Source of the DNA: Nodularia sp. NIES-3585
Lineage (GTDB): Bacteria; Cyanobacteriota; Cyanobacteriia; Cyanobacteriales; Nostocaceae
Direction: 5' to 3'
NCBI RefSeq assembly: GCF_002218065.1
Contig: NZ_BDUB01000001.1
Coordinates: 4,931,118-4,995,117 of the forward strand
Length of the DNA stretch: 64,000 bases
Both the position numbers and the translations under genes were made by a program. Below, in pieces: positions 1-64,000 of the stretch. Position 1 is the first letter of the stretch, and each line of letters starts with the position of its first letter. A model generated the notes under the pieces. The model saw only the letters and a program-made list of their open reading frames with translations. It had not been told where the DNA came from and did not search any database.

Positions 1-792
1 AAATTCTTGGAAACCTTTATAAATTTTTGTAAATAGGGAACCAGAGGCTAGGGGAGCAACTACATGATCTGGTAGTTCCCAACCGAGTTGTTCTGCGACT
101 TCAAAGCCTAGAGTTTTGGAACCTTCAGAATAATAAGGGCGTAAATTAATATTGACAAAACCCCAACCGTGTGTATTAGCGACTTCCGAGCAGAGACGAT
201 TTACCTGATCGTAGTTGCCCTTGACTGCCATCAGCGTCGGACTGTAGATTAAGCTACCTAGGATTTTACCGGCTTCTAAATCTGCGGGGATGAATACACA
301 ACAATCTAAACCGGCATGAGCGGCGATCGCAGCTGTAGAATTTGCCAAGTTACCAGTGCTAGCACAGGAAACAGTAGTGAAACCCAATTCCCGCGCTCGG
401 CTGAGAGCGACTGACACCACCCGATCCTTAAAGCTCAGGGTGGGCATATTCACAGCATCATTTTTAATATAAAGCTTATTTAGACCCAGGCGACGAGCCA
501 GGCGGTGGGAACGTACCAGGGGAGTCATACCTGTTCCCACATCAATTACATTGTCAGTTGCGACGGGCAAAAAGGGACGGTAGCGCCAAATTGAATTTGG
601 CCCGGCGGCAATTTTTTCACGGGTAATCGTCAGACGTAACTCACTGAAGTCATATTTAACTTCCAGTGGACCAAAGCATAACTCACAGACATGACTGGCT
701 TTAAGTTCGTATTCCGCACCACATTCTTTACACTTTAAAGCTTTTAAAGTCGAAGTTGTTGATTGGGTATCTTTGGTGATTGCCTGAGTCAT
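1..792 (-). CDS. thrC: Threonine synthase (C-terminus cut off by window edge)
   Basis: PLP enzyme converting O-phosphohomoserine to threonine, the last step of threonine synthesis in the cytoplasm. The 264 visible codons start at ATG 792 and run off the left edge, so the C-terminal part is missing. Seen: an N-terminal zinc-ribbon-like segment with C21-x2-C24 and C36-x2-C39, as in the plant/cyanobacterial-type enzyme, and the PLP-lysine motif SFKDR with the Schiff-base Lys at about residue 122. The segment ASTGNLANS, which should bind the PLP phosphate, follows. A 9-bp inverted repeat lies about 70 bp upstream (863-887). The next gene upstream (DUF2267) points the other way. Family assignment is firm; any regulation is inference. 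Confidence 0.95.
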   Translation of the reverse strand, partial: MTQAITKDTQSTTSTLKALKCKECGAEYELKASHVCELCFGPLEVKYDFSELRLTITREKIAAGPNSIWRYRPFLPVATDNVIDVGTGMTPLVRSHRLARRLGLNKLYIKNDAVNMPTLSFKDRVVSVALSRARELGFTTVSCASTGNLANSTAAIAAHAGLDCCVFIPADLEAGKILGSLIYSPTLMAVKGNYDQVNRLCSEVANTHGWGFVNINLRPYYSEGSKTLGFEVAEQLGWELPDHVVAPLASGSLFTKIYKGFQEF

Positions 793-862
793 AAATGAAG
801 CCTTCCCTGTTTGTCGCTCAACTATGGGCTGATACTAACACGAGTCAAAATACCCGTCAAAC

Positions 863-887
863 ATACCCGACTATTTTTGTCGGGTAT
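863..887. promoter_or_regulatory. Inverted repeat upstream of threonine synthase
   Basis: ATACCCGAC and its exact reverse complement GTCGGGTAT are separated by 7 bases. A further half-site-like TACCCGTCA lies just before it (851-859). It sits in the promoter region of the minus-strand threonine synthase gene, so it could be an operator or a small transcript hairpin. No known regulator is recognised. Confidence 0.35.
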
Positions 888-1143
888 AGTTGTGTAATGA
901 ATCTCACAGTTAGGTTTAACAGTGACTCAATCCCTTAGACAGAGCAGAAAATCAGGCATCACACACCATTCGTCAGAGGAGAAGCGACTTCTGACTTCTT
1001 AGGATGGACTTGAGCCTTGAAAAAGAGGCAAGAGAGCAAGGGGGATAATTCAGATGGAGATTCGACCTCACCTGAACAAGAACCAGCTCCACTCCACGCA
1101 GGAAAAAGGGGTGATTTTCCCCTGCTCCCGGCTAAGTCAAACA

Positions 1144-1171
1144 ATTTTAGATTTTGGATTTTGGATTTTAG
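1144..1171. repeat. Heptamer tandem repeat (STRR type)
   Basis: Four consecutive 7-mers: ATTTTAG, ATTTTGG, ATTTTGG, ATTTTAG. Short tandemly repeated heptamers are typical of heterocystous cyanobacterial intergenic DNA. A related tract is at 14144-14171. Confidence 0.7.
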
Positions 1172-1353
1172 ATTGACTGCACCCATAAATGGATGCAACT
1201 TGGGGATTTTGGATTAACGTTAGCGAAGCGTACGCAGCGCAGCGAGTATTTTAGATTTGTTCCACCCACCAGGGGAGGGGCTTGTACCAAAAATCATCCC
1301 AAATCCAAAATTTAAAATTCGGAGGGTCAAAGCAGAAGATAGGAGCGATCGCT

Positions 1354-1797
1354 ATGACAATGACAGGACTGGATATATTTGATACAACAGTTCAGACGAC
1401 AATTCCTTGGGTAAATGACTTGTGTAATAAGCTGGGCTGGGAAAGTAAACACCAAGTCTTTCAGGCGTTACGTGCCACATTGCACGCGTTGCGCGATCGC
1501 CTGACAGTAGCAGAAGCAGCACATTTAGGAGCGCAGTTACCCATTCTCTTAGGGGGATTTTATTACGAAAACTGGCGACCTGGAGCAACTCCCACTAAAG
1601 AAAGGAATAAAGAAGCATTTTTACAGCATATTCGTGATTACTTCCGCAACATTGACCCCGAAGTTGATGCCGAGCGCGTTGTGCGTGCAGTCTTTCAGCT
1701 ACTGGCTGAACGTGTGACTAGAGGGGAAATTGATGATGTGATCAATATGATGCCGCCGGCTTTGCGAGAACTCTGGCCTGAAGAGGTCCGAGCTTAA
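1354..1797 (+). CDS. DUF2267 family protein
   Basis: 147-residue soluble protein of the DUF2267 family; function unknown. Typical family traits are seen: a single small helical unit with an N-terminal segment containing WVNDLCNKLGW, a middle TLHALRDRLTVAEAAHLGAQ, and a C-terminal ITRGEIDDV-like stretch (VTRGEIDDVINMMPPALREL). The start at ATG 1354 is chosen because AGGAG lies 8 bases upstream; the frame stays open back to 1282 but that segment lies in repeat-like DNA. The gene stands alone, divergent from thrC and convergent with moaD. Family confidence is good; no role can be assigned. Confidence 0.85.
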   Translation: MTMTGLDIFDTTVQTTIPWVNDLCNKLGWESKHQVFQALRATLHALRDRLTVAEAAHLGAQLPILLGGFYYENWRPGATPTKERNKEAFLQHIRDYFRNIDPEVDAERVVRAVFQLLAERVTRGEIDDVINMMPPALRELWPEEVRA

Positions 1798-1834
1798 TTG
1801 ATCTGGAAACGCTATAGACAAATTCAAGGATTTT

Positions 1835-1871
1835 GTAGGGTGTGTTGTCGCGTAGCGCAACGCACCATCCT
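1835..1871. repeat. Dispersed 37-bp repeat, copy 1
   Basis: A 37-base block beginning GTAGGGTGTGTTGTCGCGTA. Its exact reverse complement occurs at 15103-15139, 13 kb away in front of the TpsA gene. A shorter relative (AACACACCCTACAAA) lies at about 2021-2035, so the 1800-2040 stretch is built from degenerate copies of this element. Confidence 0.85.
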
Positions 1872-2128
1872 AGATTTTCCCTACCAAATGAAAGAAAGGT
1901 TTTTGGGCTTTTGTGTACACCGTAGGTAGCCTAGAAGGGGGAGGCTTTCAACCCAATTTTTTGCCTAACATTTAATTTCTTACTAGCCCTGGCGACTAGA
2001 AGCTGCGTTAGCCTACGGCATAACACACCCTACAAATAATTTATATTTCTTCATATACATGGAAGTTTTATCAACTACTGACGAAGTTTTATTTTGTTAA
2101 GTGTTTGTATTTAATTAGAAATTAACAA

Positions 2129-2389
2129 TTAGCCTCCACTCACAGGGGGAATTAGCACAACTTCATCACCATTTTGCAGTAGGGTATCTGGTTCGACAAA
2201 TATCAAATTAATTCCAAAACGTGTGATGTCACGCCATTGGCTGAGTTCTGGGTGTTCCGTAATCAGGCGATCGCATACCGCATTGACTGATGTACCATGA
2301 GGAAATTCCAGTGTCAGTTCTGACACTCCATAGGCTTCTTGATAAGCAGCGAACAACTTGACGGTTACCGTAATTGTAGACTGGGACAT
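2129..2389 (-). CDS. moaD: MoaD/ThiS-family sulfur carrier
   Basis: 86-residue ubiquitin-fold protein ending PPVSGG. The C-terminal Gly-Gly is the site adenylated by an E1-like MoeB and converted to a thiocarboxylate. As MoaD it would be the small subunit of molybdopterin synthase, giving sulfur to precursor Z. Seen: VTVKLFAAYQEAYG at the N-terminus, LEFPHGTSVNAV in the middle and LLQNGDEVVLIPPVSGG at the end. ATG 2389 is preferred over the longer open frame to 2440 because homologues begin near SQSTITVTVKLF. No moaE is visible. A ThiS-like or other sulfur-transfer role is possible, since such proteins often lie near threonine synthase in cyanobacteria. Confidence 0.85.
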   Translation of the reverse strand: MSQSTITVTVKLFAAYQEAYGVSELTLEFPHGTSVNAVCDRLITEHPELSQWRDITRFGINLIFVEPDTLLQNGDEVVLIPPVSGG

Positions 2390-2738
2390 AAATAAACAAT
2401 GAGAACAGGCTAGTACCGCTGGGCGGAAGTCACAAGTCAAAAAGCCTGATTTTGGAATTTTGAACTTTTTTAAATGGTATGCCTATTTACGCCCTACTGG
2501 ACTAAAATTTTCACCCCTATCTGATATTTAGAATTTGGTGATAAATAGTCATAATTTAGGCCAATTAGCAATTTTATCGATTGTGCTACGTTTCAGCAGG
2601 GATTATGACCAGATTTCAGCAGACCTGCTTTTAGACAGATATGGTTTTATGTCTGGGGCATTATGAATAATGCCTAGATACTGCTTATAGTTCAACTTAA
2701 GTAGGTCACTACTTAATACGTAAGTGAGGTAAAGAATT

Positions 2739-2984
2739 ATGACAGTACAAACCATCAAGACTGGCCTGATAGATTTATCCATAGAAGAGCAGGAGATTCT
2801 ATCGGGAGGTCGAAGAGGAGAAGGAGAAGGAGAAGGAGAAAAAGGCACAATCCAAGTTGATGATGCAGTGCTTAAATATCGGGGTGAAGAATATCCTGCA
2901 CGGATTTTTGTTAGTGTTCAAGATTTGCCAAGCCCTAATGGCACATCAGAAGAAGAGAACGGTGAAAATGAAAGTGACGACTAA
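2739..2984 (+). CDS. Short peptide with double-glycine leader (possible RiPP/bacteriocin precursor)
   Basis: 81 residues. The first 24 (…DLSIEEQEILSGG) look like a double-glycine leader: acidic-amphipathic, with LS-x-EEQE-x-L before GG at positions 23-24. Such leaders are cut by C39-peptidase ABC exporters, and cyanobacterial bacteriocin-like peptides often carry LSxEEQExLxGG. The 57-residue remainder has a GEGEGEGEK run, a central hydrophobic stretch (ARIFVSVQDL) and a very acidic tail (SEEENGENESDD). It lacks the Cys/Ser/Thr richness of lanthipeptides. A purine-rich GTGAGG lies 11 bases before the ATG. No modifying enzyme or transporter is nearby. The leader resemblance is seen; export and activity are inference. 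Confidence 0.6.
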   Translation: MTVQTIKTGLIDLSIEEQEILSGGRRGEGEGEGEKGTIQVDDAVLKYRGEEYPARIFVSVQDLPSPNGTSEEENGENESDD

Positions 2985-3001
2985 TGCAAAGGTTTTGTCT
3001 A

Positions 3002-3068
3002 GCTATGTTATGTAAAACATAGCACTTTAAATTTACCTTTCTTCTGACCAAGGAGAGGGTAAATTTAA
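3002..3068. terminator. Two consecutive stem-loops after the GG-leader peptide
   Basis: First stem: GCTATGTT (3002-3009) pairs with AACATAGC (3016-3023). Second stem: TTAAATTTACC (3027-3037) pairs with GGTAAATTTAA (3058-3068), with a 20-base loop. They lie 18 bases after the peptide stop. A clear poly-U tract is lacking, so they could end or stabilise the transcript. Confidence 0.45.
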
Positions 3069-3382
3069 TGATTATTAAGGGAACACCAAAACATTAATTA
3101 CCCAAAAATTGTAGTCGGGGAAAGCGATCGCGTCACCCACGATAAATTTAAGGGATAGTGGTTTATACCAATTTCATATAAAGATGCATAAAAAGAACCC
3201 CTCCCTAACCCTCCCCGCAAGCGAGGAGGGAACCGGATTTTTGTGGTGTAGGAGAGGTGAAAATTAAATATGCGTTTCCTAGAACCCTTGTAGAGACGTT
3301 CCATGGAACTTCTCTACATTCTTTTCCACCAGATGTCTATTGGGGATGTTATTTCTTGGCAGTCCCTAAACAGCCTATTTTA
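3069..3382. other. Intergenic region with dispersed palindromes
   Basis: About 310 bases without a gene. It holds a CCTCCCTAACCCTCCCCGCA / GAGGAGGG stretch and a 28-bp near-perfect palindrome at 3290-3317. Both are of a type commonly repeated between genes in filamentous cyanobacteria. Confidence 0.5.
3290..3317. repeat. 28-bp near-perfect palindrome
   Basis: GTAGAGACGTTCCA followed by TGGAACTTCTCTAC; the arms pair with a single mismatch. It resembles dispersed GTAGAGACGT palindromes of cyanobacterial intergenic DNA. Confidence 0.65.
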
Positions 3383-4009
3383 TTAATACAGCTGCTCTAA
3401 TTTCTCGAAGTCTCGCTGCACTTCTATAGACAGAGCTTTATTCTTAGGATCTGTCTTCAGGGCTTTTTTGAGATAAATTCTGGCTTTTAAAAGTTGATTT
3501 TCCGAAATTAACGCCCGTCCCCAGATTTGATAAGCAACAGCTTGCCATTGGCTAACTTCCATATCTGTGGGTAAACGTGCGGCTAAAGCTTCCGCTAGGG
3601 CGATCGCTTGGGGAAATCTTCTTCCTTGTAAAAATCGTTGCAGTTGTTCATAAGTCTTCCACTTCAACCGCTGTTCTATTTCCACCAAATTAGGGGGCTT
3701 TTGTATTGGCGGTTTTTCCGCTGTGACTGTGGTTGTGGTTGGTGCTTGTTTTGAGCCTGTGGACTGAGTACCATTACGCCTAAACGCAGCGGAATTACTC
3801 GACGTTTGGGCGAACTCCTCGGAAGGTACTACCGTTAAAAGGAGTTTGTAAGCCTCTGTCAAAGCAATAAACTTATCTTTAGCTCTGATGTCATTTGGGT
3901 TAATATCAGGATGATATTGCTGCGCCAATCGTCTGTAAGACGCTTTGATGTCAGCAAAGGAGGCTCCTGACCTTAAACCCAACAAACGGTAGCAATCTCC
4001 AAGATCCAT
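3383..4009 (-). CDS. J-domain (DnaJ-like) protein with C-terminal TPR-like region
   Basis: 208 residues. Residues 4-60 form a J domain with the invariant HPD at 33-35 (QQYHPDINPND). It would stimulate the ATPase of a DnaK-type Hsp70. The Gly/Phe-rich and zinc-finger regions of true DnaJ are absent, so this is a type III J-protein. After a low-complexity Thr/Gln/Pro linker (about 70-105), residues 110-205 look like helical repeats (QAIALAEALAARLP…, RIYLKKALKTDPKNKALS), suggesting a TPR-like substrate or partner surface. ATG 4009 gives a J domain starting immediately, as in homologues. It is transcribed away from psbP. Client unknown. Confidence 0.88.
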   Translation of the reverse strand: MDLGDCYRLLGLRSGASFADIKASYRRLAQQYHPDINPNDIRAKDKFIALTEAYKLLLTVVPSEEFAQTSSNSAAFRRNGTQSTGSKQAPTTTTVTAEKPPIQKPPNLVEIEQRLKWKTYEQLQRFLQGRRFPQAIALAEALAARLPTDMEVSQWQAVAYQIWGRALISENQLLKARIYLKKALKTDPKNKALSIEVQRDFEKLEQLY

Positions 4010-4293
4010 CTTGATCTATCAGCTATCAGCTTCCAGCTTTAAATTTGTAATTATAAAGAATAATCATATTATCTATAGTTCACATTTGACTGTTTTGTAG
4101 AATTTCATCTGGGGCTATCAGGGGATCGAATCAGGGGAAAGCTAGGTATTTGCTGAGTTTTGAGGATAAATTGGTGGAGATTTCCGCATTTTCTGAACTG
4201 GTGAGTCATGCGAAGCGACCCGGTTGATGGGACAATGGAGAGGAAAAATCACCCTTGCCTGATTTTTTTTCCAGCCCAAAGGAATATTGAGAA

Positions 4294-4839
4294 ATGTGGA
4301 AAAGAATTGTATTTATTTTGCTATTGGTGTTTAGCCTCACTCTGACTAATCCTGGTGTAGCTTCTGCGGCTGGATTCAAAAGCTTTGTAGACTCTTATGA
4401 TGGTTATGAATTTTTATACCCTAACGGCTGGGTACAAGTTAAAGTCGCCGATGGCCCTGATGTAGTCTTCCATGATTTGATTGAAATATCGGAAAATGTT
4501 TCTGTGGTCATTAGCCCGGTTCCCGATAACAAAAGTTTGACAGAACTGGGAACACCCACAGAAGTAGGATATAAATTAGCTAAGGCGGCTCTTGCGCCTC
4601 CTGATTCTGGTCGTTCGGCGGAATTGGTCAATGCTTTTGAGCGAGAATCTCAGGGGAAAACATACTACATATTAGAGTATGAAGTGAAACTGCCTAATCG
4701 GGAAGACCGACATAATGTCACTAGTGTGGCGGTCAGCCGTGGTAAGTTATATACTTTCAATGCTTCAATTCCCGAAAGACGTTGGCAGAGAGTTCAAGGC
4801 TTGATGGAAGATGTTGTAAATTCTTTCTCGGTGTATTAA
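4294..4839 (+). CDS. psbP: Photosystem II PsbP/CyanoP-family protein
   Basis: 181-residue PsbP-fold protein associated with the lumenal face of photosystem II. Seen: signal peptide 1-25 (hydrophobic FILLLVFSLTLTN, then SAA), followed by the PsbP signature YDGYEFLYPNGWVQV, then DVVFHDLIEISENVSVVISP and a C-terminal RRWQRVQGLMEDVVNSF. The lipobox cysteine found in some CyanoP proteins is missing: the cleavage region reads ASAAGFKS, so it is likely a soluble lumenal protein or tethered otherwise. Start ATG 4294 gives the complete signal sequence. It is followed after about 70 bases by the Maf gene in the same direction. Confidence 0.92.
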   Translation: MWKRIVFILLLVFSLTLTNPGVASAAGFKSFVDSYDGYEFLYPNGWVQVKVADGPDVVFHDLIEISENVSVVISPVPDNKSLTELGTPTEVGYKLAKAALAPPDSGRSAELVNAFERESQGKTYYILEYEVKLPNREDRHNVTSVAVSRGKLYTFNASIPERRWQRVQGLMEDVVNSFSVY

Positions 4840-4912
4840 TGGGGAATGGGGAAATCAGGTAAATGTAGATTCTTCCCCAATGCCTAATTAACAATTGCCA
4901 TTTTTAGCAGAG

Positions 4913-5506
4913 ATGAAAACACCTCAATTTGTACTTGCTTCAGCTTCCCCGGCGCGTCACCGCTTGCTGCAAACTGTTGGTATTACACCTATAGTTAAGC
5001 CTAGTGATTTTGATGAGTCGCAAATTCAAATCAATGAACCTGCACAGTTAGTACAAATTCTGGCACAACGCAAGGCGGAAACTGTGGTTCCCCAATTTGA
5101 GTCAGGTTTGGTTATGGGTTGTGATTCGGTTTTGGCGGTGAATGGTGAGATTTATGGTAAGCCAGCCGATGCTACCGAAGCGATCGCTCGTTGGCAATTA
5201 ATGCAAGGTAAATTTGGCGACTTGTATACTGGTCATGTGTTAATTGACCTTTGCCAAAACCGCACTTTAGTGAGGTGTCAGGTAACAAGAGTCTACTTTG
5301 CCCAAATGAGCGATCGCACTATTGAGTCTTACGTTGCTACAGGCGAACCCCTCAAGTGTGCTGGTGCTTTCGCCCTTGAGGGTTTTGGCAGTTTATTTGT
5401 GGAAAAAATTGAAGGTTGTCACAGCAATGTCATTGGACTGAGTTTACCCCTGCTGCGGCAGATGCTAGAAGATTTGGAATATGATGTTACTGATTTCTGG
5501 CAATAG
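4913..5506 (+). CDS. maf: Maf-family nucleotide pyrophosphatase
   Basis: 197 residues from ATG 4913. The open frame begins at a TTG at 4895, but the ATG precedes the conserved N-terminus [15 protein letters not shown] directly. Maf proteins hydrolyse dTTP/UTP or modified nucleotides to monophosphates and were first linked to septum inhibition. Seen: the [10 protein letters not shown] substrate loop, [14 protein letters not shown], the metal/acid motif [16 protein letters not shown], and TGHVLI…[36 protein letters not shown]. The family-typical length and all blocks are present, so it should be active. Substrate preference (dTTP/UTP versus m7GTP) was not resolved by eye. Confidence 0.93.
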
Positions 5507-5765
5507 TTAATTTTGCGTCAACCAGTAGGTGTTTGAGAAACAAGGTGAATTTTAACGTCGCAAATGCTTACCCTGTCTGCCTTTGAACCCTACAATTCTG
5601 ATATTGAGGTTGACGCAAGTGCATGAAACTATTGCCATGGTTGCTTTTGAGGAGATTTGCTCAAGTGTTAGTATTGACCATTGGTGCCTGAAAGGTTATT
5701 CTTGTTTTAGATCGACGCAACCGCACCTTGAAAACCGAATATTTAAAGGCTTTCAGCCCTGGGCA
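5507..5765 (+). promoter_or_regulatory. CRISPR leader region
   Basis: About 260 bases between maf and the first repeat, without a credible gene. It is AT-rich near the array and ends with CCTTGAAAACCGAATA shortly before the first repeat, a sequence style seen at cyanobacterial CRISPR leaders. The degenerate repeats are at the far end (6568-6677), so new spacers should enter here and transcription should run on the plus strand. Confidence 0.65.
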
Positions 5766-6677
5766 GTTAAAATCGCCAAAAATCCCTATTAGGGATTGAA
5801 ACGTTAGCGTACAGGGAACAAGCGACCCCACTTGTTGATGGTTAAAATCGCCAAAAATCCCTATTAGGGATTGAAACACTTGTCTCCTCCTTGCCAGGAA
5901 TACTCTGTGGCCGTTAAAATCGCCAAAAATCCCTATTAGGGATTGAAACATCGTTTTAAAAACACTCCATTATTTGAACCGGGGGTTAAAATCGCCAAAA
6001 ATCCCTATTAGGGATTGAAACATATTGAAGGTGATGCCGTAGATGTATTTTTTCTTGGGTTAAAATCGCCAAAAATCCCTATTAGGGATTGAAACACTTA
6101 ACTTACCTCTTCTAGGGGTTTGCATTTTGTTAAAATCGCCAAAAATCCCTATTAGGGATTGAAACGTGTAGAAGGTACAACTTACCTGACAGACTTTAAT
6201 GTTAAAATCGCCAAAAATCCCTATTAGGGATTGAAACACTTCTCTCAGGGGTGCTTGGTGCAGAGAATTATGCAGGTTAAAATCGCCAAAAATCCCTATT
6301 AGGGATTGAAACGAATCAGCGCCAAATTCTCTTTTAATATCCTTGGCTAGTGCCGTTAAAATCGCCAAAAATCCCTATTAGGGATTGAAACGAATCAGCC
6401 ACGATTCGGGCTGACTTATTATATGTTAAAATCGCCAAAAATCCCTATTAGGGATTGAAACGATACGTTCGTCGCCGCAAGCGCTAAAAAATTTCGGTTA
6501 AAATCGCCAAAAATCCCTATTAGGGATTGAAACAAGCCAACCATATATGCTGCATTCCTAAGAAATGGTTAAAATCGCCAATAATCCCTATTAGGGATTG
6601 AAACTTAGATTTTAAATTGCCAATTTGCAAATTAATACTTGTTAAAATCACCAATAATCCCTATTAGGGATTGTAAC
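5766..6677 (+). CRISPR. CRISPR array, 13 repeats and 12 spacers
   Basis: 37-bp repeats starting GTTAAAATCGCCAAAAATCC and ending TATTAGGGATTGAAAC. Repeat starts: 5766, 5841, 5913, 5985, 6059, 6129, 6201, 6276, 6355, 6425, 6497, 6568, 6641. Spacers are 33-42 bp. Repeats 1-11 are identical. Repeat 12 has one change (CCAATAATCC). Repeat 13 has three (AAATCACC, CCAATAATCC and TTGTAAC), marking the leader-distal end. The inner CCCTATTAGGG is a short palindrome. The ATTGAAAC end would become the 5' handle of the crRNA, as for cyanobacterial type I/III systems. No cas genes lie in the window, so processing must rely on Cas6 elsewhere. Confidence 0.99.
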
Positions 6678-6854
6678 GAAGCACTCCTGCACTAGAAGTC
6701 GCGGCTACACAGGCGAAACCCATCTACGTGGGTTGAAAACCTTTATTTTCTGTTAATCCGCGCAGGCGGACTGTTCAAGCAGGCAAAATTAGGTAATTTT
6801 GCCGAACATATACCGTAAAATCTTAAAGGTTTTAGCACAATACAACTTAATATT
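6678..6854. other. Spacer DNA between CRISPR array and TpsB gene
   Basis: About 180 bases with GC-rich dispersed-repeat fragments (CGCGGCTACACAGGCGAAAC and CCGCGCAGGCGGAC) and then an AT-rich stretch before the TpsB start. A promoter for the TpsB gene presumably lies here, but I cannot place it. Confidence 0.35.
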
Positions 6855-8627
6855 ATGACTAATGAACACCCCAAAAAACTTGCATTTTCCTGGTTGCCTT
6901 TGAGCATATTCCTACTCAGCAGCATCACTTTTAAACCTCTACAAGCCCAAGCTGAACAACTACCAAACGACAAATTCATCTTCTCCCAAAGACTTCCGCC
7001 GCCGCAAGATATTCAACCACCTTCGCCCTCACCAATACCCTCACCAGAACCGCCACAGCTACTACCCCCACCAGCAGAGATACTTCCACCCTCGCCTCCA
7101 ACTTCCACACCAGAAGAAGCACTCCCTAGCGAGGCTGATCAAACTATTACTGTAGAGAGGTTTGAAGTTATTGGTAGCACAGTATTTAGTCCTGAAGAAT
7201 TAGCTCAAGCCGTAGCTGAATTTACCAAACGGCCGATCACACTCAGGGATATTTTTCAGGCTCGTTCTCAAATCACAGAACTATATATCAACAAAGGCTA
7301 CATTACTTCCGGGGCTTACGTTCCACCTCAAGAAATTCAATCGGGTGTAATTAAAATTCAGGTGGTGGAAGGTAAATTAGAGGACATCCAGATAACTGGT
7401 ACTCGGCGACTGAACTCCAATTATGTACGTAGCCGTCTGGCGATCGCTTCCACCCCGCCTCTAAATCAGGAGCGTTTACTAGAGGGATTGCAACTTTTGC
7501 AACTTGATCCCTTGATCGAAACTGTGTCGGCTGAACTGTCAGCAGGGTTGCGCCCAAATACAAGTCGGCTACAAGTCGAGATTAAAGAAAAAAAAACATT
7601 TAGCACACAAATAGTTCTAGATAATGGGCGATCGCCAGCAGTAGGAAGTTTCCGACGCAGGTTGCAAATTCATGAAGCTAACTTACTCGGACTAGGAGAT
7701 GGTTTAAGTGTAAATTACACTAATACCGATGGTAGCAACGCTTTAGATGCCAGCTATACATTACCGATTAATCCTCGCAACGGCACACTTGGTTTTAACT
7801 TTGGTACTGCATCTAGCAATGTGATTGAACGTCCTTTCAACATCCTAGATATTCAATCCTCTTCTCGCTACTACGAACTCAGATTTCGCCAGCCATTACT
7901 CCAAACTCCCACCCAGGAATTTGCCATTGGTGTCATAGCTTCTCGAATCGAAAGTGAAGCCTCTTATCTCGCAGAAGAACGTCTCCCTTTTCCTTCTTCG
8001 GGAGCTGATGAACAAGGACGCACTCAAATATCAGCACTGCGCTTTTTTCAAGAATGGACTACTCGCAATAGTCGGGAAGTAGTTGCTTTGCGATCGCAGT
8101 TTAATTTGGGGATCGGTTTAAATGCTACCTGGAATCAAAACCCTCCCGATAGTCGCTTTTTTACGTGGCGGGGTCAAGCCCAGTGGGTGCGTCTCTTAGC
8201 CCCTGAAACATTATTGTTACTCCGTGCCAATACGCAGATAGCATCCAGGGCGCTGTTACCTTTAGAGCAGTGGGGGTTAGGGGGAGTCGGTAGCGTGCGG
8301 GGTTATCGTCAAGATTTTTTATTGACAGATAGTGGCGCTTTAGCATCAGCTGAAGCTCAACTACCAATACTACGCGCATCTAATATAGGTGGTATGTTGC
8401 ATTTAATTCCCTTTGCAGATTTCGGTGTGAGTTGGAATAGTTCAGGGAGAGAAAATCCAGCGCCTAATACATTAGCCGCCATTGGTCTAGGTTTGCGCTG
8501 GACACAAGGAGATAGCTTCACTGCTCGTTTTGACTGGGGTATTCCTTTAGTATCAGTTGACTCGAACTCTAGAGGGACATGGCAAGAAAATGGTCTGTAT
8601 TTTCAGTTGCAGTACAATGCTTTGTGA
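6855..8627 (+). CDS. TpsB outer-membrane transporter (ShlB/FhaC/HecB family)
   Basis: 590-residue two-partner-secretion transporter that threads a TpsA exoprotein through the outer membrane. Seen: signal peptide 1-35 (FSWLPLSIFLLSSITF…LQAQA), a Pro/Ser-rich linker at about 45-90, POTRA domains at about 95-240 (ITVERFEVIGSTVFSPEEL; YINKGYITSGAYVPPQ; IQVVEGKLEDIQITGTRRL), then a beta-barrel to the C-terminus ending in the usual aromatic/hydrophobic strand (LYFQLQYNAL). The conserved barrel-loop motif is present as GSVRGYRQD. The likely substrate is the TpsA protein encoded 6.6 kb downstream. Its stop is 9 bases from the stop of the convergent CHAT gene. Confidence 0.93.
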   Translation: MTNEHPKKLAFSWLPLSIFLLSSITFKPLQAQAEQLPNDKFIFSQRLPPPQDIQPPSPSPIPSPEPPQLLPPPAEILPPSPPTSTPEEALPSEADQTITVERFEVIGSTVFSPEELAQAVAEFTKRPITLRDIFQARSQITELYINKGYITSGAYVPPQEIQSGVIKIQVVEGKLEDIQITGTRRLNSNYVRSRLAIASTPPLNQERLLEGLQLLQLDPLIETVSAELSAGLRPNTSRLQVEIKEKKTFSTQIVLDNGRSPAVGSFRRRLQIHEANLLGLGDGLSVNYTNTDGSNALDASYTLPINPRNGTLGFNFGTASSNVIERPFNILDIQSSSRYYELRFRQPLLQTPTQEFAIGVIASRIESEASYLAEERLPFPSSGADEQGRTQISALRFFQEWTTRNSREVVALRSQFNLGIGLNATWNQNPPDSRFFTWRGQAQWVRLLAPETLLLLRANTQIASRALLPLEQWGLGGVGSVRGYRQDFLLTDSGALASAEAQLPILRASNIGGMLHLIPFADFGVSWNSSGRENPAPNTLAAIGLGLRWTQGDSFTARFDWGIPLVSVDSNSRGTWQENGLYFQLQYNAL

Positions 8628-8636
8628 TGTTGTTGC

Positions 8637-11213
8637 TCAAAACCAATTACCAACTAATACATAGGCACCCCAGTAAGCAGGGCGACGATAATTAGGATAT
8701 TCGGTAAATAATTTTACTTGAGCGCGACGTAAGGCTTCGGCTTTATTCACTTGACTATTGACTAATTCATTGTAAAATTCACCAATTAAAATGGCAGTAG
8801 ATTGATCATTGATGTGCCACAGCGAAGCGATTGTGCTGCGTGCGCCGGCTTTTATAGCTGCGCCTGCCAACCCTAATGTAGCACGATTGTCACCTGTGGC
8901 AGTTTGGCAAGCACTCAAAACTAATAATTCTAAGATTTGCCCACTAGTACCGCTCTGACTGCGGAGTAAATTATCGAATTGTAAAACATTGATGCTACCA
9001 TCATTGGCTAAAATGAAAGTCTCTTGCGGGCGAGAACTAAATTGTCCGTGAGTTGCCAAATGTAAGACATTAAAAGGAAGAGTATTGAGATTTTTTTCGA
9101 GAGTCTTGCTGGTAAAGTCTTGATCTAGTAGTTTTGTGGTAGCTGCTCCTGTTTGAGCAATGAGGTCGAATTCTAACTTGATTCCTGGTAAGCTTGAGAA
9201 TGTGGGGAAGTCCGGCGGTGATTGCACTAAACCAGCCGCGAGGACTTTGAGTGGTGTTTCAGCCAGAGGTTTAGGAGCTAATAGCTGAAGCCCTAAACTC
9301 AGAGCAACAGCGTATTTTTCTACCAAATATTTCTCGCCATCATAAAGAGCAGCTAGGGGGATATTTCTTAATGCTCCGTCTAGTACGAATACCAGAGTAT
9401 TAACTTTACTTGTGATTAAATCAGATTCAATAGGTTTAATTAACCAGTTATAGACTTCTTGGGAAAGGGCTTGTACTTCTTGTGTTCTATCCGGTTCTAA
9501 AATATATCTTTGCAGTTCTGCTAAGATGCGTTCAACTTCAACCTGGGATTTTTTAACTGTGTGATGGCGCAGTGGTTGTTGCGGAATTTTGACAATGACT
9601 TGAAGTTCTTCTGGCAAAATAATTGGGTAGAGTATGGCAGTGTTGGGATTTTCCTTGTCTACTACTTGATCTAAAAGCACCTTTTGTCCTTGTAAGCAAG
9701 CTTCTCGGAAAAAGTTATCTAGTTCTGCTAACTGTAAAGCCTCTATCCGTGTTCTAGCTTTATCTAGTGTTTTAACGTTTGGTTTTTCCTCAGGATTTTG
9801 CAGCAGTAAAGCCACCGATTCACGATAAACTGGCTCTACATTGTCTCGGAAATTAAACTGGACATTCAGATTCACTGCTGCTAAGTCATTACGTAGTAAT
9901 TGTAGTGTTTCTACTGCTGCATCGTAGGCTGCGATCGCTTCAGTAAAATTACCTTGGGATTTAAATAATCTACCCAGTTGCCATTGCCACAAATAATTGA
10001 TTTCTGGAGCATTGCTGGTTTGTGCCAACATCAAAGCTTTTTCTGTGAGATTAATAGCCTCACCAAATTGTTGTGTTTTTTCATACAAAGTTCCCAAATT
10101 CCCTAAAGCATAGGCTTCGGCTCGGATATCATCCAAATTCCGGGCTTCTTCTACAGCCTGAGCTAGAATTTCAGCAATTTGCAATTTAGGAGTATTTAAA
10201 CTACCCAAGCTGTGAGCAAAGTTAATCCGGGCGTAAATCGATGGGCGTGAAGGTGGAAGTTGTGCCAGGTGAGATTGAATTTCTGGAATTAAAATTTGTG
10301 CGGCTGTGAATTGTTTTTCCTCAATTAGTAAATTGAGATGATTGAGTCGGGCTTGAACTTTTGTCAGGGGTGAAGGTGATATTTCAAATGTTTGTTGATA
10401 TAATGCGATCGCCTGGGGAATATTTGGCTTAATCCGAGCATTATTACCTAAACTGAGTAAACTTAAAGCAATATTTTGCGGTGATTTTAACTTTTGATGA
10501 ATTGCTAAACTTTCTTCTAAAGCCAAGCGAGATTTTTCTAACTCTCCCACATTTTCTAATGTGTCACCAAGAGAAAGCAAAACTGCTGCTTTCGCGAAAG
10601 AATCACCTTGATGTGCTAAATTTTGATTTACCTGTTCTAGTTTCTCAATAGCTTGCTGATTAAAACCTTGATTGCGTAATGCTTGAGCTTGATAAAGTCC
10701 TGCCAAAGCAATACCGTTTTTATCCCCTATTTTAGTGTAAATATCTTCAGTCTGTTTCCAACTAGCCAGAGCAGCTTCTGGCTTTCCTGTCAAGAGTTGC
10801 AAGCGCCCTTGAATATCTAGAGTTTGAGCCAAAACAGCTAAATTTTTCTGGGTTTTCCCTTCTTGTTTAAATCCTTGTAAATCTAAACTTTTAGTAATAG
10901 CTACTTGCGCTTCTTGCCAATCACCTAGTTGTTGATAAGCCAGTGATAAATTACTCAAAGCTACAGCTTGTTTTAAACTATCTCCCTGCTGTTGATATTC
11001 TGGCAAAGCTTGCTGTAAAACTTGCACTGCATCGGCAAACCTTCCACTGTCATATAATATTTGGCTTTCAGCAATTTTTGTCTGTGAAGCTTGATTTATA
11101 TTTTGAGAAATATTCGCGAAAACTGGAGTCCCTACAATACATACAAGTATAATTAGTACAACCAGCAAACAAAAATTTATCAACTTGCTTTTTTTATATC
11201 TTTTATTTTTCAC
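8637..11213 (-). CDS. Secreted or anchored TPR-CHAT protease-like protein
   Basis: About 858 residues from a GTG at 11213, chosen because GGAGG lies 11 bases upstream; the frame continues to 11261 but with no better start. Seen: an N-terminal basic segment and hydrophobic helix (FCLLVVLIILVCIVGT…VFA; signal peptide or anchor), a long array of TPR-like helices at about 40-470 (YDSGRFADAVQVLQQALP, ALSNLSLAYQQLGDWQEA), and a C-terminal CHAT domain at about 560-858. The caspase-like dyad is intact: His about 722 in LATHGQF and Cys about 769 in LSACQTA. CHAT domains are clan CD peptidases; in cyanobacteria such TPR-CHAT proteins commonly lie next to TPS genes. Substrate unknown. It sits downstream of the sigma/DUF1822 pair, same strand. 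Confidence 0.9.
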   Translation of the reverse strand: MKNKRYKKSKLINFCLLVVLIILVCIVGTPVFANISQNINQASQTKIAESQILYDSGRFADAVQVLQQALPEYQQQGDSLKQAVALSNLSLAYQQLGDWQEAQVAITKSLDLQGFKQEGKTQKNLAVLAQTLDIQGRLQLLTGKPEAALASWKQTEDIYTKIGDKNGIALAGLYQAQALRNQGFNQQAIEKLEQVNQNLAHQGDSFAKAAVLLSLGDTLENVGELEKSRLALEESLAIHQKLKSPQNIALSLLSLGNNARIKPNIPQAIALYQQTFEISPSPLTKVQARLNHLNLLIEEKQFTAAQILIPEIQSHLAQLPPSRPSIYARINFAHSLGSLNTPKLQIAEILAQAVEEARNLDDIRAEAYALGNLGTLYEKTQQFGEAINLTEKALMLAQTSNAPEINYLWQWQLGRLFKSQGNFTEAIAAYDAAVETLQLLRNDLAAVNLNVQFNFRDNVEPVYRESVALLLQNPEEKPNVKTLDKARTRIEALQLAELDNFFREACLQGQKVLLDQVVDKENPNTAILYPIILPEELQVIVKIPQQPLRHHTVKKSQVEVERILAELQRYILEPDRTQEVQALSQEVYNWLIKPIESDLITSKVNTLVFVLDGALRNIPLAALYDGEKYLVEKYAVALSLGLQLLAPKPLAETPLKVLAAGLVQSPPDFPTFSSLPGIKLEFDLIAQTGAATTKLLDQDFTSKTLEKNLNTLPFNVLHLATHGQFSSRPQETFILANDGSINVLQFDNLLRSQSGTSGQILELLVLSACQTATGDNRATLGLAGAAIKAGARSTIASLWHINDQSTAILIGEFYNELVNSQVNKAEALRRAQVKLFTEYPNYRRPAYWGAYVLVGNWF

Positions 11214-11529
11214 TACTTCCCACACCTCCAAAGAAAAAATCAAAATATGAATTTGGATCACGCAGAGGGGCAGAATCGCACTAGAGGAAAAGTTAATCAG
11301 GCTAACTTGACCATTTCATATTTAAATCCTACAATACCTTCATCCCTATTTGTTTTTCTCTATAGCGTTTCCTAGTCTTATGAAAAAACAAACCGCATTC
11401 GCGCAGCGTATGCCCCCAGGGCTTTAGGACACAAAGGACACTAAGTCAAGAGGGTTTCAGAGAGTTATTGCGTAAGTCCTGAATTTGTTTGAACTCATCT
11501 TCACCGTACTACTTCTAACCCCACTGGAT
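11214..11529. other. Intergenic region upstream of TPR-CHAT gene
   Basis: 316 bases with the CHAT gene's ribosome site at its left edge. It includes dispersed-repeat-like text (CGCATTCGCGCAGCGTATGC; AGGACACAAAGGACACTAAG). No gene is seen. The gap suggests that the CHAT gene may have its own promoter rather than depend wholly on the sigma/DUF1822 transcript. Confidence 0.4.
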
Positions 11530-12687
11530 TTAAAAACGTAAAATTTCGCGCTCATATTCTGCTGGTAAAGGCGTGACTTCCCAAACTAATCCTTCACCGG
11601 GTTCTAACATCACTTCTATATACAATTGTTCTACAGGTGTTGTCGCGGTATCTTGATTGTTGGGAAACGGTTGTAAGTCTTCTGTGAGTATTCTGAGTTG
11701 CAAGCCTACAGGAATCATATTCTCTGGCTGTGCATTGCGTAATTCAAAGCGCCAAATTTGTTCTTCTGGATTTCCCTTAGGGAAAACTCGTAATTCATAA
11801 GTATTACCAAGTACGAGTATTTGACGCGATAAGCCGAAAATAGATGTTTGAGTTTCTCGACTCCTCATCCCCGCAGAAAAAGCCGTAAATTGCCGCAATT
11901 CCCAGCCTAGTTGTTGAGCAAAATTTGATACCCCTTCCTGAAGCCACTGCCCGATTGAGGCTGGTTTTGCAACTCCTTGGCGTAATTCATACAAGCTTTG
12001 TCGCCAACCGCCATGAGCTATTAATGCTCCCCAAAGCGGAAAGGGAACTTCTAAGCGGGGAAATTTGATATCTGCGTTACTTAATCTTGAGAGTAAATTG
12101 GCTGCTTGGGTTTGGGGTAATTGTGGTAGGGGCGGAACAGTTGCACGTCTGGTTTCTTCAGGATACAATTGGCGCGTTGTCCAAAGCACATTCAGGTCTG
12201 AGATTAAATGATCAGATTCTAAACTGTAAGTGCGATCGCCTGCATCATAAACCCCTAAAGTTTTCAATTGTTGATGAGTTGTGTAGCCCACAATTCTGAT
12301 CCACTCCTCATCAGGATTTACCTGTACCGCTAAGTAATAATCAGCCACCCACTCCGGAATATCCACCCATTCTTGAGGTACGCGCAACTCATCCACATCC
12401 ATTGCTAAGGTAGGAAGTAACACCAACCGAGAGTTATCAAAACTCATAGCTGTACCATTGACTATTTCCCAAACACTTGGTAACGTAGCCATGTTGGGAT
12501 GCACTCCAGCATCCGGTGTAATTTCCTCTTGTAACCAATTTAAAAATGTCGTTAAACACATTTGATTGATCCAAGCACGCTGATAACCACCAGAAGTAGA
12601 GTAGTTATGTTCTATAGGTGGTGAGTTCGGAACCATTTCTAGAACCAAGTCATTATCAACAGCCAAAGCAACAGAAGCATCAAACAT
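11530..12687 (-). CDS. DUF1822 family protein
   Basis: 385 residues; DUF1822 proteins are found almost only in cyanobacteria and have no known function. Seen: an N-terminal QMCLTTFLNWLQEE segment, WEIVNGTAMSFDNSRLVLLPTLAMDVDELRVPQEWVDIPEW-type middle (conserved in the family, about 70-125), and a C-terminal domain with beta-rich PVGLQLRILTEDLQPF and EGLVWEVTPLPAEYEREILRF. No signal peptide. It starts 14 bases after the stop of the sigma-like gene on the same strand, so the two are almost certainly cotranscribed. The constant association of sigma factor, DUF1822, CHAT/CHASE2 and TPS genes suggests one functional set; the exact role is unknown. Confidence 0.9.
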   Translation of the reverse strand: MFDASVALAVDNDLVLEMVPNSPPIEHNYSTSGGYQRAWINQMCLTTFLNWLQEEITPDAGVHPNMATLPSVWEIVNGTAMSFDNSRLVLLPTLAMDVDELRVPQEWVDIPEWVADYYLAVQVNPDEEWIRIVGYTTHQQLKTLGVYDAGDRTYSLESDHLISDLNVLWTTRQLYPEETRRATVPPLPQLPQTQAANLLSRLSNADIKFPRLEVPFPLWGALIAHGGWRQSLYELRQGVAKPASIGQWLQEGVSNFAQQLGWELRQFTAFSAGMRSRETQTSIFGLSRQILVLGNTYELRVFPKGNPEEQIWRFELRNAQPENMIPVGLQLRILTEDLQPFPNNQDTATTPVEQLYIEVMLEPGEGLVWEVTPLPAEYEREILRF

Positions 12688-12701
12688 AATCTCAAAAGGT
12701 T

Positions 12702-13877
12702 CTACTTTAAAAGTGGGTGGGCATGGCTAGAATAATTATTCAGCCATTCTTCTAGACTTTTACTCATTGCATCCACTACGACAGGTGTAGGGGAGATATG
12801 CAAATGATTTTGACTCCACTGCGTTAGGGTAGTAAGTAACGAGCGTTTAATACTAGTAAGACGGCGAGAGACTGTATATTGTTTAATTTCTAGCTGTTCA
12901 GCGACTTGTTGTTGGGTCAGCTTTTGCTGATAATAAGCTTGGATTAATTTTTGAGACTGAATATCCAATCCTGCTAAAGCATCGAGCAAAATTTGGTTTA
13001 ATTGTGCCTGTTGTGTTTGTCTGGCTGTAGATTCTTCTTGGGCAATAATTGCTGTCAGTAAGGATGCTGGTAAATCTGCGGCTAATGTATCTAATAAATC
13101 ACCTGATTCTTGACCGGGAATAGGAGCATCTACAGACACAAACTTGGGGTAAAGAAAATTACGCACTGCTTTAGCGCAGGTACTCAGCCATTTTTCCAAA
13201 GTTTCTGGAGTTAGTTGGCTCAAGCTTTGTCTATTGTAAAGCCCAGTGATTGCTTGCCATGTGGTAGTATCTGGTTTTCCCAACTTACGGATAGTTTGAC
13301 TCTCACTGGTGTAGAGTTCCTTAAAACATTCCCAAGCTAAGACATAGCTATTGATAATTTGACCATCAAAACCAGCATTTGTTAAGGAATTTACCAACCG
13401 CTTGCGACTAATTTTATGCAGTAAAGCCCAATCTGTGCATATATCTGCTTCCTTTCCTAGACGGAATGAATCTTTGAGGAAACGGTCAAAAGCGTATTCT
13501 GCATAGCTTTTTAAATTTGTACTGTATTCAGGATTAAAATTTTTGAGAATTTTATAAATGCAGGAATTTGCCATCTGAAAACAATCAGCAATAGAAAATT
13601 GACTGATAAAATTTCCGGCTATTTTTTGAGCCGCCCAGTAGCATACCTCTTGTAAATAAGCCGAAATATGTCCCACTGCTAGAGGACTAGATTCTACTTG
13701 CCAGATTTTGTACCAATAAAGCACCCAAAAATTTTCAGATTTCTGTTCCGGATATTGTTCTAAGCATCTTTTAATACTTCGTTGTAACTTGCTATCTGTT
13801 GCCCAAACGCTGAACCTATCTGCATCAAACTGCACAAAGGTCGAGAAGATTTCCATAATACCCTGTCGGGGTTGCAT
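12702..13877 (-). CDS. Sigma-70-like RNA polymerase sigma factor (cyanobacterial group)
   Basis: 391 residues. The C-terminal region at about 285-350 is a sigma-4-like helix-turn-helix (LQQQVAEQLEIKQYTVSRRL type: LTQQQVAEQLEIKQYTVSRR). The middle (about 80-160) has the sigma-2-like ISQFSIADCFQMANSCIYKI and YAEYAFDRFLKDSFRLG. Overall it is longer and more divergent than an ECF factor. It would direct RNA polymerase to a specific promoter set, plausibly including the neighbouring TPS/CHAT genes (inference). Start: ATG 13877 or ATG 13856; neither has a strong ribosome site. DUF1822 follows after 14 bases. Confidence 0.85.
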   Translation of the reverse strand: MQPRQGIMEIFSTFVQFDADRFSVWATDSKLQRSIKRCLEQYPEQKSENFWVLYWYKIWQVESSPLAVGHISAYLQEVCYWAAQKIAGNFISQFSIADCFQMANSCIYKILKNFNPEYSTNLKSYAEYAFDRFLKDSFRLGKEADICTDWALLHKISRKRLVNSLTNAGFDGQIINSYVLAWECFKELYTSESQTIRKLGKPDTTTWQAITGLYNRQSLSQLTPETLEKWLSTCAKAVRNFLYPKFVSVDAPIPGQESGDLLDTLAADLPASLLTAIIAQEESTARQTQQAQLNQILLDALAGLDIQSQKLIQAYYQQKLTQQQVAEQLEIKQYTVSRRLTSIKRSLLTTLTQWSQNHLHISPTPVVVDAMSKSLEEWLNNYSSHAHPLLK

Positions 13878-14414
13878 ACAATTATGTGAATGTAGAAAAT
13901 TTAGGGTTTACGAATTTATACTTAATTGTAATACAGAGTGTTCCAAGCATTTTCCACATTTTTCCTAAAAAAACTTCCCACTAGGTGCATAAACACGAAA
14001 AGCCATCGTATCAATTACCAGAACAACCGAAGCACAGCTCAATTTCTCAAAGCTAACAAACCTGAGTAAGTCATGAAATTTTATAGCAACCGCGAAGGCA
14101 GTTAGGACATGATCAAATCCCCAAACCAATTCACAGCCAGCATTTGACTTTTGACTTTTGACTTTTGACTTTTGCTATACCTATCTATGTTTTTTAAGAA
14201 CGGATCAAAAAGCTTGTGTATTAATACAGTTGTTTGCTGGTTAGTTCATCAAATGAATTTCCTCAAAAAAATGCAAAATTCCGTAAAAGTTGAAAGCCAA
14301 GTTGAAGAATTAAATATAAGCGTTTTTACTAATTCATCAGCGCTAATCAGAGGATGATTGTTTCGCAAACTGCATCTGCTATTAACATACTAAAGAAATA
14401 AACAAAAGGTAAAA
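13878..14414. other. Intergenic region, divergent promoters, heptamer repeat
   Basis: About 540 bases separating the minus-strand sigma gene from the plus-strand proline-rich peptide. It contains the TTGACTT heptamer tract (14144-14171). Short frames at 14253-14357 (34 codons) and 14354-14401 (15 codons) are possible but unsupported. Promoters for both directions probably lie here. Confidence 0.4.
14144..14171. repeat. Heptamer tandem repeat TTGACTT x4
   Basis: Four exact copies of TTGACTT followed by a partial fifth. STRR-type intergenic heptamers as in other Nostocales; the same class as 1144-1171. Confidence 0.8.
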
Positions 14415-14624
14415 ATGAAAGACAAACGAAAAAACCTGAAGGATATCGATTTTGGCACTGAACTTACTCCCAGTGAAAAAGAAAAAATCAATGCGCGAGT
14501 AATCGACTTGATTTCATCTCAGAAGGGTGACTCTCCCACTATTGCTGCTGGTAGCTCTACACCACTACCACCACCACCACCACCACCACTACCACCACTA
14601 CCACCTCCTACAAACTGGGGTTAG
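14415..14624 (+). CDS. Small proline-rich hypothetical protein
   Basis: 69 residues. The charged N-terminal half (KDKRKNLKDIDFGTELTPSE…) is followed by IAAGSST and a C-terminal proline tract of about 17 residues with interspersed Leu, ending TNWG. A purine-rich AAAGGT lies 6 bases before the ATG. There is no signal peptide. The next features are a stem-loop (14676-14721) and then the TpsA gene. The organisation (charged leader, small-residue junction, unusual tail) could be that of a ribosomal peptide precursor, but I recognise no family. The DUF928 proteins further down also carry a short proline run, which may be coincidence. Confidence 0.5.
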   Translation: MKDKRKNLKDIDFGTELTPSEKEKINARVIDLISSQKGDSPTIAAGSSTPLPPPPPPPLPPLPPPTNWG

Positions 14625-14675
14625 ATAGTTAAATCCGGCGCAACGCTAAAATTGAAGTGCAGAAATTGGGGAGGT

Positions 14676-14721
14676 AAATAGCCTACTTCCGGATGCTATC
14701 GCAACCAGAAATAGGCTATTT
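14676..14721 (+). terminator. Stem-loop terminator candidate
   Basis: AAATAGCCTA (14676-14685) pairs perfectly with TAGGCTATTT (14712-14721), followed by TTG. It lies 52 bases after the proline-rich peptide stop. The stem is AT-rich with a long loop, so efficiency is uncertain. Confidence 0.5.
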
Positions 14722-14833
14722 TGTTGATAATATAGCGGTTTAATTAAGAATTAAAGCCAGACTTACAAAATCCCGTTGCAACTTTTTATGTCAAGTCGGG
14801 TTAATTAGTTATGTTTACTACCCTCTAGGGCGT

Positions 14834-14987
14834 GTTTTCAAAGTCTAAACGTAGGTTGGGTTAAGCGCAGCGCAACCCAAGGAAGCAAAAAAAATATTAG
14901 GTAAAGTTGGGTTACGCCTACGGCAAACTACGTTAACGTTCCATTACAACCCAACCTACATTTATGTCTAATTTTGGGTTTGAAAAC
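14834..14987. repeat. MITE-like inverted-repeat element
   Basis: Outer arms GTTTTCAAA (14834-14842) and TTTGAAAAC (14979-14987) are inverted. Inner arms GTAGGTTGGGTT (14851-14862) and AACCCAACCTAC (14948-14959) are perfectly inverted. The centre is GC-rich (GCGCAGCGCAACCC, TTACGCCTACGGC). The structure, about 154 bp with no coding capacity, suggests a non-autonomous mobile repeat. Confidence 0.55.
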
Positions 14988-15102
14988 GTTACATAGTACC
15001 CCCAACCTCTCCGGTGCAAGCACTACCGTGTACACACAAGTCTAAAAACCTTGATTTGGTTAGGGTATATTATGGACGTTAGTCCTCACGCACCGAACAT
15101 TT

Positions 15103-15139
15103 AGGATGGTGCGTTGCGCTACGCGACAACACACCCTAC
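15103..15139. repeat. Dispersed 37-bp repeat, copy 2 (inverted)
   Basis: Exact reverse complement of 1835-1871; begins AGGATGGTGCGTTGCGCTAC. It lies about 170 bases before the TpsA start. The upstream part of the long open frame (15106 onward) crosses it, so that part is probably not coding. Confidence 0.85.
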
Positions 15140-15270
15140 ACAAAAATTGGAGTGATTTAATCATTTGTGTGTACATCGTAGGGTGCAAGGGAGGAAGAGA
15201 GTTTATGAGTCTTATAAGTGATCTAACGGAAGTAAAAGTAAAAATACTAATATTTTTGAGGATGGCAATC

Positions 15271-18200
15271 ATGGGTCTAAGCTGGTCAAATTGTTTCTGG
15301 CGGCTTCAAGTAGCCAGTATTTTAGCTGTGTGTATAGCACCATATACTGCATCCGGAGATTTTGCCAAAGCTCAGATTACCCCTGATTCCTCCTTAGGTG
15401 CTGAAAGTTCTATCCTGACTCCAAATGTGAGCATAGACGGTCTTCCCGCTGATCGGGTTGATGGCGGAGCTATCAGAGGTACAAGCCTATTTCACAGTTT
15501 TCGAGAATTCAATGTTGGGAATGGACAACGAGTCTTTTTCGCTAATCCGGGGGGAATTGAAAACATTTTCAGTCGAGTCACTGAAACTAACCCATCAACG
15601 ATTCTGGGAACCCTTGGTGTCAACGGTGGAGCCAATCTATTTTTACTAAATCCCAATGGCATTATTTTTGGACCTAATGCGAGGCTTGACCTCGGTGGTT
15701 CCTTTTTGGCCAGTACTGCCAGGAGCATCAAATTTACTGATGGTATAGAATTTAGTACCATTAACCCCTCTGCTCCTCCTTTGCTAACTCTCAACGTTCC
15801 CATTGGCTTGCAGTATGGACAAGATGCAGGCAGAATTCTCGTACAGGGCCAGGGTAATGAACTAAGACTTAATCAGGACACTGGTGAGGTAATTGAGGTG
15901 AATCGCACTGGTGGTCTGGAGGTGGAACCCGGTCAAACCTTGGCTCTGGCTGGTGGTGAAGTTGTCCTAGAAGGCGGAAGTTTAAGCGCCGAATCAGGGC
16001 GAGTTGAAGTTTGGAGCGTTCAAGGAGAGGGTTTAGTAGGTCTTACCCCAACGAACCCAGGCTGGGAATTGAGCAATCAAGGCGTGCAGAACTTCCAAGA
16101 AATCCGCCTCTCCCAAGCTGCTGCTATTGATACTAGTGGTGCTGGAGGTGGCAATATTCAAATACAGGGACGGCGAGTAGCGCTACAAGATGGTTCCTTG
16201 ATTTTGTCCCTGACGCGGGGTGAGGGAAGTGGAGGAACTATAACCATCAGAGCTTCTGAGTCTATCGAAGCCAGTGGCACCGCGCCCAATGGCGAAGCTA
16301 GTTTCTTTTTAACTGAAACAACAGGTATCGGAAAAGCTGGTGATGTAGAAATTAACACAGGGAAATTCATTCTCCAAAATGGGGGACAAATATCATCTGG
16401 TACTTTTAACCAAGGCAGTGGAGGAAAAATTATTGTCAACGCCTCAGAGTTAGTCGAAGCAACAGGAACCGCTGAAACTGGAAATTTTGCTAGTGGCTTA
16501 TTTTCTGTTGCCAGAGAGAGTACTGGTGAGGGCGGCACAGTGGAAGTAACAACTAAGCGACTGGTACTCGGAGATGGAGCCCAGGTAAGCGCCACAACTT
16601 TTAGTCAGGGGCGTGGAGGAAATGTCCTGGTGAACGCTTCTGAGTCAGTGGAAGCTGTTGGTATTGCATCAATTGGAGCCAGCGGCTTATTTGCTGCCAG
16701 TTTGAGTACTGGTGAGGGAGGCAGAGTAGAGATAAATACAGGGAAGCTGATACTCCAGGATGGCGCACAGGTAAGCGCCGCCACATCTAATCAGGGTAAT
16801 GGAGGCAATATACTTGTTGATGCGAGGGAGTCCGTGGAAGTGATTGGTTCTGGTAGCAGTTTGAGAGCAGAGACCAGCGGAACTGGTAACGGTGGTGATG
16901 TAACAGTTTACACGGGAAGCCTGATACTCCAAGATGGCGCTCAGGTAAGCGCCGCCACATCTCATCAAGGTAGTGGGGGTAATATACTTGTGAATGCGAG
17001 GGAGTCCGTGGAAGTGATTGGTTCTGGGAGCAGTTTGAGAGCAGAGACCAGCGGAACTGGTAACGGTGGTGATGTAACAGTTTACACGGGAAGTCTAATT
17101 CTCCAAGATGGCGCTCAGGTAAGCGCCGCCACATCTCATCAAGGTAGTGGGGGTAATATACTCGTTGATGCCAGGGAATCAGTGGAAGTGATTGGTTTTG
17201 GGAGCAGTTTGAGCGCAGAGACTAATGGGACTGGCAACGGTGGAAATGTAACAGTTTACACAGGAAGGCTAATTCTGCAAGATGGCGGTCAGGTACGCGC
17301 CGCCACATCTAATCAGGGTCGTGGGGGCAATATACTCGTTGATGCCAGGGAATCAGTGGAAGTGATTGGTTTTGGGAGCAGTTTGAGCGCAGAGACTAAT
17401 GGGACTGGCAACAGTGGAAATGTAAGCGTTAACACAGGAAGGCTAATTCTCCAAGATGGGGCATTGGTTGCTAGAACTACCAATGAGGGTAGGGGAGGCA
17501 ATATACTCGTCAATGCCTCAGAGTTAGTAGAAGCGATTGGTTCTGGGAGCGGTTTGAGAGCGCAGACCCAAGGTTCTGGGGACGGCGGTAGTGTGACAGT
17601 AAAGACGGGATTTTTTCTAGCTAGCAAAGGAGCGCAAACTTTAGTTGCCGCTTTTAATCAAGGCAAGGGGGGAAACATTAACATCGAGGCTTCCGAGGTC
17701 AAACTAAGTGGTACCTCTGATAATGGCAATCCCACCATTGTGTTTGCTGCTACCCTCGGTGAGGGCGACGGAGGCGAAATTACAATTCATACTGGTCGAT
17801 TAATCGTCGAAGCAGGAGCGCAAATAGGGGTTGGGACTTTTAGTAGCGGTCAAGGTGGAAATGTTTTGATCACAGCTTCTGATTCAGTTGAACTAGTTGG
17901 CACTGCACCACAGTTTCCCAATAGACCCTTTTTTCGAGATCAGTCGGGCCAGCGGTTTCCTAGCGGTTTGTTTAGTGGCTCCCAAGGTATCGGCACAGCA
18001 GGAAACTTGAGGATTAAAACTCAGAGGTTAACGTTGCGAGATGGTGCCGAAATTAGTGTGAGCAATCAGGGAGTAGGAGATGCAGGCAATTTAGAAGTGG
18101 CAGCTCGTAACCTGTTGCTAGACAACCAAGGGGTTCTCTCAGCCACCACTACATCAGGTCAGGGCGGAAATATTATGCTCAAAATCGATGACCTCTTGTT

Positions 18201-18873
18201 ATTGCGCCGCAATAGTCAAATCTCGACTACCGCAGGCATTGATGGGGCTGGTGGAGACGGTGGTAATATCACTATTGATGCAGCGAATGGTTTTATCGTC
18301 GGCACCGCAAATCAAAATAATGATATTGTGGCTAATGCTTTTCAAGGGCAAGGTGGCACTATCGACATCAAGGCTCGGAGTATTTTTAATCTAGAAGAAC
18401 GCCCATCAATACCAGCAAATAACACTAATGACATTGACGCTAGTTCCCGGTTTGGCTTAACAGGTACAGTGATAATTAATACCCCCAATTTAGATCCTAG
18501 TCGAGGTTTGGTACAGTTGCCTGACAATTTCACAAATGCGTCTCAACAAATTGTTTCTAGTTGTAACCCTGGAAGTTCCGCTAGACGTAGTTCTTTCACC
18601 GTAACAGGACGGGGAGGAATTGCCCGCAGTCCCATAGAAGCATTCCAAGGTGAAGTATCTACAGGACGATGGATAACATTGGATACGATAAATGCTGATC
18701 AAAATAGTCAGGTGATCAATCCAAGTCTTCCATCTCCTACACCGAAAATAGTTGAGGCGCAAGGCTGGATAATCGATAAAAATGGTAATGTATCTTTAGT
18801 AGCTCAGGTAGCGAATATTATGCCTCGTGGTTTGTCTGTGTCTAGTGGTGTTTGCTCGCAATTAGGTAACTAA
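15271..18873 (+). CDS. TpsA-type exoprotein (filamentous haemagglutinin N-terminal domain)
   Basis: About 1200 residues secreted by two-partner secretion. Seen: signal peptide (SNCFWRLQVASILAVCIAPY, cleavage near AKAQ), then the TPS domain with VDGGAIRGTSLFHSFREFNV, NLFLLNPNGIIFGPNARLD and GGSFLASTA, which directs it to TpsB. A right-handed beta-helix-like body follows, rich in GNILVDARESVEV and TGRLILQDGAQVSA repeats (58-residue period at about 490-780). The C-terminus has a cysteine pair (SSCNPG…SSGVCSQL). Start: ATG 15271 has GAGG 9 bases upstream; ATG 15205 with GGAGG 10 bases upstream is nearly as good, and the frame is open to 15106. Likely a cell-surface or secreted adhesin or scaffold; partner transporter at 6855-8627. 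Confidence 0.92.
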   Translation: MGLSWSNCFWRLQVASILAVCIAPYTASGDFAKAQITPDSSLGAESSILTPNVSIDGLPADRVDGGAIRGTSLFHSFREFNVGNGQRVFFANPGGIENIFSRVTETNPSTILGTLGVNGGANLFLLNPNGIIFGPNARLDLGGSFLASTARSIKFTDGIEFSTINPSAPPLLTLNVPIGLQYGQDAGRILVQGQGNELRLNQDTGEVIEVNRTGGLEVEPGQTLALAGGEVVLEGGSLSAESGRVEVWSVQGEGLVGLTPTNPGWELSNQGVQNFQEIRLSQAAAIDTSGAGGGNIQIQGRRVALQDGSLILSLTRGEGSGGTITIRASESIEASGTAPNGEASFFLTETTGIGKAGDVEINTGKFILQNGGQISSGTFNQGSGGKIIVNASELVEATGTAETGNFASGLFSVARESTGEGGTVEVTTKRLVLGDGAQVSATTFSQGRGGNVLVNASESVEAVGIASIGASGLFAASLSTGEGGRVEINTGKLILQDGAQVSAATSNQGNGGNILVDARESVEVIGSGSSLRAETSGTGNGGDVTVYTGSLILQDGAQVSAATSHQGSGGNILVNARESVEVIGSGSSLRAETSGTGNGGDVTVYTGSLILQDGAQVSAATSHQGSGGNILVDARESVEVIGFGSSLSAETNGTGNGGNVTVYTGRLILQDGGQVRAATSNQGRGGNILVDARESVEVIGFGSSLSAETNGTGNSGNVSVNTGRLILQDGALVARTTNEGRGGNILVNASELVEAIGSGSGLRAQTQGSGDGGSVTVKTGFFLASKGAQTLVAAFNQGKGGNINIEASEVKLSGTSDNGNPTIVFAATLGEGDGGEITIHTGRLIVEAGAQIGVGTFSSGQGGNVLITASDSVELVGTAPQFPNRPFFRDQSGQRFPSGLFSGSQGIGTAGNLRIKTQRLTLRDGAEISVSNQGVGDAGNLEVAARNLLLDNQGVLSATTTSGQGGNIMLKIDDLLLLRRNSQISTTAGIDGAGGDGGNITIDAANGFIVGTANQNNDIVANAFQGQGGTIDIKARSIFNLEERPSIPANNTNDIDASSRFGLTGTVIINTPNLDPSRGLVQLPDNFTNASQQIVSSCNPGSSARRSSFTVTGRGGIARSPIEAFQGEVSTGRWITLDTINADQNSQVINPSLPSPTPKIVEAQGWIIDKNGNVSLVAQVANIMPRGLSVSSGVCSQLGN
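16741..17610 (+). repeat. 174-bp tandem repeats inside the TpsA gene
   Basis: The landmark CAGGT(A/G)-AGCGCC recurs with exact 174-base spacing (16771, 16945, 17119, 17293; a diverged unit near 17467). Each unit encodes 58 residues. The units starting near 16850 and 17024 are almost identical over 170 bases, indicating recent duplication or gene conversion; outer units are more diverged. Confidence 0.9.
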
Positions 18874-19059
18874 TGGCTCATTCACTGTCGTACATATAGG
18901 ACTCATATTTGATTTATGAAACACAGGTAGGGTGTGTGATCGAGGAGAGTACGGCAGCAAGACCCACAAAGACGGTGCGTTAGGCTTAGATTTTTTCAAT
19001 AATCAAATCGGATTGCTATAGTACCGTAACATCTTGTAATAAAGTAAGTTACCGAAGAA
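18874..19059. other. Gap between TpsA gene and TnpB element
   Basis: Contains a degenerate relative of the GTAGGGTGTGT repeat (about 18929-18980). No gene or clear terminator is recognised. Confidence 0.4.
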
Positions 19060-19177
19060 ATGGGTTTAAAGCCCCGTCACTTCGACAGGCTCAGTGCATC
19101 GCCTTCTAGGACGGCTTTTTATTGTATTTAAATTAATCTTATACCAAATGTGGTAGTATAAGTCAGGAGGGAAAAAG

Positions 19178-20368
19178 ATGCTGGTTTTTGAGTTCAAAGC
19201 TTATGGAAAGTCGGCGCAATTCATTGCAGTAGATGAAGCAATTCGGACTGCCAAGTTCATTCGGAATAGCTGTATTCGGCTATGGATGGATGTTAAAGGC
19301 ACAGGTAAAAACGACTTGCAGAAATATTGTGCTGTACTTGCGGCTAACTTTCCCTTTGCTAATGAACTCAACTCAATGGCTCGTCAAGCTTCTGCTGAAA
19401 GAGCTTGGTCTTCTATCTCTCGGTTTTATGACAACTGCAAGAAGAGTGTTTCAGGATTAAAGGGATATCCTCAGTTCCAAAAAGATTGTCGTTCTGTTGA
19501 ATACAAAACATCAGGATGGAAGCTTGCAGATAATCGTAAATCCATAGCCTTCACCGATAAAAAAGGTATTGGGCGATTAAAACTCAAAGGTACTCGTGAT
19601 TTGCACTTCTACCAAATCAACCAAATTAAACGGGTGAGATTGGTAAAACGTGCGGATGGCGTTTATGTTCAATTCTGTATTGATGTAAACCGTTTTGAAA
19701 ACATTGAGCCTAGTGGTAACACAGTTGGGTTGGATGTTGGGTTAAAAGAATACTACACCGATTCTGATGGAAAAATGGTTGAGAACCCTAAGTTTCTTCG
19801 TGTTGGTGAAAAAGTTCTCCAGCGCTCACAACGTCGAGTTTCCAGAAAGGTAAAAGGTTCAAAAAACAGAGGCAAGGCAAGACTTGTTTTAGGTAAGCGC
19901 CACCTCAAAATAAGTAGGCAACGTAAAGACCATGCTGTGAAATTAGCACGGTGCGTAGTTCAGTCTAACGACTTGATAGCCTATGAAGATTTGAGGATTA
20001 AAAATCTGGTGAAAAATCATTGTCTTGCTAAGTCTATTAATGACGCATCTTGGTATCAGTTCCGTATCTGGGTTGAATACTTTGGTAAAGTATTTAAACG
20101 GGTCACGGTGGCGGTTAATCCCCAATATAGTAGCCAAGAATGCTCTAGCTGCGGTGAAGTTGTGAAGAAAACACTATCCACTAGGACACACGTTTGTAAA
20201 TGTGGCTGTGTGATGGATAGGGATGAAAACGCAGCTAGGATAATCCTTAGTCGAGGGTTGGGTACGGTAGGGCATACCGGAACCTTTGCGCTAGACGCAA
20301 GCAACGCTTGGGGAGATGAAACCTCTACTCATGTTGGTGAAAACCTGCATGAGCAAGTTATGTCTTAG
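19178..20368 (+). CDS. tnpB: RNA-guided endonuclease TnpB (IS605 OrfB)
   Basis: 396 residues, full family length. TnpB is the Cas12-ancestor nuclease that uses a guide RNA from the element's right end to cut the vacant donor or target site, favouring retention of the transposon. Seen: RuvC-I Asp about 186 in GLDVGL, RuvC-II Glu about 270 in YEDLRI, a zinc finger CSSCGE…HVCKCGC, and RuvC-III Asp about 347 in MDRDENAA. All catalytic residues are present, so it is potentially active. GGAGG lies 7 bases before the ATG. The 3' end runs into the right-end hairpin. It separates the TpsA gene from the CHASE2 gene. Confidence 0.95.
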   Translation: MLVFEFKAYGKSAQFIAVDEAIRTAKFIRNSCIRLWMDVKGTGKNDLQKYCAVLAANFPFANELNSMARQASAERAWSSISRFYDNCKKSVSGLKGYPQFQKDCRSVEYKTSGWKLADNRKSIAFTDKKGIGRLKLKGTRDLHFYQINQIKRVRLVKRADGVYVQFCIDVNRFENIEPSGNTVGLDVGLKEYYTDSDGKMVENPKFLRVGEKVLQRSQRRVSRKVKGSKNRGKARLVLGKRHLKISRQRKDHAVKLARCVVQSNDLIAYEDLRIKNLVKNHCLAKSINDASWYQFRIWVEYFGKVFKRVTVAVNPQYSSQECSSCGEVVKKTLSTRTHVCKCGCVMDRDENAARIILSRGLGTVGHTGTFALDASNAWGDETSTHVGENLHEQVMS

Positions 20369-20408
20369 ATCCAAGAATCCCCGTGCGTTCACGCCGGGGA
20401 GTGTCAAT
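20250..20408 (+). ncRNA. Predicted omega/reRNA of the TnpB element
   Basis: In IS200/IS605 elements the guide RNA overlaps the tnpB 3' end and finishes at the right end, with the guide taken from flanking DNA. Here the terminal hairpin 20379-20399 and its 3' flank fit that scaffold end. The guide would then read into the CHASE2 gene start (CGCCGTATCTGGAGTG…). The 5' boundary is a guess. Confidence 0.4.
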
Positions 20409-20427
20409 CGCCGTATCTGGAGTGCTG

Positions 20428-22806
20428 TTGTTGGGCAAGTTAGTAGTTTTAAAGTTAGGCACAGGAAGTTTTGAGACGGGATTTCCTGTAACATTACAAA
20501 TTGGTGATGAAAAAGTTCGACCAATTGTAGAAATTACTGGCGAATTACCACCAAGCCCAGACATTCCCCTTTGTTACCATCAATGGCAGTCTATTTACTG
20601 TCAACTAAAATTTTCTGGTCGCCCTATCGGTATTCCTAAGCAATCGAAACAAACTCCTTCTTTGGCAGATTGTCAAAAGGCTGCGGATACTTTAAAGTTT
20701 CACTTAAATAGTTGGCTATCTTCCATTAGTTTTCGCCCTATCCGTGAAAGATGGCTGGAAAAACTGCTACCAGAAGACCATATCCGAGTACTACTACAAA
20801 CCAATGACCTGAGATTGCAAAAACTGCCTTGGCATTTGTGGGATTTATTAGAACGCTATCCCAAAGCCGAAATCGCTCTGAGTGCGCCTTGTTATGAACA
20901 AGTTAGCCGGAACTCACAGCCTCAATTGCAGGTGAAAGTTTTAGCTATTTTTGGTAATAGTCAGGGAATTGATATCCAAACGGATAATCAGCTTTTGGCA
21001 GAATTACCTCATGCAAATACTACCTTCTTGGTCGAGCCATCAAGCAAAGACCTGACTGACCAGTTATGGCAACAAGACTGGCAGATTTTGTTTTTTGCGG
21101 GACATAGTGCTACTAATCAAAGCGGTAATCAAGGGAAAATTGATATTAATCAAACAGAGTGTTTGACTATTAGTCAGTTAAAGTATGCCTTGCGAAAGGC
21201 GGTAGAACGAGGGTTACATTTGGCAATTTTTAATTCTTGTGATGGTTTGGGTTTGGCGCGAGAGTTTGCCGATTTGCATATACCTCAAATCATCGTGATG
21301 CGAGAACCCGTTCCTGATCGGGTGGCGCAAGAATTTCTGAAGTATTTTTTACAAGCTTTTGCTGGTGGTGAGTCTTTATACATAGCAGTGAGAGAGGCGC
21401 GGGAACGGTTGCAAGGGCTAGAATCTGAATATCCTTGTGCTACTTGGTTGCCTGTAATTTACCAAAATCCAGCAGCGATGCCTCTATTATGGCGAGAACT
21501 GCACGTCAATCAGAATAGTCAGCAAATATCTTCTGTACCCAAAACGCCAACTAGGGGAGTTATCAACCGACGAAAAGCTTTGTCTGCGGTCATGCTTGCT
21601 AGCATAGTTCTAACACCATTGTTAATGGGAGTACGGTATTTTGGTTTACTGCAATCATGGGAGTTAATGGCGTTTGACCATCTGCTGCGTCTGCGTCCCC
21701 AAGAACAGCCAGATTCTCGCATACTAATAATTACTGTAACTGAAGAAGATGTGCAAGCCCAATCTGCCGATAGACGGGGGTCTTTATCAGATGAGGCGCT
21801 GGATAAGTTGTTGGCTAAGTTGGAGGCATATCAACCCCGGGTGATTGGTTTGGATATATACAGAGATTATGCTGTAAAACCAGCTTATCCAAAGTTAGCA
21901 GCGAGAATGAGTCAAAGCGATCGCTTTGTGGCAGTATGTCAAGTTAGCGATCCCCAAACTAGTAAACCAGGCATCAAACCACCACCAGAAGTGTCTCCTG
22001 AGGCTCTGGGCTTTAGTGATATTGTCATCGATCCTGATCATGTGGTACGCCGGCATCTGTTGGCGTTAACTCCTCCTCCCTCATCTCCCTGTACTGCACC
22101 TTATGCTTTAAATGTACAGTTGACATTGCGTTATTTATATGATATGGGAATTAAGTTACAATTTAGCCCTGATGGTGCATGGCAATTAGGTAAGCTGAAA
22201 TTTAAACCCATCGAAGCCCATACCGGAGGCTACCAAGGTATTAACGCTTTAGGACACCAAATTTTACTCAATTATCGCTCCTTTCCTAACTTAGAAGCGA
22301 TGACCTCCGGTCGGTCTCCGACGATCGCACCCCGCATTACTTTACAACAAGCATTAGCTGGTCAACTACAAGCCCATGCTGTCAAAGACAAGATAGTTTT
22401 AATTGGCACCACAGCCGAAAGCTTTCGTGATTATTCATTGACTCCTTACGCTTCCTCTGGAGGTAAGCCACAGGAAATAGCAGGAGTTTGTTTACAAGCA
22501 CAGATGGTGAGTCAGTTATTGAGTGCAGCTTTGGATGGGCGGCCTCTGTTATGGACTTGGAATGTCGGGGGGGAAGTGATTTGGGTTTGGGGTTGGGCGA
22601 TGACAGGAGGTTTGCTGGTGGTTTATCTGCGAAAAATCACCTATTTAGGCTTGGCAGTCGGGGTGGCGTTCCTGAGTTTATACGGGTTTTCTCTGATATT
22701 ATTAATACTATATAGTTGTTGGGTTCCTTTAGTACCTGCGGCGATCGCTTTAGGAGGTAGTGCTGTCATCTTAGTAGCCGTCATCAAGCCGATAAAAAAA
22801 TCATAA
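20428..22806 (+). CDS. CHAT-CHASE2 membrane sensor protein
   Basis: About 793 residues. The N-terminal half carries a CHAT peptidase-like domain with His about 226 (FAGHSAT) and Cys about 271 (NSCDG). After a transmembrane helix (ALSAVMLASIVLTPLLMGV, about 392-410) comes a CHASE2 extracytoplasmic sensor domain (WELMAFDHLLRLRP; ILIITVTEEDVQ; PRVIGLDIYRD; KIVLIGTTAESFRDY). Two or three C-terminal membrane helices follow (VAFLSLYGFSLILLIL; PAAIALGGSAVILVAVI). Start: no ATG; TTG 20428 has GGAG 5 bases upstream and gives MLGKLVVLKL, matching the usual N-terminus style. The longer frame to 20383 lies inside the TnpB right-end hairpin. It is followed after 26 bases by the DUF928 copies. Confidence 0.88.
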   Translation: MLGKLVVLKLGTGSFETGFPVTLQIGDEKVRPIVEITGELPPSPDIPLCYHQWQSIYCQLKFSGRPIGIPKQSKQTPSLADCQKAADTLKFHLNSWLSSISFRPIRERWLEKLLPEDHIRVLLQTNDLRLQKLPWHLWDLLERYPKAEIALSAPCYEQVSRNSQPQLQVKVLAIFGNSQGIDIQTDNQLLAELPHANTTFLVEPSSKDLTDQLWQQDWQILFFAGHSATNQSGNQGKIDINQTECLTISQLKYALRKAVERGLHLAIFNSCDGLGLAREFADLHIPQIIVMREPVPDRVAQEFLKYFLQAFAGGESLYIAVREARERLQGLESEYPCATWLPVIYQNPAAMPLLWRELHVNQNSQQISSVPKTPTRGVINRRKALSAVMLASIVLTPLLMGVRYFGLLQSWELMAFDHLLRLRPQEQPDSRILIITVTEEDVQAQSADRRGSLSDEALDKLLAKLEAYQPRVIGLDIYRDYAVKPAYPKLAARMSQSDRFVAVCQVSDPQTSKPGIKPPPEVSPEALGFSDIVIDPDHVVRRHLLALTPPPSSPCTAPYALNVQLTLRYLYDMGIKLQFSPDGAWQLGKLKFKPIEAHTGGYQGINALGHQILLNYRSFPNLEAMTSGRSPTIAPRITLQQALAGQLQAHAVKDKIVLIGTTAESFRDYSLTPYASSGGKPQEIAGVCLQAQMVSQLLSAALDGRPLLWTWNVGGEVIWVWGWAMTGGLLVVYLRKITYLGLAVGVAFLSLYGFSLILLILYSCWVPLVPAAIALGGSAVILVAVIKPIKKS

Positions 22807-22832
22807 AATATCTTTTTGCTTGACAACGAATT

Positions 22833-23060
22833 ATGAAAAACTTTCAATTAACCATAGCCTTGGGGATAGCGTTAACCAGTCACATATTCTACCCTGTTCA
22901 ACTCAATACGTTACTGGTTAATCAGGGACTTGCCTTAGTTAAATTTATTCCACCACCGCCACCACCAGACCGAAGTGCAGCCGATTCTAGAAGTGGGGCT
23001 GCAAGCCGCTTATCTTGTTCAATACCTTCACCAATTTATCAGGATGAGTTGATGTATTAA
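22833..23060 (+). pseudogene. Truncated DUF928 protein copy
   Basis: 75 codons. Residues 1-58 match the N-terminus of the intact DUF928 protein encoded at 23237 (same MKN-QLTIALGIALTS signal peptide, then KFIPPPPPPDRSAA-SRSGAASR). At 23009 the homology stops abruptly and a short unrelated tail (LSCSIPSPIYQDELMY) leads to a stop. It has the same ribosome-site region as the intact gene, so a small secreted peptide could still be made. It is most simply a deletion remnant of a duplicated CHASE2-DUF928 pair. Confidence 0.75.
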
Positions 23061-23119
23061 AGCCTTGTTCTCTCAGGCTTGACAAAAACAATCAATCCTC
23101 AAAATTCCTCACTAAACAG

Positions 23120-23209
23120 TTTTGGATTCCTTTGGTACCTGCGGCGATCGCTTTAGGAGGTAGTGTTGTCATCTTAGTGGCCGTGATCAAACCGATCAAA
23201 CAATCATAA
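23120..23209 (+). pseudogene. 3' remnant of a second CHASE2 gene
   Basis: 29 codons and stop, with no start. FWIPLVPAAIALGG… matches the C-terminal transmembrane helix of the upstream CHASE2 protein at 26 of 29 positions, ending KPIKQS versus KPIKKS. The reading frame is kept. With the truncated DUF928 copy it shows that a CHASE2-DUF928 pair was duplicated and the middle lost. Confidence 0.8.
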
Positions 23210-23236
23210 AAATATCTTTTTGCTTGACAACGAATT

Positions 23237-24052
23237 ATGAAAAATCTTCAATTAACTATAGCCTTAGGAATAGCATTGACTAGTAACATATCCTATCCTC
23301 TAAAACTCCAGGCCTTACCAGTTAATAACCATGTAGCCTCAGTCAAATTTATCCCACCACCGCCACCACCAGACCGAAGTGCAGCCGGTTCTAGAAGTGG
23401 GGCTGCAAGCCGTGGATGCGACGCAGCTAATCAAACGGTAACAGCCTTAGTACCGACCTATGAAAATACTCTTGAGCAAGGTAAGCAAGCGGTTGTTCCC
23501 ATCACTCAAGTCTGGGGTTTAACAAAGGCTGAAAATCCTTACTTCTTGTTTTTTGTTCCCTACAATGCCTCATCTATAGCCAAAATAGAGTTTGTTTTGC
23601 AAGAGCAAACCGATAACAAAAGTAAAACTTTATACCGAAGTTATTTGAAACCACCAGAATCACCAGGAATTATTAGTGTTAATTTACCCCCAAGTGAAGG
23701 CTCATTGCAGGTGGGAAAAATGTATCACTGGTTTTTTAAGGTATGGGTTCAATGCGCCGAAAAACAACCTACGAAACTGGATTATGCCGATGGTTGGGTG
23801 CAAAGGGTTCACCAAAATTCCACATTAACAGAACAACTCAAACAAGCAACACTGCTAGAAAAGGTGACGCTTTATGCCGCAAATGGTCTTTGGTACGATG
23901 CTATCATCACCTTGGCCGAATTACGCCTTACCAATCCCCACAATCAGACTTTGCTAGCACAGTGGACAGCTTTGCTCCATTCAACGGATTTAGAAGAAAT
24001 AGCTAATCAACCACTGACTAATTGTTGCAAACCCAGTTTGAATAATAATTGA
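23237..24052 (+). CDS. DUF928 family secreted protein
   Basis: 271 residues. Signal peptide 1-31 (LQLTIALGIALTSNISYPLKL), then a KFIPPPPPPDRSAAGSRSGAASRGCD segment that is characteristic of the cyanobacterial DUF928 family. The conserved body follows: TVTALVPTYENTLEQGK, VWGLTKAENPYFLFFVPY, GIISVNLPPSEGSLQVGKMYHWFFKVWVQC, then a helical C-terminus ending TNCCKPSLNNN. Function unknown; DUF928 genes regularly follow CHASE2 genes, so a periplasmic partner of the CHASE2 sensor is plausible (inference). ATG 23237 gives a complete signal sequence. It is the last gene of this plus-strand group. Confidence 0.9.
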   Translation: MKNLQLTIALGIALTSNISYPLKLQALPVNNHVASVKFIPPPPPPDRSAAGSRSGAASRGCDAANQTVTALVPTYENTLEQGKQAVVPITQVWGLTKAENPYFLFFVPYNASSIAKIEFVLQEQTDNKSKTLYRSYLKPPESPGIISVNLPPSEGSLQVGKMYHWFFKVWVQCAEKQPTKLDYADGWVQRVHQNSTLTEQLKQATLLEKVTLYAANGLWYDAIITLAELRLTNPHNQTLLAQWTALLHSTDLEEIANQPLTNCCKPSLNNN

Positions 24053-24941
24053 CCAGAGAACGAGACGCAAGCCCCTGGCTTCAGACCTATCCATTACCCA
24101 CAAAATTCTTAACAATCTTGAAACCTTTATTTTGCAAGGGTAATAAGGACTCAAATTTATTACGAACTTGACAAATCAGCCCTTGTTGTTCTCGCTAAAA
24201 ACCCACTTTTATTGAGAATTGACAACGTAGGTTTAAGGCTTTGCGATTTGGTGAGCGCTCGCTCTCGCAAATGTTAAGAAAGATCCGGGTAATGGATAGC
24301 TTAAAAAGGGGGGCTAGGGGGGATCATTAAGTGCCTAAAATCACAGCCTGACACTTTTACAACAACCTCTAAGAAGTATTTGGATAAGCCTAAAATCCCA
24401 GGTTACAAGCACAAAGAGCCGATACGAAATATTGTTATTTATCCTATAGTTGCCATCAACTTCTTTGTTGTTCAATATACATTTTAAAGGACTATTTTTT
24501 GGTTTTTTTTGTTCAACAATCCTTTTTAAATAGTGTGCAAATATTCACAAAACCACTATAAATTACTAATTAAAATTAATTTAGGATATAAGTAGGTAAT
24601 ACATAGGGGTGATATATACCCCAAGAAGAGATAAGGAGATGATAATTATTTCTTTTGACTCCTATATATTCCCTACATACACCCTGTGTAGGAGTTGCTT
24701 AGGGTATCTTTTGCGGAAATAAATTAATTTGGGGTATAGATAGGGGTTATATAGGTGCTACATATACCCTGAGGCGAAAATAGAAAATAATTGACCATTT
24801 AACACCTATATAGGGTATATGTAGGTGATGCTTAGGGTATATTTTGGCTACCCATTTTTTGTACCCCAGTTAACCCCCATGCCCAACATTCAGGCCTTGC
24901 AACTGAGTTGACACTTGATATCACGAATTTTTTCCACTTAT
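24053..24941. other. Long gene-free region with reiterated TAGG…TAGGG motif
   Basis: About 890 bases between convergent transcripts (DUF928 and the NRPS locus). No convincing coding frame is seen. The left part has dispersed-repeat fragments (GTGAGCGCTCGCTCTCGC; GGGGGGCTAGGGGGGATC). The right part (24590-24870) is AT-rich with four related 18-mers and several GGGTATA/TATACCC blocks, described as a separate repeat. Confidence 0.6.
24593..24839. repeat. Four related 18-mers (iteron-like)
   Basis: TAGGTAATACATAGGGGT (24593), TAGGAGTTGCTTAGGGTA (24689), TAGGTGCTACATATACCC (24752) and TAGGTGATGCTTAGGGTA (24822). They are spaced 96, 63 and 70 bases apart, with further GGGTATA and inverted TATACCC blocks between them. 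They could be protein-binding sites, a folded RNA or a decayed mobile repeat; no family is recognised. Confidence 0.55.
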
Positions 24942-27089
24942 TCAAAAAGCTTGGCGTGCCTCCAAATGGTCTAGAATATCCGAACGCTTCAGCCAAGCTG
25001 GACGCAACTGTTGATTAGCAAACATCTGCAACTGGTCACCAACATGGCGTGATCCCGGCTGAGTAGCATTGCCATAACTATTAAGTACCATAGCCCGCAC
25101 TGGCTGAGAAAATTCCACAGCTGCCACAAAGGAATCTCCACCAACTGACTTAAAGGTTCCATTTGACTGTGGTCTAAACCAGAGAGTCGGGAAAATGCCC
25201 AAAGGATCTGAGCCACCATTGGCGGGTAAATTTATATCACCATAATCTATCTGAAAAACCTCTCCCCATGCGACATCTAACTTGCCATAGGTTTCCTGTA
25301 CCCCAGATGCAGCAGCTTCTAATTTGGCAACTGCTGCTTGAGGATCGGCTAAACCATCAGGTGTGGTGCGCGGTTTGTGTTCACTCCAAGGTGTACTAAA
25401 TGCCTTCTCTAAATCAATTTGTTTTACCCAAGTAGCAAATAGGACTGCACCTTTACTGTTAGCATTTGCTTTCATATCCCAAGCACTTAACACATTAGCT
25501 GCATCTTTTGCTAACTCACTCCCTTGTTTCCGGGCTGCGAGAATTAAATCATCCAAGATGCGGTCTGCCAGTTCCATACGGGTTGAGTGCTTGTATGCCA
25601 CCATTTCATCAAAAGTAATTTTTTCATCCTCAAACAACATTCTGGCAGAACGCTGCGCCCGGAAATCCATAAACTTTGGTGCCATGTAAGGCGGGTATTT
25701 ATCTGCGTTGATAGCTGTGGGGAATGTGGTTGTCCAAGGTGGGTCATTAGCATTTTGTAACCAACCACTTTTGGGATCAACGATGCGCGGTAAGTCTTGA
25801 TAAGGATGATTTTTTGTCCATAGGGTATCAGAGGTATTACCTGGAATAATACCTTGCCAGTATTGAAAATCACCTTGTTTTCTGATGGGAACTTGACCGT
25901 TAAACAGGTGCATAATGTGTCCATCTTTGTCTGCATAGATGACCGTAAACATGGGCAATTGCAAACGTTTCAGTGCAGATTCAAACTGTGCAAGGTTTTT
26001 CGCCCGTGCCATATCCCACCACTGTGCAAGTACCTGCGGCTCGTCCAGACCAACTACCCGCAACGCTACAGCTTCATTACTTGTTTCGGATATGATCGGC
26101 CCGTGAACAGAATGTTTGACAACTAAGGGTTCTGTTTTAAAAGTGCCGTCTGGTTGTTTGACTTTTAATGACAGGTTTGTGGTTTCAAAAGATTTAACTT
26201 GGCCATCAAAGCGATAACCATTGTCAACTAACTCAAGTTTGTAAGCATCCCAGCCGTCGTGAGTGTTAACAGTATGAGTCCAGCCTAAATGATCATTGAA
26301 GGCGATCGCTAAAACTGGAATCCCCACAAGTGTTGCTCCATAAGCATTAAAACCTGGAGCCGTCATTTGCGCTTCATACCACAGGAATAAATCAGACCAA
26401 GGTAAGTGGGGATTTGCTAGCAGCATAGCATGACCATTTTCTGAGCGTGATGGTGCGATCGCCCAACCATTAGACCCGGCTTTTGATTCCTGCTGGCTAA
26501 TACCTGCAACTGATCCTGGGTTAACCACAAAAGTAAAATGCAAAACTCGATGTAAATGAGCCAGCACATCTTCGGCTTTAACTGGTAATACCACCGCTAC
26601 TTCATCATCAATCAATTCACTATGCTCCTGAGCATAAGCGTTGATTCCCGCAGCAAAAGCATCAAGATAATTACGAAAAGCTGGACTTTGTAATTTGTAC
26701 CAAGAACGCGCGCGTTCCGGGACTCCCATAGTCTGTACCCAACGGTCTGACTCTAAATATTCTTCTCCCCAGTATTGGGCAGCCTGTCCTCGTGCTTGAC
26801 CATAAAGACGCAAAAGCAGGTCACCGTGACTTTGCATTTGCGCCCAACCGAATGCTTGGAATGCACTTTGAGTATCTTTACCATAGATATGGGGAACGCC
26901 ATAAGTATCCCAAAGTATTTCAGTTGATCCTGCTGATATCACGCCACCATAGCTTGCCATAACTATAGCCAAGGTAAAACTAATAATCAGTGGTAAAAAT
27001 CGGAATTGTCTTCTTTTAAAAACGCTCAAGAAATCAGCCATATTCAAATTAGGAATTGATAATCTAGCTGCACACTTTAAAAACATCAC
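24942..27089 (-). CDS. Penicillin acylase-family N-terminal-nucleophile hydrolase
   Basis: 715 residues. Ntn hydrolases of this family cleave amide bonds (penicillins, acyl-homoserine lactones, N-acyl groups of siderophore precursors as PvdQ does). Seen: an N-terminal hydrophobic segment at about 30-48 (FLPLIISFTLAIVMAS) for export, the alpha chain (WDTYGVPHIYGKDTQSAFQAFGWAQMQ), and the autocleavage site AGSNGW with nucleophile Ser about 206, opening the beta chain. HTVNTHDGWDAYKL and PTLWFRPQSNG…GGDSFVAAVEFS follow. Start GTG 27089 or ATG 27086 (AAGG just upstream); ATG 27041 is also possible. Last gene of the NRPS locus, 24 bases after the thioesterase gene, so probably a maturation or deacylation step in the periplasm; it may instead act on quorum signals. 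Confidence 0.9.
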   Translation of the reverse strand: MMFLKCAARLSIPNLNMADFLSVFKRRQFRFLPLIISFTLAIVMASYGGVISAGSTEILWDTYGVPHIYGKDTQSAFQAFGWAQMQSHGDLLLRLYGQARGQAAQYWGEEYLESDRWVQTMGVPERARSWYKLQSPAFRNYLDAFAAGINAYAQEHSELIDDEVAVVLPVKAEDVLAHLHRVLHFTFVVNPGSVAGISQQESKAGSNGWAIAPSRSENGHAMLLANPHLPWSDLFLWYEAQMTAPGFNAYGATLVGIPVLAIAFNDHLGWTHTVNTHDGWDAYKLELVDNGYRFDGQVKSFETTNLSLKVKQPDGTFKTEPLVVKHSVHGPIISETSNEAVALRVVGLDEPQVLAQWWDMARAKNLAQFESALKRLQLPMFTVIYADKDGHIMHLFNGQVPIRKQGDFQYWQGIIPGNTSDTLWTKNHPYQDLPRIVDPKSGWLQNANDPPWTTTFPTAINADKYPPYMAPKFMDFRAQRSARMLFEDEKITFDEMVAYKHSTRMELADRILDDLILAARKQGSELAKDAANVLSAWDMKANANSKGAVLFATWVKQIDLEKAFSTPWSEHKPRTTPDGLADPQAAVAKLEAAASGVQETYGKLDVAWGEVFQIDYGDINLPANGGSDPLGIFPTLWFRPQSNGTFKSVGGDSFVAAVEFSQPVRAMVLNSYGNATQPGSRHVGDQLQMFANQQLRPAWLKRSDILDHLEARQAF

Positions 27090-27113
27090 CTTGTTAGCTC
27101 AAGGTTAAAGAGA

Positions 27114-27887
27114 TTAACCACTAATTTCACTGGTAATATAGTTCAGTTTTTGAGAGAGAGACTGTAGCAGAGATGATTGTGCTGAATGGAGAAAGAAATG
27201 GTCGCCCGGAAACATTTGTTGACAAAAAGTAGAATGTGTTTGCTCTTGCCAACCTTGGAGTTGATCAACACTGACTTTTGAATCTTGTAAACCACCAAAG
27301 GTAGTTATGGGAATATTCAAAGTGGGTTCAGGAGTATAAACATAAGTTTCCAGGACGGCAAAATCTGCCCGCAGCATAGGGATAAGTAACTCCATTAGTT
27401 CAGCATTTTCTAGTACTGCTTTAGGAGTACCATTCAGGCGGCCCAGTTCTTCTATAAATTCAGCTTCTGGAAGAGCATGAATAGGTGGATCTAAATCGGG
27501 AATTTGGGGAGCGCGACGACCAGATATAAATAAGTGAACTGGGCTGATGCCATATTCTCTGCGTAATAGACGGATAAGCTCAAAGCTCACCAGCGCACCC
27601 ATGCTGTGACCAAAAAAAGCGAACGGTTTTTTTAAATTTGGAAGCAATGCGGGAGCTAAACCCTTAATCAACGGTTCTAGGCGTGAAAAAGGAGCTAACT
27701 TTATTTGCATTCCCCTCCCAGGAAGTTCAATAGGAAAAATTTCCACAGTTGTAGGTAAACTTTTCAACCACGGGCGAAACATCAGAGAACTGCCCCCTGC
27801 GTAGGGAAAGCAAAATAAACGCAGGGAAGCATGAGGATTAGGATAGAGGCAAGTAACACTAGAGTGTAATACTTGTATGGGTTGCAT
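27114..27887 (-). CDS. Type II thioesterase
   Basis: 257-residue alpha/beta hydrolase that frees mis-primed or stalled acyl groups from carrier-protein arms of NRPS/PKS lines. Seen: LFCFPYAGGSSLMFRPW near the N-terminus, the nucleophile elbow GHSMGA with Ser95, a middle LNGTPKAVLEN lid segment, and the catalytic His in FPGDHFFLHS (about 229). Stand-alone and typical in size, unlike a chain-releasing type I domain; release here is by the reductase domain of the 29644-35475 gene. It lies 24 bases upstream of the acylase gene and 123 bases downstream of mbtH. Confidence 0.93.
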   Translation of the reverse strand: MQPIQVLHSSVTCLYPNPHASLRLFCFPYAGGSSLMFRPWLKSLPTTVEIFPIELPGRGMQIKLAPFSRLEPLIKGLAPALLPNLKKPFAFFGHSMGALVSFELIRLLRREYGISPVHLFISGRRAPQIPDLDPPIHALPEAEFIEELGRLNGTPKAVLENAELMELLIPMLRADFAVLETYVYTPEPTLNIPITTFGGLQDSKVSVDQLQGWQEQTHSTFCQQMFPGDHFFLHSAQSSLLQSLSQKLNYITSEISG

Positions 27888-28010
27888 AATCTAACTTTGC
27901 ACACTTCATAACTTTTCTCGGCATTCCTAAATTCGAGGATGAAATTTCAAGATTTATTCTTTTAATCTAGCCATAGCGAAATTTTGACAGTCAGGGGAGT
28001 GTCAATTGCG

Positions 28011-28238
28011 TTATGCCTGAGTAAGATCAGCTTCTGCCATTTTTTTTCGGAGGCTAAGTGGTCTCATGTCAGTCCAGACATCTTTTATATAGTCCAGACA
28101 CTCTTGCTTCAGTCCGCTTTTACCAACATCCTGCCAACCAAGAGGATTTTCACGCTCAGATGGCCAAATTGAATATTGTTCTTCATGATTAACTACAACT
28201 TTGTAAATTGTGGTGTCTTCTTTGTCTTCTTGATACAT
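28011..28238 (-). CDS. mbtH: MbtH-like NRPS accessory protein
   Basis: 75 residues. MbtH-like proteins bind A domains and are often needed for their folding and activity. Seen: the family core [20 protein letters not shown], and the C-terminal [10 protein letters not shown] with the two conserved tryptophans. Start ATG 28238. It lies between the aldo/keto reductase and thioesterase genes on the same strand; about 105-125-base gaps flank it. Which of the A domains in the locus depend on it cannot be told from sequence. Confidence 0.95.
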
Positions 28239-28346
28239 AATGCCTCTGGATATTTAACTAGTTAAGCTTTGTACCCCAATAATAACTGGGATCAATATAA
28301 TTATTGTTAATTATTGGTAATTTAACCCTGATATCACATTTTCGCG

Positions 28347-29534
28347 TTACTCCCACCGAAACAGTTTAGGTAAGTCAAAACTCCAACTCTGGGTATCTAC
28401 CTGCATACTATTCAATACTTGAATAATTGAATAAGTAAGTTCTTGGAATAGCTCTCTTTGAAGCGGTATAACAGTGCTAAGGGCTAAATTCTCTTCTATA
28501 TGTTGTATGGTCTTCATCCCCACTAGCGCCGTGAGGAGCATGGGAGCGCTTCGCGTGTACTGGAGTGCGCGCTGGCAGTCGGTGGAGAGTTCATGACCAA
28601 AGGACAAAGCAATAGTTTGCGGAATCTGTCCTACAACCTGCGCCTGAAAGATCGAATTGCTCGCTATGGGATGAATGCCTAAATGATAGGCAGCTTCCAA
28701 GACTGGAACTTCTTTACCTTCAATCTTTTGAGTTGGTGTTAGTAGTGCTTCTGGCATAGCCATATTCAATGGTAACTGGATAAACCGGAATCGGTCTTCC
28801 CTGTTTTTAGCCACCTCCCTAGCAATTGATTTCAGCCGTACCAAATCTAAATGATCGCGAGAAGTAGGAGATACACGGAAGCCTTCCCATGTTGCTAGAC
28901 CATAGGCGGCAATTTTTCCATTATTTACTGCATTTTCCATTACCTCGAAAGCTGCTCGTATTTGTTCGTAGAAGATATCTGGTGCTATTTCGGTCAGATT
29001 TCTTTCTGGATTATGGATGTAGTAAACGTCGATTGTTTCAAGTCCGAGGTTTGTCAGGCTGCGGTTGATCTGATCGAGAAGGTATTCTGGGTGTATGCAA
29101 TAACGCGTCCCGATGAGGTCTGTTATTTTGATACTAGAGTTGCTTTTCTCAACGTAGTTTTGATAAAACCAATCTGTTGCATTTGTCCCTGAATATGGAA
29201 GAATACCACCTTTCGTACAGATGATTAATTCATCCCTTGACGCTTCTCCCAGTTCCAGAAGACGCTGTATACCTTTTCCGACACTGCTTTCTCCTTGCTC
29301 GCAGCGATAGCTGATTGCGGAGTCAATTAGGTTGACCCCACGCCGCACTGATTCAATGACAGCTTGGGCGACAAGGGCATTAGTTTGTTCATCAGCATCA
29401 CCAATCAGGGAACCAATTCCAATAGAACTAGCAATAAATTCACCAGTTTCTCGGAAGAAAGTTGGCGAACAGTTTTTTTGTCTTTCCTTGTAACGCCGTG
29501 TTCCCTCTGGGGTAGCCTTGCCTGGAATTGCCAT
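28347..29534 (-). CDS. Aldo/keto reductase
   Basis: 395 residues from ATG 29534; an in-frame TTG at 29555 extends it by 7. NADPH-dependent TIM-barrel carbonyl reductase. The tetrad appears complete: Asp and Tyr in LIDSAISYR, Lys in IICTKGG, His in VYYIHNPE. It is longer than typical AKRs because of an N-terminal extension (ATPEGTRRYKERQKNC) and inserts such as ILPYSGTNATDWFYQNYVEK. It starts about 110 bases after the stop of the NRPS gene with a terminal reductase, so it may reduce the released peptide aldehyde to an alcohol or act on another carbonyl of the product (inference). Cofactor choice was not resolved. Confidence 0.9.
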   Translation of the reverse strand: MAIPGKATPEGTRRYKERQKNCSPTFFRETGEFIASSIGIGSLIGDADEQTNALVAQAVIESVRRGVNLIDSAISYRCEQGESSVGKGIQRLLELGEASRDELIICTKGGILPYSGTNATDWFYQNYVEKSNSSIKITDLIGTRYCIHPEYLLDQINRSLTNLGLETIDVYYIHNPERNLTEIAPDIFYEQIRAAFEVMENAVNNGKIAAYGLATWEGFRVSPTSRDHLDLVRLKSIAREVAKNREDRFRFIQLPLNMAMPEALLTPTQKIEGKEVPVLEAAYHLGIHPIASNSIFQAQVVGQIPQTIALSFGHELSTDCQRALQYTRSAPMLLTALVGMKTIQHIEENLALSTVIPLQRELFQELTYSIIQVLNSMQVDTQSWSFDLPKLFRWE

Positions 29535-29643
29535 TATTGTATCTCTCTCTCCCAAATTTGCGTTTTTATACTGGTCTAGCTAGCAGCAATCCTAATTAAT
29601 TTTTGAAATCTTATCTAGCAAAAAAACTGGGCATTTTCTGCAC

Positions 29644-32600
29644 TTAAATAGATAAATCTTTAAGCTGTGGAGCATTCATAAAGCCACTTTGAATAAGATA
29701 AGAAAAGTAAGTTATAAGTAACTCAGCATCAGCAGGTGGACAGATAATTGAGCTACCGGCAAGTCCATCTTTTGTATTTTGGCAATCTAATTTTAATGAT
29801 GGTGAATCCAAATCTTCTGCTAATTCTTCTTTCTCGTTACCGCCTTCACTGCTAGCGAAAAAAGGGATGAGTGGATACAATGGATTATCTAAGGAACACT
29901 CAGCAGCATTGAGTAGCTCTGTTTGCCATTGTTTGTTGGACATTAGCTGGAGTGGGTAACCAAACTCACGGATAAAATTAAACATTTGGAACGAGCGACT
30001 AGGGTTAGGATTAGACAAGTGAAATATTTGATTGAGTGATTTTTCCTGCTTTGATATATGAACGATCGCTTGGCTTACATAATCCACGGGAGTCATGTCT
30101 ACTATAGTGTCTACATCTGGCACAGATCCAAGTTGGATAAAGCCTTTAATCATTCTGTATAAACGGTCATTAGTGTTACAAACACCAGTTTTGCTATGCC
30201 CTGATATCCGTCCCAATCTGTAAATACTGACCGGAATTCCTCGTTTATATGCAGTAGCTACTAATTTTTCAGCCACCCATTTTGTTTGAGGATAGCCACC
30301 AAATGGTGCTTGATTATGATTAAATTTGTGAAGTTCCGAAATCTGCTTAACTTCACCATGACTTTCTGAGGTTAAAACGCTCAGAGTCGAAATGTAATGC
30401 ACAGGTTTGACTTTGATTTGACAGGCTAATCTCAAAATTTCCTGCGTTCCCAGAACATTAGCTGCCTTCAAAGTAGAGTAAGGATAAACAAGATTAATAG
30501 AAGCAGCATTGTGATAAATTACATCAATTTTACTCGCCATTACTTGAAATTGCTGATGGGAAAGACCGAGTAATGGCTGAGATAAATCACCTGCAACTGG
30601 GATGATGCGATTGCTTTGAGTTTCATCCCAAACTTTATATGATTCTAAATGACTTTGGAGCTTCTTCTTCCCTAATTCTACGTCAGCAGAACGTACTAGG
30701 CAATAAATATCAGCAGAAGTCTGTTGCAGAAGTTCATAAAGTAAAAAAGCTCCTACAAAACCTGTTGCTCCAGTTAAGAAAATATGAGATGGTTCTGCTG
30801 TATGTTCAAAAGATGTCTGTGGATAAATTGTCGGGTCTAGTACAGCTTCGGCGTTTAAAAATGCCAGATTACGATAAACTTCTACTGTCTCCTTGGGACT
30901 TAGCTTTGCTTCTGGTAAGTCCCAAGATTTGTCATCTGTGAAAGTTTCACAATCGGTAATTAGCTCACGTAGTGCGGCGATATAACCTTGTGCCAAACTT
31001 TCTATAGTCGCTTGGTGATGAATTGCTTTACTATATGTCCAATTTAATTGCAATTGACCATCAGCAACAATGCCGTTGATATCTAGTAAATAACTGCGGT
31101 TTCCTCTGAGGCTGCGGCCTGGTTCAGTAGACTCTGAGGCTGGTGCAAACATAGATGATTCAAATATTTGGTCAGTTTGACCCAAGTAATTAAATCTGAC
31201 ATCGGCTTTGAGTTGATGCAGTCGTGACTCACCCTTGAGATAGCGCAGCACGCCATAGCCAATACCTCGATTGGGAATCCTGCGTAGCTGCTCTTTTACT
31301 GCTTGCACTGCTTCCCCAACAGCATTAGTTTTACTGACATCTAAGACTACAGGGAAAATGGTAGTAAACCAGCCTACAGTACGCAACAAGTCTACATCTT
31401 CAAAGATTTCTTCTCGCCCATGTCCTTCTAGGTCAACTAGCAACCTTGCGTTTGTCCAGGGTTTAAAGGCTTGTACCAGCGCTGTGAGTAACACATCATT
31501 AATCTGGGTTTGATAAATTTTCGGGACTTTCTGGAGCAAAACTTGGGTTTCTTCCTGACTGAGGGCTACCGATATAGTGTGTGCCTGAGCTACTGTGTTG
31601 TCGCCTTCAGGAAAATCTACCGGAATTTGGGCAATTTGTTCAGGAGCAATGCCTTGGGCGATCGCAGCGATCGCTAACCAGTATTCTAGTTCTTGTTCTA
31701 ATGCTGTAGACTGGGCGTATTCCTGCAATTTTTCAGCCCAATGTTTGAAGGAAGTAGTTTTGGGTGGTAGTTTTATTGACTTACCTTGACTAATTTGTTG
31801 GTAAGCAGTTTGCAGGTCAGACAACAAAATTCGCCACGAAACTCCATCAACGGCTAAGTGGTGGATAATTACTAGCAGTCGGCTGGGCTGAGTATCTCCC
31901 AAGTTAAAAAAAGCCACCTGCATCAGCGAACCTGAGCTTAAGTTGAGGCTGGTTTGTAGTTTATTCGCTGTAGCTGATATTGCCGCCGCTTGTTCTGTTT
32001 CTAACACCCCTGACAAATCTATTACCGTAAATGGCACTACTTCATTCAGGTTAGCGTTAACCTGCTGCCAAGTTGATTCTTGGCGAACAAAACTTAGGCG
32101 GAGCGCATCGTGATATGCCAACAAATGCTTAACTACCTGTTCTAAAAGTGCAGGGTCGAGAGATTGGTGAACTTCTAGCAGGATTGATTGGTTCCAGTGG
32201 TGAGAATCGAGAAGATTTTGTTCAAAGAACCAGTGCTGAATCGGTGTAAGTGGTACTTCACCTGTAACTAGCCCCTGTTCAGCTGGAATAATTCGGTTTT
32301 TGACAGCTACTGCGGCTAACTCGGCAATTGTCTGGTGTTCAAACAGATGCTTGGGAGTAATCTGTAAACCAGCTTGGTTAGCTTTGGCAATAATCTGCAT
32401 ACTGAGGATGGAATCTCCACCCAACTCAAAGAAATTATCGTGAATTCCTACCTGTTCAAGTCTGAGAATTTTTGCCCAAATCTGTGCCAACACTTTTTCA
32501 ACAGCAGTGCTGGGAGCTACAAAAGTTCCTTCTAAATCCGAGCGAGTCATGTCGGGTGCTGGCAGTGCCTGACGGTCTAACTTACCGTTGGGTAATAACG

Positions 32601-35475
32601 GCAGAACTTTCAACCGTACAAAAACAGACGGAATCATGTACTCAGGTAGCTTTTCTAACAATAATTCTCGAAATTCGCTAGTTTTGGGAGCAGATTGTTT
32701 TTCCAGGACAACATAGGCTACCAGACGCTGGTTACCGGATTCATCGCGAACCAGTACCACCGTATCCCGCACCGTTGGGTGCTGTCTCAGTGCCGCTTCT
32801 ATTTCCCCAAGCTCAACTCGGTAGCCATGAATTTTGGCTTGGTAATCAATCCTTCCGAGAAATTCAATGTTTCCATCAGGTAGGTAGCGAGCTAAATCCC
32901 CAGTTTTGTAAATTCTGGTATTTTGGAAATTGCCTTCTACCTCCTCAAAAGAGTGAAAAATAAACTTTTCGCTAGTCAAATCAGGTTCATTTAAATAGCC
33001 CCTGGCTACACCTGCACCACCAATATACAATTCTCCTGGTACGCCTATGGGTACTGGTTGCAGATAAGAGTCCAACAGATAGATTTGGGTGTTACTAATT
33101 GGTTGCCCGATAGGGACAGTTTGAGAATGATGATTTGTTTGTCCTAGCTGGACTGGATAAGTCAGCACGCCAACAGTAGCTTCTGTTGGGCCATAATGAT
33201 TAAAAATTAAGCATTCTGGCTCTAATTGCTGAATTTGCTCAATTAAATCCCAACGGCAAGCTTCGCCACCCAGAATCAGGCGCTGTTTTGGTAATATGTG
33301 TTGAGCTTGAGAAGATGCCAGTAGGGCTGTCAGGTGAGAAGGGACAATTTTTAAACAGTCGATGGGATGACGATGAAAATAGTCTGCTAATGCCTCTGGA
33401 TCGGATGCTCTCTGTGATGACACTATATGCAGACTTCCACCACTGCACAGACAAGGAAAAATTGTGGTGTTGCCTAAGTCAGCAGCGAAGGTGGTAATTG
33501 TCGCAAAGCTGTTACACCCGTCAAGGTCTAGTCTATCTTTGACGGCATGAATATAGTTAAACAGTTGTTGATGTTCAACACCAACGGCTTTGGGTTTACC
33601 TGTAGAACCAGAAGTAAACAGGACATAGACTAAATTCTTCAGTCCCACTTCACTAATTAGATTCTCCGAGCTTTCCTGGTCAATGTTGTGCCAGTCAGTG
33701 TCTAAAGATACTGTTTTTATAGGGTAATCTGGTAGCGTCTCAACTAAATACTGCTGGGTCAATAGTATTGGCGGTTGGGCATTTTGTAACCTCACAGCTA
33801 AGGCTGGTTTCGGCAATGTCGGGTCTAGCGGTAAGTATGCTCCACCAGCTTTTAGTATAGCAAGGAGTCCGACTATTAATTCTAGCGATGCCTTCGGTAA
33901 CGTCTTCGACGAACGCTCGACAAATAACCCCACCAACACATCAGGACGGACTCCCAGTCGCTGGAGATAATGAGCTAGTTGGTTAGCCTTGGCGTTAAGT
34001 TCAGCATAAGTAATTTGCTGGTCTTCAAAGACTACAGCAATTTTATCTGGTGTCTGCTCTGCTTGTTGTTCAAATAAGTAGTGAATGCATTTATCTGGCG
34101 AATAGTCAGTTTGAGTTTGATTAAACTCAATTAATAACTGTTGTCTTTCAGCATGATTGAGAATTTCTAACTTGCCAATTGCCAATTCTGGTTGATTAAT
34201 GACACTTTGCAACAAAGTCTGAAATTGGCTGGCTAAACGTTCAATAAGTTGTGAGTTAAATAAAGATGAATCGTAGTGAAAATCTAATTTTAAAGAATCA
34301 TCTCGACGCGCGCCAGATAATTTCAGTTTAAATCTGTCAAAACAGACATGGTGCTGCAAAACTGAAAATGTAATTCCGCTCTGAGAATATTTTTCAGGAT
34401 ATTCTAAAAATTCAAAACTAAAAGGTAAAAATGCTGATTCTCTGCTTTTATTAGTGAAGTTTAGTTGTTCCCAATCAAAATATTCTTGCCATTTGTAGGC
34501 ATCGTTGACTAATTTGTTGACTTGATTGATAACTTCGCTAATTTTGAAATTATCTTCTAGATGACAAGTTAACGGTAAATATTTAGCAAATAGTCCTATT
34601 GCTGATTCTAGCTCTTCATATTTTCTCCCATCGAAAGCCTGACCGACAATAATCTTTGAATCTCCAGTAAAACGCCATAATATAATTTGCCAGTAAGCAA
34701 GTAACAATGTAGAAGTTGAAGTTTCCTGCTTCTGAGCTAAAGCTGCTATTTGAGCTACTAAATCTGGATGAATATTTAAAGTTAAAGTTTGAGGGTCAAA
34801 TATAGATTTTTGTGTAATTTTATTTTCAAAGGGCAAATGTAACTTGAAAATGTTTTCAATATCTAGAAATTGCCAATATTCTACTCCTGTTTTTGTCTGA
34901 GCATCGGCAATTATTTCATTTTGCCATTGAGCAATATCGGCATATTGTGTTGGTTCGTCAGTTAATTCTTCATCATGACAAGATACTGCATATAAATAGC
35001 TAATTTCCTCTGCTAATTTAAAGATAGTTACAGTATCGGCACAGAGAGATGGTAAGCTAATCAGTAATATGTGCTTGTTTGGGGACAAATTTATGAAATA
35101 TATGTCGCAAATTGGCTTCTGTTCAAAGTTAATAGGTAATTGCAGTACATCCTTAAAAAGGGCTGCAATTTTGGCATCTTGTTGTTGGGAATCTAAATTG
35201 CTGAAGTCAGAATAATGAACTGAGAATTTACTGTCATCAGCTATTACCTGGAGTGGAATTGTCATTCCAGGTAGGAAACAAAAGTTTGTTCGCAGAATTT
35301 CATGTCGATTGACAAGCTTTTCTAAGGCTACCTCTAAAATTTCGTGATTGAGATTTCCCTCAATCATCAGAGAAAACTGAGCGCGATAAGGTAGTGTAGA
35401 ATCAAGTTGTTGTAAAGACCACAAATGCCTTTGTTGAGGCGAAAGCCGATAACCTTCAATAATTTCTTGTTGCAT
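29644..35475 (-). CDS. NRPS, C'-A(Asp)-PCP-E-reductase; terminal module
   Basis: 1943 residues. Domains: C-like 1-430 with the catalytic HHxxxDG replaced by SLPSLCAD (about 133-140); A about 445-945; PCP with FFELGGDSIL (about 1015); E about 1070-1510 with intact HHLAVDG (about 1203); thioester reductase about 1560-1940 with GATGFVG and Y-x3-K (YPQTK). Pocket residues read from FAADLGNT, KIVPS, LILGGE and NHYGPTEATVG give D-L-T-K-I-G-H-V-G-K, the Asp-type code (DLTKVGHIGK). So this module adds Asp, epimerises it and releases the chain as an aldehyde (or alcohol). The active C domain is probably the C-terminal one of the preceding NRPS gene. GAGGG lies 7 bases before ATG 35475. The stand-alone TauD gene ends 14 bases upstream. 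Confidence 0.95.
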   Translation of the reverse strand: MQQEIIEGYRLSPQQRHLWSLQQLDSTLPYRAQFSLMIEGNLNHEILEVALEKLVNRHEILRTNFCFLPGMTIPLQVIADDSKFSVHYSDFSNLDSQQQDAKIAALFKDVLQLPINFEQKPICDIYFINLSPNKHILLISLPSLCADTVTIFKLAEEISYLYAVSCHDEELTDEPTQYADIAQWQNEIIADAQTKTGVEYWQFLDIENIFKLHLPFENKITQKSIFDPQTLTLNIHPDLVAQIAALAQKQETSTSTLLLAYWQIILWRFTGDSKIIVGQAFDGRKYEELESAIGLFAKYLPLTCHLEDNFKISEVINQVNKLVNDAYKWQEYFDWEQLNFTNKSRESAFLPFSFEFLEYPEKYSQSGITFSVLQHHVCFDRFKLKLSGARRDDSLKLDFHYDSSLFNSQLIERLASQFQTLLQSVINQPELAIGKLEILNHAERQQLLIEFNQTQTDYSPDKCIHYLFEQQAEQTPDKIAVVFEDQQITYAELNAKANQLAHYLQRLGVRPDVLVGLFVERSSKTLPKASLELIVGLLAILKAGGAYLPLDPTLPKPALAVRLQNAQPPILLTQQYLVETLPDYPIKTVSLDTDWHNIDQESSENLISEVGLKNLVYVLFTSGSTGKPKAVGVEHQQLFNYIHAVKDRLDLDGCNSFATITTFAADLGNTTIFPCLCSGGSLHIVSSQRASDPEALADYFHRHPIDCLKIVPSHLTALLASSQAQHILPKQRLILGGEACRWDLIEQIQQLEPECLIFNHYGPTEATVGVLTYPVQLGQTNHHSQTVPIGQPISNTQIYLLDSYLQPVPIGVPGELYIGGAGVARGYLNEPDLTSEKFIFHSFEEVEGNFQNTRIYKTGDLARYLPDGNIEFLGRIDYQAKIHGYRVELGEIEAALRQHPTVRDTVVLVRDESGNQRLVAYVVLEKQSAPKTSEFRELLLEKLPEYMIPSVFVRLKVLPLLPNGKLDRQALPAPDMTRSDLEGTFVAPSTAVEKVLAQIWAKILRLEQVGIHDNFFELGGDSILSMQIIAKANQAGLQITPKHLFEHQTIAELAAVAVKNRIIPAEQGLVTGEVPLTPIQHWFFEQNLLDSHHWNQSILLEVHQSLDPALLEQVVKHLLAYHDALRLSFVRQESTWQQVNANLNEVVPFTVIDLSGVLETEQAAAISATANKLQTSLNLSSGSLMQVAFFNLGDTQPSRLLVIIHHLAVDGVSWRILLSDLQTAYQQISQGKSIKLPPKTTSFKHWAEKLQEYAQSTALEQELEYWLAIAAIAQGIAPEQIAQIPVDFPEGDNTVAQAHTISVALSQEETQVLLQKVPKIYQTQINDVLLTALVQAFKPWTNARLLVDLEGHGREEIFEDVDLLRTVGWFTTIFPVVLDVSKTNAVGEAVQAVKEQLRRIPNRGIGYGVLRYLKGESRLHQLKADVRFNYLGQTDQIFESSMFAPASESTEPGRSLRGNRSYLLDINGIVADGQLQLNWTYSKAIHHQATIESLAQGYIAALRELITDCETFTDDKSWDLPEAKLSPKETVEVYRNLAFLNAEAVLDPTIYPQTSFEHTAEPSHIFLTGATGFVGAFLLYELLQQTSADIYCLVRSADVELGKKKLQSHLESYKVWDETQSNRIIPVAGDLSQPLLGLSHQQFQVMASKIDVIYHNAASINLVYPYSTLKAANVLGTQEILRLACQIKVKPVHYISTLSVLTSESHGEVKQISELHKFNHNQAPFGGYPQTKWVAEKLVATAYKRGIPVSIYRLGRISGHSKTGVCNTNDRLYRMIKGFIQLGSVPDVDTIVDMTPVDYVSQAIVHISKQEKSLNQIFHLSNPNPSRSFQMFNFIREFGYPLQLMSNKQWQTELLNAAECSLDNPLYPLIPFFASSEGGNEKEELAEDLDSPSLKLDCQNTKDGLAGSSIICPPADAELLITYFSYLIQSGFMNAPQLKDLSI

Positions 35476-35489
35476 TTTTCACCCTCTGA

Positions 35490-36536
35490 TTAATTATTAT
35501 TACTCAACGACTCTGCCATACCTGCTAACACTTTTCGGGAACCTATGAATGGAGTGCGTCCATGACAAGTCAACATATTATCTAGTAACAATACATCTCC
35601 TGCTTGCCAGGGAAAAGTAATCGCTTCTTGTTGATAAATTTCCCGAATAATATCTAATACAGAAGTTTCAATAGGTGAACCATCCCCATAATAAGCATTA
35701 CGTGGTAAATCTTCCTCTTTGAAACCAGCTAATATACCTTCTCGAACAGTTGGATTTAAGCTGGAAATATGAAACAAATGAGCTTGATTAAACCAGACTA
35801 TTTCGTTGGTTTGAGGATGGGTAGAAACAGCCTGACAAATTTGGCGAGTTTTCAAACTATCTTGCTCATACCATTCATATTCTATGTTGTTTTTACGACA
35901 ATAATTTTCTACTTCTATTTTGCTATTAGTCTGAAAAACGTCCTGCCAGGGAAGGTCTAATTTCTGTCTATAGTTTCGCACATACATGACCTTTTTTTGC
36001 TGAAATTTTTCTCTAATGCTGGGATCGATGCGTTGAAAAACTTTACGACTATCGGCAATTGGTGTTTGTCCTCCTGCTTTTGCAGGTTGCACGCAATGAA
36101 AGCAAATCTTCATTGGCCAGTTGCAAGAATATGACATTTCATTGTGTAGAGGAATAGACTCTTCAGCCGGATATTCAGTTGAAGTGTAGATTTTACCACT
36201 GACATGATGACGTGGTGTTGAACGATAAGAATATTCTAATAGATTTCCTGCGATCGCCTGAATGAATAACTCAAATTCTGCGGCTCCATTCACCTGGAAG
36301 TTGCGAAAAAGAATGCCTCCATGTTTGAGTAAATTTGTCTGAATCAACTGTTGATTATTTTTAGCCCAAGCGGCAATATTTAATCCTTCTACTGTGGGTT
36401 TAACGATTAATGGTAATGATTTATCCGGCTGAAAATACTCTACATTGATTAAGTTTGCTGTATCAATGCTGATAGATTGCCGCTTGGTAATTCCTTTTAT
36501 GCTAGTTTTTTTGATCTCTGGGTTGTTCATAGTCAT
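35490..36536 (-). CDS. TauD/SyrP-like Fe(II)/2-oxoglutarate hydroxylase
   Basis: 348 residues. Non-haem iron dioxygenase of the TauD family. The iron triad is recognisable: H-x-E as HNE in IPLHNEMSYS and the distal His in CHGRTP; Arg of the 2-oxoglutarate site probably in SRKVLAG. Close to the TauD domain fused to the 49430-61393 NRPS (both share LLKHG-ILFR-F, PLHNE/LFHNE, DLPRN-YYGDG-PIE). SyrP-type members hydroxylate the beta carbon of carrier-bound Asp. Here the gene lies directly before the second Asp module. Start: ATG 36536, or ATG 36530, which has AGGA 6 bases upstream overlapping the previous stop. Tight coupling to both neighbours (2 and 14 bases). Confidence 0.92.
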   Translation of the reverse strand: MTMNNPEIKKTSIKGITKRQSISIDTANLINVEYFQPDKSLPLIVKPTVEGLNIAAWAKNNQQLIQTNLLKHGGILFRNFQVNGAAEFELFIQAIAGNLLEYSYRSTPRHHVSGKIYTSTEYPAEESIPLHNEMSYSCNWPMKICFHCVQPAKAGGQTPIADSRKVFQRIDPSIREKFQQKKVMYVRNYRQKLDLPWQDVFQTNSKIEVENYCRKNNIEYEWYEQDSLKTRQICQAVSTHPQTNEIVWFNQAHLFHISSLNPTVREGILAGFKEEDLPRNAYYGDGSPIETSVLDIIREIYQQEAITFPWQAGDVLLLDNMLTCHGRTPFIGSRKVLAGMAESLSNNN

Positions 36537-36538
36537 TC

Positions 36539-39500
36539 CTATATGCGGATTCCTTTGCGCTTAGTTAGTTTGAGCTTATTTAGGCTAGATTTTTCAGTTT
36601 CTTGTTCTTTGAATAACTGCTGTTTTCTATCAGATTCCGTGAGAATTTCTAGTAGTTCACTCAGCTTGGCGTTAGGCTCAATAATTATCTGACCCAATAG
36701 TGTTTCAAGTTGCCCTAATCTCTGTGTGATAGCAGTGGCATCAAAACGATAGGAATCGTACATCATCTGTAGCGTCCATTCTGCACCAAGCACAACTCTG
36801 AGAGTAAGAGGATAGTTATTTCTGCTTACTGAAAGGATTTGAGACACTTCTAAGTCTGTGATGCCTTGACTTAATGAAGGATCAATGGGTAAGTTCTGAA
36901 AAACGATAATACTCTCAAACAAAGGCAAACTCTGAGGTATGTCACTCCATTTGCGAATCTGTACCAGCGGAGTATGTTCGTACTGACGGGCTTCAACCTG
37001 TTGATCCTGAAGCTTCTTAAGCCAAGATGGTAATTTTTCGGGCGGATCAACTTTTGTTCGCAGTGGCAAAGTATTGATAAATACTCCGATTATTGACTCA
37101 GAACCTACTAAAGTTGGTGGGCGACCAGATACAGTGCTACCAAAAACTATATCTGACTCACTACTAACAAAATTGAGCAACAATGCCCATGCTCCCTGAA
37201 TTAAAGTATTCAGTGTCAGTTGATATTTTCGAGCTAAGGATTGTAGTGCTGTTGTTGTTGCCTTTGATAGCTTAATTTCCTGCTTGTCGTAGCTTGCTTC
37301 CTGTTGATCAAAACTCCCAGCAGCGCGGTTAGTTCCTAAAGGCGTTGGAGTCGTGAAGCCTTTGAGCATCTCCCGCCAAAAACTTTCAGCTTTTGAGAGA
37401 TTCTGTTGTTGTAACCAAGCGATATAATCCCGATAAGGACGACGCACTTCTGGGGTGATTTGCTCACGTTGGCGAAGGGCTTCGTAATAGGTCAAAATTT
37501 CTTTGAATAACAAGGGAAGAGACCACCCATCGAGCAGCAAGTGGTGGTTGCTCCAGATAAAGTAATAGTCATCCTCAGCTACCTGAATCAGAGTTAGACG
37601 GAGCAAAGGGGCTTTGACCAGATCGAAACCTTGCTTGTGGTCTTTTTGCAGAAGAGCTTCTAACTGCTGTTGCTGCTCAACTGGAGGTAAGGATTGGCAA
37701 TCATGTTGTTCCCACGGCAATGCAACTTGCCGATGTACAATTTGCAGTGGCTGTTCGAGATTTTCCCAGTGAAAAGAAGTACGCAAAACGGGTTGTAAAT
37801 CTACTAATTTTTGCCAAGCTTGCTGCAATGCTGAAACATTGAGCTGTCCGTGGATTTTAAATAACATCTGCTCGAAATACACACCCGTCTCTCGTTCATA
37901 GACGCTATGGAAGAGCATACCTTGCTGCACCGATGAGAGGGGATAGATATCTTCTAGGTGGGGAGTATTACTAAGTAATCCATCGAGTTGTTGCTGAGTT
38001 AATTGAGTCAAGAGAAAGTCAGAAGGGGTGTAGCCTCCGGCTTCTGAGGACTGACAGTGGTTGATGAGCGATCGCAATGCTGTCAAAAATCCTTGAGTCA
38101 ATGCTTCAATTGTTGACTGGCTATGAACTGCTTCGCTGTATGCACAACTGAGTTGCAATTGACCGTCTACTACAAAACTGGTGAAACTGAGTAAATGGCT
38201 ACGGTGATTTTGCAAGCTACTTTGTCGCCCTGTGGACTCCGGCGCTAATTTAAATAGCGATGACTCTGAAAGTGTTTGGTCAAACTGACCCAAATAATTG
38301 AAAACTATCTCAGCTTCAGGAAGAGAACGCAATGATTCAATTACTTTGCTGTCATCACTGAGATAGCGCAAAAGACCATAGCCAATACCACGATTTGGTA
38401 TATGCCGCAGTTGTTCTTTAATAGCTTTCAAGGCATCGCCAGGCGTAGATGCTTCTCCAAGATCCAACAGCACTGGGAAAATCGAGGAAAACAAACCTAC
38501 AGTGCGGGATATATCTACGTTGTCAAAAATTTCCTCCCGTCCATGACCTTCTAAATTTACAACTAGCGATCGCTGTCCCGTCCATTGTGCTAATGTCTGG
38601 ACTAATGCTGTTAGCAACACATCGTTGATTTGAGTGCGATAGACAGCTGGCACATCCTGTAGCAGTGCTTTGGTTTCTGCACTACTCAGTGCGAGCGACA
38701 CCTCACGAACTGAAGCTTCAGTATTAGCTCCCCCCGGATAATCCACGGGTATACGGAACACATTTCTCCGATTGGGAGCCATCCAGTAGTCTAACTCTTG
38801 CTGCACTGGCGCTGAATTAGCATAATCGCGTAACTGTTCGCTCCACTGCTTGAGTGAGGTTGTTTTGGCAGGTAAATTAACTGCCTTTCTTTGGCTAAGT
38901 TGCTGATAAGCCGTTTGGAGGTCTTCAAATAAAATCCGCCAAGATAAGGTGTCAACTACGATGTGGTGAATAATGATCAGCAAGCGGCTGGTTTTTTCTG
39001 CACCCAAATTGATCAAAGCTACTCGTACCAGGGAACCTTGCGATAAATTCAAACTACTTTGTAGTTCGGTAGCGGTTACTTCAAGGGCAGATTCACGCTG
39101 ATTATCTGGCACGCTTGACAAATCTATACAGGAGAACGGTACTTGCTCACCAGGTTCGGTGTAAATTTGTTTCCAGCTAGATTCTGTTTGCTCAAACCGC
39201 AGACGCAGAGAGTCGTGGTGGTTGAGCAATTCCTGGACAACCTGCTCTAAAATTTTGGGATCAATTGCTTGGTTCATCTCCAGCAAAACGGCTTCGTTCC
39301 AGTGATTTGGCTCTGGCAAATTTTGTTCAAAGAAATAGTGCTGAATGGGTGTGAGAGTTACAGAACCAGTTACTAATCCTTGCTCTGCTGAGATAGTTTG
39401 ACTTGTAGCAACAACCTTGGCTAATTCGGCAATTGTCTGGTTTTGAAACAACTGCTTAGGAGTCAAATTTAATTGTACTTGGTGGGCTTTGGCGATCGCT

Positions 39501-42037
39501 TGAATGCAAAGAATAGAATCCCCGCCCAATTCAAAAAAGTTGTCGTGGATGCCCACACGCTCAAGACCCAATACCTGCGCCCAAATCTCTGCAAGAGTTT
39601 CTTCAACTGCTGTGCGAGGTGCGGCAAAGGTCTCTTGCAACTGCGACTGTACTGGGTCTGGTGCTGGTAGTGCGCGACGGTCTACCTTACCACTAGGAGT
39701 TAGAGGTAACGTCTCCAAAAATACAAAAGCCGATGGAATCATGTGTTCAGGTAGCCTTTCCTGAAGAAAATGCCGTAGCTGTGGCACAAGATCCCGATCT
39801 GCAAAGCTAGGAACGACATAAGCCACCAAGCGCTTGTAGTTTGTTTCTTCCCTGACTACAACTACAGTCTTTTGCACCGCCGAATGCTGAATGAGTAGCG
39901 TTTCAATTTCGCCTAATTCGATGCGGAAGCCGCGAATTTTTACTTGGTGGTCGATGCGTCCGAGAAATTCGATATTCCCATCAGGAAGCCACCTACCTAA
40001 ATCACCAGTTTTATAGATAATATCTGTGCTAATTCCTGGTAAGGTTTTTTGGCTAGGAAATGGGTTAGGAATAAAGCTTAACTTAGTCAATTCTGGATTT
40101 TTCCAATACCCCACACCAACACCAAATCCCGATACACAAATCTCTCCAGGAACTCCAACAGGGACTAATTGCATCTGTCGGTTAAGTATATAAAGATTTA
40201 AGTTGGCTAAGGGTTTACCAATAGGAACTGTTCGCTGGTTTGCTGGTAAAGGCTTGTCGATAATAAATTGAGTAATATCATCAGCAGCCTCAGTTGGTCC
40301 GTAGGCATTAACTACCTTGATTGCAGGGTAAAGATTTAGCCATTGATTTACCAATTCTACCGATGCAGATTCTCCTGTAACCATCATCCACTTGAGGTGA
40401 GGTAAGGCTCTTTCCTCAGTTGATAAGCGGGAAATATAATCGATTAATTCTCTTAAGATAACAGGGACAAGTTCAGCGATCGCTATTTTTTCTTCTTGAA
40501 TAACCTTGAATAGTTTTTCTGGCTGACATACAGTTTCTGTCTCAACTATCACTGTACTACCCCCAATTAAAATTGGTGCCAGAAATTGCCAAACAGAAAT
40601 ATCTGAGGAAGCCGGAGCAGTTTGAAGAAAGTTAAATTTTTCAGTAAACTCTAAAGCATCAAATTGAGCATAAATATGATTAATTGCACCACCATGTCGA
40701 ATAATTGCCCCCTTTGGCAATCCGGTTGAGCCGGAGGTATAAATCATGTAAGCGGGATCTACGCCATGATGATTTTCACTTATATTGTTTGGGGATAATT
40801 TATCGAAATCAAGTTGATCGTATATATTTATTTCTGGACTATTGACATTTGCCAAATCTTTTGGTTTTACATCTAAACAAATAATAGATTTTAGATGAGA
40901 ACTATCTTCTAGCAGATTTATTAAATTGTTTAAAAATGTAGAATCTGTGAACAGAATTCTAATTTCGCTATTGGATAGCATATAGCGAATTCTATCAACT
41001 GGATAAGTAATATCAATTGGGACGTAAGCTCCACCCGCCTTTAATATAGCCAGTAAGGCTATTAAGAAATTAATGTCACGCCCTTTTAAAATTCCCACAA
41101 ATTCCCCTGGTTGTAATCCAGAAATTTGCAGGAATTTAGCTAATTTATTGGCTCTCTTATTCAGTTGTTCATAGGTTAATGGAGTATTTCCAAAAACCAC
41201 AGCAATTTGATCCGGTGTTTGTTTAACTTGCTTCTCAAATAAACTATTAATAGTTTTTTCTACCGGGTAATCACCAATATTAACATTAAATTCTTTTAAC
41301 AGTTGATATCTTTCTGATTCTGCCAATAAAACTATATTTGATATTTTAACATTAGTGTTGTAGATAACCTGTTGAAGAATATTAGCATAATGTCTAGCTA
41401 TTGCCTTGATAGTTTCTTCTTTAAAAAGAGAATCATTATATTTAATTTCCCCATTAATTTGATTATCTTCTAAACAAAACTCTATGGTTAAGTCATTAAT
41501 GATATCAGCGACATCATTGGGATCATGTAGATTCCTCATTAAGAGGATGACATCAAAAATTGGACAGCGATTAGGATTTGTTGGTAGCTTCAATAACTGT
41601 ACTAATTCATCAAAGGGATAGTTTTGATGACTATAGGCATTTATTATCGTTTTTTTAACTTCTAGTAAAAATTCTTTAAAGGAAACTCCTTTTGATATGG
41701 TTGAACGTAAGGTAACAATTTTATTATTTAAAATATTGTTATCTACTTGTCTATAAATAGGCGAACCAACAATAATCTCTTCATTGTTAGTATATTTATG
41801 AAGCAATAGTTTGAACGCTGAAACCAGTAATAGATATGTGGAAAAATTGGAGTTTTGCGTAAAATTTAAAATTATTTGAGATAATTCATCCCCTAGATCA
41901 AAAGCTATAGATTTAGTTTTGCCTTTATCAATTGAGGGTCTAACATAATCTGTAATTAAATTTGTCTCAGTTAGCTCTCCTGATAATTGGTTTAACCAAT
42001 AAAGTTTCTGGGAAAAAAGTTTATTAGAGGATATCAT
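36539..42037 (-). CDS. NRPS, half-C-A(Dab?)-PCP-E-C
   Basis: About 1832 residues from ATG 42037; an in-frame TTG at 42055 also exists. Domains: residues 1-245 are only the C-terminal lobe of a condensation domain (YWLNQLSGEL… to LLKEF), so the HHxxxDG lobe is absent; A about 250-755; PCP FFELGGDSIL about 836; E about 897-1330 in which HHxxxDG reads HHIVVDT; then a DCL-type C about 1360-1800 with intact HHLLLDG and the PLSSVQQGMLFHS start. Pocket residues from SSDISVWQ, IAELVP, MMVTGE and NAYGPTEAADD give D-I-W-E-M-T-A-D-D-K, with acidic residues suited to a cationic side chain; I read it as 2,4-diaminobutyrate, supported by the adjacent aminotransferase. The final C should act on the Asp module of the next NRPS gene. 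Confidence 0.93.
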   Translation of the reverse strand: MISSNKLFSQKLYWLNQLSGELTETNLITDYVRPSIDKGKTKSIAFDLGDELSQIILNFTQNSNFSTYLLLVSAFKLLLHKYTNNEEIIVGSPIYRQVDNNILNNKIVTLRSTISKGVSFKEFLLEVKKTIINAYSHQNYPFDELVQLLKLPTNPNRCPIFDVILLMRNLHDPNDVADIINDLTIEFCLEDNQINGEIKYNDSLFKEETIKAIARHYANILQQVIYNTNVKISNIVLLAESERYQLLKEFNVNIGDYPVEKTINSLFEKQVKQTPDQIAVVFGNTPLTYEQLNKRANKLAKFLQISGLQPGEFVGILKGRDINFLIALLAILKAGGAYVPIDITYPVDRIRYMLSNSEIRILFTDSTFLNNLINLLEDSSHLKSIICLDVKPKDLANVNSPEINIYDQLDFDKLSPNNISENHHGVDPAYMIYTSGSTGLPKGAIIRHGGAINHIYAQFDALEFTEKFNFLQTAPASSDISVWQFLAPILIGGSTVIVETETVCQPEKLFKVIQEEKIAIAELVPVILRELIDYISRLSTEERALPHLKWMMVTGESASVELVNQWLNLYPAIKVVNAYGPTEAADDITQFIIDKPLPANQRTVPIGKPLANLNLYILNRQMQLVPVGVPGEICVSGFGVGVGYWKNPELTKLSFIPNPFPSQKTLPGISTDIIYKTGDLGRWLPDGNIEFLGRIDHQVKIRGFRIELGEIETLLIQHSAVQKTVVVVREETNYKRLVAYVVPSFADRDLVPQLRHFLQERLPEHMIPSAFVFLETLPLTPSGKVDRRALPAPDPVQSQLQETFAAPRTAVEETLAEIWAQVLGLERVGIHDNFFELGGDSILCIQAIAKAHQVQLNLTPKQLFQNQTIAELAKVVATSQTISAEQGLVTGSVTLTPIQHYFFEQNLPEPNHWNEAVLLEMNQAIDPKILEQVVQELLNHHDSLRLRFEQTESSWKQIYTEPGEQVPFSCIDLSSVPDNQRESALEVTATELQSSLNLSQGSLVRVALINLGAEKTSRLLIIIHHIVVDTLSWRILFEDLQTAYQQLSQRKAVNLPAKTTSLKQWSEQLRDYANSAPVQQELDYWMAPNRRNVFRIPVDYPGGANTEASVREVSLALSSAETKALLQDVPAVYRTQINDVLLTALVQTLAQWTGQRSLVVNLEGHGREEIFDNVDISRTVGLFSSIFPVLLDLGEASTPGDALKAIKEQLRHIPNRGIGYGLLRYLSDDSKVIESLRSLPEAEIVFNYLGQFDQTLSESSLFKLAPESTGRQSSLQNHRSHLLSFTSFVVDGQLQLSCAYSEAVHSQSTIEALTQGFLTALRSLINHCQSSEAGGYTPSDFLLTQLTQQQLDGLLSNTPHLEDIYPLSSVQQGMLFHSVYERETGVYFEQMLFKIHGQLNVSALQQAWQKLVDLQPVLRTSFHWENLEQPLQIVHRQVALPWEQHDCQSLPPVEQQQQLEALLQKDHKQGFDLVKAPLLRLTLIQVAEDDYYFIWSNHHLLLDGWSLPLLFKEILTYYEALRQREQITPEVRRPYRDYIAWLQQQNLSKAESFWREMLKGFTTPTPLGTNRAAGSFDQQEASYDKQEIKLSKATTTALQSLARKYQLTLNTLIQGAWALLLNFVSSESDIVFGSTVSGRPPTLVGSESIIGVFINTLPLRTKVDPPEKLPSWLKKLQDQQVEARQYEHTPLVQIRKWSDIPQSLPLFESIIVFQNLPIDPSLSQGITDLEVSQILSVSRNNYPLTLRVVLGAEWTLQMMYDSYRFDATAITQRLGQLETLLGQIIIEPNAKLSELLEILTESDRKQQLFKEQETEKSSLNKLKLTKRKGIRI

Positions 42038-42088
42038 ATATTTGCCAAATTTCAAAGTTCAATTATCTATTTTCTCTTATTGAAATAC

Positions 42089-43357
42089 CTAAGCGATAAC
42101 TGATTGCTGAAGACAATCACCGAGAGCTTTTTTAATGATTAAACACCCTTTTTCAAGAGTTGATAATTCAATTGTTAAAGCAGGTAAAATTTTGATCACG
42201 GTGTCATTTCTGCCAACTCGTTCAGCTATTAATCCCATTTCAAAACACTGTGAGGTGATTTGTTTGGCTAAATTGCAGCCGCCAAAGTTGGCTAGATCAA
42301 TGCCCCAAATCATACCGATGCCTCTGATTTTAATTTTTTCACTAATTGATGCTATTTCTTGGTTGAGGAAATCTTTTAAGAAAGCTTCTTTAATTTTTAC
42401 TTTTTCTTCTAGATTGGTAATTTCTCTATACTCAAGAGCCGCCGTACCACCAACGAATGCTAGTTGATTTCCGCGAAAAGTGCCAGTATGTTCGCCCGGT
42501 TCCCAGAGGTCTAATTCTGGTTTAATCAATAACAAAGACATCGGAAAACCATAACCACTGATAGATTTTGATAACACTACCATATCAGGCACAATTTTGG
42601 CTCTTTCAAAGGAGAAGAAAGGGCCAGAACGACCACAGCCTACTTGAATATCATCACAAATTAATAAAATCTCATGTCTATCACACAAATCTCTCAGGTT
42701 TTGCATCCATTGGATTGGTGCTACGACAATTCCTCCTTCGGCTTGCACGGTTTCAAAAATGATTGCTGCTGGTTTTTCAATGCCAGAATTGACATCATTA
42801 AGTATTGATTCAATAAAGCCGATTGTGTCTAAGCTTTCCATAAAACCATAAGGATAAGGCATAAAAGTTACGTTACTTGATGTGCCACTTATCCCTGCGC
42901 GAATTGCAGTATTACCAGTAATAGATAAACTTCCCAAAGTCATGCCATGATAAGCTCCCATAAAGGAGAATATCCCGGTTCTATTTGTAAATTTCCTGGC
43001 TAATTTTAAAGCTGCTTCAACGGCATTAGTTCCAGTAGGACCACAAAACTGGACATGATAATCGAGATTTTTAGGTTTTAGGATGAACTCAGCAAATTTT
43101 GTTAAAAACTTTTCCTTTGCCGATGTATGCATATCCAAACCATGTGCGATCGCATCAGCTTCTAAGTAAGAAATTACTCTCTCTTTGATGTAATCATTAT
43201 TATGTCCATAATTTAACGCGCCTGCACCTGCCAAAAAATCAATATACTCTTCGCCAGATTGAGAGTAAACTATAGAACCTTTAGCTCTATGAAATATAGC
43301 CGGGAAACTGCGGCAATAACTCCTAACATTTGACTCGCGCTGTTCAAAGATATTCAT
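42089..43357 (-). CDS. Class-III aminotransferase, diaminobutyrate (EctB) type
   Basis: 422 residues. PLP enzyme expected to convert aspartate semialdehyde plus glutamate to L-2,4-diaminobutyrate. Seen: CGPTGTNAVEAALKLARK, GAYHGMTLGSLS, FETVQAEGGI, LICDDIQVGCGRSG, the PLP lysine in LSKSISGYG, and WEPGEHTGTFRGNQLAF, all as in EctB/Dab aminotransferases. EctA and EctC of ectoine synthesis are absent, so the Dab is probably used by the NRPS: the next A domain has a pocket suited to it. AGGT lies 8 bases before the ATG. It is placed between a stand-alone C domain gene and the half-C-A-PCP-E-C gene. Confidence 0.92.
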   Translation of the reverse strand: MNIFEQRESNVRSYCRSFPAIFHRAKGSIVYSQSGEEYIDFLAGAGALNYGHNNDYIKERVISYLEADAIAHGLDMHTSAKEKFLTKFAEFILKPKNLDYHVQFCGPTGTNAVEAALKLARKFTNRTGIFSFMGAYHGMTLGSLSITGNTAIRAGISGTSSNVTFMPYPYGFMESLDTIGFIESILNDVNSGIEKPAAIIFETVQAEGGIVVAPIQWMQNLRDLCDRHEILLICDDIQVGCGRSGPFFSFERAKIVPDMVVLSKSISGYGFPMSLLLIKPELDLWEPGEHTGTFRGNQLAFVGGTAALEYREITNLEEKVKIKEAFLKDFLNQEIASISEKIKIRGIGMIWGIDLANFGGCNLAKQITSQCFEMGLIAERVGRNDTVIKILPALTIELSTLEKGCLIIKKALGDCLQQSVIA

Positions 43358-43370
43358 ATTAGCTACCTAC

Positions 43371-44774
43371 TTAATTGCAATTAGCAAATTCAAAATCAAA
43401 TGTTGCTGCTTTTTCCAAAATTAAGGTTATTTCCTGTTCTTCTACTGTCAAGAATGACAAGTCACGAATACGCACTTCAGGATTAGTCACCATATTTTCT
43501 AGTAATAGTTTGAAATGCTCTAAAATACCTTTGATTGTGTGATTATCAAAGCGACGAAAATCGTAATTAATTCCTAGCCCTAACTTTAACCCTGGCAAAC
43601 CAACTACTGTTAAAGGATAGTTGGTCTTATAAAAGTAACCACTTTCCTGAAGCTCTAAACTTCCTAACTCTTCCTGTAATACCTGAGCCACTGGGTAATT
43701 CTCAAACACGAGAATGCTGTCAAACATAGGTATGCCTCGTGGTATTTCACTCCAGGCTTGAATTTGTGTCAGCGGTGTGTAATCATATTGACGCATTTCA
43801 ACTTGGTGAGCTTGAAAATCTCTGAGCCAAGGTAGTAAAAACTGTTCACCATTTACTTTTATGGCTACAGGTAAAGTGTTGACAAATGTCCCTACTATTG
43901 ATTCAGCTTCCGCCAACTCCAGTGGACGTGCTGAAAGAGTACAACCATAGACTACATTTTTTTCACCAGTGTAATAACTTAGGAGAATAGCCCAAGCGGC
44001 CTGAACGAATGTGTTCAGCGTTAATCTATTTTTTTTTGCTAAGGACTGTAGTGCAGTTGTGGTTGTTTCTGATAGATAGATAACTTCCTCGTCGTATTTT
44101 TCTGCTTGAGTTGATAAATTGTCAACGTAAAGGTTAGTTAAGGCAGTGGGTGTTTTAATTCCCTTCAGCGCCTGTCTCCAAAAATCTTCAGATTGAGATA
44201 TATCCTGTTGTTGCAACCAGTTGATGTAACTGCCAAAAGAACTGCCTGGTTCTGAAGGAGCATCTTTACCTTGGCAAAACGCTTCATAATGTTGAGCAAA
44301 ATCTTTAATTACCATTGAACTCGACCAGCCATCAAGAATTAGATGGTGTTTGCTGAAGATGAATTCGTAAGATTCGTTAGTAAGACGAATTAATGACAGA
44401 CGAATCAGTGATTCTTGAGAGAAATCAAAGCCTCGTTGGCGATCGCTATCTAAAAAAGATTTTAAGCGCTTTTGCTGATCAATTGGGTCTACTGCTCGCC
44501 AATCGTGCTGCTCTAAGGGGACTTTTACATTTTTGTATACAACTTGTAAGGGTTTGTCGATTTCTTCCCAATAAAAGCCGGTACGTAAAGCTGTGTGGCG
44601 ATTAACAACTTTCTGCCAAGCTTGTTCAAAAGCAGTAAGGTTGAGATTACCATATAAAGTATGACTAAACTGGAAAAAATAAAGTCCTAATTCTGGGGCA
44701 TACAAACTATGAAATAGAATGCCTTTCTGTAGCGGTGCTAGTTCGTAAATATCTTGGATATTGTCTGTTTTCAT
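43371..44774 (-). CDS. Stand-alone NRPS condensation domain
   Basis: 467 residues, a single C domain with nothing else. The N-terminus YELAPLQKGILFHSLYAPELG is the form seen in DCL-type C domains that follow epimerases. HHLILDGWS is intact (about 145). FVQAAWAILLSYYTGEKNVVYG and VGTFVNTLP mark the second lobe. The upstream NRPS gene (44851-49425) ends in an E domain and the downstream A-containing NRPS has only half a C domain, so this protein most likely joins the upstream D-residue to the Dab module in trans. It is 76 bases after the previous NRPS gene and 13 bases before the aminotransferase gene. Confidence 0.93.
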   Translation of the reverse strand: MKTDNIQDIYELAPLQKGILFHSLYAPELGLYFFQFSHTLYGNLNLTAFEQAWQKVVNRHTALRTGFYWEEIDKPLQVVYKNVKVPLEQHDWRAVDPIDQQKRLKSFLDSDRQRGFDFSQESLIRLSLIRLTNESYEFIFSKHHLILDGWSSSMVIKDFAQHYEAFCQGKDAPSEPGSSFGSYINWLQQQDISQSEDFWRQALKGIKTPTALTNLYVDNLSTQAEKYDEEVIYLSETTTTALQSLAKKNRLTLNTFVQAAWAILLSYYTGEKNVVYGCTLSARPLELAEAESIVGTFVNTLPVAIKVNGEQFLLPWLRDFQAHQVEMRQYDYTPLTQIQAWSEIPRGIPMFDSILVFENYPVAQVLQEELGSLELQESGYFYKTNYPLTVVGLPGLKLGLGINYDFRRFDNHTIKGILEHFKLLLENMVTNPEVRIRDLSFLTVEEQEITLILEKAATFDFEFANCN

Positions 44775-44850
44775 GAAAAGAACTCTCTGGATGACCGTTG
44801 TATTAAAAAAGAATTTTTACTCTGTTATTGGTAGAGGTAATTCATGACAG

Positions 44851-47800
44851 CTACTTATTTCCTTGATTAATTTTGGCTAATAACTGGTCTAAATCTTTTT
44901 GGCTGACGTTCGCTTTTGAGAAGTCTGAAGGCGTGTATCCTCCAGCCTCTGGAGATTGGCAATGAGTAATCAGTTCACGCAACGCCTGGACAAAATTCTC
45001 AGCTAAAGTTTCAATGGTGGTTCGGCGATGGATATTTTCGCTATAACTCCAACTCAGTTGCAGCTGACCGGAACTAATTAAGCTGTTAACTACCAGCAAG
45101 CGATCGCGACTACCTTGCAAACTGCGCTCTGGGCCTGTAGACTCATCAGCTGGTTCAAATAGTGATGACTCTGACATAATTTTGTCAAATTGACCCAAAT
45201 AGTTAAATTTCACTGGCGGTTCCGGCAGTTTTGCCAGTTGATCAGTAATATTACGGTCTTCCTTCAGGTAACGCAGCAAGCCATAACCAATCCCTCGATG
45301 CGGTATATTACGCAATTGCTCTTTGATTAGTTTTAATGCTGTTCCAGGATCGAGATTTTTCCCTAAATCCAACAGAACTGGGAAATGAGTTGTAAACCAG
45401 CCCACTGTACGTGAGAGGTCAACGTTATCGCAGATTTCCTCCCGTCCGTGACCTTCCATCTCCACTAACAGCGAATTCTCTCCTGTTAACTCGGCAAAAG
45501 CTTGGACTAGCGCTGTCAGCAAAACTTCGTTGATTTGTGTACTATAGGCAGATGGAACTTCCTGAAGCAGCGCTTGAGTTTCTGCTTTACTCAAGGATAC
45601 TGAAACTATTTTTTCGGAAGCAAGGGTGTTGTTACCTTCTAAATAGTCCACAGGGAAAGAGGAAAAGGATTTCTGAGTTTGAGTCAGCCAATAATCCCAC
45701 TCTTGCCGCACCTCTGCTGAGTTGGCGTAGTCTGTTAGTAACTCAGCCCATCGTTTGAAAGAGGTAGTTTTGGGTGGCAATTCCGTTACTTCTCCCCGTT
45801 CCAGTTGTTCATAAATTGTTTGGAAATCTTCCAGCAAAATCCGCCAAGACACACCATCAACAGCTAAGTGGTGGATGAGAATTAACAAGCGACTGGGTTT
45901 TGATGCACCCAAATTAAATAAAGCTACCCGCACCAAGGGGTTTGAGGACAGGTCAAAGCTAGTTTGTAATTCTGCTGCGGCTGTTTCTAAAGCCTGTTGT
46001 TGCTCTGTTTCTGGCAGTGCTGACAAATCTATATGCGTAAAAGGCATCACATTCTCAAAGTCAGCGTTGATTTGTTGCCAACCAGATTCTGTTTGTATGA
46101 AACGCAGACGCAGTGCGTCATGGTATAGCAATAATTGCTGGACTGTCTTTTCTAAGCATACATGGTCAAGCGATCGCCTGACTTGCAATAAAACTGTCTG
46201 GTTCCAGTGGTGTGGTTCGGGCTGATTTTGTTCAAAAAACCAGTGCTGGATTGGTGTTAGAGGCAAAGAACCAGTGATTGTCTCCTGTTCCGCCATAATT
46301 ACAAAATTAGTGCCAGCAGCGGCTGCTAGTTCCCCAATTGTTTGGTGTTCAAACAGTTGCTTAGGTTTGAGCTTGAGACCTGCTTGATTAGCTCTGGCCA
46401 CAATTTGAATACTAATAATTGAGTCACCGCCTAGCTCGAAGAAGTTATCCCCAATGCCAACTTGCTCAACTCTAAGAACTTGCGCCCAAATTTTAGCCAG
46501 TATTTTTTCATTGGGTGTGCGTGGTGCTATGTATGTTTCTTTTAAAACAGTCCTGGATGTATCAGGCGCAGGTAGTAGCTGCCGATTCACCTTGCCATTA
46601 GCTGTCAAAGGCAGAGCCTTTAGCTGCACAAAAAACGCTGGCACCATATATTCAGGTAACAACTCCAGGAGAAATTGGCGCAGTTCAGTAGTTTTAGGGT
46701 CTAATTCATGTTTAGGCACTACATAAGCTACTAAGCGTTTGTTGCCCGTTTCATCTTCTTGTGCTGTGACTACGGTTTCACTCACAGCAGGATGTTTTAA
46801 TAACGAAGTTTCAATTTCTCCTAACTCAATCCGGAAGCCGCGGACTTTAATTTGGTGGTCAATTCGTCCCAGAAATTCAATGTTGCCATCGCTGAGGTAA
46901 CGTACTAAATCTCCGGTTTTGTATAGTTTCTTTCCAGGAATAAAAGGATGATTAATAAATTTCTCGGCAGTTAAATCTGGTTGCTTTAAATAACCTCGTG
47001 CTAAAGCCGCACCACCAATGTGGAGTTCTCCAGGTACTCCCATTGGGACTAATTGCCCCACAGAGTCGAGTAAGTAGATTTGGGTGTTAGCCAGTGGACG
47101 ACCAATGGGAACTGTTTGATATTCTTGGCTTGTTGCTTCCTGACTAACTGTGAAGGTGGTAACACCGACAGTGGTTTCGGTGGGGCCATAGTGGTTAATA
47201 ATCTGACAATCTGGTGCTAACTGCCGAATCTGCTCAATCAAATTCCAACTGGTGGCTTCACCTCCTAGCACTAATCGCTGGCGGGGGAGAATGGCTTTAT
47301 TTGTCTGTGATGTCAGCAGCGCTTTCAGGTGTGAAGGTACAATTTTGAGGCAGTCGATGGGATGATGGTAAAAGTAATCTGCTAAAGCTTGAGGATCAGA
47401 AGCGCGATCGCTAGAAATTAGATGCAGACATCCACCACGACACAGGGAAGGAAAGATCACGGTGTTGCCTAAGTCTGCGGCAAAAGTGGAAACAGTGGCA
47501 AAACTCGCATCAGCAGGCAGATTCAAGATTTCTTGGATGTTGTACAGATAGTTGAGTAATTGCTGATGCTCAACAACAACTCCTTTGGGAACACCTGTAG
47601 AACCAGAGGTGTAGATGACATATACTGAGTTGTCAGGTCTAACTTGGCTTGTCAGATTACCGCTAGGTTCTTGATTAATAATTTCCCAGTCGCTATCTAG
47701 GCTGATAATTTTGGCTGTGCATTCAGAAAATCGGTCAACTAACTGGTGTTGTGTTAGTAGTATGGGTACTTCAGCATCCTGCGATCGCCAAGTAATACCA

Positions 47801-49425
47801 GAGGTTGGTAAATTGGGGTCTAATGGTAGGTAAGCCCCACCTGCTTTGATAATACCAAGCAATCCGACGATCATTTCTAGCGATCGCTCTAGGCATAACC
47901 CAACTACCACTTCTGGTTTGACTCCCAGTTTCTGCAAGTAATGAGCTAGTTGATTGGCTTTGTGGTTCAGTTGTGCATAGGTTAGTTGCTGGTCTTCAAA
48001 AACAACGGCAACCTGATGGGGTGTTTTTTCTACCTGTTCTGCAAACAGTTGGTGAATGCACTGATCTGTGGGATAATCAATCTGGGCTTGGTTAAAATTT
48101 AGCAGTTGTTGGCGATCGCTTGGGCTGATAATTTCTAATTGACTAATTTTCTGTGCTGGGTTAGTGGTTACACTCGTTAATAAAGTTTGAAATTGTCCCG
48201 CGAGACGCTCAATAGTATCTTGGGAAAAGTAATTATTATCGTAGTAGAAATCTGCTATTAAAGAGCTTTCATCTTGAGTACAACTTAACTTAAGTTTAAA
48301 TGGTTCAATACAACTATAGTATTTTTGTAGAGAGAATGAAACATCCTTAGCAAATAATTTTTCGGTTAATTGTTCAAACTCAAAACCAATGGGAAATGCT
48401 AAATCATTGTCATTTTCTAAAGATTCGGGAACGAAATAATCTTGCCATTCGGTGGTGTCGTCTAAAGTCTTTTTAACACTCTCTAAAAGTTCTCCTAAAT
48501 TCAAGTCTGGTGTCAAATAACTTTTAATTGGTATCCAGGTTGCAAGTAATCCGAGTACCTCATCCAACTCTTCATATTGTCTGAGATTACAGCCCATACC
48601 AATGATAATATCAGATTCTCCTGTGAGTCGCCAAATCAGCGTTTGCCAACAAACTAATAATATGACAGCAGTGGAAGTATCATACTTTTGAGCTAATATT
48701 GCCATCTTTTCTGTCAGTTCAAAATCGCTCTGGAATTGATAACAATCAACTGCAAATTTTGATTGGTTTAACAGCTTATTCTCAAAAGGTAACCTAGCGA
48801 GTGGAGAAGCTTTTTGCTCATCCCAGTAATTTTTAGCTTTTTCTGCATCCTCATCTACAAGTAATTGGTTGTGCCATTCTGAAAATTGAATAAATTGTAC
48901 TGGTTGCTCATTTAATTCCTGGTTTTCTAAGCAATTAAAATAAGAACTACTAATTTCACGCACTAAATTTTTAATTGTTTGTACATCTGCCACCAGTGCA
49001 GGTAATGAGATCAGCAAAGTATGTAAACTTGGCGAACACTTAAGTAAATATAAACGAAATATTAAACCTTGCTCCAGGTCAAAACCTATATGTCTATCTT
49101 GCTGAAACAGTTCTGCAATTTTCCAGAAATATTCCTGCTCACTACAGAAACTTAAATCTATATCTTGCCATACAGGCAAAGTAACACTACTATCTGAGAC
49201 AACCATAACAGGGTACTTTCTACTAGGCAATTGACAAAAACTTGTCCGGAGAATTTCATGTCGATTGACTACTGTTTGTAATGCTTTTTTGAAAATATCT
49301 GCTTGGAAATTTCCTTCTATCCGAATAGCACCTTGAGTTAGATATGCAGAACTATTTTGTTGTAATAACCAAAGATGTTTTTGATGGGGAGAAAGCCGAA
49401 AACCTTTAGCAGTGATATTTATCAT
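44851..49425 (-). CDS. NRPS, C'-A(Asp)-PCP-E
   Basis: 1524 residues. Domains: C-like 1-430 with HHxxxDG replaced by SLPALVAD (about 135-142); A about 440-945; PCP FFELGGDSII about 997; E about 1050-1495 with intact HHLAVDG (about 1182). Pocket residues from FAADLGNT, KIVPS, LVLGGE and NHYGPTETTVG give D-L-T-K-V-G-H-V-G-K, nearly the textbook Asp code. The preceding gene ends in C-TauD, so the Asp loaded here is the expected substrate of that fused hydroxylase and that C domain. ATG 49425 has AAGGAG 7 bases upstream, overlapping the end of the preceding gene. It continues to the stand-alone C domain gene. Confidence 0.95.
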   Translation of the reverse strand: MINITAKGFRLSPHQKHLWLLQQNSSAYLTQGAIRIEGNFQADIFKKALQTVVNRHEILRTSFCQLPSRKYPVMVVSDSSVTLPVWQDIDLSFCSEQEYFWKIAELFQQDRHIGFDLEQGLIFRLYLLKCSPSLHTLLISLPALVADVQTIKNLVREISSSYFNCLENQELNEQPVQFIQFSEWHNQLLVDEDAEKAKNYWDEQKASPLARLPFENKLLNQSKFAVDCYQFQSDFELTEKMAILAQKYDTSTAVILLVCWQTLIWRLTGESDIIIGMGCNLRQYEELDEVLGLLATWIPIKSYLTPDLNLGELLESVKKTLDDTTEWQDYFVPESLENDNDLAFPIGFEFEQLTEKLFAKDVSFSLQKYYSCIEPFKLKLSCTQDESSLIADFYYDNNYFSQDTIERLAGQFQTLLTSVTTNPAQKISQLEIISPSDRQQLLNFNQAQIDYPTDQCIHQLFAEQVEKTPHQVAVVFEDQQLTYAQLNHKANQLAHYLQKLGVKPEVVVGLCLERSLEMIVGLLGIIKAGGAYLPLDPNLPTSGITWRSQDAEVPILLTQHQLVDRFSECTAKIISLDSDWEIINQEPSGNLTSQVRPDNSVYVIYTSGSTGVPKGVVVEHQQLLNYLYNIQEILNLPADASFATVSTFAADLGNTVIFPSLCRGGCLHLISSDRASDPQALADYFYHHPIDCLKIVPSHLKALLTSQTNKAILPRQRLVLGGEATSWNLIEQIRQLAPDCQIINHYGPTETTVGVTTFTVSQEATSQEYQTVPIGRPLANTQIYLLDSVGQLVPMGVPGELHIGGAALARGYLKQPDLTAEKFINHPFIPGKKLYKTGDLVRYLSDGNIEFLGRIDHQIKVRGFRIELGEIETSLLKHPAVSETVVTAQEDETGNKRLVAYVVPKHELDPKTTELRQFLLELLPEYMVPAFFVQLKALPLTANGKVNRQLLPAPDTSRTVLKETYIAPRTPNEKILAKIWAQVLRVEQVGIGDNFFELGGDSIISIQIVARANQAGLKLKPKQLFEHQTIGELAAAAGTNFVIMAEQETITGSLPLTPIQHWFFEQNQPEPHHWNQTVLLQVRRSLDHVCLEKTVQQLLLYHDALRLRFIQTESGWQQINADFENVMPFTHIDLSALPETEQQQALETAAAELQTSFDLSSNPLVRVALFNLGASKPSRLLILIHHLAVDGVSWRILLEDFQTIYEQLERGEVTELPPKTTSFKRWAELLTDYANSAEVRQEWDYWLTQTQKSFSSFPVDYLEGNNTLASEKIVSVSLSKAETQALLQEVPSAYSTQINEVLLTALVQAFAELTGENSLLVEMEGHGREEICDNVDLSRTVGWFTTHFPVLLDLGKNLDPGTALKLIKEQLRNIPHRGIGYGLLRYLKEDRNITDQLAKLPEPPVKFNYLGQFDKIMSESSLFEPADESTGPERSLQGSRDRLLVVNSLISSGQLQLSWSYSENIHRRTTIETLAENFVQALRELITHCQSPEAGGYTPSDFSKANVSQKDLDQLLAKINQGNK

Positions 49426-49429
49426 TTAA

Positions 49430-52400
49430 TTACTCCTTCTTTTTTACATATAAAACATTTTCACTTTGAACCATTTCCCCCATTGCTACAATAATCTTAC
49501 GTTGCCCTAGATATGGATAACGTCCATGTGCAGCGAGCATATTATCTAGCATTAAAACGTCTCTTTTCTGCCAAGAGAAGCTAGTTGTACACTGCTGATA
49601 AATTTCATTAATCTCTGTAATCACTGATTCTTCTATAGGAGTTCCGTCACCGTAATAAACATTACGTGGCAACTCTTCATCTTTATACAAAGATAATAAA
49701 GATTTTCTCACTTCTGCATCTAAATATGATATGTGATGCAACTGTATTTGATTAAAAAATACTTTGTCGCCAGTCTTAGGATGTACTGCTAAAGCTGGAC
49801 GAATTTGGCGAGTAACTAAACTATCATTATTGTACCATGTAAAATCAATTTTAGCTTGATTACAGTAATTTTCTACTGCCAATTTATCATCAGTTTGAAA
49901 GAATTCTTGCCAACTGACATCAAGACCACCAGTATAGTGACGAACATAAAGCAACTGTTTTTCAACCAGTCTATCTCGGAGCTTGGGATTGAGTTTTTGG
50001 TAAGCTTGACGACAGTCTACAATTGGCGTTTCTCCACCTTGTTCAGATGCTTGTAAACAGCAAAACCAAATTTTTAAAGGGAACTGATGTGAGTGAGAAC
50101 TTTCATTATGGAAGAGGATGGCTTTATCAGAGGGATAAGGGGTAGAACCATAGACTTTACTTCCTTTCACCTTACGAGGTAAGTCTCCATATTCTCCAAA
50201 TAAATCTGGATAAATTGCCTGGGCAAAACTTTGAAATTTAGATTCAGAATCAACATCAAAGCCTCTAAATAAAATAGCGCCATGTTTGAGTAATTCTTTT
50301 TCGATAAATTCCCGATTATTTTGCACCCAATTCACTAAATTGATTTCATCATCGTTAGGCTGAATCACTAAAGGCAATATTTGCCCTGGTTGGAAATAAT
50401 CAATTTTAATTAATTTTTCTGGTAATAAATTGATAGCCTTGGGAGAAACGCTCATAAATTTTTCCCTTTTGAATGCTTTACGTTCTTTTTTTTGCATAGC
50501 TTGTTGTTTACTTTCACTGTCAGTCAGCATTTCTAGATTGTTAATTTTGGTATCAGGCTGCGCCACAATACTGTTAAGCAGCGTTTTAAAATGCTCCGTC
50601 ATGCAACTAATAATTTTTTCATCAAACAAATCAGCGTTATATTGCCATTCACCTAATATTCCCTCTTCCGTTTCTGTCAAAAATAGCGCTAAATCAAATT
50701 TAGCAATCTTACTTTCAACTTCTAACAGATGTAATGTCAGCCCTGGCAATTCTAAGGGGGGCATGGGAGTATTTTGGAGAACAAATAACACTTGAAACAG
50801 TGGCGAAGTGTTATTTAAATTGCGTTCAGGTTGTAATGCCTTCACCAACTCATCAAAGGGTAAATCTTGATGAGCATAAGCTCCTAATAAACAAGAACGT
50901 ACTTGTTTAAGTAATTCCCGGAAACTAGGGTTATCTCCAAGGTGAGTGCGTAAAACCAGCAAATTAACAAAAAACCCAATTAACGGTTCTATCTCAGCCC
51001 GGTTACGGTTAGCAACGTCAGTGCCTACAACGATGTCATCTTGATTTGTGTAACGTTGCAGCAACACGTTAAAACCTGCCAGCAGAGTCATGAATAAAGT
51101 TACACCTTCTTGACGTGAAAGTGCTTGGAGGGCTTTGGAGTTCTGAGAGGAAATGACGAAAGATAAAGCTTTACCAGAATTTGTTTTCACTTCCGAACGT
51201 GGACGAATTGTTGGTAATTGCAATACGGGTAAATTACTACCCAATTGCTTTTTCCAGTAGGCGAGTTGGCTTTGGAGAACCTCACCTTGCAACCATTGTC
51301 GTTGCCACATTGCAAAATCTACATATTGGATAGGCAATTCTGGGAGTGAAGCGGGTTTTCCCGCACAGAAAGCTGTATAAAGTGCTGAAACTTCTTGAAC
51401 TAACACGCCGATTGACCATCTATCAGAGACGATGTGGTGCATCGTCAGTAGTAATATGTGTTCTTGTTCATCAAGACGTAATAGTTTGACTCTCAGTAGG
51501 TAATCGCTGCTAATGTTAAATGGGTGTTGGAGTTCTTGTGTAGTCTGTTGTTTAATTTCGACTTCTTGCTGATCTAAAGGTAACTTGCTAATATCGATGG
51601 TTGGTAAAATTAAGGGCTTTGCTTGAGAGATTACAACTACTGCTTGCCCTGCAACGGTCTGGAAATTGGTTCTTAATACTTCATGGCGGCGCACAATTTC
51701 GTTGAAACTTTGCCGTAATGCGTTAAAATTTAATTCCCCTTGGAGACGCACAGCCGCAGGAATGTTGTAGAAAGGGCTATTTGGTTCTAATTGAGCTAAG
51801 AACCATAACCTCTGTTGAGCAAATGATAGCGGTAATTGTGGCGTATTCCATCGCTCTATCCGCTCTATATTTGTGGTTTGAGTTCCTAACCCTGCTTTAT
51901 TGGCTGTTTCAATTTCTGTGGCTAACCCAGCGATTGTCGGTTTTGCAAATAAATCACGTAAAGGCAGTTCTACTTGAAAAACTTGCCGAATTCGGGACAT
52001 AACACGAGTGGCGATTAATGAATGACCGCCTAATTCAAAGAAATTATCATGAATACCTACTTTGTCAAGTCCCAGTATTTCTGCCCAAATTCCTGCTAAT
52101 AAAATCTCAATTTGTGTATTAGGAGTAACTTGAGGGAGCGATGATCCCAGTGTCAAATTAGGTTTAGGTAGGGCCTTGCGGTCAACTTTACCATTGGGCG
52201 TGAGTGGTAGCGCTTCCAGCGTCACAAAAGCCCCCGGTATCATGTAACTGGGCAACTTTGATTCTAAGAATCCTCGCAGTTCTTTAATTGTTACTGTTTG
52301 CTCTTTTTCAGGAACTACATAAGCGACTAAACTTTGAGAATCTACTGTATCTTTCCGTAGTGTAACTATGGTTTCTAGAACTGCGGGATATTGACTGATA

Positions 52401-55400
52401 ACAGCCTCAATTTCTCCCAGTTCAATGCGGAAACCGCGTAATTTCACCTGATAGTCAATACGACCAATGTATTCTATTTCTCCATTTGCGAGATAACGGG
52501 CTAAGTCTCCCGTTTTGTACAATCGTTCCCCTATGTGTTTAGGGTAGGGATGAGGAATAAATTTCTCTGCTGTGATGTCGGGACGAAGGAAATACCCTCG
52601 TGCTAATCCATCTCCCCCTATATGTAATTCGCCTGTTACACCTACAGGAACCAACTGATTATATTGGTCAAGGATATACAGTTCTGTATTGGCAATGGGT
52701 TGACTAATTTTTACCGTCCCGTCAACTGTTTTGACTTCAGATGCGGCTGACCAAATAGTAGTTTCTGTAGGGCCATACATATTCCACACAGAAGCACATC
52801 GCTCAAGTAATTGATTGGCTAAATGTGTAGGTAAAGCTTCACCACCACAGAGAATTTTTAACTGCTGATTACCACTCCAACCAGCGGCTAATAGTAACTG
52901 CCATGTTGCGGGTGTGGCTTGCATGACTGTAGCTTGAGAATTAGTCAATTTTGCTGACAACTGGATGCCATCTGCGGCTACTTCTCGGCTGACAATCACT
53001 AAACGCGCACCAACGATAATTGGTAAAAATAATTCTAATGCGGCAATATCAAAGGAATAGGTAGTAACTGCTAGTAAGGTATCTTCTTTAGTGATTCCTG
53101 GGCTTTGCTGCATGGAAAATAAGAAATTGTTTAGAGCAATGTGAGGAATTTGTACGCCTTTGGGTTTACCTGTGGAACCAGATGTGTAGATAATATATGC
53201 TAAGTTTTCTGAAGTTAATTGTGAGCATAAATTTTCTGGGATTTGTGGCGAAATCAACTGCCAATCAGTATCTAAACAGATTGTTTGTGCTTGGTGTTGG
53301 GGTATTTCTGCTAACAGTGAGGTTTGAGTCAGTAATACTGACACTTGAGCATTTTCTAGGATAAATGCTAATCGTTCTTGGGGATAATGAGGATCTAATG
53401 GGATGTATGCACCACCTGCTTTGAGGATGGCTAATAACCCGATGACCATATCTAAAGAACGTTGTACACAAATTCCTACTAATACCTCTGGTTTTACTCC
53501 CAGTTTTTGCAAGTAGTGTGCCAGTTGATTGGCTCGTTGGTTGAGTTCACAGTAGGTTAGTTGCTCATTTTCAAACACTATAGCGACGGCATCAGGTGTT
53601 TTTTCTACCTGCGTTTGAAACAATTCATGGATACATTGCTGTTGAGGATATTCAAGTTCTGTATTATTCCACTCCACAAGCAACTGATGTCGTTCCCAGT
53701 CACTCAAAAATGGTAATTCAGACAAACGCTGCTGGGGATTAGCCACAATTCCAGCCAGCAAAGTTTGCAAATTCTCCACCATTCTATGGATAGAACTTTC
53801 TTTGAATAAATCAGTATTATATTCTAAATTACCAACTAGCCCCGAATTTGTTTCTGTGAGATATAAAGTTAAATCAAATTTAGCAGTATCACTAATAGTT
53901 TCTAAAAGACTCAAATTTAAACCAGGTAAATCTAAGGCAGACATCGGTGCATTTTGAAGCACAAACATCACTTGAAATAGTGGTGTATCACTTAAAGAAC
54001 GCTCTGGTTGTAGTTCTTCAACTAATAACTCAAAGGGCAAATCTTGATGTGCATAAGCTCCTAATGCTACTTCTCTTACCTGTTGAAGTAATTCTTCAAA
54101 GCGGGGATTTCCTGCCAAGTTAGTTCGCAATACCAAAGTATTAACAAACAAGCCAATTAATTCTTCTATCTGCCCTTGATTGCGGTTAGCGATGGGCGAA
54201 CCGACTACAATATCATCTTGTCCTGTGTAATGCCATAGCAGTGTTTGGAAAGCTGCGAATAGGGTCATAAATAAAGTAATTCCCTGCTGTTGGCTCAATT
54301 TATTCAAGGCTGTGGATAATTCTGGAGATATGTTAAATGAGTATGTCGCACCTTGAAAAGTTTGAATAGCGGGTCTTGTGTAGTCGGTAGGTAATTCTAA
54401 TATTGCCGGTGCATTTTCTAAGTGCTTGAGCCAATAAGCTAGTTGAGATTGTAATATTTCTCCTTGCAGCCATTGTCGTTGCCAAGCAGCAAAGTCTACA
54501 TATTGTATTGGTAGTTCAATTAAGGGCGAGAGTTGCCCATTACAGAAGGCTGGATAAAGTGTTGCTAACTCCTGCACCAGTACGCCAACTGACCAAGCAT
54601 CAGCAGCAATGTGGTGCATTGTCAGTAGTGCAATATGTTCTTGTTGACCAAGACGTAATAGTTTTACTCGTAATAAAACATCAGTTGTGAGGTCAAAAGG
54701 TTGTTGTGCTGCTTTTAATGTCTGTTGTTTTACTTGGTATTCTTGTTGATTAGCAGGTAATTGACTTAGGTCTAGTTGGGGTAATTTTAGCGGTGTCGCT
54801 TCCGAGATAATTGTCACCGCTTGTCCCTCAACTGTCTTAAATTTAGTTCTTAAGGCTTTATGGCGACTGACAATTTCGTTGAAAGTTTGCTGTAGTGCCT
54901 GGATGTTTAATTCTCCCTGTAGCCGAACAGCCGCAAAAATGTTGTAGAAAGGACTATCTGGTTCTAATTGAGCTAAAAACCATAAACGTTGTTGAGCAAA
55001 TGATAAAGGTGAGTGTGGCAAGCGAGCAATTCTCTCAATATTTATCCGCTCAACTCCTAAGCCTACCTGAATCCCATTTTCAATTTCTTTTGCTAGTCCA
55101 GCGATGGTTGGTTTTTCAAACAAGCAACGTAAAGGAAGTTCTACTGAAAACACTTGCCGGATTTGGGAAATGACGCGAGTGGCGATTAAAGAATGTCCTC
55201 CCAATTCAAAGAAATTATCACCAATACCGACATGATTAATCCCAAGTAATTCTGTCCAAATTCCCGCTAATAAAATTTCAATGGGTGTGGAAGGACTTTG
55301 AGATGAAGGTAAAATCTGTGTGAATTGAGGTGCAGGCAGGGCTTTACGGTTAACTTTACCATTGGGCGTGAGTGGTAATGCCTCCAAGATGACAAAAGCC

Positions 55401-58400
55401 CCTGGTATCATGTAATTTGGCAATTGCGATTCTAATAATCCTCGTAGTTCTTTAATTGCCAAGGTTTGTTCTGTTTGAGGCACTACATAAGCTACTAAAC
55501 TCTGAGAATCGGCTTCGGAAGAATAAACTGTAACTACAGTTTCTCGAACTGCTGGGTGTTGAATAATTACAGCCTCAATTTCGCCCAGTTCAATGCGGAA
55601 ACCACGGAGTTTAACTTGGTTGTCAATTCGACCCAAATACTCAATGTCGCCATTAGGAAGATAACGGGCTAAGTCTCCAGTTAGATAAAGCCGTGCTGAT
55701 GGTTTGTCGCTAAAAGGATGAGGTATAAATTTCTCTGCTGTGATGTCGGAGCGGTGGAAATAACCCCTTGCTAGTCCATCGCCAGCGATACACAATTGAC
55801 CTGGGACACCGACTGGAAGCAACTGATTATATTGGTCAAGGATATACAGTTCTGTATTGGCAATGGGTTGACTAATTTTTACCGTCCCGTCAACTGTTTT
55901 GACTTCAGATGCGGCTGACCAAATAGTAGTTTCTGTAGGGCCATACATATTCCACACAGAAGCACATCGCTCAAGTAATTGATTGGCTAAATGTGCAGCT
56001 AAAGCTTCACCACCACAGAGAATTTTTAACTGCTGATTACCACTCCAACCAGCGGCTAATAGTAACTGCCATGTTGCGGGTGTGGCTTGCATGACTGTAG
56101 TTTGAGAATTAGTCAATTTTGCTGACAACTGGATGCCATCTGCGGCTACTTCCCGACTGACAATCACTAAACGCGCACCAACTATAATTGGTAAAAATAA
56201 TTCTAATGCGGCAATATCAAAGGAATAGGTAGTAACTGCTAGTAAGGTATCTTCTTTAGTGATTCCTGGGCTTTGCTTCATTGCAAATAAGAAGTTGTTT
56301 AGAGCAATGTGAGGAATTTGTACGCCTTTGGGTTTACCTGTGGAACCAGAGGTGTAGATGATATATGCTAAGTTTTCAGCACTTAGCTGGGAAGATAAAT
56401 TTTTCTGGCTTTGTTGCGAAATTAACTGCCAATTAGTATCTAAACAGATTGTTTGTGCTTGGTGTTGGGGTATTGTTGCCAACAGTGAGGCTTGAGTCAG
56501 CAATACTGACGCTTGGGTATCTTCTAGGATAAATGCTAATCGTTCTTGGGGATAGTTAGGATCTAATGGGATGTATGCACCACCTGCTTTGAGGATGGCT
56601 AATAATCCAATGAGCATATCAAGCGATCGCTCTACACAAATTCCTACTAATAACTCTGGTTTTACTCCTACCTTTTGTAAATAATGCGCCAATTGATTGG
56701 CTCTGATATTCAGTTCCAGATAGGTTAGCTGTGCATCTTCAAACACTACAGCGACGGCATCAGGTGTGCGTTCTACCTGCGCTTCAAATAATTCATGAAT
56801 GCCTTGCTCTTGAGGATATTCAACTGCTGTATTATTCCACTCCAGTAATTGCTGATGTAACTCAGTTTCTGTGAGCAGTGGTAATTGTGACAAACGCTGC
56901 TGTGGATTAGCCACAATTCCAGAAAGCAATGTTTGCAAATGTCCCGCCATTTTGTGGATAGAAGTTTTTGTAAATAAATTTGTATTGTATTCTAAACTGC
57001 CAACTATCCCCAACTCTGTTTCACTCATGTTTAGAGTTAAATCAAACTTAGCACTATCACTATTGCTTTCTAAGGGGAGTAAATTCAAACCAGGCAATTC
57101 CAAGGCAGATAGCGGTGCATTTTGCAGCACAAACATCACTTGAAATAATGGTGTATGGCTTAAATCTCGCTGTGGTTGCAATTTCTCAACTAACAATTCA
57201 AAGGGCAAATCCTGATGTGCATAAGCTCCTAATGCTACTTCCCGAACTCGTTTAAGTAGCTCTTTAAAACTGGGATTTCCTGTCAACTTGGTTCGTAGTA
57301 CCAAAGTGTTGACAAAACATCCAATTAACCCTTCTATTTCGGTTCGGTTACGATTAGCTATGGGTGAACCAACGACAATATCTTCACTACCTGTGTAACG
57401 CCATAGTAAAGTTTGGAAAGCTGCCAACAGGGTCATAAATAAAGTACTTCCCTGCTGCTGACTCAATTTGTTTAGGGATGCAGATAATTCTTTTGATAAC
57501 TCAAATGAGTAAGTTGCACCTGGGAATGTTTGAATAGCTGGTCTGGGGTAGTCTGTAGGTAACTCCAATACTTTGGGCGCATCTTCTAATTGCGATCGCC
57601 AATAAGATATTTGGGATTGTAGGACTTCTCCTTGTAGCCATTGTCTTTGCCAAGCGGTGAAGTCTACATACTGTATTGGCAGTTCCGCTAAGGGTATTTG
57701 CGTAGCGTCTTGGCCGGAAATGGGTTGTTCTTTTGCAAAGGCTTCATAAAGTGCTGCAACTTCTTTAATTAACACTCCCATTGACCAACCATCAGAGACG
57801 ATGTGGTGCATTGTCAGTAGAAGGAGATGTTCTTGCTCCCCAAGACGTAATAATTTTACTCTCAGGAGATGGTCGCTGCTGATGTCAAAACTTTGTTGTG
57901 CTTCTTGTCCAACCTGTTGTTTGACTTCATCTTCTTGGTGATTGAAAGAAAGTTCACTAATATCTAATATTGGCAACATTAGGGGCTTTACTTCCGATAT
58001 GACTGCAATCCCTTTTCCTTCCATTGTGGGAAAGTTGGTTCGTAATGTTTCGTGACGGCGGAGAATTTCGTTGAAGCTTTGTTGTAATGCGTTAAAATTT
58101 AATTCTCCTTCTAGGCGAACAGCAGCAGGAATGTTGTAGAAGGGGCTATCTGGCTCTAATTGAGCTAGAAACCATAATCTTTGTTGAGCAAATGATAGAG
58201 GTAATTGTGGCGATCGCCCAATCCGCTCAATATTCGTTGTCTCAAGTCCGAAGCCTGTCTTAATGGCATTTTCAATTTCTGTAGCCAATCCAGCAATTGT
58301 TGGTTTTTCAAATAAGCAACGTAAAGGAAGTTCTACTGAAAACACTTGGCGGATTTGGGATATAACGCGAGTTGCAATTAACGAATGCCCGCCCAATTCA

Positions 58401-61393
58401 AAGAAATTCTGATCAGTACCTACTTTGTCAATCCCAATTACTTCCGCCCAAATACCCGCTAATAAATTCTCAGTGGGTGTGGAAGGACTAGAGGAGGATA
58501 GTAAACTCTGTGTTAATTCGGGTGCAGGAAGCGCTTGACGGTCAACTTTGCCATTGGGCGTGAGTGGTAGTGCCTCCAAGATGACAAAAGCTGTTGGTAC
58601 CATGTAATTTGGTAACCTTGATACCAAAAAGCCACTTAGTTCAGGAATTGTGAGTGTTTGCTGTTGTTGAGGTACTACATAAGCCACTAAACGCTGAGAA
58701 TCTATGGAATCTTCCCGGACTGTAACCACAGTTTCTCGGATTGTCGGGTGCTGACTCAGCACGGCTTCAATCTCGCCCAGTTCAATCCGGAAACCACGTA
58801 CTTTTACTTGGTGGTCAATACGACCAAGGTATTCTATTTCGCCATTGGGGAGATAACGCGCCAAGTCTCCAGTTTTATAAAGACGTGCAGCTTTTGTGCT
58901 AAAAGGATTGGGAATAAATTTTTCGGCAGTCAAATCGGGACGGTGAAAATAACCTTGTGCCAGGCCATCCCCAGCGATACACACTTGGCCGGGTACACCA
59001 ACGGGAACTAACTGATCATATGGGTCGAGAATATAAATTTGCGTGTTGGTAATTGGCTGACTAATGGTGACATTACCGTTAATTGTTTTTATTAAGCTAG
59101 CAGCTGACCAAATTGTGGTTTCTGTAGGGCCATACATATTCCATAAGCAAGCACATCGCTCAAGTAACTGATTTGCTAAATATGCAGGTAAAGCTTCACC
59201 ACCACAGAGAATTTTTAATTGCTGGTTACCACTCCAACCAGCGGCTAATAGTAACTGCCATGTTGCGGGTGTGGCTTGCATGAATGTAGCTTGGAAGTTA
59301 GTTAATTTTGCTGACAACTGGATGCCATCTGCGGCTACTTCCCGGCTGACAATCACTAAACGCGCACCAACGATAATTGGTAAAAATAATTCTAATGCGG
59401 CTATATCAAAGGAATAAGTAGTAACTGCGAGTAAGATATCTTCTGTATTGATTCCTGGGCTTTGCTTCATTGCAAATAAGAAGTTGTTTAGAGCAATGTG
59501 AGGAATTTGTACGCCTTTGGGTTTACCTGTGGAACCAGAGGTGTAGATGATATATGCTAAGTTTTCAGCACTTAGCTGGGAAGATAAATTTTTCTGGCTT
59601 TGTGGCGAAATTAACTGCCAATTAGTATCTAAACAGATTGTTTGTGCTTGGTGTTGGGGTATTGTTGCCAACAGTGAGGCTTGAGTCAGCAATACTGACG
59701 CTTGGGTATCTTCTAGGATAAATGCTAATCGTTCTTGGGGATAATGAGGATCTAGTGGGATGTATGCACCACCTGCTTTGAGGATGGCTAATAGTCCAAT
59801 GAGCATATCAAGCGATCGCTCTACACAAATTCCTACTAATAACTCTGGTTTTACTCCTACCTTTTGTAAATAATGCGCCAATTGATTGGCTCTGATATTC
59901 AGTTCCAGATAGGTTAGCTGTGCATCTTCAAACACTACAGCGACGGCATCAGGTGTGCGTTCTACCTGCGCTTCAAATAATTCATGAATGCATTGCTGTT
60001 GAGGATATTCAACTTCTGTATTATTCCACTCCACAAGCAACTGATGTCGTTCAGTTTCCGTTAAGAGCGACAATTGACAAAGGCGCTGTTGTGGATTATT
60101 AACCATACCCTCTAGCAACGTCTGCAAATGTCCTAGCATTCGGGTAACGGTATCGGAGCGATCGCGATCATCGTAACTAATCTTCAGTAATAACTCATTA
60201 CCTGGAATCACAGTTAGAGTTACAGGATAGTTAGTTCTTTCAAAGCCATGAAAATCCTCTATCTCAAAATTTATATCCTTCTCTAAGACTGAAGGATCTA
60301 CAGGATAATTCTCAAAAGCTAATATATTATCGAACAGAGCGAAACCTTTAGGCACTTCACTCCATCCCTGGACTTTTACTAAAGGACTATATTCGTATTG
60401 ACGTGCTTCAACTAGTTGAGTCTGGATTTTTTGCAGCCAAGGTAAAAGAAATTCCTGGGGCGAGACTTTTACTCTAATGGGTAGTGTGTTGATAAACAAC
60501 CCTACCATAGACTCGGCATGAGGTAAAGTAGGAGGACGACCAGAAGCTACTGCCCCGAAAACTATGTCTTCGTGACCACTGTAGCAACTTAATAGCAACA
60601 CCCAAGCTCCTTGTACCAGAATATTTAATGTTAGCTGGTGCCGTTGTGCTATGGATTCTAACGCTGTGGTTGTTACTGCTGAAAACTTAATTTCTTGTTC
60701 GGCATAGTCATCTTCGGGAGTCAGTGATTTTCTAGCGCCTGGATCTGCCCACAACCGTGTGGGAGTCGTAAAACCTTTGAGCGTCTCTCGCCAGTAAGTC
60801 TCGGCCACAGATAGGTTTTGTTGCTGAAGCCAGACAATATAATCTCGATAAGGGCGAATGGGTTCTAAGAAGACATCTTCACCCTTGCTCAAAGCTGTGT
60901 AACAAGCAAAAACTTCCTTAAAAATTATGGCACCAGACCAGCCATCTAGTAACAGATGATGATGACTCCACGTAAAGTTATAGGATGTATCCGAAAGTTG
61001 AACCAGTGTTAGACGCATCAATGGTGGTTGCGTAAGTTCAAAACCACTAGAGCGATCGCTTTCCAAGAAAACTCTTAACTTTTGTTGCTGTTCATCTGGA
61101 GAGAGATGCTGCCAATTATACTCCTGCCACGCTAGAGTTACCTGTCGATGCACAACTTGTACTGGTTCTTTTAAACCTTCCCAAACAAAGCAGGTTCGGA
61201 GAATTGAATGGCGCTTTACAATATGCTGCCATGACTGATGGAATGCTCTAATGTTGAGAGATCCGTGGAGATTCCAGCTAAATTGTTCAAAGTAAGTGCC
61301 AGATTTGGGGGCTGCAAGACTATGGTAGAGAATGCCCTGCTGCATCGGCGAGAGGGGATAAAAATCTTCAATGTTTTTGTTTTTTACGCCCAT
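49430..61393 (-). CDS. NRPS, (C-A(Gly)-PCP)x3-C-TauD
   Basis: 3987 residues. Domains: C1 about 1-440 (DCL-type start YPLSPMQQGILYHS, HHLLLDG); A1 about 450-960; PCP1 about 999; C2 about 1060-1490 (HHIVSDG); A2 about 1510-2010; PCP2 about 2063; C3 about 2128-2550 (HHIAADA, final Gly replaced); A3 about 2570-3080; PCP3 about 3119; C4 about 3184-3620 (HHIVSDR); TauD about 3646-3980 with HNE (about 3759) and a distal His in AAHGR. All three A domains give D-I-L-Q-L-G-M-I-W-K (from YSFDIAALEL, FMQATP or VMQATP, ILCGGE, WNMYGPTETTIW), the cyanobacterial glycine code. No A-PCP follows C4; its partner is the next gene's Asp module. GGAG lies 9 bases before ATG 61393, and the previous stop TGA is 1 base upstream. 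Confidence 0.95.
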   Translation of the reverse strand: MGVKNKNIEDFYPLSPMQQGILYHSLAAPKSGTYFEQFSWNLHGSLNIRAFHQSWQHIVKRHSILRTCFVWEGLKEPVQVVHRQVTLAWQEYNWQHLSPDEQQQKLRVFLESDRSSGFELTQPPLMRLTLVQLSDTSYNFTWSHHHLLLDGWSGAIIFKEVFACYTALSKGEDVFLEPIRPYRDYIVWLQQQNLSVAETYWRETLKGFTTPTRLWADPGARKSLTPEDDYAEQEIKFSAVTTTALESIAQRHQLTLNILVQGAWVLLLSCYSGHEDIVFGAVASGRPPTLPHAESMVGLFINTLPIRVKVSPQEFLLPWLQKIQTQLVEARQYEYSPLVKVQGWSEVPKGFALFDNILAFENYPVDPSVLEKDINFEIEDFHGFERTNYPVTLTVIPGNELLLKISYDDRDRSDTVTRMLGHLQTLLEGMVNNPQQRLCQLSLLTETERHQLLVEWNNTEVEYPQQQCIHELFEAQVERTPDAVAVVFEDAQLTYLELNIRANQLAHYLQKVGVKPELLVGICVERSLDMLIGLLAILKAGGAYIPLDPHYPQERLAFILEDTQASVLLTQASLLATIPQHQAQTICLDTNWQLISPQSQKNLSSQLSAENLAYIIYTSGSTGKPKGVQIPHIALNNFLFAMKQSPGINTEDILLAVTTYSFDIAALELFLPIIVGARLVIVSREVAADGIQLSAKLTNFQATFMQATPATWQLLLAAGWSGNQQLKILCGGEALPAYLANQLLERCACLWNMYGPTETTIWSAASLIKTINGNVTISQPITNTQIYILDPYDQLVPVGVPGQVCIAGDGLAQGYFHRPDLTAEKFIPNPFSTKAARLYKTGDLARYLPNGEIEYLGRIDHQVKVRGFRIELGEIEAVLSQHPTIRETVVTVREDSIDSQRLVAYVVPQQQQTLTIPELSGFLVSRLPNYMVPTAFVILEALPLTPNGKVDRQALPAPELTQSLLSSSSPSTPTENLLAGIWAEVIGIDKVGTDQNFFELGGHSLIATRVISQIRQVFSVELPLRCLFEKPTIAGLATEIENAIKTGFGLETTNIERIGRSPQLPLSFAQQRLWFLAQLEPDSPFYNIPAAVRLEGELNFNALQQSFNEILRRHETLRTNFPTMEGKGIAVISEVKPLMLPILDISELSFNHQEDEVKQQVGQEAQQSFDISSDHLLRVKLLRLGEQEHLLLLTMHHIVSDGWSMGVLIKEVAALYEAFAKEQPISGQDATQIPLAELPIQYVDFTAWQRQWLQGEVLQSQISYWRSQLEDAPKVLELPTDYPRPAIQTFPGATYSFELSKELSASLNKLSQQQGSTLFMTLLAAFQTLLWRYTGSEDIVVGSPIANRNRTEIEGLIGCFVNTLVLRTKLTGNPSFKELLKRVREVALGAYAHQDLPFELLVEKLQPQRDLSHTPLFQVMFVLQNAPLSALELPGLNLLPLESNSDSAKFDLTLNMSETELGIVGSLEYNTNLFTKTSIHKMAGHLQTLLSGIVANPQQRLSQLPLLTETELHQQLLEWNNTAVEYPQEQGIHELFEAQVERTPDAVAVVFEDAQLTYLELNIRANQLAHYLQKVGVKPELLVGICVERSLDMLIGLLAILKAGGAYIPLDPNYPQERLAFILEDTQASVLLTQASLLATIPQHQAQTICLDTNWQLISQQSQKNLSSQLSAENLAYIIYTSGSTGKPKGVQIPHIALNNFLFAMKQSPGITKEDTLLAVTTYSFDIAALELFLPIIVGARLVIVSREVAADGIQLSAKLTNSQTTVMQATPATWQLLLAAGWSGNQQLKILCGGEALAAHLANQLLERCASVWNMYGPTETTIWSAASEVKTVDGTVKISQPIANTELYILDQYNQLLPVGVPGQLCIAGDGLARGYFHRSDITAEKFIPHPFSDKPSARLYLTGDLARYLPNGDIEYLGRIDNQVKLRGFRIELGEIEAVIIQHPAVRETVVTVYSSEADSQSLVAYVVPQTEQTLAIKELRGLLESQLPNYMIPGAFVILEALPLTPNGKVNRKALPAPQFTQILPSSQSPSTPIEILLAGIWTELLGINHVGIGDNFFELGGHSLIATRVISQIRQVFSVELPLRCLFEKPTIAGLAKEIENGIQVGLGVERINIERIARLPHSPLSFAQQRLWFLAQLEPDSPFYNIFAAVRLQGELNIQALQQTFNEIVSRHKALRTKFKTVEGQAVTIISEATPLKLPQLDLSQLPANQQEYQVKQQTLKAAQQPFDLTTDVLLRVKLLRLGQQEHIALLTMHHIAADAWSVGVLVQELATLYPAFCNGQLSPLIELPIQYVDFAAWQRQWLQGEILQSQLAYWLKHLENAPAILELPTDYTRPAIQTFQGATYSFNISPELSTALNKLSQQQGITLFMTLFAAFQTLLWHYTGQDDIVVGSPIANRNQGQIEELIGLFVNTLVLRTNLAGNPRFEELLQQVREVALGAYAHQDLPFELLVEELQPERSLSDTPLFQVMFVLQNAPMSALDLPGLNLSLLETISDTAKFDLTLYLTETNSGLVGNLEYNTDLFKESSIHRMVENLQTLLAGIVANPQQRLSELPFLSDWERHQLLVEWNNTELEYPQQQCIHELFQTQVEKTPDAVAIVFENEQLTYCELNQRANQLAHYLQKLGVKPEVLVGICVQRSLDMVIGLLAILKAGGAYIPLDPHYPQERLAFILENAQVSVLLTQTSLLAEIPQHQAQTICLDTDWQLISPQIPENLCSQLTSENLAYIIYTSGSTGKPKGVQIPHIALNNFLFSMQQSPGITKEDTLLAVTTYSFDIAALELFLPIIVGARLVIVSREVAADGIQLSAKLTNSQATVMQATPATWQLLLAAGWSGNQQLKILCGGEALPTHLANQLLERCASVWNMYGPTETTIWSAASEVKTVDGTVKISQPIANTELYILDQYNQLVPVGVTGELHIGGDGLARGYFLRPDITAEKFIPHPYPKHIGERLYKTGDLARYLANGEIEYIGRIDYQVKLRGFRIELGEIEAVISQYPAVLETIVTLRKDTVDSQSLVAYVVPEKEQTVTIKELRGFLESKLPSYMIPGAFVTLEALPLTPNGKVDRKALPKPNLTLGSSLPQVTPNTQIEILLAGIWAEILGLDKVGIHDNFFELGGHSLIATRVMSRIRQVFQVELPLRDLFAKPTIAGLATEIETANKAGLGTQTTNIERIERWNTPQLPLSFAQQRLWFLAQLEPNSPFYNIPAAVRLQGELNFNALRQSFNEIVRRHEVLRTNFQTVAGQAVVVISQAKPLILPTIDISKLPLDQQEVEIKQQTTQELQHPFNISSDYLLRVKLLRLDEQEHILLLTMHHIVSDRWSIGVLVQEVSALYTAFCAGKPASLPELPIQYVDFAMWQRQWLQGEVLQSQLAYWKKQLGSNLPVLQLPTIRPRSEVKTNSGKALSFVISSQNSKALQALSRQEGVTLFMTLLAGFNVLLQRYTNQDDIVVGTDVANRNRAEIEPLIGFFVNLLVLRTHLGDNPSFRELLKQVRSCLLGAYAHQDLPFDELVKALQPERNLNNTSPLFQVLFVLQNTPMPPLELPGLTLHLLEVESKIAKFDLALFLTETEEGILGEWQYNADLFDEKIISCMTEHFKTLLNSIVAQPDTKINNLEMLTDSESKQQAMQKKERKAFKREKFMSVSPKAINLLPEKLIKIDYFQPGQILPLVIQPNDDEINLVNWVQNNREFIEKELLKHGAILFRGFDVDSESKFQSFAQAIYPDLFGEYGDLPRKVKGSKVYGSTPYPSDKAILFHNESSHSHQFPLKIWFCCLQASEQGGETPIVDCRQAYQKLNPKLRDRLVEKQLLYVRHYTGGLDVSWQEFFQTDDKLAVENYCNQAKIDFTWYNNDSLVTRQIRPALAVHPKTGDKVFFNQIQLHHISYLDAEVRKSLLSLYKDEELPRNVYYGDGTPIEESVITEINEIYQQCTTSFSWQKRDVLMLDNMLAAHGRYPYLGQRKIIVAMGEMVQSENVLYVKKKE
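52653..52827 (-). repeat. A3/A2 identical block (copy in A3)
   Basis: 175 bases identical to 55821-55995 in the A2 domain of the same gene, covering the region after the specificity pocket. Surrounding DNA up to about 53100 is also nearly identical to A2. Confidence 0.9.
55821..55995 (-). repeat. A3/A2 identical block (copy in A2)
   Basis: Partner of 52653-52827. From here up to about 56270, A2 follows A3 almost base for base; above that it follows A1. Confidence 0.9.
56270..56800 (-). repeat. A1/A2 near-identical block (copy in A2)
   Basis: Nearly identical to 59450-59985 in A1 (isolated mismatches only), covering the N-terminal half of the A domain from LFEAQVERTPDAVAV to the KQSPGI segment. 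With the A3-like lower half it makes A2 a mosaic. Confidence 0.88.
59450..59985 (-). repeat. A1/A2 near-identical block (copy in A1)
   Basis: Partner of 56270-56800; see that entry. Confidence 0.88.
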
Positions 61394-61394
61394 G

Positions 61395-64000
61395 TCAAAT
61401 ATCTCCTATAGCTGCTGTAATGGCATCGAGATCGGTTTGATCCCATTGGCTTTGGTTAAATTCGGAAAAATCGGAGGGGGTAAAACCTCCTGCATCAGAA
61501 GATTGGCAATGAGTAATCAGCGATCGCAATGCCGCGATAAATATTTGAGCCAGAGTTTCAACCGTGGTTTGTCGGTATAACTCACTGCTATAAGTCCAGT
61601 TAATTTGCAGACTTCCCTGAGAAATACTGCTGTTAACTTCCAACAAATGAGTTCTTTGACTTTGCAAACTACAACTGGAACCACTTGGTTCGGCAGTAAA
61701 GGCAAATAAAGACGATGATGGAAAAACTTGGTCAAACTGACCTAAATAATTAAACACTACTTCCGCTTTTGGCAAACGACTGAATCGTTCCTTATCATCA
61801 CTGAGATAACGCAACACTCCATAACCAATACCTCGATTGGGAATTGATCTAAGTTGTTCCTTAATGGATTTAAGGGCTGTTCCGGGCGAATCGCAAGTGT
61901 TTTTCAAACTCAGGTGTACCGGGAACATAGTTGTAAACCAGCCCACAGTCCTGGATAAATCTACATTTTCAAACAACTCTTCTCGACCATGCCCTTCTAA
62001 ATCAATTAGTAATGAAGTTTCTCCAGTCCATTGGTGAAATGTTTGCACCAGTGCAGTTAACAAGACATCATTAATTTGTGTGTGATAAACGAATGGCAGC
62101 TGTTGTAATAAAACTTGGGTTTCTTGTTCAGTTAACGATACAGTCACATTACAAGCTGATGCTTCTACATTTGCTTTTACATTATTTCCATAGCTAAAAT
62201 CTAGCGGTAGAGGCTGAACAGAGTGTTGTTCGATTTTCAACCAGTATTCTAGCTCTGAACGCAAAGCAGGTGATTGTGCATATTCTTGTAGATAACTAGA
62301 CCACTGCGGGAAAGAAGTTGTTTTCGCTGGCAACTGTAAAGCTTGGTTTTGACAACTTTGTTGGTAAGCTGTCTGAAAATCTTCAATTAAAATTCGCCAA
62401 GAAACTCCATCAACTACTAAGTGATGAATAATCCACAGTAAACGACTTGGTTGATTTGCACCCAGATCAAAATAAACAACTCGGTATAATAGACCTTGTG
62501 TCAAGTTTAAGCTGGCTTGTAGATCAACTGCTATTGCTGACATCTGGGCTACTTGTTTCTCCTGGGGGAGTGTAGACAAATCTATATAGGCGAATGGCAC
62601 TCGCTCATCGGGACTGATTATCACTGCCTCAAAGCCAGATTCTGTTTTTGTAAATCGCGATCGCAGAACATCATGATGCTGTTGCAAACACTGTAATACT
62701 TGTTCCACAAGCACCGGATTCAGCATTTGCCGTACCCCTAATAACAGAGCCTGATTGTAATGATGGTAGTTGACAAAATTTTCCTCTTCCTCAAAGAACC
62801 AGCGCTGAATGGGTGTTAAGAGGAATGCCCCAGTCACCAAACCTTGTTCAGATGAAATAGAAACTTTATTACTAGCTACCGTTGCTAGTTGGGCGATTGT
62901 TTGGTGTTGGAATAATTGTTTAGATGTGAGATTCAGTCCTGCTTGGTTAGCTTTAAATATAACTTGAAGACTGAGGATAGAATCCCCACCTAATTCAAAA
63001 AAATTGTCGTTTATACCTATTTTTTCTAATCCAATTACTTCTGCCCAGATATCTGCCAACTGCTTTTCAAAAGCTGTCTGAGGTGCAACATAAGTTTTTT
63101 CTAACTCCGAACGCATCTGTTCCGGTGCTGGCAATGCCCGACGATCTAATTTACCGTTAGGGGTTACCGGCAGTGCCTCTAGCGTCACAAAAGCAATAGG
63201 TATCATGTAATCAGGAAGCTTTGACTCTAGAAATTCCCGTAATTCTAGCGTTAGTTTACGCTCTTGATTTTTTTGCAGAGGAGCATTAGCGTAATTGCGC
63301 CAAGGTTGAATGCTCACAGTTTCACTCTTAAAACAAGGAATATTTAGATTAGGTGTTTGTCCATCTGGATTTTGCCGCACAAACACTGCATCATAATAAC
63401 CATCAACACCAGAACCAGACCACCTAATATTGACAGCATAAGGTAATGTATGACTTAAAGCCCACACATCTTCTGGATCTACACCATCAGTTAGACCTAA
63501 ACACATAGCTTCCTGCAAGGTGGTAACTGTGTGGTGTTGCTCATCTGTATTGATTAGCTCTAAGAGTTTAGCTTCTGCCACCAATCGAGCATTAGGGATA
63601 TGAGTAATTCCTAAGACTTCGGGATTTTTTTCGAGTAATAAGTTATGTATTTTATTAATACTTAATCCCTGTTTTCGCCAGTCCATCCATACAACATTTG
63701 TTGGCTGATTAACATCAGTTTTCACACCAATGATCACATCGTATTTAAATTTTGTTAATTCGTTATGGTGAGAACCTCCTTTTAATTGAATTTGTACATG
63801 GCTGATGTTTGGTAAAAACTGCTGCAAAGCTGTAAAAAATTCAGGGTCAATAACTAACTCATTGTCTGCTATTACATTCTTTTGTATACGCTGCTCAAGT
63901 TCTGTTTTGCTGAGTTCACCAGATGCTTGATGCAGTTGCACCCAAGCATGAAATGTCTCTATTAGTGGCAAACTGCGAACACCTCCCACAAAAATGTTTC
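61395..64000 (-). CDS. NRPS, …A with embedded methyltransferase-PCP-E (N-terminus outside window)
   Basis: About 868 visible residues; the frame stays open to the window edge, and the GTG at 63989 lies inside a conserved motif (NIFVGGVRSLPLIETFH), so it is not the start. Visible: the last part of a SAM-dependent methyltransferase inserted in an A domain (motif normally GDVRSLPL; FLPNISHVQIQLKGGSHHNELTKF… style), the A10 motif NGKLDRRALP (about 285), PCP FFELGGDSIL (about 333), and an E domain about 395-840 with intact HHLVVDG. Such A-MT modules N-methylate the amino acid, and E inverts it, so a D-N-methyl residue should precede the three glycines. Substrate cannot be read because the pocket lies outside. 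The stop overlaps the next gene's start region. Confidence 0.93.
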   Translation of the reverse strand, partial: NIFVGGVRSLPLIETFHAWVQLHQASGELSKTELEQRIQKNVIADNELVIDPEFFTALQQFLPNISHVQIQLKGGSHHNELTKFKYDVIIGVKTDVNQPTNVVWMDWRKQGLSINKIHNLLLEKNPEVLGITHIPNARLVAEAKLLELINTDEQHHTVTTLQEAMCLGLTDGVDPEDVWALSHTLPYAVNIRWSGSGVDGYYDAVFVRQNPDGQTPNLNIPCFKSETVSIQPWRNYANAPLQKNQERKLTLELREFLESKLPDYMIPIAFVTLEALPVTPNGKLDRRALPAPEQMRSELEKTYVAPQTAFEKQLADIWAEVIGLEKIGINDNFFELGGDSILSLQVIFKANQAGLNLTSKQLFQHQTIAQLATVASNKVSISSEQGLVTGAFLLTPIQRWFFEEEENFVNYHHYNQALLLGVRQMLNPVLVEQVLQCLQQHHDVLRSRFTKTESGFEAVIISPDERVPFAYIDLSTLPQEKQVAQMSAIAVDLQASLNLTQGLLYRVVYFDLGANQPSRLLWIIHHLVVDGVSWRILIEDFQTAYQQSCQNQALQLPAKTTSFPQWSSYLQEYAQSPALRSELEYWLKIEQHSVQPLPLDFSYGNNVKANVEASACNVTVSLTEQETQVLLQQLPFVYHTQINDVLLTALVQTFHQWTGETSLLIDLEGHGREELFENVDLSRTVGWFTTMFPVHLSLKNTCDSPGTALKSIKEQLRSIPNRGIGYGVLRYLSDDKERFSRLPKAEVVFNYLGQFDQVFPSSSLFAFTAEPSGSSCSLQSQRTHLLEVNSSISQGSLQINWTYSSELYRQTTVETLAQIFIAALRSLITHCQSSDAGGFTPSDFSEFNQSQWDQTDLDAITAAIGDI

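Follow-up and report, generated by a model that had tools for sequence, protein, structure and literature searches.

A cyanochelin-type beta-hydroxyaspartate siderophore assembly line predicted in Nodularia sp. NIES-3585

Cupriachelin, a proteobacterial siderophore, contains beta-hydroxyaspartate (bOHAsp), is photoreactive, and is made with one fused and one free hydroxylase, as in the cyanochelin-type plan; pyoverdine is a lipid-started siderophore matured by the Ntn acylase PvdQ. The closest system to the locus described here is that of cyanochelin B, whose cluster (ccs) in Leptolyngbya sp. NIES-3755 (AP017310) begins with a fatty acyl-AMP ligase (FAAL), has a PKS with a C-methyltransferase and two bOHAsp modules with one fused and one free TauD hydroxylase, carries interface-like domains and a D-residue between the bOHAsp units, releases its product through a TD domain, and has a divergent TonB/binding-protein cassette and a SucFer homologue; all of these features recur in our locus. 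As a positive control, we ran the same pipeline on the ccs cluster and obtained Phe-Gly-[TauD]-Asp-Ser(E)-[TauD]-Asp(E)-Gly-TD, with DLTKIGHVGK as the code of both Asp domains. This output agrees with the peptide portion of the NMR structure published for cyanochelin B, as given in excerpts of PMC12628792. The control covers that portion; the domain models include neither Cy nor Ox and so leave the thiazoline aside.

The locus lies in Nodularia sp. NIES-3585 (GCF_002218065.1, NZ_BDUB01000001.1, positions 4,931,118-4,995,117 of the forward strand), a stretch of 64,000 nucleotides that we call the window. The window holds only the 3' part of the cluster, and extended coordinates continue its numbering for about 30,000 bases past its end. 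The gene run extends 23 kb further, to extended 87065; next to the FAAL gene there, genes for a TonB receptor and a siderophore-binding protein diverge from it, and the transport genes reach extended 94565. The 5' start, beyond the window, comprises the FAAL, a module for a single amino acid, a pair of PKS modules, and an extender cassette of FkbH type. The features within the window are as follows.

24942..27089, minus strand: Ntn acylase, cephalosporin acylase/PvdQ-like (PF01804)
27114..27887, minus strand: type II thioesterase (PF00975)
28347..29555, minus strand: aldo-keto reductase, candidate for a second reduction step; a 68% homologue adjoins the TD gene of genome G099
29644..35475, minus strand: NRPS, interface-like I - A(Asp, DLTKIGHVGK) - T - E - TD (thioester reductase)
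35490..36536, minus strand: free TauD, predicted aspartate beta-hydroxylase (cyanochelin B free-hydroxylase clade)
36539..42055, minus strand: NRPS, partial C - A(Dab, DIWEMTADDK) - T - E - C (after-E type)
42089..43357, minus strand: diaminobutyrate-2-oxoglutarate transaminase, Dab supply (TIGR02407)
43371..44774, minus strand: stand-alone condensation domain, HHLILDG
44851..49425, minus strand: NRPS, interface-like I - A(Asp, DLTKVGHVGK) - T - E
49430..61393, minus strand: NRPS, three C - A(Gly) - T modules, then C - TauD (fused hydroxylase)
61395..64000, on to extended 67415, minus strand: 3' part of an NRPS, C - A(DVYYLGGIC-) - N-MT - T - E, cut at the window end

We assign this cluster, with a probability of roughly 0.8, to the known and widespread cyanochelin type of bOHAsp siderophore assembly lines, because the pipeline recovers the cyanochelin B peptide and because the two hydroxylases fall into both cyanochelin B clades. 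It is a cyanobacterial PKS/NRPS hybrid that starts from a FAAL, its core stands beside siderophore transport genes (TonB receptor and binding protein), and its two Asp modules are paired with TauD enzymes of those clades. A preliminary description had proposed a new bOHAsp metallophore: the sequence supports a bOHAsp metallophore, and the type to which it belongs is already known. Cyanochelin B itself is not the predicted product, since the residues differ from thiazoline-Phe-Gly-bOHAsp-Ser-bOHAsp-ethanolamine. Our search for an orthologous cluster with a known, different product found none, the nearest characterised product being cyanochelin B, from a sister cluster with other residues. A search for a Fur box in the divergent promoter (extended 87066-87955) turned up no site better than chance: 34/300 and 19/300 shuffles scored equally well.

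The hydroxylases flank the two Asp modules as had been described: the fused one closes 49430-61393 (Pfam 3.6e-42) and the free one is 35490-36536 (2.1e-48); in transcription order, the fused enzyme precedes the first Asp module and the free one the second. Loss of the iron ligands would have argued against hydroxylation; by alignment, both retain His-x-Glu...His and the late Arg, as do 25/25 hydroxylase domains compared. In a tree of these 25 domains, the fused TauD groups with the fused enzyme of cyanochelin B (100/100) and the free TauD with its free counterpart (100/97); profiles named CyanoBH_Asp1/2 exist for cyanobacterial hydroxylases, according to excerpts of PMC12971057. A third TauD encoded in the genome (313 aa) was dropped as a cluster member: its gene lies about 27 kb to the left of the window, beside one for a Rieske protein. 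Two interface-like domains without HHxxxDG occur, one before each Asp adenylation domain. The interface-domain system of Reitz et al. is reportedly a condensation-like domain lacking HHxxxDG before an Asp adenylation domain, an arrangement found here at both Asp modules. The fused TauD would act on the first Asp and the free one on the second, docking at the interface-like domains. All four E domains of the cluster carry HHxxxDxxSW, and TIGR01720 matched all three of the four E-bearing proteins that were submitted. Given the fused hydroxylase and the E domain at the first Asp, D-erythro-bOHAsp is predicted there, whereas both bOHAsp residues of cyanochelin B are threo. The models for C_L, C_D, E, and I domains learned from domains of this same cluster, which we had labelled ourselves, so the C/E/I labels in the window are partly circular; the HHxxxD reading, TIGR01720, and the NIES-3755 control support them independently.

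A rival reading is a bOHAsp lipopeptide of different function, such as an antibiotic, beside which the iron-transport genes stand by chance. Membrane-active lipopeptides commonly contain Dab and start with a lipid. Hydroxylase profiles have also caught non-metallophore lipopeptides such as turnercyclamycin, according to the same excerpts (PMC12971057). We regard this explanation as improbable, since the two hydroxylases are positioned as in cyanochelin B and belong to its clades, the TonB receptor, binding protein, and SucFer homologue occupy the same divergent position as in NIES-3755, and the line ends in a TD rather than a cyclising thioesterase.

The pocket codes, re-read from our own alignments, agree with the preliminary description. 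The Gly code DILQLGMIWK occurs three times, all in 49430-61393, and is recorded for Gly in excerpts of PMC12283262. The same re-reading places DLTKVGHVGK in 44851-49425 and DLTKIGHVGK in 29644-35475; the former, also on record for Asn, is the code for the OH-Asp residue of tistrellabactin, according to excerpts of PMC10391617. Direct reading behind YGPTE gives DIWEMTADDK in 36539-42055. An HMM alignment had suggested TAQF (QF at 330/331) in place of TADD, an alignment slip. We assign this domain to Dab because we take DIWEMTADDK to be a Dab code and because a transaminase gene adjoins it at 42089-43357, the product of which passes TIGR02407 (ectoine_ectB; 570.3 against a cut-off of 552.2 bits). 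The domain order and pocket codes thus support the order Gly3-bOHAsp-Dab-bOHAsp, and the N-MT and E domains of gene 61395-67415 support an N-methylated, epimerised residue before Gly3. Contrary to the earlier expectation, the product does not start at this residue: the line opens with an acyl group loaded by the FAAL, followed by an amino acid and two PKS modules. That first amino acid (code DTEDIGSIVK) is perhaps basic.

Reductive release, as previously proposed, is supported by the thioester reductase that ends the last module (TIGR01746, 367 against 213.35 bits; motifs GATGF and YPQTK). FkbH-I-J-K genes form a hydroxymalonyl/methoxymalonyl-ACP cassette, and at this locus genes for FkbH, an acyl-CoA dehydrogenase, an ACP, and a 3-hydroxyacyl-CoA dehydrogenase lie together; no separate O-methyltransferase (FkbG, for the methoxy form) was found among the genes of extended 67458-70910. 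An O-methyl reading of the methyltransferase within the PKS was set aside because CurJ, presumably a C-methyltransferase, heads its nine PDB matches (1.7e-45). In the second PKS, the KR has a degenerate NADPH motif (GGLEDIG) with its Asn replaced, which makes the oxygen state at this module uncertain, and the KS has KTNISH where KTNIGH is usual. A dead KS was ruled out, as the Cys and both His are kept (motifs ETHGTGT and KTNISH). Together with the partial C domain that opens 36539-42055, these departures could be taken as signs of a silent or decaying cluster without product. We find this quite improbable: 24942-94565 holds its domain sets in 21 long open frames with no inner stop, the catalytic residues of the KS, the hydroxylase ligands, and the E, TD, and A motifs are all kept, and a similar partial C (55%) precedes the Dab adenylation domain in Nostoc sp. 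UHCC 0926 too.

Compared with cyanochelin B, only our cluster has FAAL-ACP-C-A-T, an FkbH-type cassette, an N-methylated residue, Gly3, Dab, a TD acting directly on bOHAsp, and an acylase at the 3' end; only that of cyanochelin B has FAAL-ACP-KS, a thiazoline, Phe, a single Gly, Ser between the bOHAsp units, a last module for Gly giving ethanolamine, and a first bOHAsp module without E. The core Gly3-bOHAsp-Dab-bOHAsp with a reduced end is absent from the 11 other clusters that were read, in some cases over part of their length. Judged by sequence identity, the line is a mosaic, its 3' end nearest Nostoc foliaceum and much of its middle nearest Nostoc UHCC 0926. In N. foliaceum FACHB-393 (G386), the I-A(Asp)-T-E-TD block, the free TauD, and the A and E domains of the first Asp module are 75-90% identical to ours and the ABC exporter 90%; the stretch read differs in having Ser for Dab and Ser-Thr for Gly3 and in lacking the FkbH cassette. 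In Nostoc sp. UHCC 0926 (plasmid NZ_CP117772.1), the FkbH-type cassette is 78-82% identical, the Dab transaminase 82%, the fused TauD 76%, the Dab adenylation domain 69%, and the stand-alone C 62%; the stretch read differs in residue order, in extra modules, and in lacking a TD. The receptor and binding protein share just 56% and 55% identity with their closest counterparts among the relatives (those of G386), and the Gly modules of 49430-61393 look tandem-duplicated.

The acylase has a predicted nucleophile at Ser206 and an N-terminal hydrophobic segment judged by eye to be a signal peptide. It is far commoner in genomes with a hydroxylase match, which suggests that the product may be deacylated after export by this cephalosporin-acylase/PvdQ-like enzyme: within the host's family, it occurs in 117/124 genomes with a match and 28/93 without (uncorrected for genome size and full relatedness), with an odds ratio of about 9 when pooled within genera for the subset of genomes with a stated genus. 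It is also absent from all four genomes of the window's genus that lack the cluster, and none was found on the AP017310 plasmid, to which that search was confined and whose FAAL feeds a KS instead of a C domain. A siderophore that retains its lipid, the acylase being an unrelated scavenging or signal-degrading enzyme, is compatible with the main assignment, and we give it appreciable but less than even weight. The closest PDB relatives of the acylase are cephalosporin acylases, PvdQ being weaker; it scores 247.7 bits against a cut-off of 950 for the PvdQ equivalog NF051460; the 28 carriers have no hydroxylase match; and it lies on a different contig from the cluster in 3/10 relatives (G386, G276, and G078). 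In contrast to PvdQ and pyoverdine, the acylase is linked to its proposed substrate here by co-occurrence and protein family. As a separate observation, 35 same-contig distances between acylase and hydroxylase, hand-picked from tables and so not a count over all genomes, span 8-52 kb.

In the cyanochelin-type pathway that we propose, the FAAL would load a fatty acid onto the ACP for condensation with the first amino acid, and two PKS modules would extend the chain, the second adding a C-methyl group and an FkbH-pathway unit of hydroxymalonyl type. The NRPS modules would then attach N-Me-D-X, three Gly residues, D-bOHAsp, D-Dab, and D-bOHAsp in turn, and the TD would free the chain by reduction as an aldehyde or, as in cyanochelin B, a primary alcohol. 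The two bOHAsp units would supply four iron ligands, with the alpha-hydroxy polyketide unit as the likeliest third pair. The ABC exporter would carry the product out, the acylase may cleave off the amide-bound fatty acid in the periplasm, and the TonB receptor would import the ferric complex, which by analogy would be photoreactive and photolysed by UV. A very unlikely elaboration is that the line makes a pro-siderophore that is acylated and inactive and carries a bOHAsp-aldehyde at its C-terminus. Once it is exported, the acylase would bare its N-terminal amine, which would close on the aldehyde as a macrocyclic imine, and deacylation would therefore switch on ring closure and iron binding outside the cytoplasm.

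The cluster adds a predictable structure to a class of siderophores that are cleaved by light and through which phototrophic communities may share iron. It also offers a natural case of assembly-line recombination, with two hydroxylases of different nearest lineages and Gly modules that are seemingly tandem-duplicated. Finally, it raises the idea that most hydroxylase-bearing members of this cyanobacterial family may complete their siderophore outside the cytoplasm, by removing its acyl group.

The window occupies bases 4931118-4995117 of contig C1 in a 5.77 Mb genome of four contigs. A single long NRPS gene run lies on its minus strand between 24942 and, with the bases read beyond the window included, 87065 in extended coordinates (window numbering continued past 64000). 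In transcription order, the run starts with FAAL-ACP-C-A-T, KS-AT-KR-ACP, and KS-AT-MT-KR-ACP, continues through a 3-hydroxyacyl-CoA dehydrogenase, a small ACP, an acyl-CoA dehydrogenase, and an FkbH protein to C-A-N-MT-T-E, C-A-T-C-A-T-C-A-T-C-TauD, I-A-T-E, a stand-alone C domain, and a Dab transaminase, and ends with partial C-A-T-E-C, a free TauD, I-A-T-E-TD, an aldo-keto reductase, a type II thioesterase, and an Ntn acylase. Transport genes follow on the plus strand from 87956: a TonB receptor, a siderophore-type binding protein, a sucrase/ferredoxin-like protein, and an ABC exporter. The preliminary description, which predicted an NRPS locus for a metallophore, held good for the part visible in the window; judged from its sequence, this is a real cyanochelin-type siderophore cluster, and probably an active one.

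Genes continuing the cluster beyond the window, and transport genes (extended coordinates)
61395-67415, minus: C-A(DVYYLGGIC-)-N-MT-T-E, beginning inside the window
67458-68600, minus: FkbH-domain protein (TIGR01686, 278.9 bits, cut-off 146.65)
68524-69705, minus: acyl-CoA dehydrogenase
69747-69998, minus: stand-alone carrier protein, 83 aa
70047-70910, minus: 3-hydroxyacyl-CoA dehydrogenase
70931-76780, minus: KS-AT-MT-KR-ACP
76777-81669, minus: KS-AT-KR-ACP
81717-87065, minus: FAAL-ACP-C-A(DTEDIGSIVK)-T
87956-90694, plus: TonB receptor with AMIN domain
90736-91701, plus: periplasmic binding protein (PF01497; the closest NCBIfam models, of Fe-dicitrate/enterobactin type, score below their cut-offs)
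91810-92805 (10928-11923 of L005, a stretch of the same contig), plus: sucrase/ferredoxin-like protein
92802-94565, plus: ABC exporter, MsbA-like (below cut-off)

Other features lie nearby. The window carries a CRISPR array at 5766-6677 (13 matches to Rfam CRISPR-DR5), and about 36-43 kb past the window end the same contig has Cas10/Csm1-like and Cas3-like genes (L103:5282-12613). A two-partner secretion transporter of ShlB type and its neighbouring TPS-domain exoprotein are flanked by two CHAT-domain proteins, of which one carries TPR repeats and the other CHASE2 (6855-8627, 8637-11261, 15106-18873, and 20383-22806), and an IS605 OrfB/TnpB-like gene (19178-20368) separates the TPS gene from the CHASE2 gene.

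Every pocket code in the preliminary description was recovered in our own alignments, along with two more for residues that the description left open or did not reach: DTEDIGSIVK, encoded beyond the window, for the first residue, and DVYYLGGIC- for the N-methylated residue, its tenth position masked by the N-MT insertion. Neither matched the main text of the literature searched, nor did DIWEMTADDK or two related spellings. We take DIWEMTADDK, from related codes, to specify Dab, a reading supported by the adjoining transaminase, which passes TIGR02407, and by the same pairing of a DIWEM-type A domain with a homologous transaminase in five relatives (G167, G332, G078, G276, and G091). EctB-like Dab transaminase homologues (E up to 1e-100, most of them 76-82% identical) occur in 60 of 217 family genomes, the window's own counted, and since several of these (G396, G416, G433, and others) have no hydroxylase hit, Dab-bearing products may be common in the group.

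As a control, the cyanochelin B cluster of Leptolyngbya sp. NIES-3755 was located on plasmid AP017310, where the same script returned Phe-Gly-[TauD]-Asp-Ser(E)-[TauD]-Asp(E)-Gly-TD; the published structure, as excerpted from PMC12628792, is acylated thiazoline-Phe-Gly-bOHAsp-D-Ser-bOHAsp-ethanolamine, and because the models include no Cy or Ox domain the control covers the peptide part only. Both Asp codes of that cluster read DLTKIGHVGK, which is also the code in the last module of the window. Its transport cassette has the same divergent start, with a TonB receptor, a binding protein, an MFS gene, and then a sucrase/ferredoxin-like homologue. That protein, kept in both cassettes (361 bits), is perhaps a ferric-siderophore reductase partner.

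Both window TauD domains, one fused and one free, can be aligned to the TauD relatives of solved structure 1y0z and 9yut, and the His, Glu, His, and late Arg are conserved in all 25 hydroxylase domains aligned, which come from the window and from 11 further clusters. The tree places the fused domain with the fused one of cyanochelin B (support 100/100) and the free domain with its free one (100/97), although the fused/free label requires three changes on the tree and is thus an imperfect marker. A rule quoted in the portion of PMC12628792 consulted assigns S at the beta-carbon to fused enzymes and R to free ones; since both window Asp modules also carry an E domain, the first bOHAsp is predicted to be (2R,3S), D-erythro, and the second (2R,3R), D-threo. 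The D-erythro form is one we infer, and cyanochelin B provides no check on it because its first Asp module lacks an E domain, whereas the window's has one. Precedents for erythro bOHAsp are L-erythro, in tistrellabactin (PMC10391617, in part) and, from similarly partial sources, potashchelins. G380, G078, and G332 each have I-A(DSALIAEVWK)-T-TD as their last module and a free TauD from a separate clade (100/100), so their products may end in another hydroxylated residue. About 27 kb to the left of the window, a third TauD-family gene (313 aa, L006:5546-7821) sits beside a Rieske/PaO oxygenase; on that position it was rejected as a cluster member.

The methyltransferase of the second PKS module is nearest CurJ (1.7e-45), and the KR of that module has a damaged NADPH motif. 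The AT motif there is GYSIGE; of the 15 among 17 PKS proteins that yielded this motif, only the module of Nostoc sp. UHCC 0926, also beside an FkbH cassette, shares it, and the other 13 have GHSxGE. An alpha-hydroxy, alpha-methyl unit would arise from this module, as in cyanochelin B, with an FkbH-pathway extender as the probable hydroxyl source here. For the unit of cyanochelin B, the sections of PMC12628792 consulted draw a flavin oxygenase and a C-MT, and the authors propose that its hydroxyl and the thiazoline nitrogen form the third iron ligand pair.

The founding cyanochelin paper is reportedly that of Galica et al. in 2021. Two cyanochelin hydroxylase classes, CyanoBH_Asp1 and 2, are already described in the part of PMC12971057 consulted, so the cyanochelin class is known; what appears new, from sequence, is this member with its Gly3-bOHAsp-Dab-bOHAsp core. 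None of 11 other clusters read has that core (G099 over 23 kb only, and others possibly incomplete), and no other fused hydroxylase among the 217 family genomes is closer than 75% to the window's. Among 386 genomes sampled across the phylum, 27 have a match to a free-TauD query, counting the window's own.

The cluster is a mosaic when the best match of each domain is taken among those 11 clusters. Nostoc foliaceum FACHB-393, apparently a member of the same family group (f1) as the window's genome, gives the best match (75-90%) for the I, A, E, and TD domains of the last NRPS, for both the A and the E domain of the first Asp module, and for the free TauD. Nostoc sp. UHCC 0926 does so (62-82%) for the Dab transaminase and Dab A domain, the fused TauD, the stand-alone C, the first interface domain, the FkbH cassette, two Gly A domains out of three, and the C domains that come after the three Gly A domains. 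For the third Gly A domain (77%) and the FAAL (84%) the best match is in G276, for the first C domain of 49430-61393 in G062 (60%), for the final C domain of 36539-42055 in G197 (55%), and for the N-methylating A and MT domains in G091 (58 and 64%); the partial C reaches 55% at most. AU tests on the hydroxylase tree rejected pairing the fused window domain with N. foliaceum (p 3.3e-06) and the free one with UHCC 0926 (p 7e-56), p values that are optimistic because the pairs were picked after the tree was viewed; the opposite pairings, fused with UHCC 0926 and free with N. foliaceum, have support of 99/95 and 100/99. The three Gly A domains are closer to one another (81.8-88.0% in protein, 82.8-88.1% in DNA over A-T) than to the nearest outside A domain (74-77% in protein), which fits tandem duplication of the Gly modules. 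The receptor and binding protein (87956-91701 extended, L005 7074-10819) are just 55-56% identical to those of N. foliaceum and the adjoining exporter 90%, as if uptake specificity had diverged along with the peptide core.

Over almost its full length the 715-aa acylase can be aligned with cephalosporin acylases (6.8e-197), and more weakly with PvdQ (3e-60), of which it is not an equivalog; its Ser206 matches the first residue of the beta chains. Across 16 genomes or records searched, it was found in the window's genome and all 10 relatives (split in two in G332 and G197, and on a contig other than the cluster's in G386, G276, and G078), and was absent from the AP017310 plasmid and from all four same-genus genomes, which also gave no hydroxylase or transaminase hit. 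Among the 217 family genomes, the acylase (E up to 1e-100) matches 145 and the fused hydroxylase query (E up to 1e-60) 124, the latter not a count of complete clusters because its hits mix both types and stray copies. Both occur in 117, the hydroxylase only in 7, the acylase only in 28, and neither in 65 (Fisher 8e-25, uncorrected for relatedness and genome size; pooled within-genus odds ratio about 9 in genomes with genus shown). In the tistrellabactin paper, as far as the portion consulted goes, an NTN hydrolase is taken as a mark of acyl group removal (PMC10391617). Searches combining acylase terms with cyanobacteria and siderophores returned nothing on this point at the level of titles and listings, and the FAAL review PMC11837247 mentions neither acylase nor PvdQ. 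The mosaic build of the cluster and the link of the acylase to the hydroxylases are the features for specialists to follow.
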